Of a DNA stretch of 64,000 bases, positions 1 through 64,000 are shown piece after piece. Position 1 is the first letter of the stretch; each line of letters opens with the position of its first letter. The notes beneath the pieces were generated by a model that made no database searches, was not told where the DNA came from, and saw only the letters and a list, made by a program, of their open reading frames with translations. This DNA is from Mesostigma viride (lineage: Eukaryota; Streptophyta; Mesostigmatophyceae; Mesostigmatales; Mesostigmataceae), in the NCBI GenBank assembly GCA_009746045.1, contig RPFO01000890.1:1-64000 (forward strand). The letters run 5' to 3'. A program made the translations under genes and the position numbers.

Positions 1-3000
1 CTAAAACCCTACAACCCTAAACCCTAAACCCTAAACCCTAAACCCTAAACCCTAAACCCTAAACCCTAAACCCTAAACCCTAAACCCTAAACCCTAAACC
101 CTAAACCCTAAACCCTAAACCCTAAACCCTAAACCCTAAACCCTAAACCCTAAACCCTAAACCCTAAACCCTAAACCCTAAACCCTAAACCCTAAACCCT
201 AAACCCTAAACCCTAAACCCTAAACCCTAAACCCTAAACCCTAAACCCTAAACCCTAAACCCTAAACCCTAAACCCTAAACCCTAAACCCTAAACCCTAA
301 ACCCTAAACCCTAAACCCTAAACCCTAAACCCTAAACCCTAAACCCTAAACCCTAAACCCTAAACCCTAAACCCTAAACCCTAAACCCTAAACCCTAAAC
401 CCTAAACCCTAAACCCTAAACCCTAAACCCTAAACCCTAAACCCTAAACCCTAAACCCTAAACCCTAAACCCTAAACCCTAAACCCTAAACCCTAAACCC
501 TAAACCCTAAACCCTAAACCCTAAACCCTAAACCCTAAACCCTAAACCCTAAACCCTAAACCCTAAACCCTAAACCCTAAACCCTAAACCCTAAACCCTA
601 AACCCTAAACCCTAAACCCTAAACCCTAAACCCTAAACCCTAAACCCTAAACCCTAAACCCTAAACCCTAAACCCTAAACCCTAAACCCTAAACCCTAAA
701 CCCTAAACCCTAAACCCTAAACCCTAAACCCTAAACCCTAAACCCTAAACCCTAAACCCTAAACCCTAAACCCTAAACCCTAAACCCTAAACCCTAAACC
801 CTAAACCCTAAACCCTAAACCCTAAACCCTAAACCCTAAACCCTAAACCCTAAACCCTAAACCCTAAACCCTAAACCCTAAACCCTAAACCCTAAACCCT
901 AAACCCTAAACCCTAAACCCTAAACCCTAAACCCTAAACCCTAAACCCTAAACCCTAAACCCTAAACCCTAAACCCTAAACCCTAAACCCTAAACCCTAA
1001 ACCCTAAACCCTAAACCCTAAACCCTAAACCCTAAACCCTAAACCCTAAACCCTAAACCCTAAACCCTAAACCCTAAACCCTAAACCCTAAACCCTAAAC
1101 CCTAAACCCTAAACCCTAAACCCTAAACCCTAAACCCTAAACCCTAAACCCTAAACCCTAAACCCTAAACCCTAAACCCTAAACCCTAAACCCTAAACCC
1201 TAAACCCTAAACCCTAAACCCTAAACCCTAAACCCTAAACCCTAAACCCTAAACCCTAAACCCTAAACCCTAAACCCTAAACCCTAAACCCTAAACCCTA
1301 AACCCTAAACCCTAAACCCTAAACCCTAAACCCTAAACCCTAAACCCTAAACCCTAAACCCTAAACCCTAAACCCTAAACCCTAAACCCTAAACCCTAAA
1401 CCCTAAACCCTAAACCCTAAACCCTAAACCCTAAACCCTAAACCCTAAACCCTAAACCCTAAACCCTAAACCCTAAACCCTAAACCCTAAACCCTAAACC
1501 CTAAACCCTAAACCCTAAACCCTAAACCCTAAACCCTAAACCCTAAACCCTAAACCCTAAACCCTAAACCCTAAACCCTAAACCCTAAACCCTAAACCCT
1601 AAACCCTAAACCCTAAACCCTAAACCCTAAACCCTAAACCCTAAACCCTAAACCCTAAACCCTAAACCCTAAACCCTAAACCCTAAACCCTAAACCCTAA
1701 ACCCTAAACCCTAAACCCTAAACCCTAAACCCTAAACCCTAAACCCTAAACCCTAAACCCTAAACCCTAAACCCTAAACCCTAAACCCTAAACCCTAAAC
1801 CCTAAACCCTAAACCCTAAACCCTAAACCCTAAACCCTAAACCCTAAACCCTAAACCCTAAACCCTAAACCCTAAACCCTAAACCCTAAACCCTAAACCC
1901 TAAACCCTAAACCCTAAACCCTAAACCCTAAACCCTAAACCCTAAACCCTAAACCCTAAACCCTAAACCCTAAACCCTAAACCCTAAACCCTAAACCCTA
2001 AACCCTAAACCCTAAACCCTAAACCCTAAACCCTAAACCCTAAACCCTAAACCCTAAACCCTAAACCCTAAACCCTAAACCCTAAACCCTAAACCCTAAA
2101 CCCTAAACCCTAAACCCTAAACCCTAAACCCTAAACCCTAAACCCTAAACCCTAAACCCTAAACCCTAAACCCTAAACCCTAAACCCTAAACCCTAAACC
2201 CTAAACCCTAAACCCTAAACCCTAAACCCTAAACCCTAAACCCTAAACCCTAAACCCTAAACCCTAAACCCTAAACCCTAAACCCTAAACCCTAAACCCT
2301 AAACCCTAAACCCTAAACCCTAAACCCTAAACCCTAAACCCTAAACCCTAAACCCTAAACCCTAAACCCTAAACCCTAAACCCTAAACCCTAAACCCTAA
2401 ACCCTAAACCCTAAACCCTAAACCCTAAACCCTAAACCCTAAACCCTAAACCCTAAACCCTAAACCCTAAACCCTAAACCCTAAACCCTAAACCCTAAAC
2501 CCTAAACCCTAAACCCTAAACCCTAAACCCTAAACCCTAAACCCTAAACCCTAAACCCTAAACCCTAAACCCTAAACCCTAAACCCTAAACCCTAAACCC
2601 TAAACCCTAAACCCTAAACCCTAAACCCTAAACCCTAAACCCTAAACCCTAAACCCTAAACCCTAAACCCTAAACCCTAAACCCTAAACCCTAAACCCTA
2701 AACCCTAAACCCTAAACCCTAAACCCTAAACCCTAAACCCTAAACCCTAAACCCTAAACCCTAAACCCTAAACCCTAAACCCTAAACCCTAAACCCTAAA
2801 CCCTAAACCCTAAACCCTAAACCCTAAACCCTAAACCCTAAACCCTAAACCCTAAACCCTAAACCCTAAACCCTAAACCCTAAACCCTAAACCCTAAACC
2901 CTAAACCCTAAACCCTAAACCCTAAACCCTAAACCCTAAACCCTAAACCCTAAACCCTAAACCCTAAACCCTAAACCCTAAACCCTAAACCCTAAACCCT

Positions 3001-3325
3001 AAACCCTAAACCCTAAACCCTAAACCCTAAACCCTAAACCCTAAACCCTAAACCCTAAACCCTAAACCCTAAACCCTAAACCCTAAACCCTAAACCCTAA
3101 ACCCTAAACCCTAAACCCTAAACCCTAAACCCTAAACCCTAAACCCTAAACCCTAAACCCTAAACCCTAAACCCTAAACCCTAAACCCTAAACCCTAAAC
3201 CCTAAACCCTAAACCCTAAACCCTAAACCCTAAACCCTAAACCCTAAACCCTAAACCCTAAACCCTAAACCCTAAACCCTAAACCCTAAACCCTAAACCC
3301 TAAACCCTAAACCCTAAACCCTAAA
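1..3325. repeat. Telomere, (CCCTAAA)n
   Basis: About 470 near-perfect copies of CCCTAAA run from the first base to 3325, with irregular repeats only in the first 20 bases. Read outward this is TTTAGGG, the Arabidopsis-type telomere. The C-rich strand lies 5'->3' away from the end, as expected for a left chromosome terminus. The array is uniform, without degenerate proximal repeats, and stops abruptly at ...CCCTAAA|ACAGAG. Such a sharp boundary fits a broken end healed by telomerase. Confidence 0.97.
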
Positions 3326-3414
3326 ACAGAGCCAAGAGCCTTCTGAGAAGCCTACGCTGTGGATGAGACTTATGGACGGGGAACAGAAACACGGAGCACC
3401 GGAGTGCTTCTGGA

Positions 3415-3771
3415 TTGATGGGTGGGCCGAGAACACCATGCATGAGAAAGGCCAATGCGAGTAGGGAAAAGCAAAAGTACTCCAAGTTACAGGAGGTGAA
3501 GTTGTACGGGCAGGTAGGTGGATACGATCGGAAATGGAGGGACGTTTGCATGAAGTTTTTTCCAGAAGAGACAGAGGGCGGAAAGTTGCATAGGGGCAAG
3601 TTCTGGATGCCTTTGGACTATGTGAAGAGGGTGGTGACTCTGATGGACGGAAAGAGTTGGAATGATGTGGCAAAGTGGGCACCTGCGATGACCATCGATC
3701 CAAAGAGGAAGAAGTCCAAAACAGAACAGCAGAAAGCGGAAGCAGAAGCAAGGAGCAAGAATAAGAAGTGA
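3415..3771 (+). CDS. Hypothetical 118-aa lysine-rich protein (copy 1)
   Basis: The ORF opens at the first of two adjacent ATG codons and ends in TGA. I do not recognise a family. The middle is rich in Trp, Lys and acidic residues (WRDVCMKFFPEE, KSWNDVAKWAPAM); the last 25 residues are strongly basic (PKRKKSK... SKNKK), like a nuclear or nucleic-acid-binding tail. A second frame upstream (3370-3450, MDGEQKHGAPECFWIDGW) also looks protein-like and stops at TAG, so the true gene may have extended further left and lost its 5' part to telomere addition plus a frameshift. The segment QKYSKLQEV faintly resembles EEYSKLEDV in the ORF at 31807-32196. An AT-rich possible 3' UTR follows. It may be a transposon gene remnant. 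Confidence 0.3.
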   Translation: MMGGPRTPCMRKANASREKQKYSKLQEVKLYGQVGGYDRKWRDVCMKFFPEETEGGKLHRGKFWMPLDYVKRVVTLMDGKSWNDVAKWAPAMTIDPKRKKSKTEQQKAEAEARSKNKK

Positions 3772-3984
3772 CGTTCGAAGACTTTATTTTATGTTGGACG
3801 AGTCTTTAGTATTTAATTCAGTCGACTCCGTCTCAAGTGCGACGAATGTATCCATGATATTCTTCAATGAAACAATGCAATTTCACGCTAATGTAAAGTT
3901 TTTATGTCACACGAGACTTACAATGAGATAAATACCCACAAATTGTAATATTTACGTGAAATTTATACATTCGCAAGCCAAAAT

Positions 3985-4284
3985 TCAAGATTTTTGCCTC
4001 AAAATTGAAGGAAAAGTGTCACACACTTGGCTTGGACCGCGGAACATTCGAAGTGGGCCCGGCCCAAACACGCGAATGCCATACAGGGGACGCCCCTGCT
4101 GATCATAGGCGAGAACACGCCCTGAGAGTACACCATCTGGCCGCGGCTGCGTGACGATGTAGCACTGGTAGCTCATCCACACCTCTGGGTTGCCTTGCAC
4201 TTTCCGAAATGAGGTGTGGTGGCAGCGAGCAGCCTTGCCAGTCCGCGTAGGGAGACCATCTTCAGAGTCAGCGCTTGGAGGCAT
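3985..4284 (-). pseudogene. Duplicated C-terminal fragment of DUF7869-like gene
   Basis: A 99-codon minus-strand ORF (MPPSADSEDGLPTRTG...; later YQCYIVTQPRPDGVLSGRVL). It equals the tail of the larger gene at 4965-5658 and was copied with the 980-bp unit. It lacks the upstream conserved blocks, so it is a fragment with no expected activity. Confidence 0.6.
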
Positions 4285-4293
4285 GTAGACTGT

Positions 4294-5276
4294 CTAAACC
4301 CTAAAACAGAGCCAAGAGCCTTCTGAGAAGCCTACGCTGTGGATGAGACTTATGGACGGGGAACAGAAACACGGAGCACCGGAGTGCTTCTGGATTGATG
4401 GGTGGGCCGAGAACACCATGCATGAGAAAGGCCAATGCGAGTAGGGAAAAGCAAAAGTACTCCAAGTTACAGGAGGTGAAGTTGTACGGGCAGGTAGGTG
4501 GATACGATCGGAAATGGAGGGACGTTTGCATGAAGTTTTTTCCAGAAGAGACAGAGGGCGGAAAGTTGCATAGGGGCAAGTTCTGGATGCCTTTGGACTA
4601 TGTGAAGAGGGTGGTGACTCTGATGGACGGAAAGAGTTGGAATGATGTGGCAAAGTGGGCACCTGCGATGACCATCGATCCAAAGAGGAAGAAGTCCAAA
4701 ACAGAACAGCAGAAAGCGGAAGCAGAAGCAAGGAGCAAGAATAAGAAGTGACGTTCGAAGACTTTATTTTATGTTGGACGAGTCTTTAGTATTTAATTCA
4801 GTCGACTCCGTCTCAAGTGCGACGAATGTATCCATGATATTCTTCAATGAAACAATGCAATTTCACGCTAATGTAAAGTTTTTATGTCACACGAGACTTA
4901 CAATGAGATAAATACCCACAAATTGTAATATTTACGTGAAATTTATACATTCGCAAGCCAAAATTCAAGATTTTTGCCTCAAAATTGAAGGAAAAGTGTC
5001 ACACACTTGGCTTGGACCGCGGAACATTCGAAGTGGGCCCGGCCCAAACACGCGAATGCCATACAGGGGACGCCCCTGCTGATCATAGGCGAGAACACGC
5101 CCTGAGAGTACACCATCTGGCCGCGGCTGCGTGACGATGTAGCACTGGTAGCTCATCCACACCTCTGGGTTGCCTTGCACTTTCCGAAATGAGGTGTGGT
5201 GGCAGCGAGCAGCCTTGCCAGTCCGCGTAGGGAGACCATCTTCAGAGTCAGCGCTTGGAGGCATGTAGACTGTCTA
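4294..5276. repeat. 980-bp subtelomeric duplication, copy 2
   Basis: Second copy of the unit. Its left junction reads GTCTAAACCCTAAAACAGAG, so it still carries about one and a half telomere repeats between the copies. Its right end continues into unique sequence (GTCTAGTGCC...), so this is the ancestral copy. CTA is shared by the telomere repeat and the unit end, and is a likely microhomology at the join. Confidence 0.95.
4395..4751 (+). CDS. Hypothetical 118-aa lysine-rich protein (copy 2)
   Basis: Identical in predicted protein to the ORF at 3415-3771, carried in the second 980-bp repeat. Its upstream sequence is also repeat-derived and begins in a stub of telomere repeat, so neither copy has a visible native promoter. 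Identity between copies reflects recent duplication and says nothing about selection. Function unknown. Confidence 0.3.
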   Translation: MMGGPRTPCMRKANASREKQKYSKLQEVKLYGQVGGYDRKWRDVCMKFFPEETEGGKLHRGKFWMPLDYVKRVVTLMDGKSWNDVAKWAPAMTIDPKRKKSKTEQQKAEAEARSKNKK

Positions 5277-5658
5277 GTGCCATGCTCCAGCCAGCTAAGT
5301 TTGGTTCCTTCCGGTGCAGCAGCCAGGCCGCGACATCATACACGCAGCCTAAAACCTTCACCCGGGTCCCAGCTGGAGTCTTGGCGCTCATGTCTTCAGC
5401 TGCCACCACGTCCGCATGCTCAAAAGCGCTCACGATGGCATCAAAGAAGTCGTCAGGCGCACCGTAGACAACCACGTCCTTGCCACGTCCACTCTTGGCC
5501 ACCGTTGCCCACAAGTGGCCGAAGCGCTGGTCAGGATCAACGTGAGAATGCCCACGCATCAACCTGCATGTGGATGTGAACCTTGTCGAAGCGGCCATCC
5601 TCCACCAACTTGGCTGCCCAGAGCAAAGTTGTAAAGCATTACAAATGATGCTGGGCAA
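4965..5658 (-). pseudogene. DUF7869-like transposon gene, C-terminal part
   Basis: Minus-strand coding remnant in at least three frames. A diagnostic block near 5545-5500 reads MRGHSHVDPDQRFGHLWATV, which I match from memory to the GHTHEDID-type motif of DUF7869 proteins, a mobile-element-associated family with a presumed RNase H/transposase-like fold. Just upstream another frame reads LWAAKLVEDGRFDKVHIHMQ, so a frameshift lies near 5560. Downstream, VVVYGAPDDFFDAIVSAF continues to about 5270, then a further shift leads into the 99-residue tail (5264-4965). The N-terminal part of the same gene lies at 9299-10380, separated by the LTR element at 5684-9298. The family name needs a profile search; broken coding status is clear. 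Confidence 0.65.
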
Positions 5659-5683
5659 GGCTCGGAAAAATACTGTCGGAACG

Positions 5684-6074
5684 ACACATTGAAATAAACG
5701 TATGCATTATTCTGTCCAGGTTTTCTGTTATGCAATATATCAGTTTGCCGCACGTGATGTTGATTACCTGGATGCGGACAATGAATCTGGTGCGACTCAT
5801 GTCGCTGGGCACAATGGTTGCCACAACGGTTGCAGTCTTGCCACGGGTTGTTAAGATATAACCATGGCAGACTTAAGTTTGCATGGCGTCTGGTGTCTAG
5901 AAGGTTCCATGTGCACAACGCATACTGCATTGCCATACTTGTAACGACAGTGCAGGACAAGGTTTCTAGGCATCTCTAGAAGGCTGACGCTGTAAATGTA
6001 TAAATTAAAGCAATAAACAGCGGCCAAGGAGCCGCAGCCATTGCAACCAAGCCCTTCCAAAGTCATTCTCAACT
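5684..6074 (+). repeat. 5' long terminal repeat
   Basis: Matches 8908-9298 from ACACATTGAAATAAACG to CATTCTCAACT. It differs by about five substitutions and two 4-base indels, implying a fairly recent insertion. A TG...CA-bounded version would be 5690-6071. Near the end it holds TATAAATTA and, shortly after, AATAAA, suitable as a TATA box and poly(A) signal. Confidence 0.85.
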
Positions 6075-6097
6075 CGTACTCGCACATTTTTTTTACC

Positions 6098-7099
6098 ATG
6101 GCTCGTAGCCGTGCTGCGGCAAGCGCTGATACTGACGCCATTGTCCTGACCGGACAGGACAAGAAGGAAATGAACAAATTAAAGCAGCACGAATTGGCAA
6201 TGCGTTTGCTGCCCAAGCCGCTGCCACCCGGCAGCTAGGACCCGGAGAAGAAGGACTACTACGACGGCCTGGGGTACTGGTACGCGAAGACAGTGAGTTT
6301 CCTGGACAACGACCACGTTGCTACGTTGCGATTCAGTGGACACGGCTCGTCGGGAATGCCGGACGTCCGTGATTTGATCCGGATTGCCCACGAGAAGAAG
6401 ATGGAGTGGGCGGACTTTTACAGCTGTTTGAAGGAACTCCTGGTGCCCGAGGGCCTGCTCAAGTCGATCAAAGATATGATGCGGATCCTCACTTTTGAGG
6501 TGTCGGGCGACCCGGTCCAGGCGACACTGGCATTCGAGAGGATGCTGGAAGACACTACGTTGACTTTTCCAGATGATTTCAGCGTCGTGCTTTTCCTGGG
6601 CAAGGCCCTCGCCAGTGGTGTGATTACTGACAGCAGTATCCAAGGCTTGGCTCCCGTCCTGACAAAGGAAAAGCTGGAAAGCAGGGCTGCCAGCTTTACT
6701 GCCATCCGGGAGGCCTTCGCCCTCGGTGGCGCGGCACAGGAATTGGCGGGAAGGGGATCTGCCACCAAGCCCGCGGGAACAGCAAGCATCAGTGCTGTTT
6801 TTGGGGAGGGCGACAGACGCGAGAAGTGCCCGAGGTGCCAGGGCACTGGCCACAACCGTGACAGCTGCAATGCCAACAAGAATTTTCCTCTGTCGACCAA
6901 TTTGTGTGGCAAATGCCACAAGCCAGGCCACAAGGCCAGGTTTTGCAAGTCCGGCAGGCAGCCGGACAAGAAAAACGATGCCACTGCCGACGAGGGTAGG
7001 GCCGGGCCCATTAGGAGGCCTCGTCGGAGCATGCGCTGGGTTCGTCCCCAGCAGGCGCAGCAGGCGCAGCAGGCGCAGCAGGCGCAGCAGGGAAACTAG
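6098..7099 (+). CDS. Gag-like protein with two CCHC zinc knuckles
   Basis: The start is the ATG in TTTACCATGG, 24 bases after the 5' LTR. About 333 codons follow in one frame, interrupted by one TAG at 6236-6238 (codon 47); the reading resumes directly as DPEKKDYYDGLGYWY. Two CX2CX4HX4C knuckles (CPRCQGTGHNRDSC and CGKCHKPGHKARFC) lie near residues 245-290; these bind RNA in capsid proteins of retroelements. The C-terminus is a short QQAQQA repeat. The stop codon at 7097 directly follows a slippery heptamer, suggesting Gag-Pol is made by frameshifting. The internal TAG could be a null mutation, a sequencing error or readthrough. Confidence 0.8.
7090..7096 (+). promoter_or_regulatory. -1 ribosomal frameshift site GGGAAAC
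   Basis: In the gag frame the heptamer reads G GGA AAC and is followed immediately by TAG. It fits the canonical X XXY YYZ slippery form. A -1 shift moves translation into the frame that is open through the integrase (GGG AAA CTA GAC GGC...). The perfect match of heptamer, stop and downstream frame supports function; I did not verify a downstream pseudoknot. Confidence 0.7.
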
Positions 7100-8385
7100 A
7101 CGGCCCAGGACAGGGCGTATTCGACAGTGATAGGGTTCTGCAGTCTAGCCCAGCGGAGCGGCCATTGGCAAATGAGAATCAAGGGGCAGCACAAGATTTA
7201 TCGGACAGTATACCCGTAACTGATGGTAATGAAAAGCTTGTTTCTATTTACGGAATTGCCTCTCGTCTGCACACATTATTTGGCCATGGCACAAATGCTT
7301 ATAAATTTGCAAATGCACTGGGTGGGGCAGAGCTTTTGGCAGCATGTCGAGATTGCTATGCGCATTGTCCTGTGTGTCAGGCTACTGGGCCAAAGCTTCC
7401 CCGCCACCATGCTAAGCATCCCTCCGCATGCAAAGGGCAGATTGTAGGGGACGTACTGTTCTGGGCGTTTCTCCCTTATTTCATAGCCATAGATAGGTAT
7501 GCTCATAATGTAGCAGTCATCCCGCTGCGGGGTCAGTCAGCGGAAGATTTGGCGGAGGCTATTGACATTCTCTCTGCGTTTTTCTCTCCTATTGAGTCAT
7601 TACAAATGGACAGGCAGTTCGCATGCTTTGAGGGCAAGCCGGGGTTTGAGTACCTCCGGACAGTGGGCCGTCAAGACCATGAAGGGCAAGGTTTGGTGGA
7701 ACGTGCTGTGCAGGAATTTAAACAAGCTGCACAGCGGAACGGTGAGGCTGCTCTTGGTTCTTATGCTTCCCGTTTAGTGTGGGCTTTGCATATTTCTGCA
7801 TGCCTAAACCGCCGTGTGCTCCTTTCAGTGCCTTCGCGCAATTGTGTTATCACTGCAGAGGGCTTGCAGCATGGCCACTACCTGCCTGAAGTAGAAGAGG
7901 AATGGGCACAGCATTTGCAGCAAAAGTTTGCCAATCTGGTTCGAAGGGATATGCGTAGGCCGGTTACCGCCTATAGCGTAGGGGACCAGGTTTGGATTCA
8001 TGATGAGGGCTCCTTTGGCAAGAGGGGACGATGGGAGGGCCCAGCCACGGTGGAGGCTGTGGACGTGCATGTACGCAAGGCGATTGTGTCCTTGCAGGGC
8101 AAGCAACACCACATTCCCTGGAGCAGACTCAAGCCTTACCTGCCGCACACGAGCGCATGGGAGCGACTTCTCCACTACTACGCGGACGTGGCGCACTTCG
8201 TGCGAGAGCCAGGTGATGTTCCCACCTCTCCCCCTCGTTCTCTGCCTGCCTCTGACCCTATGGATGTCTTTGTGGGGAATAGCGAGGACGATGGTGACTT
8301 AGATGATGATGGGGACGTGCGGGCTCTAGCGGAGGATGTTCGAGGCGTAATGAGCGAGCCCCCTGCTGAGGCTGCGCGAGGGTAG
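7096..8385 (+). CDS. Integrase (Pol product of the LTR element)
   Basis: Open in the -1 frame from the gag slippery site to TAG at 8385. An H2C2-like zinc-binding region comes first (HTLFGHG ... CRDCYAHCPVCQATG). A DDE-type core follows: acidic residue in GQIVGDVLFW, second in LQMDRQF, and the catalytic-type Glu in GLVERAVQEFKQ. The C-terminal part contains VGDQVWIHDEGSFGKRGRWEGPATV, resembling the GPF/Y-like or SH3-like end of gypsy integrases, then an acidic tail. The enzyme would join element cDNA to chromosomal DNA. No RT or RNase H precedes or follows it. An internal TTG/ATG start near 7165 is less likely than frameshift expression. Confidence 0.75.
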   Translation, partial: LDGPGQGVFDSDRVLQSSPAERPLANENQGAAQDLSDSIPVTDGNEKLVSIYGIASRLHTLFGHGTNAYKFANALGGAELLAACRDCYAHCPVCQATGPKLPRHHAKHPSACKGQIVGDVLFWAFLPYFIAIDRYAHNVAVIPLRGQSAEDLAEAIDILSAFFSPIESLQMDRQFACFEGKPGFEYLRTVGRQDHEGQGLVERAVQEFKQAAQRNGEAALGSYASRLVWALHISACLNRRVLLSVPSRNCVITAEGLQHGHYLPEVEEEWAQHLQQKFANLVRRDMRRPVTAYSVGDQVWIHDEGSFGKRGRWEGPATVEAVDVHVRKAIVSLQGKQHHIPWSRLKPYLPHTSAWERLLHYYADVAHFVREPGDVPTSPPRSLPASDPMDVFVGNSEDDGDLDDDGDVRALAEDVRGVMSEPPAEAARG

Positions 8386-8508
8386 TAGGGCGGGCTTTAC
8401 TCCTGCCGTTAGCCAGGATCCGGCTGCCGTTAGTTAGTCAGCCTAGCCAGGGGCGTGGTGGTTTGCTGAGCAAGATTGTGCTAGGGCTGAGGCGCCGAGA
8501 CAATACCA

Positions 8509-8878
8509 TGGGGCTTGCTTCCCTTCGCAACCCAACCTGTGCAATGGGCAGTGCACCACCTCAGCTTGACCCGAGCATCGCTGTGATTTCCTCACTCTTG
8601 GCCACTTGGTCACTCATCAGTGTGGGCTTCTCATAGACACCCAAGCCCAGGTCTCCATTATTGGGGAGTATTGTGTAGATGATGATTGTCCCTTGTTTCC
8701 CTCACGGTGGACCCAGGTCACTGACTTTGCTAGGTCGGGGTCTTACAAGGTCTTGGGGGAGATCCCACCAGAGATCCTGGGTGTTGAGACGCCTATGTGC
8801 GTGGTGGAGGGATACGAGGGCCCAGCACTTTTGGGGCAGCCATTCTTGTCCCTACCCGGGGTCACAGTTAGTACCTAG
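8509..8878 (+). pseudogene. Retropepsin-like aspartic protease remnant
   Basis: The frame ending at 8878 contains LLIDTQAQVSIIGE, which fits the retropepsin active-site block D-T-G/S-A-x-x-S with Gln in place of Gly, and ALLGQPFLSLPG, which fits the ILG flap-to-C-terminal block. Upstream, a different frame from ATG 8509 reads ...WSLISVGFS and stops, so a frameshift near 8630 splits the domain. Its position after the integrase is unusual. The substituted active-site Gly and frameshift suggest it is inactive. Confidence 0.55.
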
Positions 8879-8907
8879 CACACAGTTGTCTCGAGCGGGA
8901 TTCGGTT

Positions 8908-9298
8908 ACACATTGAAATAAACGTATGCATTATTCTGTCCATGCAGGTTTTCTGTTATGCAATATATCAGTTTGCCGCACGTGATGTTGATTACCTGGA
9001 TGCGGACAGTGAATCCGGTGCGACTCATGTCGCTGGGCACAATGGTTGCCACAACGGTTGCAGTCTTGCCACGGGTTGTTAAGATATAACCATGGCAGAC
9101 TTAAGTTTGGCGTCTGGTGTCTAGAAGGTTCCATGTGCACAACGCATACTGCATTGCCATACTTGTAACGGCAGTGCAGGACAAGGTTTCTAGGCATCTC
9201 TAGAAGGTTGACGCTGTAAATGTATAAATTAAAGCAATAAACAGCGGCCAAGGAGCCGCAGCCATTGCAACCAAGCCCTTCCAAAGTCATTCTCAACT
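8908..9298 (+). repeat. 3' long terminal repeat
   Basis: Direct copy of 5684-6074. It has a TGCA insertion in GTCCATGCAGG, lacks four bases after CTTAAGTTTG, and has about five substitutions. TATA-like and AATAAA motifs are kept. Confidence 0.85.
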
Positions 9299-10380
9299 AG
9301 CAATACGGTGTCATTCCTGTTCTCGCTCCCTCCGTCCAGCTGAAAATGGGCTTCCGTTGGACGAGGCTGGCCGGCAGCCTCCCACGACTTGGCCGCCTCC
9401 CAGTCATGCAGCCAACATGCACTCTAGCATCGTGCACGTCACGCTGCCAGACTGCCCATATGTACCTCCACCCATGGCCACACGGGAAAAAACGTCGAGG
9501 TGCCACCCAATATGATGCCGCAATACAAACTGAATTCAAGGCATTTAGGCCGATTCTGCTCCCAGCCCTTAGGTGCATTAGCTACCAGGGGTGACAAGGT
9601 CTTGGTGCTGTCAATCTTGTCTAAGCAGAAAAGCAAGATTAGCCCCTTGATCGCCAGGCGGCACAGCCTCCCGTACTCACGTCTTTCGCGGCGGACCAAA
9701 GCCATGTGCTTCCGGCGCTCCCCCTCATAGCGTTTTCGCCGCTCTCCAGAACTGGCACCTCGGCGCAGCGTCCGCAAAAGAACGCACGTCTGGCAGACAC
9801 CCGCATTCCTCGTGTACTCCAGCATGCAAATCTTAGGACTACCTGGCCAATAGTTTCCATGGGCTACTTGCTTCCAGCATTTCATAAAGGCACTGTAGCT
9901 GAGACATAGAGACTTGAACAGGGCCTCATCTTCCCCGCATTCTAACCTAAGGTCCTCCTTGTACTCGTGTTCCCAGCATTGCTTCATATTCAAGCCACCC
10001 AAGAGAATCTCGTTGGCCGCTCTCGCAGGGTCGTAGTCCCCACATTCCTTTGCGAAGTCCATCTGCCACGCTGCACACCGCTCCTTCGCCGAAGAGCCGC
10101 CCGGATGCTTGGCGACATCGGCCAGGTCCTCCTCAGTGAGCCCATGGTAATCCAAGACGTCCCCATCCACCGGCATGGAGAAACTGGTCGCCGCCTGTGC
10201 AAGGTAAGTGCGCCAAACCGAATGCTGAATGCCCAACAGCTGCCGCATGGCCCGATGACAGCATTTGACCTCGATGATGTCGTTCCCCACAGGCACGTCC
10301 AGAATAAGTGGCACGTTGACGTCATAGGATTTTTGGCTCCCCCCGGGAGCTGCAAAAGTCCAACCAACAAGCACCCCCAA
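9299..10380 (-). pseudogene. DUF7869-like transposon gene, N-terminal part
   Basis: A 313-codon minus-strand ORF starts at 10380 (MGVLVGWTFAAPGG) and runs to 9439. It contains a Cys-x2-Cys block (NAGVCQTCVLLRTL), an Arg-rich helix (ERRKRYEGERRKHM), then LLFCLDKIDSTKTLSP and CLEFSLYCGIILGGT, which fit the first acidic block and following strand of the DUF7869-type RNase H-like core. A frameshift near 9490 changes frame; downstream another frame reads HFQLDGGSENRND, matching the family's second block (Q-D-N/G...E-N-K/R-N). The LTR element then interrupts. The rest is at 4965-5658. The gene looks like an old DNA-transposon or mobile-element ORF, now dead. Confidence 0.65.
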
Positions 10381-10430
10381 AGCAAAGCGGAAAACATGTT
10401 ATTCAACATACATAACACGTACCGACATGA

Positions 10431-11275
10431 TAGCTTGGCCCCTAGTTAGCTGGCACCCTTACTGGCCATAACAGCATGTGTACTAGTTATTTAGGTCTCT
10501 TTTACTTACTACTCAGCCGTAAGAACGAAACGTCCCAGCAAAACAGAAAATTTCGCCATTACGACGCCTAGAAAAACGGGTAAGGGCTGAAAAAGCCGGA
10601 TGGCGTTCGTGCTCGGAGTAGTGGCCTTTCACAGATTGGAAGCATTGCAAAGAAAATCAATGCAAGAACATGCTTGACATACGCAGAAAATGGCGTTCTA
10701 ATCCAGCTCCCCCCCACACCCACGCATGCATGCCAGCCCCCCCCCCCACCCACGCATGCATGCCACCCCCCCCCACACACCCACGCATGCATGCCAGCCC
10801 CCCCCCACGTACATCCACGCATGCGGATGGGCGCCTGGCCTCGAACAAGAAGGGCTGAAGACCAAGGGTGTGCTGCTGCAAGTAGTGACATCGGAGCAGC
10901 GCAGAACTCCACTATAGGTCACATGCCAGGCCTCCAGCGCAGCCCAAGTAGGAGAGAGAGGCAGACGATAAAGCGGCAGCAGGCTGTACCAATGCTGGAG
11001 TCTTAGGCAGTGGCGTGGTGTTTTATACAATCATGGTGCTGCCCTGCAGCAATATGCATGCATGGATGGATGTAGTGGTGTGCTCTGACTTACTCCTTAT
11101 TGCTGGCATGATTGGTTGCTCTCTCTAAACCCTTGATGCACAGTGGCGCCTTGTAAGCATGTGTTTGTTTATCATGTACTGTAATCAGCTTGTGTAATCA
11201 GTACTTAACTCATGTGTTATGCATCGAAATGACCACTTCTACAGACATGTATAAATTAACATCATATATATATTT
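10431..11275. other. Intergenic stretch with a C-rich minisatellite
   Basis: No supported gene. At about 10706-10825 a unit of roughly 34 bp (CCCCCACCCACGCATGCATG core) is repeated about four times; GCATGC motifs make it locally palindromic. Overlapping ORFs here arise from this repeat. From 11030 the sequence becomes AT-rich and leads into the retrotransposon target site. Confidence 0.6.
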
Positions 11276-11420
11276 TAAAAATATAATTACTTACAGCAGA
11301 GTGAAATCACTCAAACCAAAGCAAACGCCCAGCTATAAACCTATATACAGAGCCATGTCAAAGCTCTATACTACGATAAGACCAATGGAAACGCCTAACG
11401 GGAGGAACCTAATAGCCCTG
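11276..11420 (-). mobile_element. 5'-truncated antisense copy of PHD/RING retrotransposon
   Basis: The reverse complement matches the 3' end of element 1: the terminal coding bases (GCAGGGCTATTAG), the whole 3' UTR (GGTTCCTCCCGTTAGGCG...) and the terminus GTAAGTAATTATATTTTTA. It is flanked by CATCATATATAT on the left and CATCATATATATTACAAG on the right, so it used the same target as the full-length elements. Confidence 0.85.
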
Positions 11421-11424
11421 CATC

Positions 11425-11438
11425 ATATATATTACAAG
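11425..11438 (+). repeat. Target-site copy ATATATATTACAAG, left of element 1
   Basis: Exact 14-mer, repeated at 17591-17604. It marks the left boundary of element 1 and lies to the left of the 170-bp array, showing that the array is inside the element. Confidence 0.85.
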
Positions 11439-11440
11439 AA

Positions 11441-12187
11441 AAAACATGCGTGGACGATAGGAATTATAGCACCGGCGGGCTTCAAAGTGCCGGACGGCAG
11501 GCGGTCCCACCATTCCGTGGCAGCTTGGCCCAGTTTGCTACCGGCTGGCACACGTTTTCAGTGAATTTTGGGCTCCAGATTTAAATGCAACGTGCGGTTT
11601 GAGGCAGGGGAAAACATGCGTGGACGATAGGAATTATAGCACCGGCGGGCTTCAAAGTGCCGGACGGCAGGCGGTACCACCATTCCGTGGCAGCTTGGCC
11701 CAGTTTGCTACCGGCTGGCACACGTTTTCAGTGAATTTTGGGCTCCAGATTTAAATGCAACGTGCGGTTTGAGGCAGGGGAAAACATGCGTGGACGATAG
11801 GAATTATAGCACCGGCGGGCTTCAAAGTGCCGGACGGCAGGCGGTACCACCATTCCGTGGCAGCTTGGCCCAGTTTGCTACCGGCTGGCACACGTTTTCA
11901 GTGAATTTTGGGCTCCAGATTTAAATGCAACGTGCGGTTTGAGGCAGGGGAAAACATGCGTGGACGATAGGAATTATAGCACCGGCGGGCTTCAAAGTGC
12001 CGGACGGCAGGCGGTACCACCATTCCGTGGCAGCTTGGCCCAGTTTGCTACCGGCTGGCACACGTTTTCAGTGAATTTTGGGCTCCAGATTTAAATGCAA
12101 CGTGCGGTTTGAGGCAGGGGAAAACATGCGTGGACGATAGGAATTATAGCACCGGCGGGCTTCAAAGTGCCGGACGGCAGGCGGTAC
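11441..12187 (+). repeat. 170-bp monomer array (5' region of element 1)
   Basis: Monomers start at 11441, 11611, 11781, 11951 and 12121 (AAAACATGCGTGGACGATAG...), nearly identical apart from a C/A difference in monomer 1 (GCGGTCCC versus GCGGTACC). The last is cut after GGCGGTACC and runs directly into the element leader. Each contains GATTTAAATGC, a possible TATA-like site. It is inferred to be a promoter monomer because it lies between the target-site duplications. Confidence 0.9.
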
Positions 12188-12299
12188 CGCGACCGCAGCG
12201 CGTTGGGGGGCTGCCGCCCCCCAAACCCCCGCGTGGGGGCTCCGCCCCCCACACCCCCGCCCCCCCCCTCGGTGGCTGCCACGCCTGCCCTGATTGTTC

Positions 12300-15200
12300 A
12301 TGGACGACCCACGACCCCCTTCGCCCAACGGCTCCCCCGCTCCCCGGTTGGCGCCTCGGCGGTCCTCTCGGCTTGCGGCCCTTCTTGCGGAGGTGGGCGA
12401 CCCGGCTGCGGGGGGCTCGGGCGCCCCGGTCTCCCCCTCCTTGGTCTGCGAGGTCTGCCGGAGCGGGCACCGCGGGCACCACATGTTAGTTTGTGATGCT
12501 TGCAATTCCGGGTGGCACTTGCAGTGTCTTACTCCCCGGCTCTACCGGGTCCCGCCGGGCTCCTGGACGTGCCCGCGCTGTCCCCCCCGCGGGCCCCGGG
12601 CTGCCCTCCCCGCTGGGTGCTCCGGCCCCCTGCCCCGTGTGCCCCCCTGCCGAGGCCCTCGGGGCGGGCCGTGGCCTGCCCGATGGGGCCGCCGTTGCTC
12701 GGGCCCTGGCGCCCTCGGCCCCGGGGCCCCACCCGTCGCCTGGCCCCGCCGACGGGGGCGCGGCGCTGTCGCCTGGGCTGGGCCCGGCCGACCCCCGGCG
12801 GGCCTGGCGACCCCGGCGCCCGCCCCCGGCCCCTCGCTCCCCGACGCTCTGGCCTCCCTTCCCCCGGCCGCGGTTGGCCACCCAGCCGCCACCCCCGTCC
12901 TTGCCGCGTGGGACGGCGGCCCCCGGGCCCACGCGTTCACCTCGTGGCCGCCCTCGCACATTGTCGGCGTGGTGGGCCGCGCCACCTTTTCTTGGGCGTA
13001 CTGCCCTTTGTTGCTGGACGCGGTCGGGTTGGAGGCCGCCTTCCCCTCGCTCCCTAGGCCCCCGGCCTTCCTGGCCCTAGTTGCGCGGGTGCGGGCGACA
13101 TTTCTTTCCGCCGCCCCCCGGTGACGGCCTCGACTCTTTGGGGGTATGTCTTGGAAGGATATCACGCCGGCTGCCGGCTGCCGTGGCATCTCCCGGCCGC
13201 CCGGCAGGAAGAGCTGCTTTCCCTGGACGAGCGGGTGGGTCAGGAGGTGGTCGAGTTCGTCACGGCGGTGGCTCGAGACGCACAGGTCTCGGTGCGGGCG
13301 GCCTACCTCGCGGGCGGCGCCGACCTGGGCCTCATGTCCCCGCGGCAGCTTCGCCTCTTCTTGGACGCCCAGGCCCCGCCTCCCGGCCCGGTTGCCAGTG
13401 GGGGCTTTCTCATCACCTCCCTCAGCCTGGCGCAGGCCGCCATGCTGCGTGTGGAGTTCGGGGCCCCCATCGCGGTTCAGGGCGGCCAGGCCATCTTGGT
13501 GGACTCGGCCGGGCGCGCCCAGCCCCTAACCGCGGGGACGCCTGTTTCTGCCTTCCTCCACGACATCCTGGAGTTGGCAGGCATCCCGCACGAATGGCAC
13601 CCCGCGGCTGACCAACCGGTCGGCATCCTCTCGCGCGCCCAGATTGCTGCTCTCCCGGGTTGCTGGGAGGCCGGCTGGGACCCGCCCCCCCTCATGTCCG
13701 GTCCCTTCTGGAGGGGGACGACCCCGAGTCGGGCTCCTGTGCCATCTGCCTTGAGCCCTTCCGGCCGGGGGATGGCTTGTGTCGCCTGCCCGCGTGCGGC
13801 CACACATTCCATCAAGCGTGCATCGCGCGCAGCTTGCTCCACTCCGTGCCGCGCTGCCCGTTGTGCCGGGCTGTTGTGCCGCCCCCTGGGACTGCGCTTC
13901 CTCTCGGCCCGCCCCCGGTCTCGCTGGGTCCCCTGCCGGGTCCCCACCGGGCCCCGGGGCCAGCTGCCTCCCCGACCCCTCGGCCGCCGCCCCCGGCCTC
14001 GTTGCCGGGGCCTGGGGTGGTCGCGGGCGCGCTGGCGAGTCCCCCTGGGAGGGGCGCCGGCGTTCTCGATCCCCCTCCGCTGGGGGTCTCCCCGGTGGGC
14101 ACTGCCTCCTCCGTGGCCCCGGCGGGCCTGCCGGGCGCTGGTCGGGTCGTGGTGCGCGCGCCTGCCGGCCCGGCTGGGGAGACGCCGCAGGCCCCACGTC
14201 CTGCCTTTGCTGGCGCCGCTCCCCGCCACTCAGCGCCCGCCGACGGCCTTCACCGGTGTGCCGTGCTGCTTCCCACGGGGTCCCCGTGTGCGGTGTGTTC
14301 CACAACCGTAACCTCCTCTGCCAGCACCTTCGCGCTGTGCACCCCGATCTCGGCGCGGCGGATCTGCAGGCCATGAGCTGTTACCGGTGCCCGGAAGCTC
14401 ACTGCCAGCGGGTGTACTCCATTCACGGGCGCGCTCAGCACGCGCGCGCCTGTGTTGCTCAACGGCCCCTCAACCGGCCAGCAGTCCCGGCCCCCTCCCC
14501 CCTCCCGCCTCGGCTCCCACCGGCTCCCAGCCCCCGCCGCCCGACTACTCGGCCAGTTGGCGTTGGCTTGACACGGTTCCCTGGGATGCATGCGCCATCA
14601 ACCCGACGTCTACCCTGACCGACCTCCCCCACCGCGCGCGTAGCCTTTTCGCGCAATGTGCAATCGTTTCTCTCCGGCGCATGCACGCCGCTCCGGACGA
14701 CCCGCTGGGCTTTAAACTGCACATGGTGACCCCCCGCCTGCTCCTCACCCCTCTCGGGCGTGGTGTGCGCGGCCTCCAGGGTGCGGTTATTGCCCGTTGC
14801 CGACGCTTTCTGCAGGGGGACTGGGAGGGGCTGTTTGGCGTGCCGCCCCCGCGCACGGCCCGGCTGTCGGGGGAGGTCAACTTCGAGCGGGTGGCCGCCG
14901 ACGTCATCCGCCTCGTCCGCGAGGGGCAGCTCAGCCGGGCCATGACCCGCTTGGAAATGGCCAAGCTCGCCCCCGCCAATGCGGCTACCCTGGCGGCCTT
15001 GGAGGCTCTTCACCCTGCGGAGCCCGGATTCCAGCTGCCCGTGCCGGACCCCCTGCCGGCCCCCCTCCGGCTGGACCGCGACTGCTTCCTGGAGGTGATG
15101 CGTGCGGTCCCGCGGGCTTCCTCTACCGGGCCGTCGGGCTGGCGCTACGAGCACTTGGAGGTCCTGGTGGGGCATGGGGGCGAGGACATTCTCTTTGACA

Positions 15201-17457
15201 CCCTCATTGACCTGGCGGCTGGTCGCGTTCCTCCCGCTGCGCGCGAGTGGTTAGCGGGCGCTCGCCTCCTCGCTCTGCTCAAGGGTGTCTTGCCCCCCCC
15301 GAGGGCAAGGTGCGCCCGATCGCCTGCGGTGAGGTGCTCCGCAAGCTCGTGGGCAAAGTGATCTGCCGCCAAAAGGCGCCCGAGCTCCGTGCCTTTTTCT
15401 GCCCGCCCCTCGCAGCGGGTGAGACCTCGGTGGCGGCCCAGCTGGGGGTGACGACTCCAGGCGGGGCGGATATCCTCATCCATTCGGTGCAGGCCTACCT
15501 CGAGGCCCACCCCACCCACGCTGTCGTCAAGGTCGACTGCCACAACGCGTTCAACAGTCTGTCCCGCGCCAGCATGTTTGCGGCCGTCATGGAGTCCTTC
15601 GAGGACTTGTACGCTTGGACAGCCGTGTGCTACGGCCAGCCCGGCCAACTGGTTCACATCATGGAGGACGGCACTCGCGGCGGCCTGCTGTCGCGGTCGG
15701 GCACCCAGCAAGGGGACCCCCTGGGACCCCTGTACTTTGCCGCCCCCCTCCAGGGTTGCCTCCAAGCGGTCCATGCTGCCCACCCGGCGGTCGCTATTCA
15801 GGCCTACTTGGATGATATCTACCTTCTGGGCCCTGTGCCGGACACCACCGCGGCTCTGCTGGCACTGCAGACCGCGGTGGCCGACATCAACCTCCAGTTG
15901 ACCCTTGCCAAGTGCGCGGTGTACTCGCCCCAAGGTGATTGCTCCGGCTTTCCGCCCCAGCTCTTGGGCCGGGACGAGCGCCTCCATGGGTTGGATGTCC
16001 TCGGCGTTCCGGTTGGCGACCCCGCGTTTGTCATCGATGCTCTGCGGGCCGCCCTCGAGGCACGCACTGAGGTACTGCCCTTGATTGCGCGCCTTCATGA
16101 TTCGCAGACCAAGGGTCTGCTTCTGTGGTTTTGCGCTCACCCTCGCGTCGTTCACTGGCTCCGGGGCGCTCTTCCGGCTCAGGTCCGGCTGGCCGCCGAG
16201 GGCCACGACGAACGCATCCAGTCGGCCTTGGCGCAGCTGGTCCCGGGCCCCGACCTCCCGCCACATGCTATTCGCATTGCCTCCCTGCCTGCACGGATGG
16301 GTGGCTGCGGTCTGACTCGTGCCGCCCGGCTGGCCCCAGCAGCATTTTTGGGCTCCGTCGCTCAGTCGTGGGCGGAAAGCTGCCGGCTCCTGCCCCTTTT
16401 GGCAACGGCAGCGCCTGACCTCCTGGACCCCAGCAGCCCTTTGCCCTTCGTCACCGCCATCCAGGAGGCCTATGCTGAGATCCAGCAGGCCTGTTCTCCC
16501 GTCCGTGCCGCTCAGGCGGTACAGCGCCACCTCCCTCGCGGCACTCCCTCGGTCGCCTCCGTTCAATCTCCCGCCGCATTCCCTGCTCGCGTCATCGATA
16601 AACACCAGAAAACCTACGCGGGTATTCTGCACACGGCTGATTGGATTGCTCTTTTCGCGGACCTCAACGCCCAGGGACGTGCGTGGCTGTTCTCGCTTTC
16701 CTTGCGGAGTGTGGGCTCGGCGTACCTTCGTGCTCTTCCCATGGCCCCCCCATTCGCCTTGGCTCCCAGCCACTACTCGGTGGCGCTCCGGCACCAGCTA
16801 TTTGCCCCGCAGCCTCTTGTTCCGGCCGGGCGGCCTTGTGGTAGCTGTGGGCAGCCGCTGGATCCCACGGGGACTCACTACCTTGCCTGCATGGGGGGCC
16901 AACAGAATCAGAATTGGTATTTGTATTTGCACACTGTCCTCCTGACGGTGGTGCTCGCCATGATTCGGTCGGTTTTCCCCCACGCGAACATCCGGTCCGA
17001 GGATGCGGATGGCGCTGCCTTCTATTCCCCCAACCACCGGCCTGACATCGTGGTGCTGGACTTTGAGGGGGGTGGCCGGCATCTGCTTATTGACGTTTCG
17101 GTGGCGCGGCCCTTGGCTCTTAGCCACGTGGCTGGGGCCTCCCTCACGGCAGGTTACACGGCGGACCGGGCGGAGCGGGCCAAGCTCCTGGCCTACGGCG
17201 ACGTCGGGCTCCATCGTGTGGTGCCCTTTGTCCTGGAGGAGTTTGGGGCCATGGGGCCCCTGACCTCCGCCTTCTTCAAGGAGTGTTGCCGGCTCCGGGA
17301 GGACCGGCTGGACCTGGAGGGCCAGCGGGCCCCATGGTCGGCGCGGACCTGGACGTCATATTGGCGTCAGCGCTTGTCGGTGGCGCTGACTCGGGCCATG
17401 GCTGACATCATGCTCCGCCGTACGCGGGCTGATTTTGCGGTGCAGCAGGGCTATTAG
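12300..17457 (+). CDS. Retrotransposon polyprotein: PHD-RING-C2H2-RT-RLE (frameshifted)
   Basis: Starts at ATG 12300 (MDDPRPPSPNG) and ends at TAG 17457, about 1,720 codons if frames are joined. Domains: PHD finger 12447-12581 (CEVC ... CDACNSGWHLQC ... CPRC); a conserved unnamed region (TLWGYVLEGYHAGCRLPWHL); RING-H2 13738-13866 (CAICLEPF ... CGHTFHQAC ... CPLC); two zinc-finger-like units 14290-14455 (FHNRNLLCQHLRAVH; YRCPEAHCQRVYSIHGR); reverse transcriptase with GTQQGDPLGP and YLDD at 15805-15816; CX2CX9HX3C near 16840-16895; restriction-like endonuclease RPDIVVLD ... LLIDVSVARP near 17040-17110. Five frame changes occur; at about 13105, 13690 and 15295 adding one C to a C-run restores the frame predicted by element 2. 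The PHD may read chromatin and the RING may recruit ubiquitin machinery; both roles are inferred. Confidence 0.85.
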
Positions 17458-17590
17458 GTTCCTCCCGTTAGGCGTTTCCATTGGTCTTATCGTAGTATAG
17501 AGCTTTGACATGGCTCTGTATATAGGTTCATAGCTGGGCGTTTGCTTTGGTTTGAGTGATTTCACTCTGCTGTAAGTAATTATATTTTTA

Positions 17591-17604
17591 ATATATATTA
17601 CAAG
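17591..17604 (+). repeat. Target-site copy, right of element 1
   Basis: Second exact ATATATATTACAAG, following the element terminus ATTTTTA. It pairs with 11425-11438. Confidence 0.85.
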
Positions 17605-17610
17605 TACATC

Positions 17611-17624
17611 ATATATATTACAAG
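17611..17624 (+). repeat. Target-site copy, left of truncated sense insertion
   Basis: Third exact ATATATATTACAAG, preceded by ACATC as at 11421. It is the left duplication for the 190-bp insertion that follows. Confidence 0.85.
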
Positions 17625-17814
17625 GCTGACATCATGCTCCGCCGTACGCGGGCTGATTTTGCGGTGCAGCAGGGCTATTAGGTTCCTCCCGTTAGGCGTT
17701 TCCATTGGTCTTATCGTAGTATAGAGCTTTGACATGGCTCTGTATATAGGTTTATAGCTGGGCGTTTGCTTTGGTTTGAGTGATTTCACTCTGCTGTAAG
17801 TAATTATATTTTTA
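17625..17814 (+). mobile_element. 5'-truncated sense copy of element 1 (190 bp)
   Basis: Begins GCTGACATCATGCTCC, equal to the end of the element 1 ORF from 17401, and contains the whole 3' UTR. It is flanked by perfect 14-bp duplications (17611-17624, 17815-17828). It carries one 3' UTR change (GGTTTATAG versus GGTTCATAG). Confidence 0.92.
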
Positions 17815-17828
17815 ATATATATTACAAG
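17815..17828 (+). repeat. Target-site copy, left of element 2
   Basis: Fourth exact ATATATATTACAAG, directly before the first 232-bp monomer. Its partner is ATATATATTACAA at 46220-46232, past the 3' UTR of element 2. Confidence 0.85.
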
Positions 17829-20800
17829 TATGAACCGACGGGGGTTCCTGGATTGAGACACGTTTTTTTCTCCATGCACAGCTGAAAAAACCTGCGCCGA
17901 GGTGCGGCACCGCGGCCTACAGTAGTGATTACTGTCTGCGACACGCCTGGGGCTGGCTGCATCTACCTGTCGGCCAATTGTGACCCGTGGGCTAGGCGAA
18001 TTTGAATGCGGCTTTCCCGTTAGTTGTGGCTCCATCGCTCCAGTTTTCTAGGCTGCATGACATGAACCGACGGGGGTTCCTGGATTGAGACACGTTTTTT
18101 TCTCCATGCACAGCTGAAAAAACCTGCGCCGAGGTGCGGCACCGCGGCCTACGGTAGTGATTACTGTCTGCGACACGCCTGGGGCTGGCTGCATCTACCT
18201 GTCGGCCAATTGTGACCCGTGGGCTAGGCGAATTTGAATGCGGCTTTCCCGTTAGTTGTGGCTCCATCGCTCCAGTTTTCTAGGCTGCATGACATGAACC
18301 GACGGGGGTTCCTGGATTGAGACACGTTTTTTTCTCCATGCACAGCTGAAAAAACCTGCGCCGAGGTGCGGCACCGCGGCCTACGGTAGTGATTACTGTC
18401 TGCGACACGCCTGGGGCTGGCTGCATCTACCTGTCGGCCAATTGTGACCCGTGGGCTAGGCGAATTTGAATGCGGCTTTCCCGTTAGTTGTGGCTCCATC
18501 GCTCCAGTTTTCTAGGCTGCATGACATGAACCGACGGGGGTTCCTGGATTGAGACACGTTTTTTTCTCCATGCACAGCTGAAAAAACCTGCGCCGAGGTG
18601 CGGCACCGCGGCCTACGGTAGTGATTACTGTCTGCGACACGCCTGGGGCTGGCTGCATCTACCTGTCGGCCAATTGTGACCCGTGGGCTAGGCGAATTTG
18701 AATGCGGCTTTCCCGTTAGTTGTGGCTCCATCGCTCCAGTTTTCTAGGCTGCATGACATGAACCGACGGGGGTTCCTGGATTGAGACACGTTTTTTTCTC
18801 CATGCACAGCTGAAAAAACCTGCGCCGAGGTGCGGCACCGCGGCCTACGGTAGTGATTACTGTCTGCGACACGCCTGGGGCTGGCTGCATCTACCTGTCG
18901 GCCAATTGTGACCCGTGGGCTAGGCGAATTTGAATGCGGCTTTCCCGTTAGTTGTGGCTCCATCGCTCCAGTTTTCTAGGCTGCATGACATGAACCGACG
19001 GGGGTTCCTGGATTGAGACACGTTTTTTTCTCCATGCACAGCTGAAAAAACCTGCGCCGAGGTGCGGCACCGCGGCCTACGGTAGTGATTACTGTCTGCG
19101 ACACGCCTGGGGCTGGCTGCATCTACCTGTCGGCCAATTGTGACCCGTGGGCTAGGCGAATTTGAATGCGGCTTTCCCGTTAGTTGTGGCTCCATCGCTC
19201 CAGTTTTCTAGGCTGCATGACATGAACCGACGGGGGTTCCTGGATTGAGACACGTTTTTTTCTCCATGCACAGCTGAAAAAACCTGCGCCGAGGTGCGGC
19301 ACCGCGGCCTACGGTAGTGATTACTGTCTGCGACACGCCTGGGGCTGGCTGCATCTACCTGTCGGCCAATTGTGACCCGTGGGCTAGGCGAATTTGAATG
19401 CGGCTTTCCCGTTAGTTGTGGCTCCATCGCTCCAGTTTTCTAGGCTGCATGACATGAACCGACGGGGGTTCCTGGATTGAGACACGTTTTTTTCTCCATG
19501 CACAGCTGAAAAAACCTGCGCCGAGGTGCGGCACCGCGGCCTACGGTAGTGATTACTGTCTGCGACACGCCTGGGGCTGGCTGCATCTACCTGTCGGCCA
19601 ATTGTGACCCGTGGGCTAGGCGAATTTGAATGCGGCTTTCCCGTTAGTTGTGGCTCCATCGCTCCAGTTTTCTAGGCTGCATGACATGAACCGACGGGGG
19701 TTCCTGGATTGAGACACGTTTTTTTCTCCATGCACAGCTGAAAAAACCTGCGCCGAGGTGCGGCACCGCGGCCTACGGTAGTGATTACTGTCTGCGACAC
19801 GCCTGGGGCTGGCTGCATCTACCTGTCGGCCAATTGTGACCCGTGGGCTAGGCGAATTTGAATGCGGCTTTCCCGTTAGTTGTGGCTCCATCGCTCCAGT
19901 TTTCTAGGCTGCATGACATGAACCGACGGGGGTTCCTGGATTGAGACACGTTTTTTTCTCCATGCACAGCTGAAAAAACCTGCGCCGAGGTGCGGCACCG
20001 CGGCCTACGGTAGTGATTACTGTCTGCGACACGCCTGGGGCTGGCTGCATCTACCTGTCGGCCAATTGTGACCCGTGGGCTAGGCGAATTTGAATGCGGC
20101 TTTCCCGTTAGTTGTGGCTCCATCGCTCCAGTTTTCTAGGCTGCATGACATGAACCGACGGGGGTTCCTGGATTGAGACACGTTTTTTTCTCCATGCACA
20201 GCTGAAAAAACCTGCGCCGAGGTGCGGCACCGCGGCCTACGGTAGTGATTACTGTCTGCGACACGCCTGGGGCTGGCTGCATCTACCTGTCGGCCAATTG
20301 TGACCCGTGGGCTAGGCGAATTTGAATGCGGCTTTCCCGTTAGTTGTGGCTCCATCGCTCCAGTTTTCTAGGCTGCATGACATGAACCGACGGGGGTTCC
20401 TGGATTGAGACACGTTTTTTTCTCCATGCACAGCTGAAAAAACCTGCGCCGAGGTGCGGCACCGCGGCCTACGGTAGTGATTACTGTCTGCGACACGCCT
20501 GGGGCTGGCTGCATCTACCTGTCGGCCAATTGTGACCCGTGGGCTAGGCGAATTTGAATGCGGCTTTCCCGTTAGTTGTGGCTCCATCGCTCCAGTTTTC
20601 TAGGCTGCATGACATGAACCGACGGGGGTTCCTGGATTGAGACACGTTTTTTTCTCCATGCACAGCTGAAAAAACCTGCGCCGAGGTGCGGCACCGCGGC
20701 CTACGGTAGTGATTACTGTCTGCGACACGCCTGGGGCTGGCTGCATCTACCTGTCGGCCAATTGTGACCCGTGGGCTAGGCGAATTTGAATGCGGCTTTC

Positions 20801-23800
20801 CCGTTAGTTGTGGCTCCATCGCTCCAGTTTTCTAGGCTGCATGACATGAACCGACGGGGGTTCCTGGATTGAGACACGTTTTTTTCTCCATGCACAGCTG
20901 AAAAAACCTGCGCCGAGGTGCGGCACCGCGGCCTACGGTAGTGATTACTGTCTGCGACACGCCTGGGGCTGGCTGCATCTACCTGTCGGCCAATTGTGAC
21001 CCGTGGGCTAGGCGAATTTGAATGCGGCTTTCCCGTTAGTTGTGGCTCCATCGCTCCAGTTTTCTAGGCTGCATGACATGAACCGACGGGGGTTCCTGGA
21101 TTGAGACACGTTTTTTTCTCCATGCACAGCTGAAAAAACCTGCGCCGAGGTGCGGCACCGCGGCCTACGGTAGTGATTACTGTCTGCGACACGCCTGGGG
21201 CTGGCTGCATCTACCTGTCGGCCAATTGTGACCCGTGGGCTAGGCGAATTTGAATGCGGCTTTCCCGTTAGTTGTGGCTCCATCGCTCCAGTTTTCTAGG
21301 CTGCATGACATGAACCGACGGGGGTTCCTGGATTGAGACACGTTTTTTTCTCCATGCACAGCTGAAAAAACCTGCGCCGAGGTGCGGCACCGCGGCCTAC
21401 GGTAGTGATTACTGTCTGCGACACGCCTGGGGCTGGCTGCATCTACCTGTCGGCCAATTGTGACCCGTGGGCTAGGCGAATTTGAATGCGGCTTTCCCGT
21501 TAGTTGTGGCTCCATCGCTCCAGTTTTCTAGGCTGCATGACATGAACCGACGGGGGTTCCTGGATTGAGACACGTTTTTTTCTCCATGCACAGCTGAAAA
21601 AACCTGCGCCGAGGTGCGGCACCGCGGCCTACGGTAGTGATTACTGTCTGCGACACGCCTGGGGCTGGCTGCATCTACCTGTCGGCCAATTGTGACCCGT
21701 GGGCTAGGCGAATTTGAATGCGGCTTTCCCGTTAGTTGTGGCTCCATCGCTCCAGTTTTCTAGGCTGCATGACATGAACCGACGGGGGTTCCTGGATTGA
21801 GACACGTTTTTTTCTCCATGCACAGCTGAAAAAACCTGCGCCGAGGTGCGGCACCGCGGCCTACGGTAGTGATTACTGTCTGCGACACGCCTGGGGCTGG
21901 CTGCATCTACCTGTCGGCCAATTGTGACCCGTGGGCTAGGCGAATTTGAATGCGGCTTTCCCGTTAGTTGTGGCTCCATCGCTCCAGTTTTCTAGGCTGC
22001 ATGACATGAACCGACGGGGGTTCCTGGATTGAGACACGTTTTTTTCTCCATGCACAGCTGAAAAAACCTGCGCCGAGGTGCGGCACCGCGGCCTACGGTA
22101 GTGATTACTGTCTGCGACACGCCTGGGGCTGGCTGCATCTACCTGTCGGCCAATTGTGACCCGTGGGCTAGGCGAATTTGAATGCGGCTTTCCCGTTAGT
22201 TGTGGCTCCATCGCTCCAGTTTTCTAGGCTGCATGACATGAACCGACGGGGGTTCCTGGATTGAGACACGTTTTTTTCTCCATGCACAGCTGAAAAAACC
22301 TGCGCCGAGGTGCGGCACCGCGGCCTACGGTAGTGATTACTGTCTGCGACACGCCTGGGGCTGGCTGCATCTACCTGTCGGCCAATTGTGACCCGTGGGC
22401 TAGGCGAATTTGAATGCGGCTTTCCCGTTAGTTGTGGCTCCATCGCTCCAGTTTTCTAGGCTGCATGACATGAACCGACGGGGGTTCCTGGATTGAGACA
22501 CGTTTTTTTCTCCATGCACAGCTGAAAAAACCTGCGCCGAGGTGCGGCACCGCGGCCTACGGTAGTGATTACTGTCTGCGACACGCCTGGGGCTGGCTGC
22601 ATCTACCTGTCGGCCAATTGTGACCCGTGGGCTAGGCGAATTTGAATGCGGCTTTCCCGTTAGTTGTGGCTCCATCGCTCCAGTTTTCTAGGCTGCATGA
22701 CATGAACCGACGGGGGTTCCTGGATTGAGACACGTTTTTTTCTCCATGCACAGCTGAAAAAACCTGCGCCGAGGTGCGGCACCGCGGCCTACGGTAGTGA
22801 TTACTGTCTGCGACACGCCTGGGGCTGGCTGCATCTACCTGTCGGCCAATTGTGACCCGTGGGCTAGGCGAATTTGAATGCGGCTTTCCCGTTAGTTGTG
22901 GCTCCATCGCTCCAGTTTTCTAGGCTGCATGACATGAACCGACGGGGGTTCCTGGATTGAGACACGTTTTTTTCTCCATGCACAGCTGAAAAAACCTGCG
23001 CCGAGGTGCGGCACCGCGGCCTACGGTAGTGATTACTGTCTGCGACACGCCTGGGGCTGGCTGCATCTACCTGTCGGCCAATTGTGACCCGTGGGCTAGG
23101 CGAATTTGAATGCGGCTTTCCCGTTAGTTGTGGCTCCATCGCTCCAGTTTTCTAGGCTGCATGACATGAACCGACGGGGGTTCCTGGATTGAGACACGTT
23201 TTTTTCTCCATGCACAGCTGAAAAAACCTGCGCCGAGGTGCGGCACCGCGGCCTACGGTAGTGATTACTGTCTGCGACACGCCTGGGGCTGGCTGCATCT
23301 ACCTGTCGGCCAATTGTGACCCGTGGGCTAGGCGAATTTGAATGCGGCTTTCCCGTTAGTTGTGGCTCCATCGCTCCAGTTTTCTAGGCTGCATGACATG
23401 AACCGACGGGGGTTCCTGGATTGAGACACGTTTTTTTCTCCATGCACAGCTGAAAAAACCTGCGCCGAGGTGCGGCACCGCGGCCTACGGTAGTGATTAC
23501 TGTCTGCGACACGCCTGGGGCTGGCTGCATCTACCTGTCGGCCAATTGTGACCCGTGGGCTAGGCGAATTTGAATGCGGCTTTCCCGTTAGTTGTGGCTC
23601 CATCGCTCCAGTTTTCTAGGCTGCATGACATGAACCGACGGGGGTTCCTGGATTGAGACACGTTTTTTTCTCCATGCACAGCTGAAAAAACCTGCGCCGA
23701 GGTGCGGCACCGCGGCCTACGGTAGTGATTACTGTCTGCGACACGCCTGGGGCTGGCTGCATCTACCTGTCGGCCAATTGTGACCCGTGGGCTAGGCGAA

Positions 23801-26765
23801 TTTGAATGCGGCTTTCCCGTTAGTTGTGGCTCCATCGCTCCAGTTTTCTAGGCTGCATGACATGAACCGACGGGGGTTCCTGGATTGAGACACGTTTTTT
23901 TCTCCATGCACAGCTGAAAAAACCTGCGCCGAGGTGCGGCACCGCGGCCTACGGTAGTGATTACTGTCTGCGACACGCCTGGGGCTGGCTGCATCTACCT
24001 GTCGGCCAATTGTGACCCGTGGGCTAGGCGAATTTGAATGCGGCTTTCCCGTTAGTTGTGGCTCCATCGCTCCAGTTTTCTAGGCTGCATGACATGAACC
24101 GACGGGGGTTCCTGGATTGAGACACGTTTTTTTCTCCATGCACAGCTGAAAAAACCTGCGCCGAGGTGCGGCACCGCGGCCTACGGTAGTGATTACTGTC
24201 TGCGACACGCCTGGGGCTGGCTGCATCTACCTGTCGGCCAATTGTGACCCGTGGGCTAGGCGAATTTGAATGCGGCTTTCCCGTTAGTTGTGGCTCCATC
24301 GCTCCAGTTTTCTAGGCTGCATGACATGAACCGACGGGGGTTCCTGGATTGAGACACGTTTTTTTCTCCATGCACAGCTGAAAAAACCTGCGCCGAGGTG
24401 CGGCACCGCGGCCTACGGTAGTGATTACTGTCTGCGACACGCCTGGGGCTGGCTGCATCTACCTGTCGGCCAATTGTGACCCGTGGGCTAGGCGAATTTG
24501 AATGCGGCTTTCCCGTTAGTTGTGGCTCCATCGCTCCAGTTTTCTAGGCTGCATGACATGAACCGACGGGGGTTCCTGGATTGAGACACGTTTTTTTCTC
24601 CATGCACAGCTGAAAAAACCTGCGCCGAGGTGCGGCACCGCGGCCTACGGTAGTGATTACTGTCTGCGACACGCCTGGGGCTGGCTGCATCTACCTGTCG
24701 GCCAATTGTGACCCGTGGGCTAGGCGAATTTGAATGCGGCTTTCCCGTTAGTTGTGGCTCCATCGCTCCAGTTTTCTAGGCTGCATGACATGAACCGACG
24801 GGGGTTCCTGGATTGAGACACGTTTTTTTCTCCATGCACAGCTGAAAAAACCTGCGCCGAGGTGCGGCACCGCGGCCTACGGTAGTGATTACTGTCTGCG
24901 ACACGCCTGGGGCTGGCTGCATCTACCTGTCGGCCAATTGTGACCCGTGGGCTAGGCGAATTTGAATGCGGCTTTCCCGTTAGTTGTGGCTCCATCGCTC
25001 CAGTTTTCTAGGCTGCATGACATGAACCGACGGGGGTTCCTGGATTGAGACACGTTTTTTTCTCCATGCACAGCTGAAAAAACCTGCGCCGAGGTGCGGC
25101 ACCGCGGCCTACGGTAGTGATTACTGTCTGCGACACGCCTGGGGCTGGCTGCATCTACCTGTCGGCCAATTGTGACCCGTGGGCTAGGCGAATTTGAATG
25201 CGGCTTTCCCGTTAGTTGTGGCTCCATCGCTCCAGTTTTCTAGGCTGCATGACATGAACCGACGGGGGTTCCTGGATTGAGACACGTTTTTTTCTCCATG
25301 CACAGCTGAAAAAACCTGCGCCGAGGTGCGGCACCGCGGCCTACGGTAGTGATTACTGTCTGCGACACGCCTGGGGCTGGCTGCATCTACCTGTCGGCCA
25401 ATTGTGACCCGTGGGCTAGGCGAATTTGAATGCGGCTTTCCCGTTAGTTGTGGCTCCATCGCTCCAGTTTTCTAGGCTGCATGACATGAACCGACGGGGG
25501 TTCCTGGATTGAGACACGTTTTTTTCTCCATGCACAGCTGAAAAAACCTGCGCCGAGGTGCGGCACCGCGGCCTACGGTAGTGATTACTGTCTGCGACAC
25601 GCCTGGGGCTGGCTGCATCTACCTGTCGGCCAATTGTGACCCGTGGGCTAGGCGAATTTGAATGCGGCTTTCCCGTTAGTTGTGGCTCCATCGCTCCAGT
25701 TTTCTAGGCTGCATGACATGAACCGACGGGGGTTCCTGGATTGAGACACGTTTTTTTCTCCATGCACAGCTGAAAAAACCTGCGCCGAGGTGCGGCACCG
25801 CGGCCTACGGTAGTGATTACTGTCTGCGACACGCCTGGGGCTGGCTGCATCTACCTGTCGGCCAATTGTGACCCGTGGGCTAGGCGAATTTGAATGCGGC
25901 TTTCCCGTTAGTTGTGGCTCCATCGCTCCAGTTTTCTAGGCTGCATGACATGAACCGACGGGGGTTCCTGGATTGAGACACGTTTTTTTCTCCATGCACA
26001 GCTGAAAAAACCTGCGCCGAGGTGCGGCACCGCGGCCTACGGTAGTGATTACTGTCTGCGACACGCCTGGGGCTGGCTGCATCTACCTGTCGGCCAATTG
26101 TGACCCGTGGGCTAGGCGAATTTGAATGCGGCTTTCCCGTTAGTTGTGGCTCCATCGCTCCAGTTTTCTAGGCTGCATGACATGAACCGACGGGGGTTCC
26201 TGGATTGAGACACGTTTTTTTCTCCATGCACAGCTGAAAAAACCTGCGCCGAGGTGCGGCACCGCGGCCTACGGTAGTGATTACTGTCTGCGACACGCCT
26301 GGGGCTGGCTGCATCTACCTGTCGGCCAATTGTGACCCGTGGGCTAGGCGAATTTGAATGCGGCTTTCCCGTTAGTTGTGGCTCCATCGCTCCAGTTTTC
26401 TAGGCTGCATGACATGAACCGACGGGGGTTCCTGGATTGAGACACGTTTTTTTCTCCATGCACAGCTGAAAAAACCTGCGCCGAGGTGCGGCACCGCGGC
26501 CTACGGTAGTGATTACTGTCTGCGACACGCCTGGGGCTGGCTGCATCTACCTGTCGGCCAATTGTGACCCGTGGGCTAGGCGAATTTGAATGCGGCTTTC
26601 CCGTTAGTTGTGGCTCCATCGCTCCAGTTTTCTAGGCTGCATGACATGAACCGACGGGGGTTCCTGGATTGAGACACGTTTTTTTCTCCATGCACAGCTG
26701 AAAAAACCTGCGCCGAGGTGCGGCACCGCGGCCTACAGTAGTGATTACTGTCTGCGACACGCCTG
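17829..26765 (+). repeat. 232-bp monomer array, first block (about 38.5 copies)
   Basis: Unit of 232 bp starting TGAACCGACGGGGGTTCCTGG and ending GGCTGCATGACA. Nearly all copies are identical; the first and the last carry CTACAGTAG where others have CTACGGTAG. Each monomer contains a 91-codon minus-strand ORF, which is incidental. The block breaks after ACACGCCTG where the DNA transposon inserted and resumes at 35167 in register. Confidence 0.95.
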
Positions 26766-26793
26766 CCCCAAACACCCGTAGGTTTGGTAAATT
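26766..26793 (+). repeat. Left terminal inverted repeat
   Basis: 28 bases, exact reverse complement of 35139-35166. CTG precedes it. Confidence 0.92.
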
Positions 26794-27039
26794 TGCATTT
26801 ACCAAAACCAAATTTTTTGAGATATGCGTTTTTTGGTCTTCAATGACGCATATGGTTGGGAAAAACACCAAAACAATGTTCTGACAAAAAAATTTTCATG
26901 GCTTGTGTCAGAAAATTGACGTGAAGGTGCACAGGGCATTTTGTGCCAAATATGACATGTCAATTTTTCCTGACTGCAGTTTTGCTCATAAATAGGCCCC
27001 AATGTGGTGGTTAAGGTCTATCTAGTACCCCAAGAGGGA

Positions 27040-28357
27040 TTGCAAAGTTGCACATTTTTTGGATACCTGCAGGGGTCCCAACGGTGACGTCAAGTAGCAT
27101 AAAAAACGCGGTTTTGCTCGGTTTTAGCCTGTTTAGGCACCCTAGACCATGCAAATGAGATCAGATTGCAGCCAAACTTGGCAGCTGCCCTTGCCATGCT
27201 GAACAAAGAACATGTGCAAAGTTGCACATTTTTTGGATGCCTGCAGGGCACCCTGGGTGACGTCAAATAGCATAAAAACCGCATTTTTGCTCGGTTTGAG
27301 CTCATTTAGGCACCCTAGACCATGCAAATGAGATCAGATTGCAGCCAAACTTGGCAGCTGCCCTTGCCATGCTGAACAAAGAACATGTGCAAAGTTGCAC
27401 ATGTTTTGGATGCCTGCAGGGCACCCTGGGTGACGTCAAATAGCATAAAAAACGCATTTTTGCTCGGTTTCAGCCCATTTAGGCACCCTAGACCATGCAA
27501 GTCAGCTCAGATTGCAGCCAAACTTGGCAGCTGCTCTTGACATGCTGAAACACGAACATGTGCAAAGTTGCACATGTTTTGGATACCTGCAGGGCACCCT
27601 GGGTGACGCCAAGTAGCATAAAATTAATTGACGCGAAGGCGCAAATACGACATGTCAATTTTTCCTGACTGCAGTTTTGCTCTAAACATGGCCCATATGT
27701 GGTGGTTAAGGTCTATCTAGTACCCCAAGAGGGATTGCAAAGTTGCGCATTTTTTGGATACCTGCAGGGGTCCCAACGGTGACGTCAAGTAGCATAAAAA
27801 CCGCATTTTTGCTCGGTTTTAGCCTGTTTAGGCACCCTAGACCATGCAAATGAGATCAGATTGCAGCCAAACTTGGCAGCTGCCCTTGCCATGCTGAACA
27901 AAGAACATGTGCAAAGTTGCACATTTTTTGGATGCCTGCAGGGCACCCTGGGTGACGTCAAATAGCATAAAAACCGCATTTTTGCTCGGTTTGAGCCCAT
28001 TTAGGCACCCTAGACCATGCAAGTGAGCTCAGATTGCAGCCAAACTTGGCAGCTGCCCTTGCCATGATGAACAAAGAACATGCGCAAAGTTGCACATTTT
28101 TTGGATGCCTGCAGGGCACCCTGGGTGACGTCAAATAGCATAAAAAACGCATTTTTGCTCGGTTTTAGCCTGTTTAGGCACCCTAGACCATGCAAATGAG
28201 CTCCTGAAGATTGCAGCCAAACTTGGCAGCTGCCCTTGGTATGCTGCAAAAAGCACATTTGCAACGTTTCACATTTTTGGATACCTGCAGGGCACCCTGG
28301 CTGATGCCAAGTAGCATAAGATTATTTGACGTGAAAGCGCGAATACGTCATTTCAAA
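27040..28357 (-). repeat. Left subterminal tandem array, about 173-bp unit
   Basis: Units recur at 173 bases (for example 27142 and 27315), each with TTGCACATTTTTTGGATGCC, TGACGTCA-type and GCATAAAA motifs and CCTAGACCATGCAA. It is the reverse complement of the right-hand array. TGACGTCA is itself palindromic and might be a transposase or host-factor site; that is inference. Small ORFs here are repeat shadows. Confidence 0.88.
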
Positions 28358-29145
28358 TGGGTGGGTGGGTGGGTGGTACGTGGGTGGCCCGTGGGTAGGT
28401 GCAGGTGGGTGGGTGGGTGGGTGGGGGGTGGGTGGGTGGGTGGGTGGGTGGGTGGGTGGGTGGGTGGGTGGGTGGGTGGGTGGGTGGGTGGGTGCATGGG
28501 TGGGTGGGTGCATGGGTGGGTGGGTGCGTGGGTGGGGGGGTGGGTGGGTGGGTGGGTGGGTGGGTGGGTGGGTGGGTGGGTGGGTGGGTGGGTGGGTGGG
28601 TGGGTGGGTGGGTGGGTGGGTGGGTGGGTGGGTGGGTGGGTGGGTGGGTGGTGTGGGGTGGTGGGTGGGCGGGTGGGTGGGTGGGTGGGTGGGTGGGTGG
28701 GTGGGTGGGTGGGTGGGTGGGTGGGTGGGTGGGTGGGTGGGTGGGTGGGTGGGTGGGTGGGTGGGTGGGTGGGTGGGTGGGTGGGTGGGTGGGTGGGTGG
28801 GTGGGTGGTGGGTGGGTGGGTGGGTGGGTGGGTGGTGGGTGGGTGGGTGGGTGGGTGGCCGGTGGGTGGGTGGGTGGCCGGTGGGTGGGTGGGTGGTGGG
28901 TGGGTGGGTGGGTGGTGGGTGGGTGGGTGGGTGGGTGGGTGGGGGGTGGGGGGGTGGGGGTGGGGGTGGGTGGGTGGGGGGGTGGGGGGGGGTGGGGGGG
29001 GGGGTGGGGGGGGGGGGTGGGGGGGGGGGGGGGGGGGGGGGGGGGCGGGCGGGCGGGCGGGTGGGCGGGCGGGTGGGGGGGGGGGGGGGGGGGCGGGGGC
29101 GGGCGGGCGGGCGGGCGGGCGGGCGGGTGGGTGGGTGGGTGGGTG
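28358..29145 (+). repeat. GGGT microsatellite passing into poly-G
   Basis: About 790 bases of GGGT units with occasional CGGG, GCAT and GGCC interruptions; from 28940 it degenerates to long G runs. It is strongly G-quadruplex prone. Long glycine/valine/tryptophan or proline/threonine ORFs in all frames are artefacts of the repeat. Confidence 0.95.
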
Positions 29146-31402
29146 CCGTGGGGAGGCCTGCCTCTGTTAGTACTTAGTCTACGCATTACCCAATCGAGCA
29201 TATGTGCTCGCATGAGTGAGTCTCACACAGCTGGATGGCCGCTACAGTTGTGGATAGGGATTGGTGTGCCTCACACAACGATAAATCTATAGATAGGCCC
29301 TAGTAAGATGTTGCAATGTACTATCACCTAAAAATGCTTCCCCACATCAATTAACATGTTCATCATTGCAAATAAAGCGAATTTCTTCCTGCCACTGTGG
29401 TAAGCAACGGACTGTGGTAACGGCCACTCGGCCAGCCCAATGCTTAACCAAAAGTACGCCAAGAAAGTGCAGGGCTAAGTTTGATTTCCTCCTCAGGGTC
29501 CACGCCTGGTCATGCTGCATGCGCACTTAAGCCCATATTTTTTAACAGCTTCAGCCTCGAAAACACCCGCCCTTCTTACCTTTTGATTGCCTCGATCGCG
29601 TGTCACAATAGGACAACTGGTCATCACCGCCATCGGGGTCAAGGTTCGACCACTTCCGGTCCAGTCTGCAATCCCATTGCCCGAAACTTCATTTCACCAG
29701 GAATAGGTTCCGCGACTGCACATTTCCAATGGATGGTGCCGAGAATGCCAACATAGCCGAGCTCGTGAGCATCACCAGCAGCTTGCAGTATTCAGCTGCT
29801 CAAGTTCGATTCATCAAGGGCCTGCACGAGTTGCAAAATTGATCAGCAGCCAGTCCTCGTGCTCGCACGGGAAAAAAAGAATTTCCCCTTGAGAAAATGC
29901 CAAAACATTCATTATTATTATAACAGCAGATCTGTAAATATACTCGAACTCTCGGTTGGTCAGCGCGCTACCTTTCACCGTACTTCCGCGGTGTGGTATT
30001 AGCCAAGCCAGCAACCGGACTTTCTCCCGTCATGCAGTGTCTCTAGATGTTTAATAGCAACATTCCAGGACGCAAGAGAACCCATTACCCCAGGACCTCC
30101 GAAGTATGTCATTCTGCCAGCTGCCTATAAATAAAACCTCTTCGAAACGACTGAGCAACGAAAACTAAACCGTTGACCAATGACCAAATCAGCATTACTC
30201 ATTGATGGCAAATAAAATAGACATGGTTTGAGCCGGAATGGGTAGTCCTCTGCCGAATTCGCATGTTGCCGTCTATACGACTATACAGATTCATAGCATT
30301 TCGAAGAACAATCCTTCGACGTTGCTTGGCAGTTGGCTGCTTGTGAAATGGCGGCTTTTGGGCAGGGGCCACTGCGACCACGTGCATGTCCTGTCCAGTT
30401 TACTGTGTCCTCGTGTCGCATCACGAGTCTGTCAATTATTTGTTTGTACAGTCTGTCATTATTAGGTATCGTACAATGCTGGCTATATTTTGTCTCGACT
30501 CACCAGGCCGAGGCCTGGCCTCTTCCTCGTCCGACCTGTCAATTATGTCAATTATGTCAATTATGTCAATTATGTCAATTATGTCAATTATTTGTTTGCG
30601 TAAACTTTTGCTAGACTTTCAATATTAAAGTTTTATTTTCCAAGGAAAATCACTAAAATCTGCACTTTCTAAGGGCTTTGATACCAAGACCTAGTAATTT
30701 TGACTATGTAGTTTTGACCATGCAACTACGTAAGATTCTAATACTTTACAAATGCTCCCAAACAAATAATTGACATAATTGACATAATTGACATAATTGA
30801 CATAATTGACATAATTGACAGGCTGGCCAACCAGGCGGTGCGTGCCAGCGTGCACGGGCACTGCGTCTTTTGGCACAAGGTGCCGGGGCTGGTGTGAATT
30901 ATGCAGCCTGCAATACCATCCCAGCACTCGGGCAGCAATTTTCTCGCATAGCCGTCGTAAGTTAAAGGTGCTCTATAAGCGACACGCGAGGCTGAGCGAG
31001 AATGCTAGACATTCGATTAATATTGATGGCGGTTGCCTTGCTGACAGAAGGCGTACGATGCGCGCGATCGGTCGAATTCTCCGAATGGCCGCAGTCACCG
31101 AAACCTTGGGTGATAGCGGTCTTGCCGGCCGCTGTCGTCGCAGTATTTCTGTTGTGATCATAATACTTAATTAGGCCCCACCGTCTAGGTAATCTAGTCG
31201 CTCTACACGTAAGCCAGCCTTTATTTCAATGCACAAGGCAACACATTTCCATCACCATTCATCTTCATCATCCTGAACGACTCGAACACGCGGACAAGAT
31301 AACGGCAGGCTCGAGCTACCATGGTCCGGATTCTCCCGATTTCTGGCCTGCGCTGGTTGTCTCCTTGATAATACTTAATATTGCTTTTGGTGGGATTTTG
31401 CG
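29146..31402. other. Unique interior of the DNA transposon, no clear gene
   Basis: Mixed-composition sequence with only short ORFs lacking recognisable domains. It contains the palindromic element at 30535-30822. I see no transposase motif. Confidence 0.5.
30535..30822. mobile_element. MITE-like palindromic element with 9-bp repeats
   Basis: Two perfect 64-base inverted arms (30535-30598 and 30759-30822) enclose a 160-base loop. Each arm is CCT plus six copies of GTCAATTAT plus TTGTTTG, or the complement. No target duplication was found. It could be a fold-back element, or a tandem repeat copied in inverted form. Confidence 0.6.
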
Positions 31403-31804
31403 ATGCACGTGTTTTGGATGGGCCACATGTTGGCGCAGGTTATTGACTTGGATGGGCCAACCCCAGATTCCATCGTGGTTGCGCCATATCACGCCAGCTC
31501 GTGGACCGGGCAGTTCAATAAGGTGCACCTGGGGGCAGGGTCGGCCAGTGGGCAAAGCAACCAGGGGTTAGTTGTTCCATATAACGACATTGTTTTGCAA
31601 CACTGGACCGTTGGAAATGGGGCGGTAGTCCATACGCCAAAGCTGACGGGGGCAAGGAAGCTCAACCAAGGGACGCTAGATGCCTTGAAGCTTCATCCTG
31701 ACATTGACTTTGAGGGGTACAAGACAGTGCAAGCCTCAGAACGTACGACCAAGGTGGCATGTGAATCTTACTTCCGTGAGAGAGGGAGTGCTGCATTGCT
31801 ATAG
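31403..31804 (+). CDS. Hypothetical 133-aa protein within the DNA transposon
   Basis: Begins MHVFWMGHMLAQVIDLDG and reads well as a globular protein (SIVVAPYHASSWTG, GLVVPYNDIVLQHWTVGNG, TLDALKLHPDIDFEGY). Composition lacks the bias of repeat ORFs, so coding origin is plausible. No family recognised. A second ORF starts three bases after its stop in another frame; the pair could be one frameshifted gene or spliced exons. Confidence 0.35.
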   Translation: MHVFWMGHMLAQVIDLDGPTPDSIVVAPYHASSWTGQFNKVHLGAGSASGQSNQGLVVPYNDIVLQHWTVGNGAVVHTPKLTGARKLNQGTLDALKLHPDIDFEGYKTVQASERTTKVACESYFRERGSAALL

Positions 31805-31806
31805 GC

Positions 31807-32196
31807 ATGCGGACATGCGCACTCTTTTTAGCGGGCAAGCCAAGAAGGCAAAAGAGGTTCCATGGGTGGGTTACAAAGGTGGGCCATGCTTTCAAACTTG
31901 TATGGAGTGATGGGCAGAATGAGGAGTATAGCAAGCTAGAGGACGTGCTGAAATTTGTGTGTGGGTGCCCTTACGGTGTAAATGCTTTTGGCCGTGAGCA
32001 AGTCTTGCAGCAGTACCAAGTTGGCAATGGTGCTGGCAGTTCTACGGGAGCTCCTGCTGTGCCTCCGGTGTGTAATGCCACCACAGTCAAGATCCACCAC
32101 GATGTCCACTCAAGTGACGATGAATCGGATATGGAAAACATTGATGACATTAGTGTAGACAGTGATGATGAGGCGGATGAGGCAGAGCGCGATTGA
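31807..32196 (+). CDS. Hypothetical protein with Tudor/chromo-like segment and acidic tail
   Basis: 130 codons. RFHGWVTKVGHAFKLVWSDG followed by QNEEYSKLEDVLKF fits the pattern 'F-G-x-V ... V-x-W/Y-x-DG-x-x-E-x-h' of small Tudor/PWWP-like modules common in transposon proteins of algae and protists. The C-terminus is an acidic tail (DDESDMENIDDISVDSDDEA). It follows the ORF ending at 31804 in a different frame. It may be the tail of the transposon's own protein. Confidence 0.35.
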   Translation: MRTCALFLAGKPRRQKRFHGWVTKVGHAFKLVWSDGQNEEYSKLEDVLKFVCGCPYGVNAFGREQVLQQYQVGNGAGSSTGAPAVPPVCNATTVKIHHDVHSSDDESDMENIDDISVDSDDEADEAERD

Positions 32197-32460
32197 TCAT
32201 AATAGGCTGGTGGCGCAGCATGCGCACGCCTTGGTAATGGTGTCGTCATGATTCCCTGCCTATCCATGTTTTTTAATGTGCCTATACCTCATGCACACAG
32301 GTTTTTGATTTATTGATTTCATGTCATGTCGTGTCATGTCAATATATCAATTTATGGTGGGCACGGGGCCATGTGTCAATTACGCAAAGATAACTAATAT
32401 GTGAAATCCATTGATTGGCCAGTACTGAGCATGCATGGACTTGTGTTCTTTTTGCAATGT

Positions 32461-34990
32461 GGAAAGTTAGGGTGCAATCTGATCTCATTTGCATGGTCTA
32501 GGGTGCCTAAACGGCCTAAAACCGAGCAAAAATGCGGTTTTTATGCTATTTGACGTCACCGTTGGGACCCCTGCAGGTATCCAAAAAATGTGCAACTTTG
32601 CAATCCCTCTTGGGGTACTAGTTAGACCTTAACCACCACATATGAGTCATATTTAGAGCAAAACTGCAGCCAGGAAAAATTGACATGTCGTATTTGCGCC
32701 TTCACGTCAATTAATTTTATGCTACTTGGCGTCACCCAGGGTGCCCTGCAGGCATCCAAAACATGTGCAACTTTGCACATGTTCTTGTTTCAGCATGGCA
32801 AGAGCAGCTGCCAAGTTTGGTTGCAATCTGAGCTCATTTGCATGGTCTAGGGTGCCTAAATGGGCTAAAACCGAGCAAAAATGCGTCTTTTATGCTATTT
32901 GACGTCACCCAGGGTGCCCTGCAGGCATCCAAAAAATGTGCAACTTTGCACATGTTCTTTGTTTAGCATGGCAAGGGCAGCTGCCAAGTTTGGCTGCAAT
33001 CTGATCTCATTTGCATGGTCTAGGGTGCCTAAACAGGCTAAAACCGAGCAAAACCGCGGTTTTTATGCTACTTGACGTCACCGTTGGGACCCCTGCAGGT
33101 ATCCAAAAAATGTGCAACTTTGCAATCCCTCTTGGGGTACTAGTTAGACCTTAACCACCACATATGAGTCATATTTAGAGCAAAACTGCAGCCAGGAAAA
33201 ATTGACATGTCGTATTTGCGCCTTCACGTCAATTAATTTTATGCTACTTGGCGTCACCCAGGGTGCCCTGCAGGTATCCAAAACATGTGCAACTTTGCAC
33301 ATGTTCTTGTTTCAGCATGGCAAGAGCAGCTGCCAAGTCTGGTTGCAATCTGAGCTCATTTGCATGGTCTAGGGTGCCTAAATGGGCTAATTAATTAATT
33401 TCAGCATCAATGGGCTAAAACCGAGCAAAAATGCGTCTTTTATGCTATTTGACGTCACCCAGGGTACCCTGCAGGCATCCAAAAAATGTGCAACTTTGCA
33501 CATGTTCTTTGTTTAGCATGGCAAGGGCAGCTGCCAAGTTTGGCTGCAATCTGATCTCATTTGCATGGTCTAGGGTGCCTAAACAGGCTAAAACCGAGCA
33601 AAACCGCGGTTTTTATGCTACTTGACGTCACCGTTGGGACCCCTGCAGGTATCCAAAAAATGTGCAACTTTGCAATCCCTCTTGGGGTACTAGATAGACC
33701 TTAACCACCACATATGAGTCATATTTAGAGCAAAACTGCAGCCAGGAAAAATTGACATGTCGTATTTGCGCCTTCACGTCAATTAATTTTATGCTACTTG
33801 GCGTCACCCAGGGTGCCCTGCAGGTATCCAAAACATGTGCAACTTTGCACATGTTCTTGTTTCAGCATGGCAAGAGCAGCTGCCAAGTTTGGTTGCAATC
33901 TGAGCTCACTTGCATGGTCTAGGGTGCCTAAATGGGCTAAAACCGAGCAAAAATGCGTCTTTTATGCTATTTGGCGTCACCCAGGGTGCCCTGCAGGCAT
34001 CCAAAAAATGTGCAACTTTGCACATGTTCTTTGTTCAGCATGGCAAGGGCAGCTGCCAAGTTTGGCTGCAATCTGATCTCATTTGCATGGTCTAGGGTGC
34101 CTAAACAGGCTAAAACCGAGCAAAAATGCGGTTTTTATGCTACTTGACGTCACCGTTGGGACCCCTGCAGGTATCCAAAAAATGTGCAACTTTGCAATCC
34201 CTCTTGGGGCACTAGATAGACCTTAACCACCACATATGAGTCATATTTAGAGCAAAACTGCAGCCAGGAAAAATTGACATGTCGTATTTGCGCCTTCACG
34301 TCAATTAATTTTATGCTACTTGGCGTCACCCAGGGTGCCCTGCAGGCATCCAAAACATGTGCAACTTTGCACATGTTCTTGTTTTAGCATGGCAAGAGCA
34401 GCTGCCAAGTTTGGTTGCAATCTGAGCTCATTTGCATGGTCTAGGGTGCCTAAATGGGCTAAAACCGAGCAAAAATGCGGTTTTTATGCTATTTGACGTC
34501 ACCCAGGGTGCCCTGCAGGCATCCAAAAAATGTGCAACTTTGCGCATGTTCGTTGGTTAGCATGGCAAGAGCAGCTGCCAAGTTTGGCTGCAATCTGATC
34601 TCATTTGCATGGTCTAGGGTGCCTAAACAGGTTAAAACCGAGCAAAAACGCGTCTTTTATGCTCTTTGACGTCACCCAGGGTGCCCTGCAGGCATCCAAA
34701 AAATGTGCAACTTTGCACATGTTCTTTGTTTAGCATGGCAAGGGCAGCTGCCAAGTTTGGCTGCAATCTGATCTCATTTGCATGGTCTAGGGTGCCTAAA
34801 CAGGCTAAAACCGAGCAAAACCGCGGTTTTTATGCTACTTGACATCACCGTTGGGACCCCTGCAGGTATCCAAAAACTGTGCAACTTTGCAATCCCTCTT
34901 GGGGCACTAGATAGACCTTAACCATCACATATGGGCCTGTGTATGAGCAAAACTGCAGTCAGGAAAAATTGACATGTCATATTTGGCACA
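32461..34990 (+). repeat. Right subterminal tandem array
   Basis: Tandem and higher-order copies of the reverse complement of the left array, about 2.5 kb versus 1.3 kb on the left. Blocks alternate the 173-bp unit with a longer unit containing CCACATATGAGTCATATTTAGAG. The higher-order period is about 520-550 bases (for example 32881 and 33431 begin the same unit). Confidence 0.85.
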
Positions 34991-35138
34991 AAATGCCCTG
35001 AAAAGCACCTTCACGTCAATTTCGTCAGGGGGGGGGTAAGGTTTTTTGGTCCAAATACATTTCTCGAGGCATCCTGCACCAAGTATGAGTCAGACAAGCA
35101 AAAATATTCAGTTTTTAAAATTTTACCAAAAATGTGGT

Positions 35139-35166
35139 AATTTACCAAACCTACGGGTGTTTGGGG
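35139..35166 (-). repeat. Right terminal inverted repeat
   Basis: 28 bases ending GGGTGTTTGGGG, exact complement of 26766-26793. CTG follows at 35167-35169. Confidence 0.92.
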
Positions 35167-38100
35167 CTGGGGCTGGCTGCATCTACCTGTCGGCCAATTG
35201 TGACCCGTGGGCTAGGCGAATTTGAATGCGGCTTTCCCGTTAGTTGTGGCTCCATCGCTCCAGTTTTCTAGGCTGCATGACATGAACCGACGGGGGTTCC
35301 TGGATTGAGACACGTTTTTTTCTCCATGCACAGCTGAAAAAACCTGCGCCGAGGTGCGGCACCGCGGCCTACGGTAGTGATTACTGTCTGCGACACGCCT
35401 GGGGCTGGCTGCATCTACCTGTCGGCCAATTGTGACCCGTGGGCTAGGCGAATTTGAATGCGGCTTTCCCGTTAGTTGTGGCTCCATCGCTCCAGTTTTC
35501 TAGGCTGCATGACATGAACCGACGGGGGTTCCTGGATTGAGACACGTTTTTTTCTCCATGCACAGCTGAAAAAACCTGCGCCGAGGTGCGGCACCGCGGC
35601 CTACGGTAGTGATTACTGTCTGCGACACGCCTGGGGCTGGCTGCATCTACCTGTCGGCCAATTGTGACCCGTGGGCTAGGCGAATTTGAATGCGGCTTTC
35701 CCGTTAGTTGTGGCTCCATCGCTCCAGTTTTCTAGGCTGCATGACATGAACCGACGGGGGTTCCTGGATTGAGACACGTTTTTTTCTCCATGCACAGCTG
35801 AAAAAACCTGCGCCGAGGTGCGGCACCGCGGCCTACGGTAGTGATTACTGTCTGCGACACGCCTGGGGCTGGCTGCATCTACCTGTCGGCCAATTGTGAC
35901 CCGTGGGCTAGGCGAATTTGAATGCGGCTTTCCCGTTAGTTGTGGCTCCATCGCTCCAGTTTTCTAGGCTGCATGACATGAACCGACGGGGGTTCCTGGA
36001 TTGAGACACGTTTTTTTCTCCATGCACAGCTGAAAAAACCTGCGCCGAGGTGCGGCACCGCGGCCTACGGTAGTGATTACTGTCTGCGACACGCCTGGGG
36101 CTGGCTGCATCTACCTGTCGGCCAATTGTGACCCGTGGGCTAGGCGAATTTGAATGCGGCTTTCCCGTTAGTTGTGGCTCCATCGCTCCAGTTTTCTAGG
36201 CTGCATGACATGAACCGACGGGGGTTCCTGGATTGAGACACGTTTTTTTCTCCATGCACAGCTGAAAAAACCTGCGCCGAGGTGCGGCACCGCGGCCTAC
36301 GGTAGTGATTACTGTCTGCGACACGCCTGGGGCTGGCTGCATCTACCTGTCGGCCAATTGTGACCCGTGGGCTAGGCGAATTTGAATGCGGCTTTCCCGT
36401 TAGTTGTGGCTCCATCGCTCCAGTTTTCTAGGCTGCATGACATGAACCGACGGGGGTTCCTGGATTGAGACACGTTTTTTTCTCCATGCACAGCTGAAAA
36501 AACCTGCGCCGAGGTGCGGCACCGCGGCCTACGGTAGTGATTACTGTCTGCGACACGCCTGGGGCTGGCTGCATCTACCTGTCGGCCAATTGTGACCCGT
36601 GGGCTAGGCGAATTTGAATGCGGCTTTCCCGTTAGTTGTGGCTCCATCGCTCCAGTTTTCTAGGCTGCATGACATGAACCGACGGGGGTTCCTGGATTGA
36701 GACACGTTTTTTTCTCCATGCACAGCTGAAAAAACCTGCGCCGAGGTGCGGCACCGCGGCCTACGGTAGTGATTACTGTCTGCGACACGCCTGGGGCTGG
36801 CTGCATCTACCTGTCGGCCAATTGTGACCCGTGGGCTAGGCGAATTTGAATGCGGCTTTCCCGTTAGTTGTGGCTCCATCGCTCCAGTTTTCTAGGCTGC
36901 ATGACATGAACCGACGGGGGTTCCTGGATTGAGACACGTTTTTTTCTCCATGCACAGCTGAAAAAACCTGCGCCGAGGTGCGGCACCGCGGCCTACGGTA
37001 GTGATTACTGTCTGCGACACGCCTGGGGCTGGCTGCATCTACCTGTCGGCCAATTGTGACCCGTGGGCTAGGCGAATTTGAATGCGGCTTTCCCGTTAGT
37101 TGTGGCTCCATCGCTCCAGTTTTCTAGGCTGCATGACATGAACCGACGGGGGTTCCTGGATTGAGACACGTTTTTTTCTCCATGCACAGCTGAAAAAACC
37201 TGCGCCGAGGTGCGGCACCGCGGCCTACGGTAGTGATTACTGTCTGCGACACGCCTGGGGCTGGCTGCATCTACCTGTCGGCCAATTGTGACCCGTGGGC
37301 TAGGCGAATTTGAATGCGGCTTTCCCGTTAGTTGTGGCTCCATCGCTCCAGTTTTCTAGGCTGCATGACATGAACCGACGGGGGTTCCTGGATTGAGACA
37401 CGTTTTTTTCTCCATGCACAGCTGAAAAAACCTGCGCCGAGGTGCGGCACCGCGGCCTACGGTAGTGATTACTGTCTGCGACACGCCTGGGGCTGGCTGC
37501 ATCTACCTGTCGGCCAATTGTGACCCGTGGGCTAGGCGAATTTGAATGCGGCTTTCCCGTTAGTTGTGGCTCCATCGCTCCAGTTTTCTAGGCTGCATGA
37601 CATGAACCGACGGGGGTTCCTGGATTGAGACACGTTTTTTTCTCCATGCACAGCTGAAAAAACCTGCGCCGAGGTGCGGCACCGCGGCCTACGGTAGTGA
37701 TTACTGTCTGCGACACGCCTGGGGCTGGCTGCATCTACCTGTCGGCCAATTGTGACCCGTGGGCTAGGCGAATTTGAATGCGGCTTTCCCGTTAGTTGTG
37801 GCTCCATCGCTCCAGTTTTCTAGGCTGCATGACATGAACCGACGGGGGTTCCTGGATTGAGACACGTTTTTTTCTCCATGCACAGCTGAAAAAACCTGCG
37901 CCGAGGTGCGGCACCGCGGCCTACGGTAGTGATTACTGTCTGCGACACGCCTGGGGCTGGCTGCATCTACCTGTCGGCCAATTGTGACCCGTGGGCTAGG
38001 CGAATTTGAATGCGGCTTTCCCGTTAGTTGTGGCTCCATCGCTCCAGTTTTCTAGGCTGCATGACATGAACCGACGGGGGTTCCTGGATTGAGACACGTT

Positions 38101-40687
38101 TTTTTCTCCATGCACAGCTGAAAAAACCTGCGCCGAGGTGCGGCACCGCGGCCTACGGTAGTGATTACTGTCTGCGACACGCCTGGGGCTGGCTGCATCT
38201 ACCTGTCGGCCAATTGTGACCCGTGGGCTAGGCGAATTTGAATGCGGCTTTCCCGTTAGTTGTGGCTCCATCGCTCCAGTTTTCTAGGCTGCATGACATG
38301 AACCGACGGGGGTTCCTGGATTGAGACACGTTTTTTTCTCCATGCACAGCTGAAAAAACCTGCGCCGAGGTGCGGCACCGCGGCCTACGGTAGTGATTAC
38401 TGTCTGCGACACGCCCGGGGCTGGCTGCATCTACCTGTCGGCCAATTGTGACCCGTGGGCTAGGCGAATTTGAATGCGGCTTTCCCGTTAGTTGTGGCTC
38501 CATCGCTCCAGTTTTCTAGGCTGCATGACATGAACCGACGGGGGTTCCTGGATTGAGACACGTTTTTTTCTCCATGCACAGCTGAAAAAACCTGCGCCGA
38601 GGTGCGGCACCGCGGCCTACGTAGTGATTACTGTCTGCGACACGCCCGGGGCTGGCTGCATCTACCTGTCGGCCAATTGTGACCCGTGGGCTAGGCGAAT
38701 TTGAATGCGGCTTTCCCGTTAGTTGTGGCTCCATCGCTCCAGTTTTCTAGGCTGCATGACATGAACCGACGGGGGTTCCTGGATTGAGACACGTTTTTTT
38801 CTCCATGCACAGCTGAAAAAACCTGCGCCGAGGTGCGGCACCGCGGCCTACGGTAGTGATTACTGTCTGCGACACGCCCGGGGCTGGCTGCATCTACCTG
38901 TCGGCCAATTGTGACCCGTGGGCTAGGCGAATTTGAATGCGGCTTTCCCGTTAGTTGTGGCTCCACCGCTCCAGTTTTCTAGGCTGCATGACATGAACCG
39001 ACGGGGGTTCCTGGATTGAGACACGTTTTTTTCTCCATGCACAGCTGAAAAAACCTGCGCCGAGGTGCGGCACCGCGGCCTACGGTAGTGATTACTGTCT
39101 GCGACACGCCCGGGGCTGGCTGCATCTACCTGTCGGCCAATTGTGACCCGTGGGCTAGGCGAATTTGAATGCGGCTTTCCCGTTAGTTGTGGCTCCACCG
39201 CTCCAGTTTTCTAGGCTGCATGATGAACCGACGGGGGTTCCTGGATTGAGACACGTTTTTTTCTCCATGCACAGCTGAAAAAACCTGCGCCGAGGTGCGG
39301 CACCGCGGCCTACGGTAGTGATTACTGTCTGCGACACGCCCGGGGCTGGCTGCATCTACCTGTCGGCCAATTGTGACCCGTGGGCTAGGCGAATTTGAAT
39401 GCGGCTTTCCCGTTAGTTGTGGCTCCACCGCTCCAGTTTTCTAGGCTGACATGATGAACCGACGGGGGTTCCTGGATTGAGACACGTTTTTTTCTCCATG
39501 CACAGCTGAAAAAACCTGCGCCGAGGTGCGGCACCGCGGCCTACGTAGTGATTACTGTCTGCGACACGCCCGGGGCTGGCTGCATCTACCTGTCGGCCAA
39601 TTGTGACCCGTGGGCTAGGCGAATTTGAATGCGGCTTTCCCGTTAGTTGTGGCTCCACCGCTCCAGTTTTCTAGGCTGACATGATGAACCGACGGGGGTT
39701 CCTGGATTGAGACACGTTTTTTTCTCCATGCACAGCTGAAAAAACCTGCGCCGAGGTGCGGCACCGCGGCCTACGGTAGTGATTACTGTCTGCGACACGC
39801 CCGGGGCTGGCTGCATCTACCTGTCGGCCAATTGTGACCCGTGGGCTAGGCGAATTTGAATGCGGCTTTCCCGTTAGTTGTGGCTCCACCGCTCCAGTTT
39901 TCTAGGCTGACATGATGAACCGACGGGGGTTCCTGGATTGAGACACGTTTTTTTCTCCATGCACAGCTGAAAAAACCTGCGCCGAGGTGCGGCACCGCGG
40001 CCTACGTAGTGATTACTGTCTGCGACACGCCCGGGGCTGGCTGCATCTACCTGTCGGCCAATTGTGACCCGTGGGCTAGGCGAATTTGAATGCGGCTTTC
40101 CCGTTAGTTGTGGCTCCACCGCTCCAGTTTTCTAGGCTGACATGATGAACCGACGGGGGTTCCTGGATTGAGACACGTTTTTTTCTCCATGCACAGCTGA
40201 AAAAACCTGCGCCGAGGTGCGGCACCGCGGCCTACGTAGTGATTACTGTCTGCGACACGCCCGGGGCTGGCTGCATCTACCTGTCGGCCAATTGTGACCC
40301 GTGGGCTAGGCGAATTTGAATGCGGCTTTCCCGTTAGTTGTGGCTCCACCGCTCCAGTTTTCTAGGCTGCATGATGAACCGACGGGGGTTCCTGGATTGA
40401 GACACGTTTTTTTCTCCATGCACAGCTGAAAAAACCTGCGCCGAGGTGCGGCACCGCGGCCTACGTAGTGATTACTGTCTGCGACACGCCCGGGGCTGGC
40501 TGCATCTACCTGTCGGCCAATTGTGACCCGTGGGCTAGGCGAATTTGAATGCGGCTTTCCCGTTAGTTGTGGCTCCACCGCTCCAGTTTTCTAGGCTGAC
40601 ATGATGAACCGACGGGGGTTCCTGGATTGAGACACGTTTTTTTCTCCATGCACAGCTGAAAAAACCTGCGCCGAGGTGCGGCACCGC
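35167..40687 (+). repeat. 232-bp monomer array, second block (about 24 copies)
   Basis: Continues the array in register. Up to about 38400 monomers equal those of the first block. From there to the element body, variants accumulate: CGCCCGGGG, loss of one G in CTACGTAG, CTCCACCGC and altered CATGATGAACC, giving 229-231-base units. The last monomer is cut after GCGGCACCGCG at the leader. Confidence 0.95.
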
Positions 40688-40805
40688 GTTGGGGGGCTGC
40701 CGCCCCCCAAACCCCCCGCTTGGGGGGCACGCCCCCCAAACCCCCCGCGTCCGCATCTCGCTCTCCCCCCGCGCTTCCGGTTCCGTTGTTTTACGCACCT
40801 CCCCC

Positions 40806-43800
40806 ATGCCTCCTTCACGACGACGCACCTCCCGGGCGCGGGATGCGCTGCCTAGTGGCGCCCCTGCGCCGCGTCGGTCCTTACGCATCGCGGCGCACCT
40901 GCAGGAGATGGGCGACCTGGACGACGGCGGTCGTGGCGCCCCTGTGCCACTCTCGCTTGTGTGCGAGGTCTGCCACAGTGGTGAGGATGCCCCCCGTCTC
41001 CTTGTGTGTGATTCGTGCCAATGCGGCTGGCACACGCGCTGCTTGGTCCCGCCCCTCTTCCGGCTGCCTCCCCCGGGTCCTTGGGCGTGCCCTCATTGCG
41101 TGGCCCCGCCTCGGCCGTCCCTAGGCTCCCGACGCGCGGCCGTGTCGACCCCGGGATCCCATTCGGCCCGCGCCCCCTCCCGCAGCCCCTCGCTGGACCC
41201 TCTCCTGGGCCTTGCGGACCTCGTGGAGGGTTCCACACCGTGCTCCCGCTCTCCCCGCGCCGTCACGTCCGGCCCCTCCGCGGGGTCCCCTGGCCCTGCC
41301 CCGCCTAGCTCTGGGGATCCACCTCCGGCCAGCACGGCGGTGGCCACTGACCTGCGTCCTCCTGTGCTTGAGGGGTCCCTGGCGGCTCTCCTCCCTGAGG
41401 CTGTGGGACACCCTGCGGCGACTCCTGTGGTGGGCCCCTGGTCGGCCGCGCTTGGGTCCCACGACTTCTCCGTTTGGCCCCCCACCAACATTGCGGGCGT
41501 CAGCGCGCTCCGGCACGCCACGTTCTCTTGGCTGTATTGCCCCTTGCTGTTGGACGCTGTCGGCTTGCACGCGGCGTTTCCTACGCTCCCACGGCCCCCT
41601 GAATTTAGTGCCCTTGTGGTTCGTGTCCGGCACATGCTGCAGGCAGCCTCCCCCCCTGTCCTTGCCTCCACGCTTTGGGGGTTTGTCCTCGAGGACTACC
41701 ATGCCGGCGGCCGCCTGCCTTGGCACCTGCCCGCGGTGCGCCAAGAATGGCTCCTGAATCTGGACGCTCAAGTGGCGCAGGCGGTGGTGCTCTTTGCTAC
41801 AGGGCTTGCCGTGCAGGCCCAGCAGGCCGCCCGTGCGACATATCTCGCTGGGGGGGCCACCGACCACGCCTTGCTCGATCGCCCTCAGCTGCACACGTTT
41901 CTTGCCTCTGCCGGGCCCGGCTCGGCCGGCCTTGTTGCGCAGGCCCACGGGCGCTTGACTACGGCGGTCACCCCAGCGCAAGCCGCCCGCCTGCGCGTTG
42001 ACTTCGGGGCTCCTGTCACCGTGCACGCCGGCGACCTGGTTCTGTACGATGCGGGGGGGGGCGTGTTCTTGAGCTGAGCGCGGGTGCGGCCGTGCCCGCC
42101 ATCTTGCACGATGTGCTCGAGCTTGCGGGCATCCCCCATGTCTGGCACCCTGCTGGTCCGCGCCGCCGTCTTCTCTCCGCCGATGAGATCGCCCGACTGC
42201 CGAGCTGGGAGCTGGGGTGGGACGCGGCGCCCGCCCACTACGGGCCGGCCCACTTGGTGGATGTCACTGCCAGCGGCCCCTCCTGCCCCATCTGCTTGGA
42301 CCTGCCTCGCCCTGGTGACGGTCTCTGCCGCCTCCCTGCTTGCGGCCACGTCTTCCATCAAGCTTGCATCGCCACGAGCTTGCACGCGACCTCCGCCACC
42401 TGCCCCCTTTGCCGGGCCGCGGTCCTTTCCCCCTTGCCTCCTGGCGTTCTCCCGCTGGGGCCCTCGCCCGTGTCCGTGCGCCGCCAGTCCCACGCGCCTG
42501 CCCCGACACCTGCCTCCCCTGTGCGTGGTCGTGGGTCGCGCGCCGGCTTGGCTGCCTCCTCCAGCGCCCCCCTCCCGGCCGTGGGGGCCGTCCCCGCGCC
42601 GGTCTTGTCCTCGGCTGCCACGAGCCCTGCTGACCGCCCGGCGGCCGGCCCCGCCCTGGGTTCCGCTGCAGCTGTAGTTCCTCTGGCTGAGGGTTCCCGA
42701 CCCCTCCCCCTCTCGACCCGGGCCGGCCCAACCGGGTGGGCGCCCCCCTCAGATGGCTTCCATTATTGCCAAGTCGATGGTCCCCTTGGTGACCCGTGTG
42801 GCGCGCGCCTGCCCAACCGGAATTCGTTGCTGGTGCACATTCGGGCTTCCCACCCCCACATCACGGAGGCCGCCATGCGCGCCATGGACTGCTACCGCTG
42901 CCCGGCAGCCCATTGCCAGCGGATTTTTTCGATCCACGGGCGGTACCAGCATGAGCGGCAGTGCCGCCGCCAAACCCCCCAGAACGGCCTGCCCGGCGGC
43001 CCGGCGGCCGCACCGGCCTCCCGGTCCGGGGCGGCCCCTCGGTCGGCCCCTGCCCCTCCACCGGCATCGCAGGGTACGAGCGATCCGGGGGACCTCTCGG
43101 CAGGCTGGGCATTCCTGGCCACGCTCCCTTTTGCCGCCTGTGCGCGCAACCCTTGCATGACGCTCCCGGACGTCCCTCACCGCGCCCGGAGCTTGTTTAC
43201 GCGCTGCGCCCTGCTTTCCCTGGCCCGGATGCATAGTCACCCTCTCGACGAACTCGGCCACAAGCTGTTTCTCGTCACCCCCCGGCTCCTCTTAGCGCCG
43301 TTGGAGCGGGGCGTGCGTGGCGTACAGGGTGCGGTCATCGCTCGCTGCCGGCGGTTCCTCCTCGGGGATTGGGAAGGGCTGTGGGCGCTGCAGCCTCCGG
43401 CCTCCACCCGGGTGTCGGGGGCCGCCTCCTTTGCCCGGGTGGAAGCTGACGTCATGCGGTTGGTGAAGGTAGGTGAATTGAGCCGGGCCATGCAAAAGCT
43501 TGAACTGACCGCGTTGGCTCCCTCCACTCCCCCGACCCTGCAGGCTTTGCGCGACCTTCACCCCGACGAACCGGCCTTTGCGGTGCCCGCCCCGGCCACC
43601 CCCCGCCCCCGCCTATTGTCCTGGACCTGGACATCTTCACGGCTGTGCTGAAGGATCTGCCGAACGCCTCCTCCACCGGCCCCTCAGGCTGGCGCTACGA
43701 GCACCTCTCCGTGATGGCGGGCCATGGCGGGGCGACCGCACTCTTTGAGGCTGCCGCCGACTTGGCCGCGGGGTCCCTGGCCCCCGCGGCGCGCCCTTGG

Positions 43801-46010
43801 CTGGCTGGGGCACGCCTCATTGCCCTCCTGAAAGACGACGTCCCCCCGCCTGCTGGCCGCGTTCGTCCCATTGCTTGCGGCGAGGTCCTACGCAAGCTGG
43901 TGAGTAAGGTCATTTGTCGCCAAAAGGCCCCCGAGTTTCGCGCCTACTTCTGCCCCAACCGGAGTGATACTGAGGAGTCCGTCGCGGCCCAGCTTGGCGT
44001 CGCCACCAAAGGGGGCAGCGACATCATCGTGCACACAGTTCAGGCCTACCTCGAGACGCATCCGACCCATGTGGCGCTGAAGGTGGATTGCCACAATGCG
44101 TTCAATGCTGTCACCAAGGCTAGCATCTTTGAGGCCGTCGGCGAGGCGTTCCCTGACCTTCTTGCGTGGACAGCAGCCTGCTACGGCGAACCCACTCAAC
44201 TCTCCTTCCTCATGGAGGATGGGACGTTCGCCGACATCGCTTCCCGCACGGGAACCCAGCAAGGTGACCCCCTCGGCCCCTTTTACCTGTCTGCCCCGCT
44301 GCACAAGGCTCTCCAAGGTGTCCACGCTGCGCACCCGGATGTCGTGCTCCTCGCCTATATGGACGATATCCATGCCCTTGGCCCGGCCGACGCTGTGGTT
44401 GCCGCCCTGGCTGCCCTTGAAGTGGCCATGGCGGCCATCAACCTTCGGCTCACCCTCCCCAAGTGTGCAGTCTTTTCGCCCCAGGGGGACTGCTCTGGCT
44501 TCCCCGCGGCTATCCCGGGGGCATTGGCGCGGGCGCGTGGTTTCTCGTGCCTGGGCGTCCCTGTGGGTGACCCTGACTACGTCGAAGAGGAGCTCCGGGC
44601 CACCGTGGAACAGCGCACCCATGTCCTCGAGACTTGGGCGCGCCTCAAGGACCCCCAGACCAAAGGGCTCCTCCTGTGGTTTTGCGCCCACCCGCGGGTG
44701 GTTCACTGGCTCCGTGGCGCTCCCCCCACTTGGTGCGGCTTGCCGCGGAAGGCCATGACGAGCGCATTCAGGCCGCCTTGCAGGTGCTCCTCCCCGGCCC
44801 TAGCCTGCCAGCTCACTCCATGCGCTTGGCCACCCTCCCCTGCCGCATGGGCGGGTGTGGGCTCACCCGCGCCGCCCGCCTCGCCCCCGCCGCCTTCCTT
44901 GGCTCTGTTGCTCAGGCCTGGGCGGAGATCCGCCGGTTGGTCCCCAGCGCCGTCAGCGCCATTCCCGACTTGGTCACCCCATCCCCCTTCCCCTTTGTGC
45001 AGGCTGTGCAGGATTCTTACCTCGGGATCCAGCAGGCTTGCGACCTCGTCCGCCCCGCTCAGGCCGTCCACCGTCGCCTGCCCCGGGGCACGCCCGGCGT
45101 GTCCACTGTCGTCAGTCCTAGTGTCTTCCCTGCCTGCGTTCATGAAAAACAACAAAAGACCTACGCGGGTATACTACACTGTGCCGACTGGATGGGTCTG
45201 CATGCGAGCTTGAACGATCAGGGGAAGGCTTGGCTTCACTCCGTTTCCCTTGAGGGGAGCGTGGGGTCCGCATTCCTGCGCGCCCTCCCCATGAGCCCTT
45301 TGTTCACACTGGTTCCGGCCCTTTACGCCATCGCTCTCCGCCACCAGCTCTTTGCCCCGCAACCTCTCATCACGGCGGGTGCGTCCTGCGGCAGCTGCGG
45401 GCTTGCTCTGGATACTACTGGGACGCACTACATCGCGTGCATGGGTGGCCAGCAGAACCAGAACTGGTTCCTCTATCTCCATACCGCTCTCCTCCGGGTG
45501 GTGTGTGCCATGGTTCGGTCGGTCTTTCCCCACTCCACCATCAAGTGCGAGGACGCGGATGGGGCCGCCCTCTACTCACCCAACCACCGCCCCGACATTA
45601 CCGTGCTTGACTACGACGGGCAGGGTTGCCACCTGCTCATCGATGTCTCCGTGGCTCGGCCGCTTTCCGGTCGCCACATCCTCCGGGCGGCTGTGGATGC
45701 CGGCGCTGCTGCCGCTGTGGCTGAGCGCGACAAGTTTGCCTCCTACGGCAATGTGGGGCCCCACCGGGTCATCCCCTTTGTCCTTGAGGAGTTCGGGGCC
45801 ATGGGCCCCAAGACAGCGGAGTTTTTCCACGAGTGCTGCCAGCGCCGTGAAGACCGCCTCGACCTCGAGGGTCAGACCGCCCCGTGGTCGGCCCGCACGT
45901 GGTCCTCGTATTGGCGGCAGCGCCTGTCACTCGCCCTCACTCGCACCGTGGCTGATGACATGTTATTCCGCCGCACCCGGGCCGACTTTGTCGCGACCCA
46001 TGCGGTCTAG
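40806..46010 (+). CDS. Retrotransposon polyprotein of element 2: PHD-RING-C2H2-RT-RLE (frameshifted)
   Basis: Starts at ATG 40806 (MPPSRRRTSRARDA) and ends at TAG 46010, about 1,735 codons if joined. PHD 40962-41099 (CEVC ... CDSCQCGWHTRC ... CPHC); RING-H2 42284-42412 (CPICLDLP ... CGHVFHQAC ... CPLC); C2H2-like units about 42762-42962 (NRNSLLVHIRASH; YRCPAAHCQRIFSIHGR); reverse transcriptase with GTQQGDPLGP and YMDD at 44356-44367; CGSCG...GTHYIAC near 45390-45440; endonuclease RPDITVLD ... LLIDVSVARP near 45588-45660. Only three frame changes occur, at a G9 run (42052-42061), C-runs near 43600 and a C6 run near 44720; each is repaired by one extra base. Every domain is shared with element 1 despite clear divergence, implying selection on the whole protein. 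Confidence 0.85.
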
Positions 46011-46219
46011 ATCCCTTCCAGGCCTGCATGGTGGGCCGGCAGCGCTGTTGCTGCGTGTAGTTTTGTGATGTCTAGTTAGTTGTACCTTGTGCCGCTGGCG
46101 TGATCCTTGGATGTCTGTGTCAGATTACTATTAATTTCTTCAGGGTTATTCTCCCAGTTATCGGGTTTTTCCTTATGTTGCATGCCTATCTCACCTCCGT
46201 AATCTATCATTCTCAATGA
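46011..46219 (+). other. 3' UTR of element 2
   Basis: 209 bases after the stop, ending TCTCAATGA. It is unlike the 3' UTR of element 1 although the proteins are homologous, and has no poly(A) tail. The target duplicate ATATATATTACAA follows at 46220-46232. Confidence 0.7.
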
Positions 46220-46232
46220 ATATATATTACAA

Positions 46233-46389
46233 ATATAATTACTTACAGCAGAGTGAAATCGTACTCAAACCAAAGCAAACGCCCAGCTAGAAACCTATAT
46301 ACAGAGCCATGTCAAAGCTCTATACTACGATAAGACCAATGGAAACGCCTAACGGGAGGAACCTAATAGCCCTGCTGCACCGCAAAATC
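46233..46389 (-). mobile_element. 5'-truncated antisense copy of element 1 (right side, first)
   Basis: Reverse complement of the element 1 terminus, from ...GATTTTGCGGTGCAGCAGGG to the 3' end. It has a two-base insertion (AAATCGTACTC). It sits directly on the right-hand target duplicate of element 2 and removed its last G. Confidence 0.85.
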
Positions 46390-46397
46390 ATATATAT

Positions 46398-46472
46398 TAA
46401 AAATATAATTACTTACAGCAGAGTGAAATCACTCAAACCAAAGCAAACGCCCAGCTATAAACCTATATACAG
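46398..46472 (-). mobile_element. 5'-truncated antisense copy of element 1 (right side, second)
   Basis: About 75 bases matching only the terminal part of the 3' UTR (CTGTATATAGG... to the end). It is preceded by ATATATATTA and followed downstream by ATCATATATATACAAC, again the target motif. Confidence 0.75.
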
Positions 46473-46892
46473 ACCTATATATTATAGAGAAATCATATAT
46501 ATACAACATGTGACCTAACTGTGTTTGATCATTTGATTTGCTAATTATGCATGAAAATCGAGTGATGACGTCATATTTAATGCTTTTTCCTGTCACGAAT
46601 TGAGCTTCTTACCACGCCAAACTTTTGTCATGATCTATCATGCATATCTTAAGCGTGCTTGTAAAGTTTTTGCATGTTTTAAAATGATTAAATCATTCTA
46701 TACATTTAAAATTGTATAATAAAGCAAAAAAGGGGATATTTATGCTGCCAAACGTCACAAACACATCAAAAGCTCGATGCAAACTGAGTCCTGTCAATGT
46801 AAGCATGTTCATCCATCATCGTTCAGTTTATGTCTAAGTTTCCATGCCCATAGGATAGCAATTGACCCTTGATGTCATTTACATGCCCCTCA
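46473..46892. other. AT-rich intergenic sequence
   Basis: About 420 bases with no ORF, RNA or repeat that I can support. It ends at CCCCTCAT, the insertion point of the following LINE fragment. Confidence 0.5.
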
Positions 46893-47825
46893 TTAAATTA
46901 ATTAATTAATAGACACGTGACTGCGTCACGTGAGCATAAGTCCTCAGTGGGAGGGGAACATGGGATGGAATGGATGGTATAAGCTATCTAGGCCCTAGTT
47001 ACAGGGGTGGGGGCACCGCGGCCCGAATCGCTATGAATGCCATACTTGGTCACACGCGGAGCCCCCACAGGCTTGGGGGTGGTCTCCTTCATCACTACTT
47101 GCCATCTATCCTTGCGCACCATCTGCCTCCATATATATTACAGACAAACCAGGAGGCTGCCCGGGGGTGAGCCCGTCACGTCTAGTGTAGCACATGTCCA
47201 TGCAGAGTCTATCATGAAAAGTCCACGGGTGGCGGCCCTGCCGCGCGCGGCCGGGGGCACGCCAGGTGAGGACATATCGCCCAGGCTGGGCGGGCGTGGT
47301 GCCAGCTAGTCTATCTGATGTATCTACCTGATCTGTGCGGGCCATGCAGGTGCCCGGCTAGGCCCAGGCGCCTGTGCCTAATAATGTGGGAAACATAGGG
47401 CAAATCAGCGTACAAATCCTCATTACTAATGTGCAAACCAAAGGGGATGTTAAGGGCCTTGCGCAGCATCTTGGTGACGGCGCCGTCGAGTCGTTGCTCC
47501 AGCTCCTGCATCAGGGTCCACGTCTCGGCGCCGTAGGTCAGGATCGTCAGAATGACGACCTTGAAGAGGTCACGCTTGACGATCCGGGGTAGGGCGGGGT
47601 TGCTCCACCAGCGGCGGTGGTCATGGAGGTGCGCCCACGCCATGCCGATCCGTGTCGTCATGTCGTCCTCGCAGTCGGGAAGCCAACTGCCGAGCAGCTT
47701 GAAGCGGCCTGAAGGAGAGTAGTTGACCTCGGCATCGTCTAAGAGGCGGAGTGTGGGTGGGGGCCCTGCCATGCCAAGGGCCAGGGCCTCCGTTTTGGGG
47801 CTGATTTCTAGACCAACCGCCCTCA
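46893..47825 (-). mobile_element. 5'-truncated LINE, 3' half of reverse transcriptase ORF
   Basis: Minus-strand insertion with an (ATTA)n tail on the left, a 3' hairpin CACGTGACTGCGTCACGTG (46914-46932) and the end of an endonuclease/RT ORF (47826-47311): AVGLEISPKTEALALGM, YGAETWTLMQELEQRLDG, NIPFGLHISNEDLYADLP and RRLGLAGH. This YGAETW...LEQRLDG pattern is typical of the C-terminal domain of RTE/L1-type LINE proteins. The RT catalytic core is missing through 5' truncation. It belongs to the same family as 62352-63959. CCTCAT occurs at both edges as a possible short duplication. Confidence 0.85.
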
Positions 47826-48275
47826 TGCATGGGCCAAAATGTCAAAAACCATGTAACTTATGCTGTTATTGAATTGAATTGAATTGAATTGAATTGAATT
47901 GAATTGTAACATAACTCCGTTGGGAGTATATGTAGCACATAGCCCAGAGAAGGGGCATATGGCCTATCATACATTCTAGGCTACTTCATGCAAGGGTGGG
48001 AATGTAAGCTACCCCTGCTCTAGGTGCACCAGGGCACCTGCACCCTCATGGTCTATCACGCTATGCCCGGGTAAGGGGGGAGCATGCCTGTGAGGGAGGA
48101 AGATCATCATGGCTATACAAGAGCTAGGACATGGCTTCTCGACAGAGAGCATCTCTCTGCATGGCATAGCATGGCTCAATTCTTAATGCAACATCCATGG
48201 GGGTCCCGTTATAGGCAGGGCTTGGCTAAATTCTGTAGACAACATCCATGGGGGCCATTATGGGCGCACAATGTG

Positions 48276-48313
48276 GGTTTAGGGTTTAGGGTTTAGGGTT
48301 TAGGGTTTAGGGT
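48276..48313 (+). repeat. Short internal TTTAGGG tract
   Basis: About five telomere-type repeats in the opposite orientation to the chromosome-end array, located in the 3' region of the ORF1-only retroposon. Confidence 0.9.
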
Positions 48314-48377
48314 GATGATGCGCGTGGGCCACATGCTAGGCTAAGCCTGACTAATCTACACTACTGGTATGAATTCC

Positions 48378-49307
48378 CTAGTCTGGGGTGGCAGGAGGGG
48401 GCTGCCAGGGCTTGTGGTCAACGTGGATGACCGCCCCCCTCCAGTATACCGGCTTCCCCCCTGCGCTGTGCCGGAGCTGAAGGTAGGTCGGCCATAGCTC
48501 GCGTCGCCGCTGTTGCTGGGCCAGGGTCAAGTCGTCGTCCAGCGTGAAGCGAGTCCTCGAGAGCTTCTTGCGGCATTTAAGGAACGACAGCTTGTCCGCC
48601 ATGTACTTAAAGGTGAGGAGCACGGGTGCCGGGCCAGCCTTCCCCCGCGCGCGGGGGAGGCGGACAGCCGACATGTCCAGCTCACCAGTGAGTAGCATGG
48701 GGGCAAGAATGTCGCGCTTAAATGCCTCAAGAAGGCTCGTGGAGGTCTCACCTGCCGGCTGGTCGAAGTGCTTGACGATGACATTGTGGCTGCGCCGGGC
48801 GATGTCGGTTTCCTCGCGAAGGTCGAGGGCTTGTTGCTTGAGTTGTGCCGAGATGGTGGAGGTGGTGGAGGTGGTGTGCTGCTTAAGCAAGTCCGCCCAG
48901 GTGGAGGGAACATCACTGGCCGGGCCAGCAGGTGCCGGCTGGGCAGCGATTTCCTGCACCGCCTGGGCGGTGAGGCCGGCGGTGTCATGCAAGCTCTCAA
49001 GGGCGGTGGCGGTGGCTTGAAGGCGTTGGTCGAGGTCGAGGAGCTGGGCTTTGATGTCGGCAGTGAAGGCGGAAACGGCGGTGGAGGTGGAGGCGGCGGC
49101 GGTGGAAATGTGAGGAAGTTCAGCAGTCAGCGTGCCGCCGATTGCTGAAATGTCGGCAGCAAGGGGGGTCACGTGCTGCTGAAAGGCTTCCGTGAGGATG
49201 GAACGGAGGGTGGGGGCGGAGATGGATGGAGCCCAGATCTCAGCCGTCAGAGCGCTGGAGAAGGGAGTTGAGGACGGCGTGCTGGAGTTCGGGGCGGGTG
49301 CAGCCAA
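48378..49307 (-). CDS. LINE ORF1-like protein, coiled-coil and RNA-binding part
   Basis: 309 codons. The first half is Ala/Thr/Ser/Leu-rich with heptad-like spacing (LTAEAFQQHVTPLAADIS..., LLDLDQRLQATATALESL), a probable coiled coil. The second half fits the RRM plus C-terminal domain of L1-type ORF1 proteins: VRLPRARGKAGPAPVLLTF, KLSFLKCRKKLSRTRFTLDD, DLTLAQQQRRRELWPTYLQL. Such proteins form trimers that coat retrotransposon RNA. It overlaps the upstream ORF by 68 bases in another frame; the two may be one frameshifted ORF1 or two overlapping products. The initial Met is uncertain. Confidence 0.65.
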   Translation of the reverse strand: MAAPAPNSSTPSSTPFSSALTAEIWAPSISAPTLRSILTEAFQQHVTPLAADISAIGGTLTAELPHISTAAASTSTAVSAFTADIKAQLLDLDQRLQATATALESLHDTAGLTAQAVQEIAAQPAPAGPASDVPSTWADLLKQHTTSTTSTISAQLKQQALDLREETDIARRSHNVIVKHFDQPAGETSTSLLEAFKRDILAPMLLTGELDMSAVRLPRARGKAGPAPVLLTFKYMADKLSFLKCRKKLSRTRFTLDDDLTLAQQQRRRELWPTYLQLRHSAGGKPVYWRGAVIHVDHKPWQPPPATPD

Positions 49308-49728
49308 GCATGGCGCCGGAGGCTAGCCAGGGGCTGCCGTTGCTGCAGAGGAGGCGACCTTGGTCGGAGAGATGGAGGCACAGGTCGTAAAGCGAGGCGT
49401 AGTCCCCGAAGAAGATGCAGTCCATAGCATCGTCAGGAGACATGTTGTTCCAGTCGTGATCATCGACCTTGAAAGGGTGGAACCGAAAGCGCAGTTCCGA
49501 GGGGCGGGACCATCCTGTTTTGTCGGCTGGGCGGGTGCGTTTCGGGTCAGGCGATGCCGATGGCGAGGCTTTAAGCCCGGGAGGTTGCTGGGTGGCTACC
49601 AGTGCACGACTAGTGTCACCGCTGCCTGCCGGGCCTGATGGCGGAGCTGCAGCCGCAGCTGCCGCATTTTCATGGGCGATGAGCGCATCCGCCAAACTGC
49701 GTTGCGTCAAAGGACGTTTGCTCGTCAT
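49240..49728 (-). CDS. LINE ORF1-like protein, N-terminal part
   Basis: 162 codons starting MTSKRPLTQRSLADALIAHE, 34 bases inside the 5' end of the retroposon, so this is the natural first ORF. It has an Ala-run, a Pro/Ser-rich basic linker (SPDPKRTRPADKTGWSRPSE) and a compact acidic segment (RFHPFKVDDHDWNNMSPDDAMDC). It overlaps the ORF at 48378-49307 by 68 bases. I know no family for the acidic segment. Confidence 0.55.
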   Translation of the reverse strand: MTSKRPLTQRSLADALIAHENAAAAAAAPPSGPAGSGDTSRALVATQQPPGLKASPSASPDPKRTRPADKTGWSRPSELRFRFHPFKVDDHDWNNMSPDDAMDCIFFGDYASLYDLCLHLSDQGRLLCSNGSPWLASGAMLGCTRPELQHAVLNSLLQRSDG

Positions 49729-49772
49729 ATATTGCGTGTTAGATTCGGAAAATTATATCAGCATGCTGTTAT

Positions 49773-50829
49773 ACGTCACATTTAACCTTGCCAGGGTTGT
49801 CCGATGACCCCCAATTTTGGGGGGTAAACACTACCATATATGTGCTCGCTTGGGCCCAAAACCTGGTTTCAACATGTTTTAGCAAGCCAGTCAAATAGTT
49901 TTTTTGGCCAGAAAGTGCCAAAAAATTTGATGAATTCTTTGGACATCAACTACAACAATAAAAAGTACAACAACAAAACAACCTGGCATTTGGGTGTGCA
50001 CTTGGTTGTCTTGAAGAAGTTGTACACAGAGTAAGGGCGAGAAACCCACAGATTATACATGGCATTATTCCGACGCAGTCACGTGTCTATTAATTAATTA
50101 ATTAATAATTAATTAATAAATAAATAAATAAATAAATTAATTAGTTAATTATTCCAACAAAGTGAATTACATGGGTCACACTCTAATGCAGCCAGCCAGT
50201 TCAGGATTGAGGTAGGCAGCACATGTGACTTTTATATGCTGGCCGTCAGGCTAGCTATAGTTATTGGTGCGCACCACCATCAGCTCAGCTCTGGCAAAGG
50301 TAATGGAAACACACTGACGACAATGGAAACACAGAACATCACTTGCGAACCGAATGTAGCACAGACATGGCTGTTCACATCAGCAACGTAAGAGATGCAC
50401 ATGATGCCTGCAAGAAAGCCATCAAGCCACCGACATATGCCAACGCAAGCCAGCAAACATGCAGCGCAAGCATGTGCAGCAACCACCTTCCACAGTGATG
50501 ATATCACATCCCCAATCTGCCAATCCCTAGATAGTAGATAACTAGCTGAGGCTGCGGGTGGGGTCCGCTCAGGTGTTCAAAGGCTAGGGTTGGGTTAGGA
50601 AAATGTCGGGTGGTTACATGCCAAAAATCGCCCCACATTCTGTACAGCACTTGAGTGCTCCGTGACCTCTCAACAGAGGCTTAGGTTCCATCAATAATAA
50701 CTTGCGCCAGCAAGGCAAACAATCAAAGACAGCCACCAATGCAAGCAATACAGCTATGCAAATAACCCAGAAAAACAAGTAGGCACAAGTCAGCAATGCA
50801 AGCCGCTTAGTCAGTCTGAATGCATGCAA
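49773..50829. other. Intergenic, AT-rich, no supported gene
   Basis: Includes an ATTA/AATA simple-repeat stretch at about 50083-50152, similar to the LINE tail motif. Short ORFs near 50280 and 50614 lack recognisable features. Confidence 0.5.
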
Positions 50830-52800
50830 TGACAGTGGCGACAACAAAGGCAGTCATGGCAGTCATGACAGCCATGACAGCCATGATGAAGCCGTGACAG
50901 CCATGAAAGCTGAAAGCCATGACAGCAACGACAGCCAAGACAGCACAAGGACAGCCGCAATGGCCATAACAGCCATGACAGCCACGACAGCCACGACAGC
51001 CACGACAGCCATGACAGCCATGACAGCCATGACAGCCATGACAGCAATGACAGCCATGACAGCAATGACAGCCGTGACAGCCATGACAGCCGTGACAGCC
51101 ATGATGAAGCCGTGACAGCCATGACAGCCATGACAGCCATGACAGCCATGACAGCCATGACAGCCATGACAGCCATGACAGCCATGACAGCCATGACAGC
51201 CATGACAGTCACGACAGCCACGACAGCCATGACAGCCATGACAGCCACGACAGCCACGACAGCCACGACAGCCACGACAGCCACGGCATGCAGCCACGAC
51301 AGCCACGACAGCCACGACAGCCATGACAGCCATGACAGCACAATTAGGACAGCCATGACAGCCATGACAGCCACGACAGCCACGACAGCCACGACAGCCA
51401 TGACAGCACAATTAGGACAGCCATGACAGCCATGACAGCCACGACAGCCACGACAGCCACGACAGCCACGACAGCCACGACAGCCGTGACAGCCGTGACA
51501 GCCGTGACAGCCGTGACAGCCGTGACAGCCGTGACAGCCACGACAGCCGTGACAGCCGTGACAGCCGTGACAGCCGTGACAGCCGTGACAGCCGTGACAG
51601 CCGTGACAGCCGTGACAGCCACGACAGCCACGATGTCAGCCACGACAGCCACGACAGCCACGACAGCCACGACAGCCACGACAGCCACGACAGCCATGAC
51701 AGCCATGACAGCCATGACAGCCATGACAGCCACGACAGCCACGGCAGCCACGACAGCCACGACAGCCACGACAGCCACGACAGCCACGACAGCCACGACA
51801 GCCACGACAGCCACGACAGCCATGACATGCAGCCATGACAGCCATGACAGTCACGACAGCCACGACAGCCATGACAGCCATGACAGCCACGACAGCCACG
51901 ACAGCCACGACAGCCACGGCAGCCACGACAGCCACGACAGCCATGACAGCCATGACAGCCATGAAAGCACAATTAGGACAGCCATGACAGCCATGACAGC
52001 CACGACAGCCACGACAGCCGTGACAGCCACGATAGCCACGACAGCCACGACAGCCACGACAGCCACGACAGCCACGACAGCCGTGACAGCCGTGACAGCC
52101 GTGACAGCCGTGACAGCCGTGACAGCCGTGACAGCCGTGACAGCCGTGACAGCCGTGACAGCCGTGACAGCCGTGACAGCCGTGACAGCCGTGACAGCCG
52201 TGACAGTCGTGACAGCCTTGACAGCCGTGACAGCCGTGACAGCCGTGACAGCCGTGACAGCCGTGACAGCCACGTGACAGCCACGATGTCAGCCACGACA
52301 GCCACGACAGCCACGACAGCCACGACAGCCACGACAGCCATGACAGCCATGACAGCCATGACAGCCATGACAGCCAGGACAGCCACGACACGGCCACGAC
52401 AGCCACGACAGCCACGACAGCCACGACCTGAATTATTTAAATTTATTTATATAAAATTTATATTTTTTTTGAGCCACGACAGCCATGACAGCCACGACAG
52501 CCACGACAGCCACGACAGCCACGACAGCCACGACAGCCACGACATGGCCACGACAGCCACGACAGCCACGACACGGCCACGACAGCCACGACAGCCACGA
52601 CAGCCACGACAGCCACGACCTGAATTATTTAAATTTATTTATATAAAATTTATATTTTTTTTGAGCCACGACAGCCATGACAGCCACGACAGCCACGACA
52701 GCCACGACAGCCATGACAGCCACGACAGCCACGACAGCCACTGATGACAGCCATGACAGCCATGACAGCCATGACAGCCATGACAGCCATGACAGCCATG
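50830..52800. repeat. 9-bp minisatellite CAGCCATGA/CAGCCACGA/CAGCCGTGA
   Basis: Nearly 2 kb of a 9-base unit with three main variants grouped into homogeneous runs, so local expansion is continuing. Because 9 is a multiple of 3, every frame stays open, giving artefactual repeat 'proteins' (TAMTAM, HDSHDS, WLSWLS). Near 52430 and 52620 two identical AT-rich inserts of about 50 bases (CTGAATTATTTAAATTTATT...) mark a higher-order duplication of about 190 bases. Confidence 0.93.
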
Positions 52801-52879
52801 AAAGCTGAAAGCCATGACAGCAAGGACAGCCAAGACAGCACAAGGACAGCCGCGATGGCCATGGGGGCAATGACTGCCC

Positions 52880-53834
52880 AGGAGCGAACAATAACATCAT
52901 CAACACAAGTATGTGCACAACCATAATAACCAACACTAACGCGTGCTTGACATGGGCTCTCGCTCACCAACGCACCATCGGGACCTGACCCAAAGCAAGT
53001 CCGGTTTTAGCCGCGCTCCTACATTCATCGACCAACGATGGACAACGCGGAAGAGTCAAGACAGCTCGCATGAAAGAAAAGAACACCAGCAACCCCGCTC
53101 GCCAGTTGCATGTTACAACTGTTGCCAGCGACCCCGCTCGCCAGTAGCATCTGATACGCTTGTTTATGGCAAGCAGAGTCGCCCGTAACTCGCATGAATA
53201 TCGGTCCGCCTGGCGGCATAACAAGGCCGAATATCAATCTTTTAAGTGAAAATCAATTGGCAGATGTAGCAATGCGAAGGAACAATCGATAGTAATTGCG
53301 TCACTTGATCTAGATACTGCATTGGAACATTCTGCCACGACAAACACGGTAAAGCTCTGGAGAAAATCCACGATACAATGCCTCATTTATTGGATTGCAG
53401 GTAACGCTACCTTGTCATACTCTTAGCAACAAGATATGGAAACGTCAATCTACGTTTAATAAACATCCATGCCGCCCCCGTTAATTTCCGGAATATCCTT
53501 CCCGCTATGGCCGCTGCACCTTGTCAGACTCTTGCATACATAGGGTTTAAACATATTTTACCTGTACTTACTACGGCATGGCTACATTCGTACACCTACC
53601 CACGTGAGTTTCTATAAAAGGAGGCTGGAGTCTGGTTTACGCTGGTTACGCAGACTTCCAGCCTGGATACGCCGCTAGGGCACTGGTCTACGGCCTGCTT
53701 GGAGTAGCTCGCAACCAGGCGCGGCGGCGATCGATCCCCGGTCTGATTCTGATCGGGGGCCGGGTGAGTTATTAACTCATGAGTTAAAAAATATTCTCCA
53801 TTCCTATTGGTTAATAAAAAATACCCATTAAATT
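52880..53834. other. Intergenic, no supported protein gene
   Basis: Unique, moderate-GC sequence. The only structured candidate is the tRNA-like segment near 53660-53760. At 53090-53140 CCCCGCTCGCCAGT appears twice. Confidence 0.45.
53660..53760 (+). ncRNA. Possible tRNA-derived (SINE-like) segment
   Basis: TAGGGCACTGGT (53676-53687) resembles a pol III A box and CGATCGATCCCC (53728-53739) resembles a B box, about 50 bases apart. I could not fold a full cloverleaf by eye, so this is at best tRNA-derived. Confidence 0.2.
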
Positions 53835-54770
53835 ACCCGGATATTAGTTCGCATCCCGTCGTTGTCTCACGGGGTTGGGAAAGACATTAGTTCCCATCCC
53901 GTCATTGTCTCACGGGGTGAGAAAGATATTAGTTCCCATCCCGTCGTTGTTTCGCAGGGGGGTGACAAAGATATTATAATATATAGTAGTATATAGTTCC
54001 CATCTCTTCGTCTTTCCTTCCATCCCTCGCCTGCCGTCCGTCCCCCCCCTCCCCCTTTTCCATTCTCCCTAATTCCCCCAACTGCCCCGCCGTAAATCCC
54101 GGCCTTCGTCGAAGCCGGGACTTGTGACGTGGCAGTAACTTTGGGGGAATTAGCAAGTCCGAGCGGAGGACGGAGGAAGGGGAGTCAGAAATTGGCGCGC
54201 CGGGAACTACCCGGTGAGAGAATTGCATGAGTGAGACAACGACGCGCTGGGAACTAATGTCTGTCTCACCGAGTGAGACAACGACGCGCTGGGAACTAAT
54301 GTCTGTCTCACTAGAGCGAGACAACGACGCGCTGGGAACTACTATCTGTCTCACTTGAGTGAGACAACGAGGCGCTGGAAACTACCCGTTGTCTCACTCA
54401 AGTGAGACAACGGCGCGCTGGGATCGACTAATATCTGTCTCACTAGGGTGAGACAGCGACGCTCTAGGAATTACCCGTTGTCTCACTCGAGTGAGACAAC
54501 CACGCGCTGGCAACAACCCGTTGTCTCACTCAAGTGAGACAACGACGCGCTGGGAACTAATATCTGTCTCACTTGAGTGAGACAACGAAGCGCTGGGAAC
54601 TACCCGTTGTCTCACTACCTTGAGACAACGGCGAGCTCGAAACTAATTTCTGTCTCACCGAGTGAGACAACGGCTCGCTGGGAACTACCCGTTGTCTCAC
54701 TTGAAAACGCTGAGACAACGGCGCGCTGGGAACTGATATATGTCTCACCGAGTGAGAAAACGATGCGCGG
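53835..54770. repeat. Fold-back palindromic repeat array
   Basis: Right part (54210-54770): about ten units of about 60 bases, each built on GTGAGACAACGACGCGCTGG plus GAACTA, with internal perfect palindromes such as GTCTCACTCAAGTGAGAC. Left part (53835-53965): three units in the opposite orientation (TAGTTCCCATCCCGTCGTTG...). The centre (53990-54190) is unique. The whole could fold into a large hairpin. Confidence 0.8.
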
Positions 54771-54952
54771 AGCAAGCGACGCGCTTGGCAAGTTGGCAGC
54801 GAGCCCGCGCAGAAAAATACCGGGAAATGCATGCCGGGGGGTGTACGAAACAAAAATATCAGACACTAGTTAACGCTGAAATTTTCCAAAAGTTGGCCTT
54901 AGGACCCTACCTACCTAGCACGTAGGCCTGCGCTATACCTAGCAAAACTTTA

Positions 54953-55071
54953 ACCTAAACCCTAAACCCTAAACGCTAAACCCTAAACCCTAAACCCTAA
55001 ACCCTAAACCCTAAACCCTAAACCCTAAACCCTAAACCCTAAACCCTAAACCCTAAACCCTAAACCCTAAA
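54953..55071 (+). repeat. Interstitial telomere repeat tract
   Basis: About 17 copies of CCCTAAA with one CGCTAAA, in the same orientation as the terminal telomere. It starts after AAAACTTTAACCTAAA and ends in CCCTAAACAGGTTG. Confidence 0.95.
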
Positions 55072-55560
55072 CAGGTTGAACCCTGAGGTCCCAGGGGTTC
55101 CAGGGGTCGACCTAGGGACGCCGGAGCAAAACTGATCAATCGGCGTCTCAGCCGGCGAGCTCTACTGTACACGTTGGTGGTCTGCAGTTTTCCTTATGAA
55201 AACTGAATGTTTATTGAGTAACTTTTCAGTACACGCTCATTAATTCTCATTGTTCAATGTCAATATAGTTGAATGGTCATCATGATCATATCCCCATATG
55301 AGTACTCACTAGTTAGTAGTATGAAGTACATGTGAAACACTTAAACTAGTATAGTAATTACAAGCACATTGACACATTGCACATCAATCCAAAAACGCGT
55401 TTTGGTTCCCTGGTAATTATTTCAAGATAGGCTAATAGTCAGTTTGGCCTCAAATTTGGCACCAAGGTACCTAATCAGATATCTTATGATGCCATGTGGT
55501 CAAAAAATTTTTTGGGAGTCGGCACCATGGTAACATGGTGACATTTGCTAGCAAAAAATA
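55072..55560. other. Intergenic, no feature recognised
   Basis: AT-rich unique sequence following the interstitial telomere tract. No ORF worth supporting. Confidence 0.5.
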
Positions 55561-56290
55561 CCGTATTTTCAGCACTTTCTGGCATGTATGCATATATATA
55601 ATGACATCAAATGAACTCAGTTGGGCCTGGAACTTTGCACATGTTCTACACACATCCCATGCAGCATGCCCACAAAGTTTCAGGCTGGTTGGATGACAAA
55701 TTCGTGACAAATGCTAGCATAAATACCCCAAAAATGCAGTTTTTCATGGTTTTTTAAGGGTTTTATCACACATATGCATACATAATGACACCAAATGAAC
55801 TCAGTTGGGCCTGGAACTTTGCACATGTTCTAAACACATCCCATGCAGCATGCCCACAAAGTTTCAGGCTGGTTGGATGACAAATTGGTGACAAATGCTA
55901 GCATAAATACCCAAAAATGCAGTTTTTCATGGTTTTTTAAGGGTTTTATCACACATATGCATACATAATGACACCAAATGAACTCAGTTGGGCCTGGAAC
56001 TTTGCACATGTTCTAAACACATCCCATGCAGCATGCCCACAAAGTTTCAGGCTGGTTGGATGACAAATTGGTGACAAATGCTAGCATAAATACCCAAAAA
56101 ATGCAGTTTTTCATGGTTTTCCAAGTATTTCATCATAGGTTCGCACATATATAAGACCCAAGTGGACTCAGTTGGAGCTAGAAATTGGCACATGTTCGAA
56201 ACACATCCCATGCAGCCTGCCCACAAAGCTTCAGGCTGGTTGGATGACAAATTGGTGACAGATGCTAGCATAAATACCACAGAAAAAGCA
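55561..56290 (+). repeat. Tandem repeat, about 183-bp unit, four copies
   Basis: The phrase GAACTCAGTTGGGCCTGG recurs at 55613, 55797 and 55980, with a diverged copy near 56164. Units contain ACTTTGCACATGTTCT and GCTAGCATAAATACC, echoing ACTTTGCACATGTTCT and the GCATAAAA motif of the DNA-transposon subterminal repeats, so a related element end is possible. Confidence 0.85.
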
Positions 56291-56745
56291 GCTTTCTATT
56301 GTTCTTACAAGGGTTTCATGGCAATCATTCCACCTTGGTGTACAGAAGGTTCCAAACAACACATCATTACATTATGCATCATATTTACAATGCAGGAAGG
56401 CATACTTGGGGGCACATGCCTGTAGTACAATGCATTAATAACACACCTCTAGCCAGCTAGCTAGCTATATAGTGGCTAATGCCACACCCGGGGGCACGTT
56501 CTCACGGCCCTGCTGCATCCTTTTCCTTTTCTTCTTCTCTGCATCTGACAGGGGCCTGCCCCCCATCTTCTCATCCACCAGCCTGGTGAGCACCCTGACG
56601 TTGGTGACTTGCGTCCGCTACCCTACCCCCATGGCACGCTTGGCCTTACGCTTGGTGAAGGTGGAGGGGTGGGTGCGACAGTTGGTCTGGGTTTTCATCA
56701 CCCCCTTCCTCCAGTGCATGCGTGTGCTCCAACGCCTAAGCAGAG
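56291..56745. other. Intergenic, weak ORF only
   Basis: An ORF from 56472 begins with about 90 ordinary residues ([15 protein letters not shown]...) then runs into simple repeats. Without a recognisable domain I do not support it as a gene. Confidence 0.5.
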
Positions 56746-57055
<310 letters not shown>

Positions 57056-57065
57056 GTCATACATA

Positions 57066-58530
57066 CCCTCCCTCCCTCCCTCCCTCCCTCCCTCCCTCCC
57101 TCCCTCCCTCCCTCCCTCCCTCCCTCCCTCCCTCCCTCCCTCCCTCCCTCCCTCCCTCCCTCCCTCCCTCCCTCCCTCCCTCCCTCCCTCCCTCCTCCCT
57201 CCCTCCCTCCCTCCCTCCCTCCCTCCCTCCTCCCTCCCTCCCTCCCTCCCTCCCTCCCTCCCTCCCTCCCTCCCTCCCTCCCTCCCTCCTCCCTCCCTCC
57301 CTCCCTCCCTCCTCCTCCCTCCCTCCTCCTCCCTCCCTCCCTCCCTCCCTCCCTCCCTCCCTCCCTCCCTCCCTCCCTCCCTCCCTCCCTCCCTCCTCCT
57401 CCCTCCCTCCCTCCCTCCCTCCTCCCTCCCTCCCTCCCTCCTCCCTCCTCCCTCCCTCCCTCCCTCCCTCCCTCCCTCCCTCCCCCTCCCTCCCTCCCTC
57501 CCTCCTCCCTCCCTCCCTCCCTCCCTCCCTCCCTCCCTCCCTCCCTCCCTCCCTCCCTCCCTCCTCCCTCCCTCCCTCCCTCCCTCCCTCCCTCCTCCCT
57601 CCCTCCCTCCCTCCCTCCCTCCCTCCCTCCCTCCCTCCTCCCTCCCTCCCTCCTCCCTCCCTCCCTCCCTCCCTCCCTCCCTCCCTCCCTCCCTCCTCCC
57701 TCCCTCCCTCCCTCCCTCCCTCCCTCCCTCCCTCCCTCCCTCCCTCCCTCCCTCCCTCCCTCCCTCCCTCCCCTCCCTCCCTCCCTCCCTCCCTCCCTCC
57801 CTCCCTCCCTCCCTCCCTCCTCCCTCCCTCCCTCCCTCCCTCCCTCCCTCCCTCCCTCCCTCCCTCCTCCCTCCTCCCTCCCTCCCTCCCTCCCTCCCTC
57901 CCTCCCTCCCTCCTCCCTCCCTCCCTCCCTCCCTCCTCCCTCCCTCCCTCCCTCCCTCCCTCCCTCCCTCCCTCCCTCCCTCCCTCCCTCCCTCCCTCCC
58001 TCCCTCCCTCCCTCCCTCCCCCTCCCTCCCTCCCTCCCTCCCTCCCTCCCTCCCTCCCTCCCTCCCTCCCTCCCTCCCTCCTCCCTCCCTCCCTCCCTCC
58101 CTCCCTCCCTCCCTCCCTCCCTCCCTCCCTCCCTCCTCCCTCCCTCCCTCCCTCCCTCCCTCCCTCCCTCCCTCCCTCCTCCCTCCCTCCCTCCCTCCCT
58201 CCCTCCCTCCCTCCCTCCCTCCCTCCCTCCCTCCCTCCCTCCCTCCCTCCCTCCTCCTCCCTCCCTCCCTCCCTCCCTCCCTCCTCCCTCCCTCCCTCCC
58301 TCCCTCCCTCCCTCCCTCCCTCCCTCCCTCCCTCCCTCCCTCCCTCCCTCCCTCCCTCCCTCCCTCCCTCCCTCCTCCCTCCCTCCCTCCCTCCCTCCCT
58401 CCCTCCCTCCCTCCCTCCCTCCCTCCCTCCCTCCCTCCCTCCTCCCTCCCTCCTCCCTCCCTCCCTCCCTCCCTCCCTCCCTCCCTCCCTCCCTCCCTCC
58501 CTCCCTCCCTCCCTCCCTCCCCCCTCCCTC
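57066..58530 (+). repeat. 1.46-kb CCCT polypyrimidine tract
   Basis: Continuous CCCT units with scattered one-base losses (CCT) or gains (CCCCT), with no purine on this strand. Pro/Ser/Leu and Arg/Glu/Gly ORFs across it are artefacts. Confidence 0.97.
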
Positions 58531-61500
58531 ATTCATACACCCGTTCATTCATGCATGCAGCCGCTCATCATTAACACGCCTCCGTTGGGAAACTCACGGG
58601 GTATGAACTATGAAACGGGCGGTAAGAAAGGAAGAAGGAGCCGCCTCCCCAACATGCCGCCCGGCAAAGGCAGCGATGGGCCGTCCAGGAGGGAAACACT
58701 GCGCTTTGCCTTGTACGCCGGGGTGCGCAGGCGACGTGCGGGCACTGTCGCGTGTAAATTTGCCTGCCCGCCCCAGTCCTTCTCGGAACGCCTCCCCAGA
58801 GCATGCCGTCATGGTAAGAGCTCTTTTCGCCCGTCGCCGGAAGCTTAAACCACAAGAATACGCCGGTTAATGACCAGAAAATGGGGGGTTGTCGACTTTA
58901 TAAACCAGTAGCTGTGGTTTTTCCCGCACCCCGAGCACACTCCGGACGGGGCCAGCAAGCCCCGCCCGCAGGATAAACACCGGGCGATGTTGCTGCGCCC
59001 AAGCGAAGTAATATAGCTGCAAGAAAAGACGTAAAAGCGATTAAAAGCACGACATGCAGTGTTGCCCCTGTCAGCGCTCCTATAATTCTCACTTTTTCGC
59101 GGAAGGGGCGTAAAAATCGGAAACGCAAAATTAAGGGAAATCCTACGCTGGGTTTCTTTGAAATGATGTAAGGAACTGGTGGAACGTGTTCGTTTCCACC
59201 GTCAAGTAGTTTGGGCAACGAGACCTTACCTTAAAGATGCACGGGTCTGGTCGGACGGCGAGCAAAAACTGCGCCAACTGCGTGCTTGTCCTCGTTCACA
59301 CCCAATACAGCAGCGTTTCGCGAGTTTTTTTGTGAATATTATTTTTCCCTATGACAATGCCGTTCGAACAAGCGAAATCCGGTACACAATGGCTTCGTAT
59401 TCCGTGAGCAATAAATTTTCAGCTACCATAGCCTTGCACACCGAATTTCAGTCAACATTGCACGCGCGCACCGAATTTCGTCAACTTTCGCGCGGGAATT
59501 ACCGGGGAACCGCCCGGCGCTGCGCCGGATTGATGTGTGACTGTGGCCCGGGCTAAACTGAATAAGTGTCAGACAAGCTGTAGATGGGTTAAGTCTCAAT
59601 GGCAAAGACAATTATTAGGTTTACAAGACAACAATGGTTTACTGACTTAGCTCTATGGTTTGTTTTACTTTCGTGTAATTATTTTTCTAATGAGGAAATT
59701 ACCATAGTGATCGAGTTGACTCCGTGCCGCTGGCATGCCAATGATCATGATGCGCATGATACAAGCTAGTACTTAAGTTACTCACTTAGCCACTAGCGTA
59801 CTACTTTGAGCTACAGCTTAATTAGTTATTAAATTAAGTGAGACTGGCAACTTTAAGGGGAGGTGGCACCCCAAAACCCTTAAAAATTGACCTATGGTAA
59901 TATCACTTGAAATTCATTTGCACAACGCTAAGTTATGATTGGGGGCACTAAATAACATCTCTAGTGAGTTGTTCATGCACTTGTTGGGGGCACTACCCCC
60001 ATATATACGCCAATAATGCGCTATAAATAGCAAAAGACGCTAATTAGGGCTGGGTATGCCCCAGCCAATGCACACATTTGTTTGCAAAACTGCCTGCAGC
60101 GTTTTTAGTTCCCTGAGTTTGTAGCTTGCTGAGCTATTAACATCATGGAAAGGGCAAAACCTCGAACAGTTATTAATTTCCCCGCAAAACGACCCTTTTT
60201 TTACCGGACATTGGGAATAACTTTTTATAAACACGTCAAAAAAATACTTTTTTCTGCAGCGAAAATCCGTCTAACAGGGGGACAACTGTCTTCCAAGTCC
60301 CAGGTCATTCCGACAAGTCTAGCTCAAGTTATAAGGTTATACGTGCTAAAACCTGAACATAAGCTAAAGAAGGTTTTTCTTTGTACAAGGCCACTTAGGC
60401 ATGATGTTTTCCATCCAAAAAGCCAAAAAACATGCCCAACTCGATCACAAAACATAAGCAAACGCCTAGGCACCTCATCTGCCCTCACCTGCCCTCGGCA
60501 TGGCCAACCTTGCCAGCGCAAGCATAGCAACACGATCGCTAGGCATACATGCCAAGCGAGCATACACTATACTCAACCCAAGGTAATACCTTGTAAACTT
60601 CATGCCAAGAACTCAGCAAATCTATGACCAAAAGCACCTCTAACTCTTGCACACTGATGACGACACATGCTCAAGGTCGGGGGCCACTGTGGCACGCTCT
60701 GATGGCTTTCCTAGACGACCACCTGACAAGGCGCTAAGGACCACTCAGCAACCAAGTAAACACAATTACACTTTACATGCGATCCAACATGCATCAAATA
60801 CATGCTGAATATGTTGTGAAGTACAAATGGGTGGCCACACACCTCATACCCCTTCACTGTCCCTCGAGCATGGCCAGACTTATAAGCATGTGAATAACAA
60901 TAATGATGATGGCACTAAAATGCCTAATCAGCATTTTCTATGTTTCTCCCAGGTTAGAGTGTTAAGGTTTATGCCAACCAAGCTAATCAACACTGCAACG
61001 ACTCCTTTACTGCCCTACCTGAGATGGGCAACAAACTGGAACTATGGAGGGCAAGGAACCAAGGAGATCACGGCATAGAAAGCTTGCATGCAGTCAACCA
61101 TGTCAACCATGGTTGGCTCAGCACATTGCAGTCTTTTCACATCATCATATCAAGGGAAAGCTCAAATAAACCAATGGTGGCAGCTATCTACATGCAGTCA
61201 CACAAATGCAATATCTCCAACATGATCGTCAATAAAACACTTCCTCCCCTGCACGATAAAATGGAAAGACACCATTGGCGGGCCCCCAGCGCATGAGGGC
61301 TGTGATGCCGCTGCGAAGAGAGGGTGCGTCACTCTCACACAACAAGAAGCGTCCATACGCACAACATCCTTGCCAGAACACGTTTCATGAAATACCTTAA
61401 ACCTTCCCGAGAAGCTATAGGCTTCGACTGAAGCGGCCTTGACCACGACATCAACGAAAACAATCTAAAGCTGCCAGGTATTCGACAACACCACGGCAAG

Positions 61501-62159
61501 CAACGGCGAGCTAGCTGGCGGAAACTGCCCAAAAAGAACGAAAAAAACTTCAAACGATGAGCTCATAGAAGAAAGAACTGATAGCACAGAACATTCGCGA
61601 CAAATCTATACCTTTCCCTCGCAGATCCCTCGCCCAGGCGCGCAACAAAGGCCGTTCTTCCATGGAAGGTTCCGACATGCACTGCGGAGGCCTGAAGAAT
61701 TACTTACCGAGAATGGCCGAAAATGTAGCAAAAAGCACCAGTTCGGTTTGGAATTAAATGCTACCGATACTAATGCATCCGTCGCGGTCAAAAAGCCCCC
61801 CAAAACTGCGAATTTATTGCCGCTATCACGAATTCTATTTCATTCCGCGCGACGAAAAAATGCAGTTTACCCCCCATGCCGATGGCAGAAAAAGAAAGCA
61901 GCGATATTGTAAATCAGCTACTTGCCGCCACAAACCAACATCATTAAATCATCGTCTTCAACATTCGAGCATTTTTTTGGCATTTCTCTAGCCCTACATT
62001 GCTAGTTTCGCCTAAACGCAGTCGCCATGGCCACTTCCGCATGGGGTGCGCGCACCGTGCACCCACTTTTCACGGTACGGCTGGTACCGCGAATTTTTTC
62101 GCGCGGAAAATATTCGCCGCGCCACGTCCCCTTAAATAGTATATACTTACTTTCTTTTC
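58531..62159. other. Unannotated stretch
   Basis: About 3.6 kb of ordinary-composition DNA with only short ORFs on both strands (longest about 160 codons, 60145-60627) and no domain, RNA or repeat I can support. Spliced genes could be hidden here; I see no convincing exon chain. Confidence 0.4.
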
Positions 62160-62171
62160 ACCACTTAGCAT

Positions 62172-62243
62172 TAATGAATTAATTAATTAATAGACACGTG
62201 ACTGCGTCACGTGAGCATAAGTCCTCAGTGGGAGGGGAACATG
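62172..62243 (-). mobile_element. 72-bp 5'-truncated LINE copy with 12-bp duplication
   Basis: Flanked by the perfect duplication ACCACTTAGCAT (62160-62171, 62244-62255). On the minus strand it consists only of the last 3' UTR bases, the hairpin CACGTGACGCAGTCACGTG and the (ATTA)n tail of the LINE family seen at 46893 and 62352. Confidence 0.92.
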
Positions 62244-62353
62244 ACCACTTAGCATATTTTTTCTCTTCATAATTAGTTTGGTTTATTCTATCAAGGAGAC
62301 CATGAGGATACAACCTTTTTTCTATTCTATCAACCTTTTTATCATCAAGGAAA

Positions 62354-63837
62354 AACAAAGGTTCCCCTGACGACCCCGCCAACTACCGCGGAGTCTGCAT
62401 CCAGCGCCCCGCACTTAAGTTGTTCATGCGCATGATCCTCAACCGCCTTCGTTCCGCTCTCGACTGTCACCTTGGGGAAAGTCAAATGGGCTTCCGTCCT
62501 GGGCGCAACACCGTCATGGCCATCTTCGTCGCGCGTCGCCTCTTCGAGGAAATCGCTCTCCTGCAACCTGGTGAGTTTCCCGCCATCCTGATCTTCGTCG
62601 ACTTCATCAAGGCTTTTGATTCTGTCCTCTGGGACGCTCTATGGGCTGTACTTGCTCGCACTCGCGTCCCCACTCCCCTGATTACCGTCATCCGCACGCT
62701 GTATGAGGGGTCGACCACTTCGTTGCGCACTCAACACGGCATTACCCCGCCATGCCCACTGCAGACCGGCGTCTGGCAGGGTTGCGTCCTGTCGCCGTAC
62801 CTGTTTATTATTGTAGTGGATTATGTTAGGCGCCAGGCACGTGCTCGCTTTGCTAGCATTGCAGGCCGTGCCCCTGGCCTAGCGATCACGAACGAGCTTG
62901 GGGAAGGGGGGCCGACTAACAAGCAGAATTTACTAGCTGACCTCATTTATGCCGACGACATCACGCTCATCGAGAAGCCGGAGTCTGCCCAACTTTGGCT
63001 GGACTGCCTGGCGCTCGAGGCTCGGGCGGTTGGTCTAGAAATCAGCCCCAAAACGGAGGCCCTGGCCCTCGGCATGGCAGGGCCTCCACCCACACTCCGC
63101 CTCTTAGACGATGCCGAGGTCAACTCCCCTCCTTCAGGCCGCTTCAAGCTGCTCGGCAGTTGGCTCACCCGACTGCGAGGACGACATGACGACACGGATC
63201 GGCATGGCGTGGGCGCACCTCCATGACCACCGCCGTTGGTGGAGCAACCCCGCCCTACCCCGGATCGTCAAGCGTGACCTCTTCAAGGTCGTCCTTCTGA
63301 CGATCCTGACCTTAGTACGGCGCCGAGACGTGGACCCTGATGCAGGAGCTGGAGCAACGACTCGACGGCGCCGTCACCAAGATGCTGCGCAAGGCCCCTT
63401 TGGTTTTGCACATTAGTAATGAGGATTTGTACGCTGATTTGCCCTATGTTTCCCACATTATTAGGCACAGGCGCCTGGGCCTAGCCGGGCACCTGGCCCG
63501 CACAGATCAGGTAGATACATCAGATAGACTAGCTGGCACCACGCCCGCCCAGCCTGGGCGATATGTCCTCACCTGGCGTGCCCCCGGCCGCGCGCGGCAG
63601 GGCCGCCACCCGTGGACTTTTCGTGATAGACTCGGCATGGACATGTGCTACACTGGACGTGACGGGCTCACCCCCGGGCAGCCTCCTGGTTTGTCTGTAA
63701 TATGGAGGCAGATGGTGCGCAAGGATAGATGGCACGTAGTGATGAAGGAGACCACCCCCAAGCCTGTGGGGGCTCCGCGTGTGACCAAGTATGGGGCATT
63801 CATAGCGATTCGGGCCGCGGTGCCCACACCCCTGTAA
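62354..63837 (+). pseudogene. LINE reverse transcriptase ORF (truncated, frameshifted)
   Basis: Reads from KGSPDDPANYRGVCIQ through SQMGFRPGRNTVMAIF, ILIFVDFIKAFDSVLWDALW, QTGVWQGCVLSPYLF and LIYADDITLI, the standard non-LTR RT blocks with an intact YADD. The C-terminal domain matches the minus-strand copy at 47311-47826. Relative to that copy there is one inserted base near 63165 (GGCTCACCCGA for GGCTTCCCGA), a 4-base TAGT insertion near 63313 and a deletion near 63395, so it cannot make the full protein. The type resembles RTE/L1-like LINEs, unlike the RLE elements at 11439 and 17829. Confidence 0.88.
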
Positions 63838-63921
63838 CTAGGACCTAGATAGCTTATACCATCCATTCCATCCCATTAATTAATTCCATCCCATGTTCCC
63901 CTCCCACTGAGGACTTATGCT

Positions 63922-63940
63922 CACGTGACGCAGTCACGTG
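63922..63940 (+). other. LINE 3' hairpin
   Basis: CACGTGACGCAGTCACGTG: an 8-base perfect stem with a 3-base loop, about 10 bases before the tail. It is conserved in all three copies (46914-46932, 62195-62213) and is probably the RT recognition structure. Confidence 0.6.
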
Positions 63941-64000
63941 TCTATTAATTAATTAATTAATCATCAAGGAGACATCATGTTACCATCTGTCGCAATCAGT

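Follow-up and report, generated by a model that had tools for sequence, protein, structure and literature searches.

A satellite-like 232-bp array in Mesostigma viride is very probably the 5' region of an R2-group LINE

Mouse L1 is an APE LINE. SLACS, a CRE-clade element of T. brucei, is a site-specific LINE with a restriction-like endonuclease (RLE) and carries ~185-bp 5' repeats in variable number; relative to element 2, the LINE that we describe here from a 64,000-nucleotide stretch of DNA (the window), SLACS has only a few repeat copies and a spliced-leader target. Mouse L1 (L1Md) resembles element 2 in having tandem 5' monomers of ~200 bp that fall into several types, vary in number and show positional preferences of subtype, and one promoter of 50 monomers has been reported (PMC6454616, in the portion available). 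Unlike mouse L1, element 2 is by its profile match and motifs an R2-group RLE LINE, with arrays of 19-63 unit starts at the four loci followed in full and an (AT)n target. The CRE-like FoTeR and MoTeR elements are, like element 2, RLE LINEs with tandem repeats, which in FoTeRs are concentrated at the 5' end. They differ in being telomere-associated, in having VNTR motifs that span a few hundred bp to ~1.2 kb and, for MoTeR1, in having the largest array near the 3' end; unlike element 2, they are not noted to have PHD or RING fingers in the accessible sections of PMC12857005. Zepp and ZeppL of green algae share with element 2 nested self-insertion and clusters rich in truncated 3' ends, but are L1-related, and the part of PMC8226300 that we draw on describes no 5' monomer array for them. 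In Lathyrus Ogre, repeats inside a retrotransposon likewise give rise to satellite arrays, although Ogre is an LTR retrotransposon whose repeats lie in the 3' UTR (PMC7004042, in part). Togen, HERO and other RLE LINEs share insertion into microsatellites; Togen differs in its (TG)n target, and monomer arrays are not described in the extract of PMC4640811 consulted. There is thus precedent both for tandem 5' regions (mouse L1, FoTeR/MoTeR) and for satellites derived from retrotransposons; what is new is the presence of large arrays on an R2-group element. Alongside mouse L1 and the telomeric RLE LINEs with their shorter repeats, the range of monomeric 5' regions grows to include an R2-group element with large arrays.

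In all probability, the 232-bp array forms the 5' part of an R2-group LINE that was active recently, carries a restriction-like endonuclease and has short (AT)n tracts as its insertion sites; target-primed reverse transcription is the presumed mechanism. A tandem array that a repeat annotator would label satellite is then part of a LINE and spreads with it, on the basis of dozens of places across one genome whose 5' ends are near-identical. The features of the window on which this reading draws are as follows.

11425-11438, + strand: 5' target copy of element 1
11441-12188, + strand: element 1 array, 4.4 copies of a 170-bp monomer (TRF), unrelated to the 232-bp unit
12189-17590, + strand: element 1 leader, coding region and 3' UTR
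17591-17604, + strand: 3' target copy of element 1
17625-17814, + strand: copy B, a 5'-truncated element 1 3' end between target copies at 17611 and 17815
17815-17828, + strand: 5' target copy of element 2, ATATATATTACAAG (exact motif), also serving truncated copy B as its 3' target copy
17830-26765, + strand: distal block of the 232-bp array, 38 full monomers and part of one, D type
26766-35166, no strand assigned: nested DNA transposon, a later insertion outside the LINE proper, with a 28-bp perfect TIR and a CTG duplication
35167-40687, + strand: leader-proximal block of the 232-bp array, which opens with the 3-base CTG copy
40688-40805, + strand: element 2 leader, GC-rich, with two hairpins, resembling the element 1 leader
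40806-46010, + strand: element 2 coding region, in interrupted frames, with PHD finger, RING finger, RT (RVT_1) and endonuclease motif
46011-46219, + strand: element 2 3' UTR, terminus CTATCATTCTCAATGA, shared by all four independent full-length loci
46220-46232, + strand: 3' target copy of element 2, ATATATATTACAA, abutting the 3' UTR end at 46219

The array comprises 62.4 copies of the 232-bp unit in two blocks, 17830-26765 (TRF: 38.5 x 232 bp, 99%) and 35167-40687 (TRF on 35167-40688: 23.9 x 232 bp, 99%). We treat the blocks as a single array because the intervening 8.4 kb (26766-35166) has the perfect 28-bp inverted terminus CCCCAAACACCCGTAGGTTTGGTAAATT and the 3-bp CTG duplication of a later transposon. 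Dissection of the array gives 63 unit starts, made up of 61 complete monomers, one monomer split by the insertion and an 84-bp partial unit (40604-40687), for a total of ~14.5 kb of array DNA. Among the 61 complete monomers, 50 share one identical sequence; differences are concentrated beside the leader, where the last ~10 monomers are of P type or intermediate (T119C, T206C, +226A, -231/232); in the distal block, G92A occurs in the first and in the split monomer. The exact count of 62 units is uncertain, while the array itself is not in doubt.

The first-pass annotation had proposed that this 'satellite' of about 62 units is a retrotransposon 5' region lying between one target copy and the leader, with the opposite copy past the 3' UTR. 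That layout is borne out in the window: the array starts at 17830, after the target copy at 17815-17828 and a single T (a 1-bp gap), and runs to the leader at 40688, with the opposite copy at 46220-46232. ATATATATTACAA occurs five times in the 64 kb, always at element ends (11425, 17591, 17611, 17815, 46220). However, AATATATATT is palindromic (identical to its reverse complement), and element 1 also has truncated, inverted copies downstream, so the window duplication is not decisive by itself; we rejected it as stand-alone proof, and the other genomic loci decide. The same plan had been claimed for element 1, and this too is upheld, in one copy, by 4.4 copies of the 170-bp monomer between target copy and leader. 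Elements 1 and 2, whose RT regions share 53% protein identity, therefore carry unrelated monomers in the same slot directly before the leader, although the element 1 plan is known from that one copy. Rfam returned nothing at gathering threshold, only sub-threshold stem matches in the leaders (E 0.54-0.79), and we accordingly claim no ribozyme; the leader RNA folds of the two elements are not notable (z -1.62 and -1.54).

Pfam scanning finds RVT_1 in both elements. A profile built from element 1, element 2 and L001 (a contig described below) best matches R2 proteins in the PDB (9nl3, 3.6e-13; 9dou, 5.5e-13), with LINE-1 ORF2 at 0.001; the element 1 sequence alone gave no PDB match at 0.001. Element 1 contains CGSCGQPLDPTGTHYLAC and RPDIVVLDFEGGGRHLLID, a CCHC finger and an RPD...D motif, with counterparts in element 2, whose coding region has Cys/His fingers (by eye), CX2CX9HX3C and an RPD...LLID restriction-like endonuclease motif. 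The RLE LINE motifs given in the available text of PMC12857005 are C[X1-3]C[X7-8]H[X3-4]C and R/KPD.X12-14.D/E, and the spacing here (X9 before H, 15 from RPD to D) falls slightly beyond both ranges; Pfam, for its part, reports no endonuclease domain at these motifs. The profile match and motifs together place the element, as judged from sequence, in the R2 group of LINEs with a restriction-like endonuclease. We rejected a Zepp-like L1 identity: the RT best matches the R2 type, the RLE motif is present, and the Pfam scan shows no endonuclease family in the ORFs spanning the element 2 coding region. An AlphaFold model was unusable (mean pLDDT 33). A collection of genome contigs yielded one match, L001, a Fluviicola MAG contig, probably a eukaryotic contaminant, with an ORF for an RLE-type LINE protein of 1,878 aa; it has no tandem repeats and, with just 119 bp preceding the ORF, is uninformative on the 5' end. 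Viral contigs, searched by protein and by monomer, and a phage collection gave no match.

The host genome (440 Mb) holds 341 first-look candidate matches to the element 5' end, of which we scored 40. All 40 run through the monomer/leader junction with monomer directly 5' of the leader, with the proviso that they are partly non-independent, including C895/C1106 and several small contigs that may be second copies of one locus. At all 35 further places the monomer continues just upstream of the leader; 32 are monomer over the full 261 bp read, and 3 have less than one unit. The first-pass annotation had called for such a survey of other copies, and its identification of the array as element sequence is supported by it, as is its view that a retroelement disperses satellite DNA, since the array recurs with the body and the junction is repeated at many places. 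Bodies lacking monomers, which it had named as contrary evidence, were not seen among the 40 scored of the 341. The junction is moreover nucleotide-identical at the other four full-length copies (C895 included), the window being without 11 bp of it. A chimeric origin, with the reverse transcriptase switching from LINE RNA to a satellite transcript, would account for the differing monomers of elements 1 and 2, but repeated independent switching is contradicted by the identical junctions, which such events would not give and which all 40 scored matches span; we rejected it and consider a chimeric insertion extremely unlikely. A single ancestral capture of the monomers followed by inheritance is a possible origin.

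A search for the array gave 359 hits, and we followed 7 array loci at length, counting C895 with C1106a. A body is present at 4 of these 7; the other 3 are body-free, all in rearranged or gapped contexts. At C1106b the 5' flank of the body-free array is a duplicate common to C1106a, and C1502 has two blocks without a body, with a strand switch inside the array and one block adjoining a run of N. The concern that arrays might commonly occur without bodies is thus answered only in part, from these 7 loci among the 359 hits. These body-free blocks, and the length and satellite-like homogeneity of the array, are what would be expected had a LINE landed in or beside an independent 232-bp satellite. 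Against this stand the target copy outside the array, the junction recurring in 40 of 40 scored matches, the monomer type order common to copies and the unrelated array in the same slot of element 1. On these grounds we rejected insertion into a pre-existing satellite, which we regard as highly improbable.

The 3' junction reads CAATGA|ATATATAT at 4 of 4 independent loci and CAATGA|ATATAT at 4 of 5 further loci. Target-site duplications are 7-13 bp at four loci (ATATATATGG at C1591, ATATATATTA at C1602, ATATATATTACAA in the window and just 7 bp, TATATAT, at C1106a), and 5'-truncated 3' ends are also present. All 7 arrays followed to their start (C895 and C1106b among them) have TATATAT no more than ~15 bp away from it; the background is 0.3% of positions with the motif within 20 bp upstream. 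The family targets (AT)n, and nesting occurs, with some copies inserted at the ATATAT flank of older ones.

Five bodies are covered in full, four independent (window, C1106, C1591 and C1602, with 63, 40, 19 and 60 unit starts, each followed from array to 3' flank) and C895, judged the same locus as C1106. The C1602 copy is interrupted by ~0.5 kb and its array contains 5,188 N. Over 5.5 kb, the window, C1106a and C1591 bodies differ pairwise by 0 substitutions and 2-6 indel events. The two monomer types keep one order in all four independent copies, P beside the leader and D distal, with some mixing. Of 35 further places, 34 have the P state at site 206 in the monomer adjoining the leader; at C1521 (L053) this position is taken by a D monomer. 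C895 and C1106a have 40 unit starts each but disagree in monomer type (in C895 every monomer is D), and assembly or polishing may thus account for part of the monomer identity. Two lone monomers lie between C1106a and C1106b. That disagreement, the runs of identical monomers, and the stretches of N and changes of strand in C1602 and C1502 could suggest that assembly has inflated array length; with leader-adjoining arrays on many contigs, and flanks differing where determined, we judge this very improbable.

By analogy with mouse L1, the array is most likely a stacked promoter. Each monomer would carry a promoter or start site, and a transcript starting in an upstream monomer would leave a new copy with a promoter despite 5' truncation. 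Array starts at C1106, C1591 and C1602 fall at a common monomer base within 2 bp (CCATCGCTCC, base 203), the pattern expected from a fixed RNA 5' end. However, starts elsewhere differ (base 1 in the window, 226 at C1502, and about 111, 102 and 189 in the short copies L074, L077 and L078), which leaves a single start site unproven. Unequal exchange between monomers would lengthen and homogenise arrays, up to ~14.5 kb, and extension during second-strand priming may add to their growth. Satellite-like blocks would thereby be seeded by the element at dispersed sites, and the satellite would be generated by the element, not merely carried.

Some 62 units stand for the window but belong to the long tail of the family, as a probe 2 kb upstream is non-monomer at 14 of 32 places; and the ~14.5-kb array is, as had been proposed, extreme, but it has a precedent in a published 50-monomer mouse L1 promoter (PMC6454616, in part). 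Insertion could instead occur with one or few monomers, with long arrays forming later at each locus by unequal crossing-over, so that the retrotransposon seeds but does not copy them. Substitution-free bodies with 19, 40 and 63 unit starts fit this scheme, as do the 3 of 35 copies with less than one unit, those 14 non-monomer probes, the greater uniformity of distal units and the unequal crossing-over credited for the 50-monomer mouse promoter in the same portion of PMC6454616. The P-then-D order over many units is, however, common to independent insertions, which makes at least partial copying of multi-unit arrays probable. We give expansion in place a little under an even chance; it is compatible with the stacked-promoter reading, from which it differs only in the balance of the two processes.

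A broader scenario, which we offer tentatively and think rather unlikely, is that an R2-group lineage, freed from a host-gene promoter, repeatedly recruited stacked promoters from unrelated units of 170 and 232 bp. It would copy arrays of tens of units via ~10-20-kb RNAs and act as a satellite factory, (AT)n targeting and self-nesting would build subtelomeric and interstitial repeat blocks, and insertion may be tied to chromatin marks through the PHD and RING fingers. With near-identical bodies and arrays ranging from <1 to 62 units, the family lends itself well to the study of array growth.

The window is a chromosome end, with (AAACCCT)n over 4-3325 and, beyond these telomere repeats, two LINEs in the same orientation. 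The first-pass annotation took the 232-bp satellite to be the 5' region of the second LINE and gave the first the same plan with a 170-bp unit. That plan is borne out in the window, where the 170-bp array of element 1 is followed by leader (the GC-rich stretch between array and coding region), coding region and 3' UTR.

Features of the two LINEs
11441-12188: element 1, 170-bp array
After this array, up to 17590: element 1 leader, coding region and 3' UTR
Between elements 1 and 2: copy B, a 5'-truncated element-1 3' end of 190 bp
17830-40687: element 2, 232-bp array, split at 26766-35166 by a nested DNA transposon
40688-40805: element 2 leader
Ending at 46010: element 2 coding region
Ending at 46219: element 2 3' UTR

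The element 2 array has 63 unit starts, and 50 of its 61 complete 232-bp units are identical. The 170-bp and 232-bp units are unrelated, since their local alignment score of 21 lies below the best among 100 shuffles (26); the stretches directly 3' of the two arrays resemble each other (GCGTTGGGGGGCTGCCGCCCCCCAAAC). The transposon within the 232-bp array is an 8.4-kb TIR element; its TIR is CCCCAAACACCCGTAGGTTTGGTAAATT, it has a CTG duplication, and it contains a (TGGG)n tract and long inverted arms built of 173-bp tandem repeats. Elsewhere in the window, a 983-bp unit occurs as two identical copies in tandem (3314-5276) directly inside the telomere repeats, and a CCHC zinc-knuckle ORF and an integrase-like ORF at 6293-8385 (by eye; a Pfam scan gave no match) possibly belong to an LTR-type element, whose ~395-bp repeats (97%) would be those spanning 5684-6074 and 8908-9298. 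A third LINE family occurs at 46896-47822 and 62177-63958, in opposite orientations and 94% identical over ~950 bp.

The host genome was searched over 440 Mb in 2243 contigs, the window's own among them. The 232-bp monomer has at least 359 matches (19 of 157 candidates scored), those listed being on contigs C1793, C1602, C1591, C1502, C1106 and C895. Reading of flanks placed full-length bodies at five places, namely the window, C1106, C895, C1591 and C1602 (this last body with a ~0.5 kb insert), and monomers reach the leader in all five. Because both flanks are common to C895 and C1106 (5 mismatches and 52 gaps in 2,669; 3 mismatches and 18 gaps in 608), we count these as one locus, and thus four independent full-length loci. 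The expected placement of monomers directly 5' of the leader also holds at other copies: all 40 scored matches to a query of 38 bp of monomer plus leader cross the junction (40 of 341 candidates scored, the places being partly non-independent). At the 35 junction matches beyond loci already read, the 261 bp farther upstream are monomer throughout in 32, and the array ends inside them in three. Three of seven array loci read at length lack a body: one is C1106b, the second array locus on C1106, whose 5' flank duplicates the C1106a flank, and the others are two C1502 blocks, both of which switch strand within the array. The interval between C1106a and C1106b holds two isolated monomers.

The three places where the array ends so early, L074, L077 and L078, hold under one unit each. 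The L077 array start is preceded by another copy's 3' end with CAATGA and ATATAT, an arrangement that reads as head-to-tail nesting; that of L074 is preceded by an element-1 3' end and that of L078 is set in other sequence. Element-1 3' ends with AT-rich flanks lie upstream of element-2 arrays at L099 (G000:C965) and L074 (G000:C667), and the two families appear to reuse one another's insertion flanks. Probes 2 kb upstream fell in monomer at 18 of the other 32 places and 5-kb probes at two of the eight tested, a non-monomer probe meaning that the array had ended or been interrupted there. Together with the copies of under one unit, this puts the window's 62 units near the top of the observed range. 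The array had been called extreme beside mouse L1, which stands against the 99% of promoters with ten or fewer monomers and is tempered by one published promoter with 50 (accessible text of PMC6454616).

Unit starts number 63 in the window, 40 at C1106 (also 40 at C895), 19 at C1591 and 60 at C1602, where 5,188 N lie within the array. The window, C1106 and C1591 bodies are 0 substitutions and 2-6 indel events apart, and the C1602 body differs from them by 10 substitutions; such near-identity indicates very young copies. At least one TIR element (TACAGTACCAACCCGCGGTAACGC) and one integrase-like sequence (by eye) break up the C1602 array (L023/L024, G000:C1602:957020-970950). Array length varies widely among these almost identical bodies, implying either a variable transcript start unit or fast array change after insertion, both models being named for mouse L1 in the accessible text of PMC6454616. 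The mosaic of monomer types favours exchange between units. Leader-proximal (P) units carry T119C, T206C and +226A and have lost 231-232, changes absent from distal (D) units. P units lie at the leader and D units outward, with some mixing, in the window, C1106a, C1591 and C1602 (where P or intermediate units number about 10, 13, 8 and 25, respectively), and at 34 of 35 further places the leader-adjoining unit has the P state at site 206. Exceptions are C1521, with D beside the leader, and C895, with D in 39 of 39 units; since a single locus of equal unit number underlies both C895 and C1106a, one of them may have been altered by polishing or assembly.

On the model of mouse L1, a start site would be present in every monomer, and truncation at insertion would leave promoters in the remaining monomers. 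In three independent contexts the array begins at monomer base 203, to within 2 bp, the pattern expected of a fixed RNA 5' end; the window, C1502, L074, L077 and L078 have other starting bases.

The coding regions of both elements have interrupted frames. Each matches PHD finger, RING finger and RVT_1 (Pfam, the scan covering part of element 1's reading frames), with additional Cys/His fingers seen by eye and a C-terminal CCHC motif and RPD...LLID. A profile of elements 1 and 2 with L001, an outside contig encoding a restriction-like endonuclease (RLE)-type LINE protein, matches solved R2 proteins best (3.6e-13) and LINE-1 ORF2 next (0.001); element 1 alone gave no match to solved structures at 0.001. 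From the profile and the C-terminal motifs, the element is classed by sequence as an RLE LINE of the R2 group. SLACS is another LINE with tandem 5' repeats. The accessible portions of earlier papers already describe LINEs with such repeats (PMC6454616, PMC12857005), satellites arising from retrotransposon repeats (PMC7004042, PMC12628747) and self-targeting, nested LINE clusters (PMC8226300). Neither a PHD-finger RLE LINE nor the monomer, satellite and non-LTR combination was found in the open library searched, an absence that weighs little. The novelty lies in combination and scale, with a large monomeric 5' array as a constant feature of a young, (AT)n-targeting PHD/RING R2-group family.

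At all four independent full copies the 3' UTR ends CTATCATTCTCAATGA, followed by ATATATAT. In the stretches read, TATATAT lies within a few bases 3' of 9 of 11 element-2 and 9 of 10 element-1 3' ends, counts that include the C895 and C1106b duplicate rows; tracts of (AT)4 or more number 30 in 284,630 bp. CAATGA then ATATAT is found at four of five further 3' ends, and the fifth, L084, has monomer at that stretch, probably the next element's array. On the other side, TATATAT lies just 5' of all seven array starts read (background 0.3% of positions, within 20 bp upstream). Target duplications measure 13 bp (window), 10 bp (C1591), 10 bp (C1602) and 7 bp (C1106). At C1591 element 2 is inserted in a third-family LINE copy; the family-3 copy at ~63640 of the window lacks the extra (AT)3 in this target region, so that the C1591 AT tract either reflects older local variation or is incompletely understood. 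At 17591-17624 two target copies follow one another, ATATATATTACAAG TACATC ATATATATTACAAG, an arrangement that would fit a target which was itself a short repeat or had been duplicated more than once.
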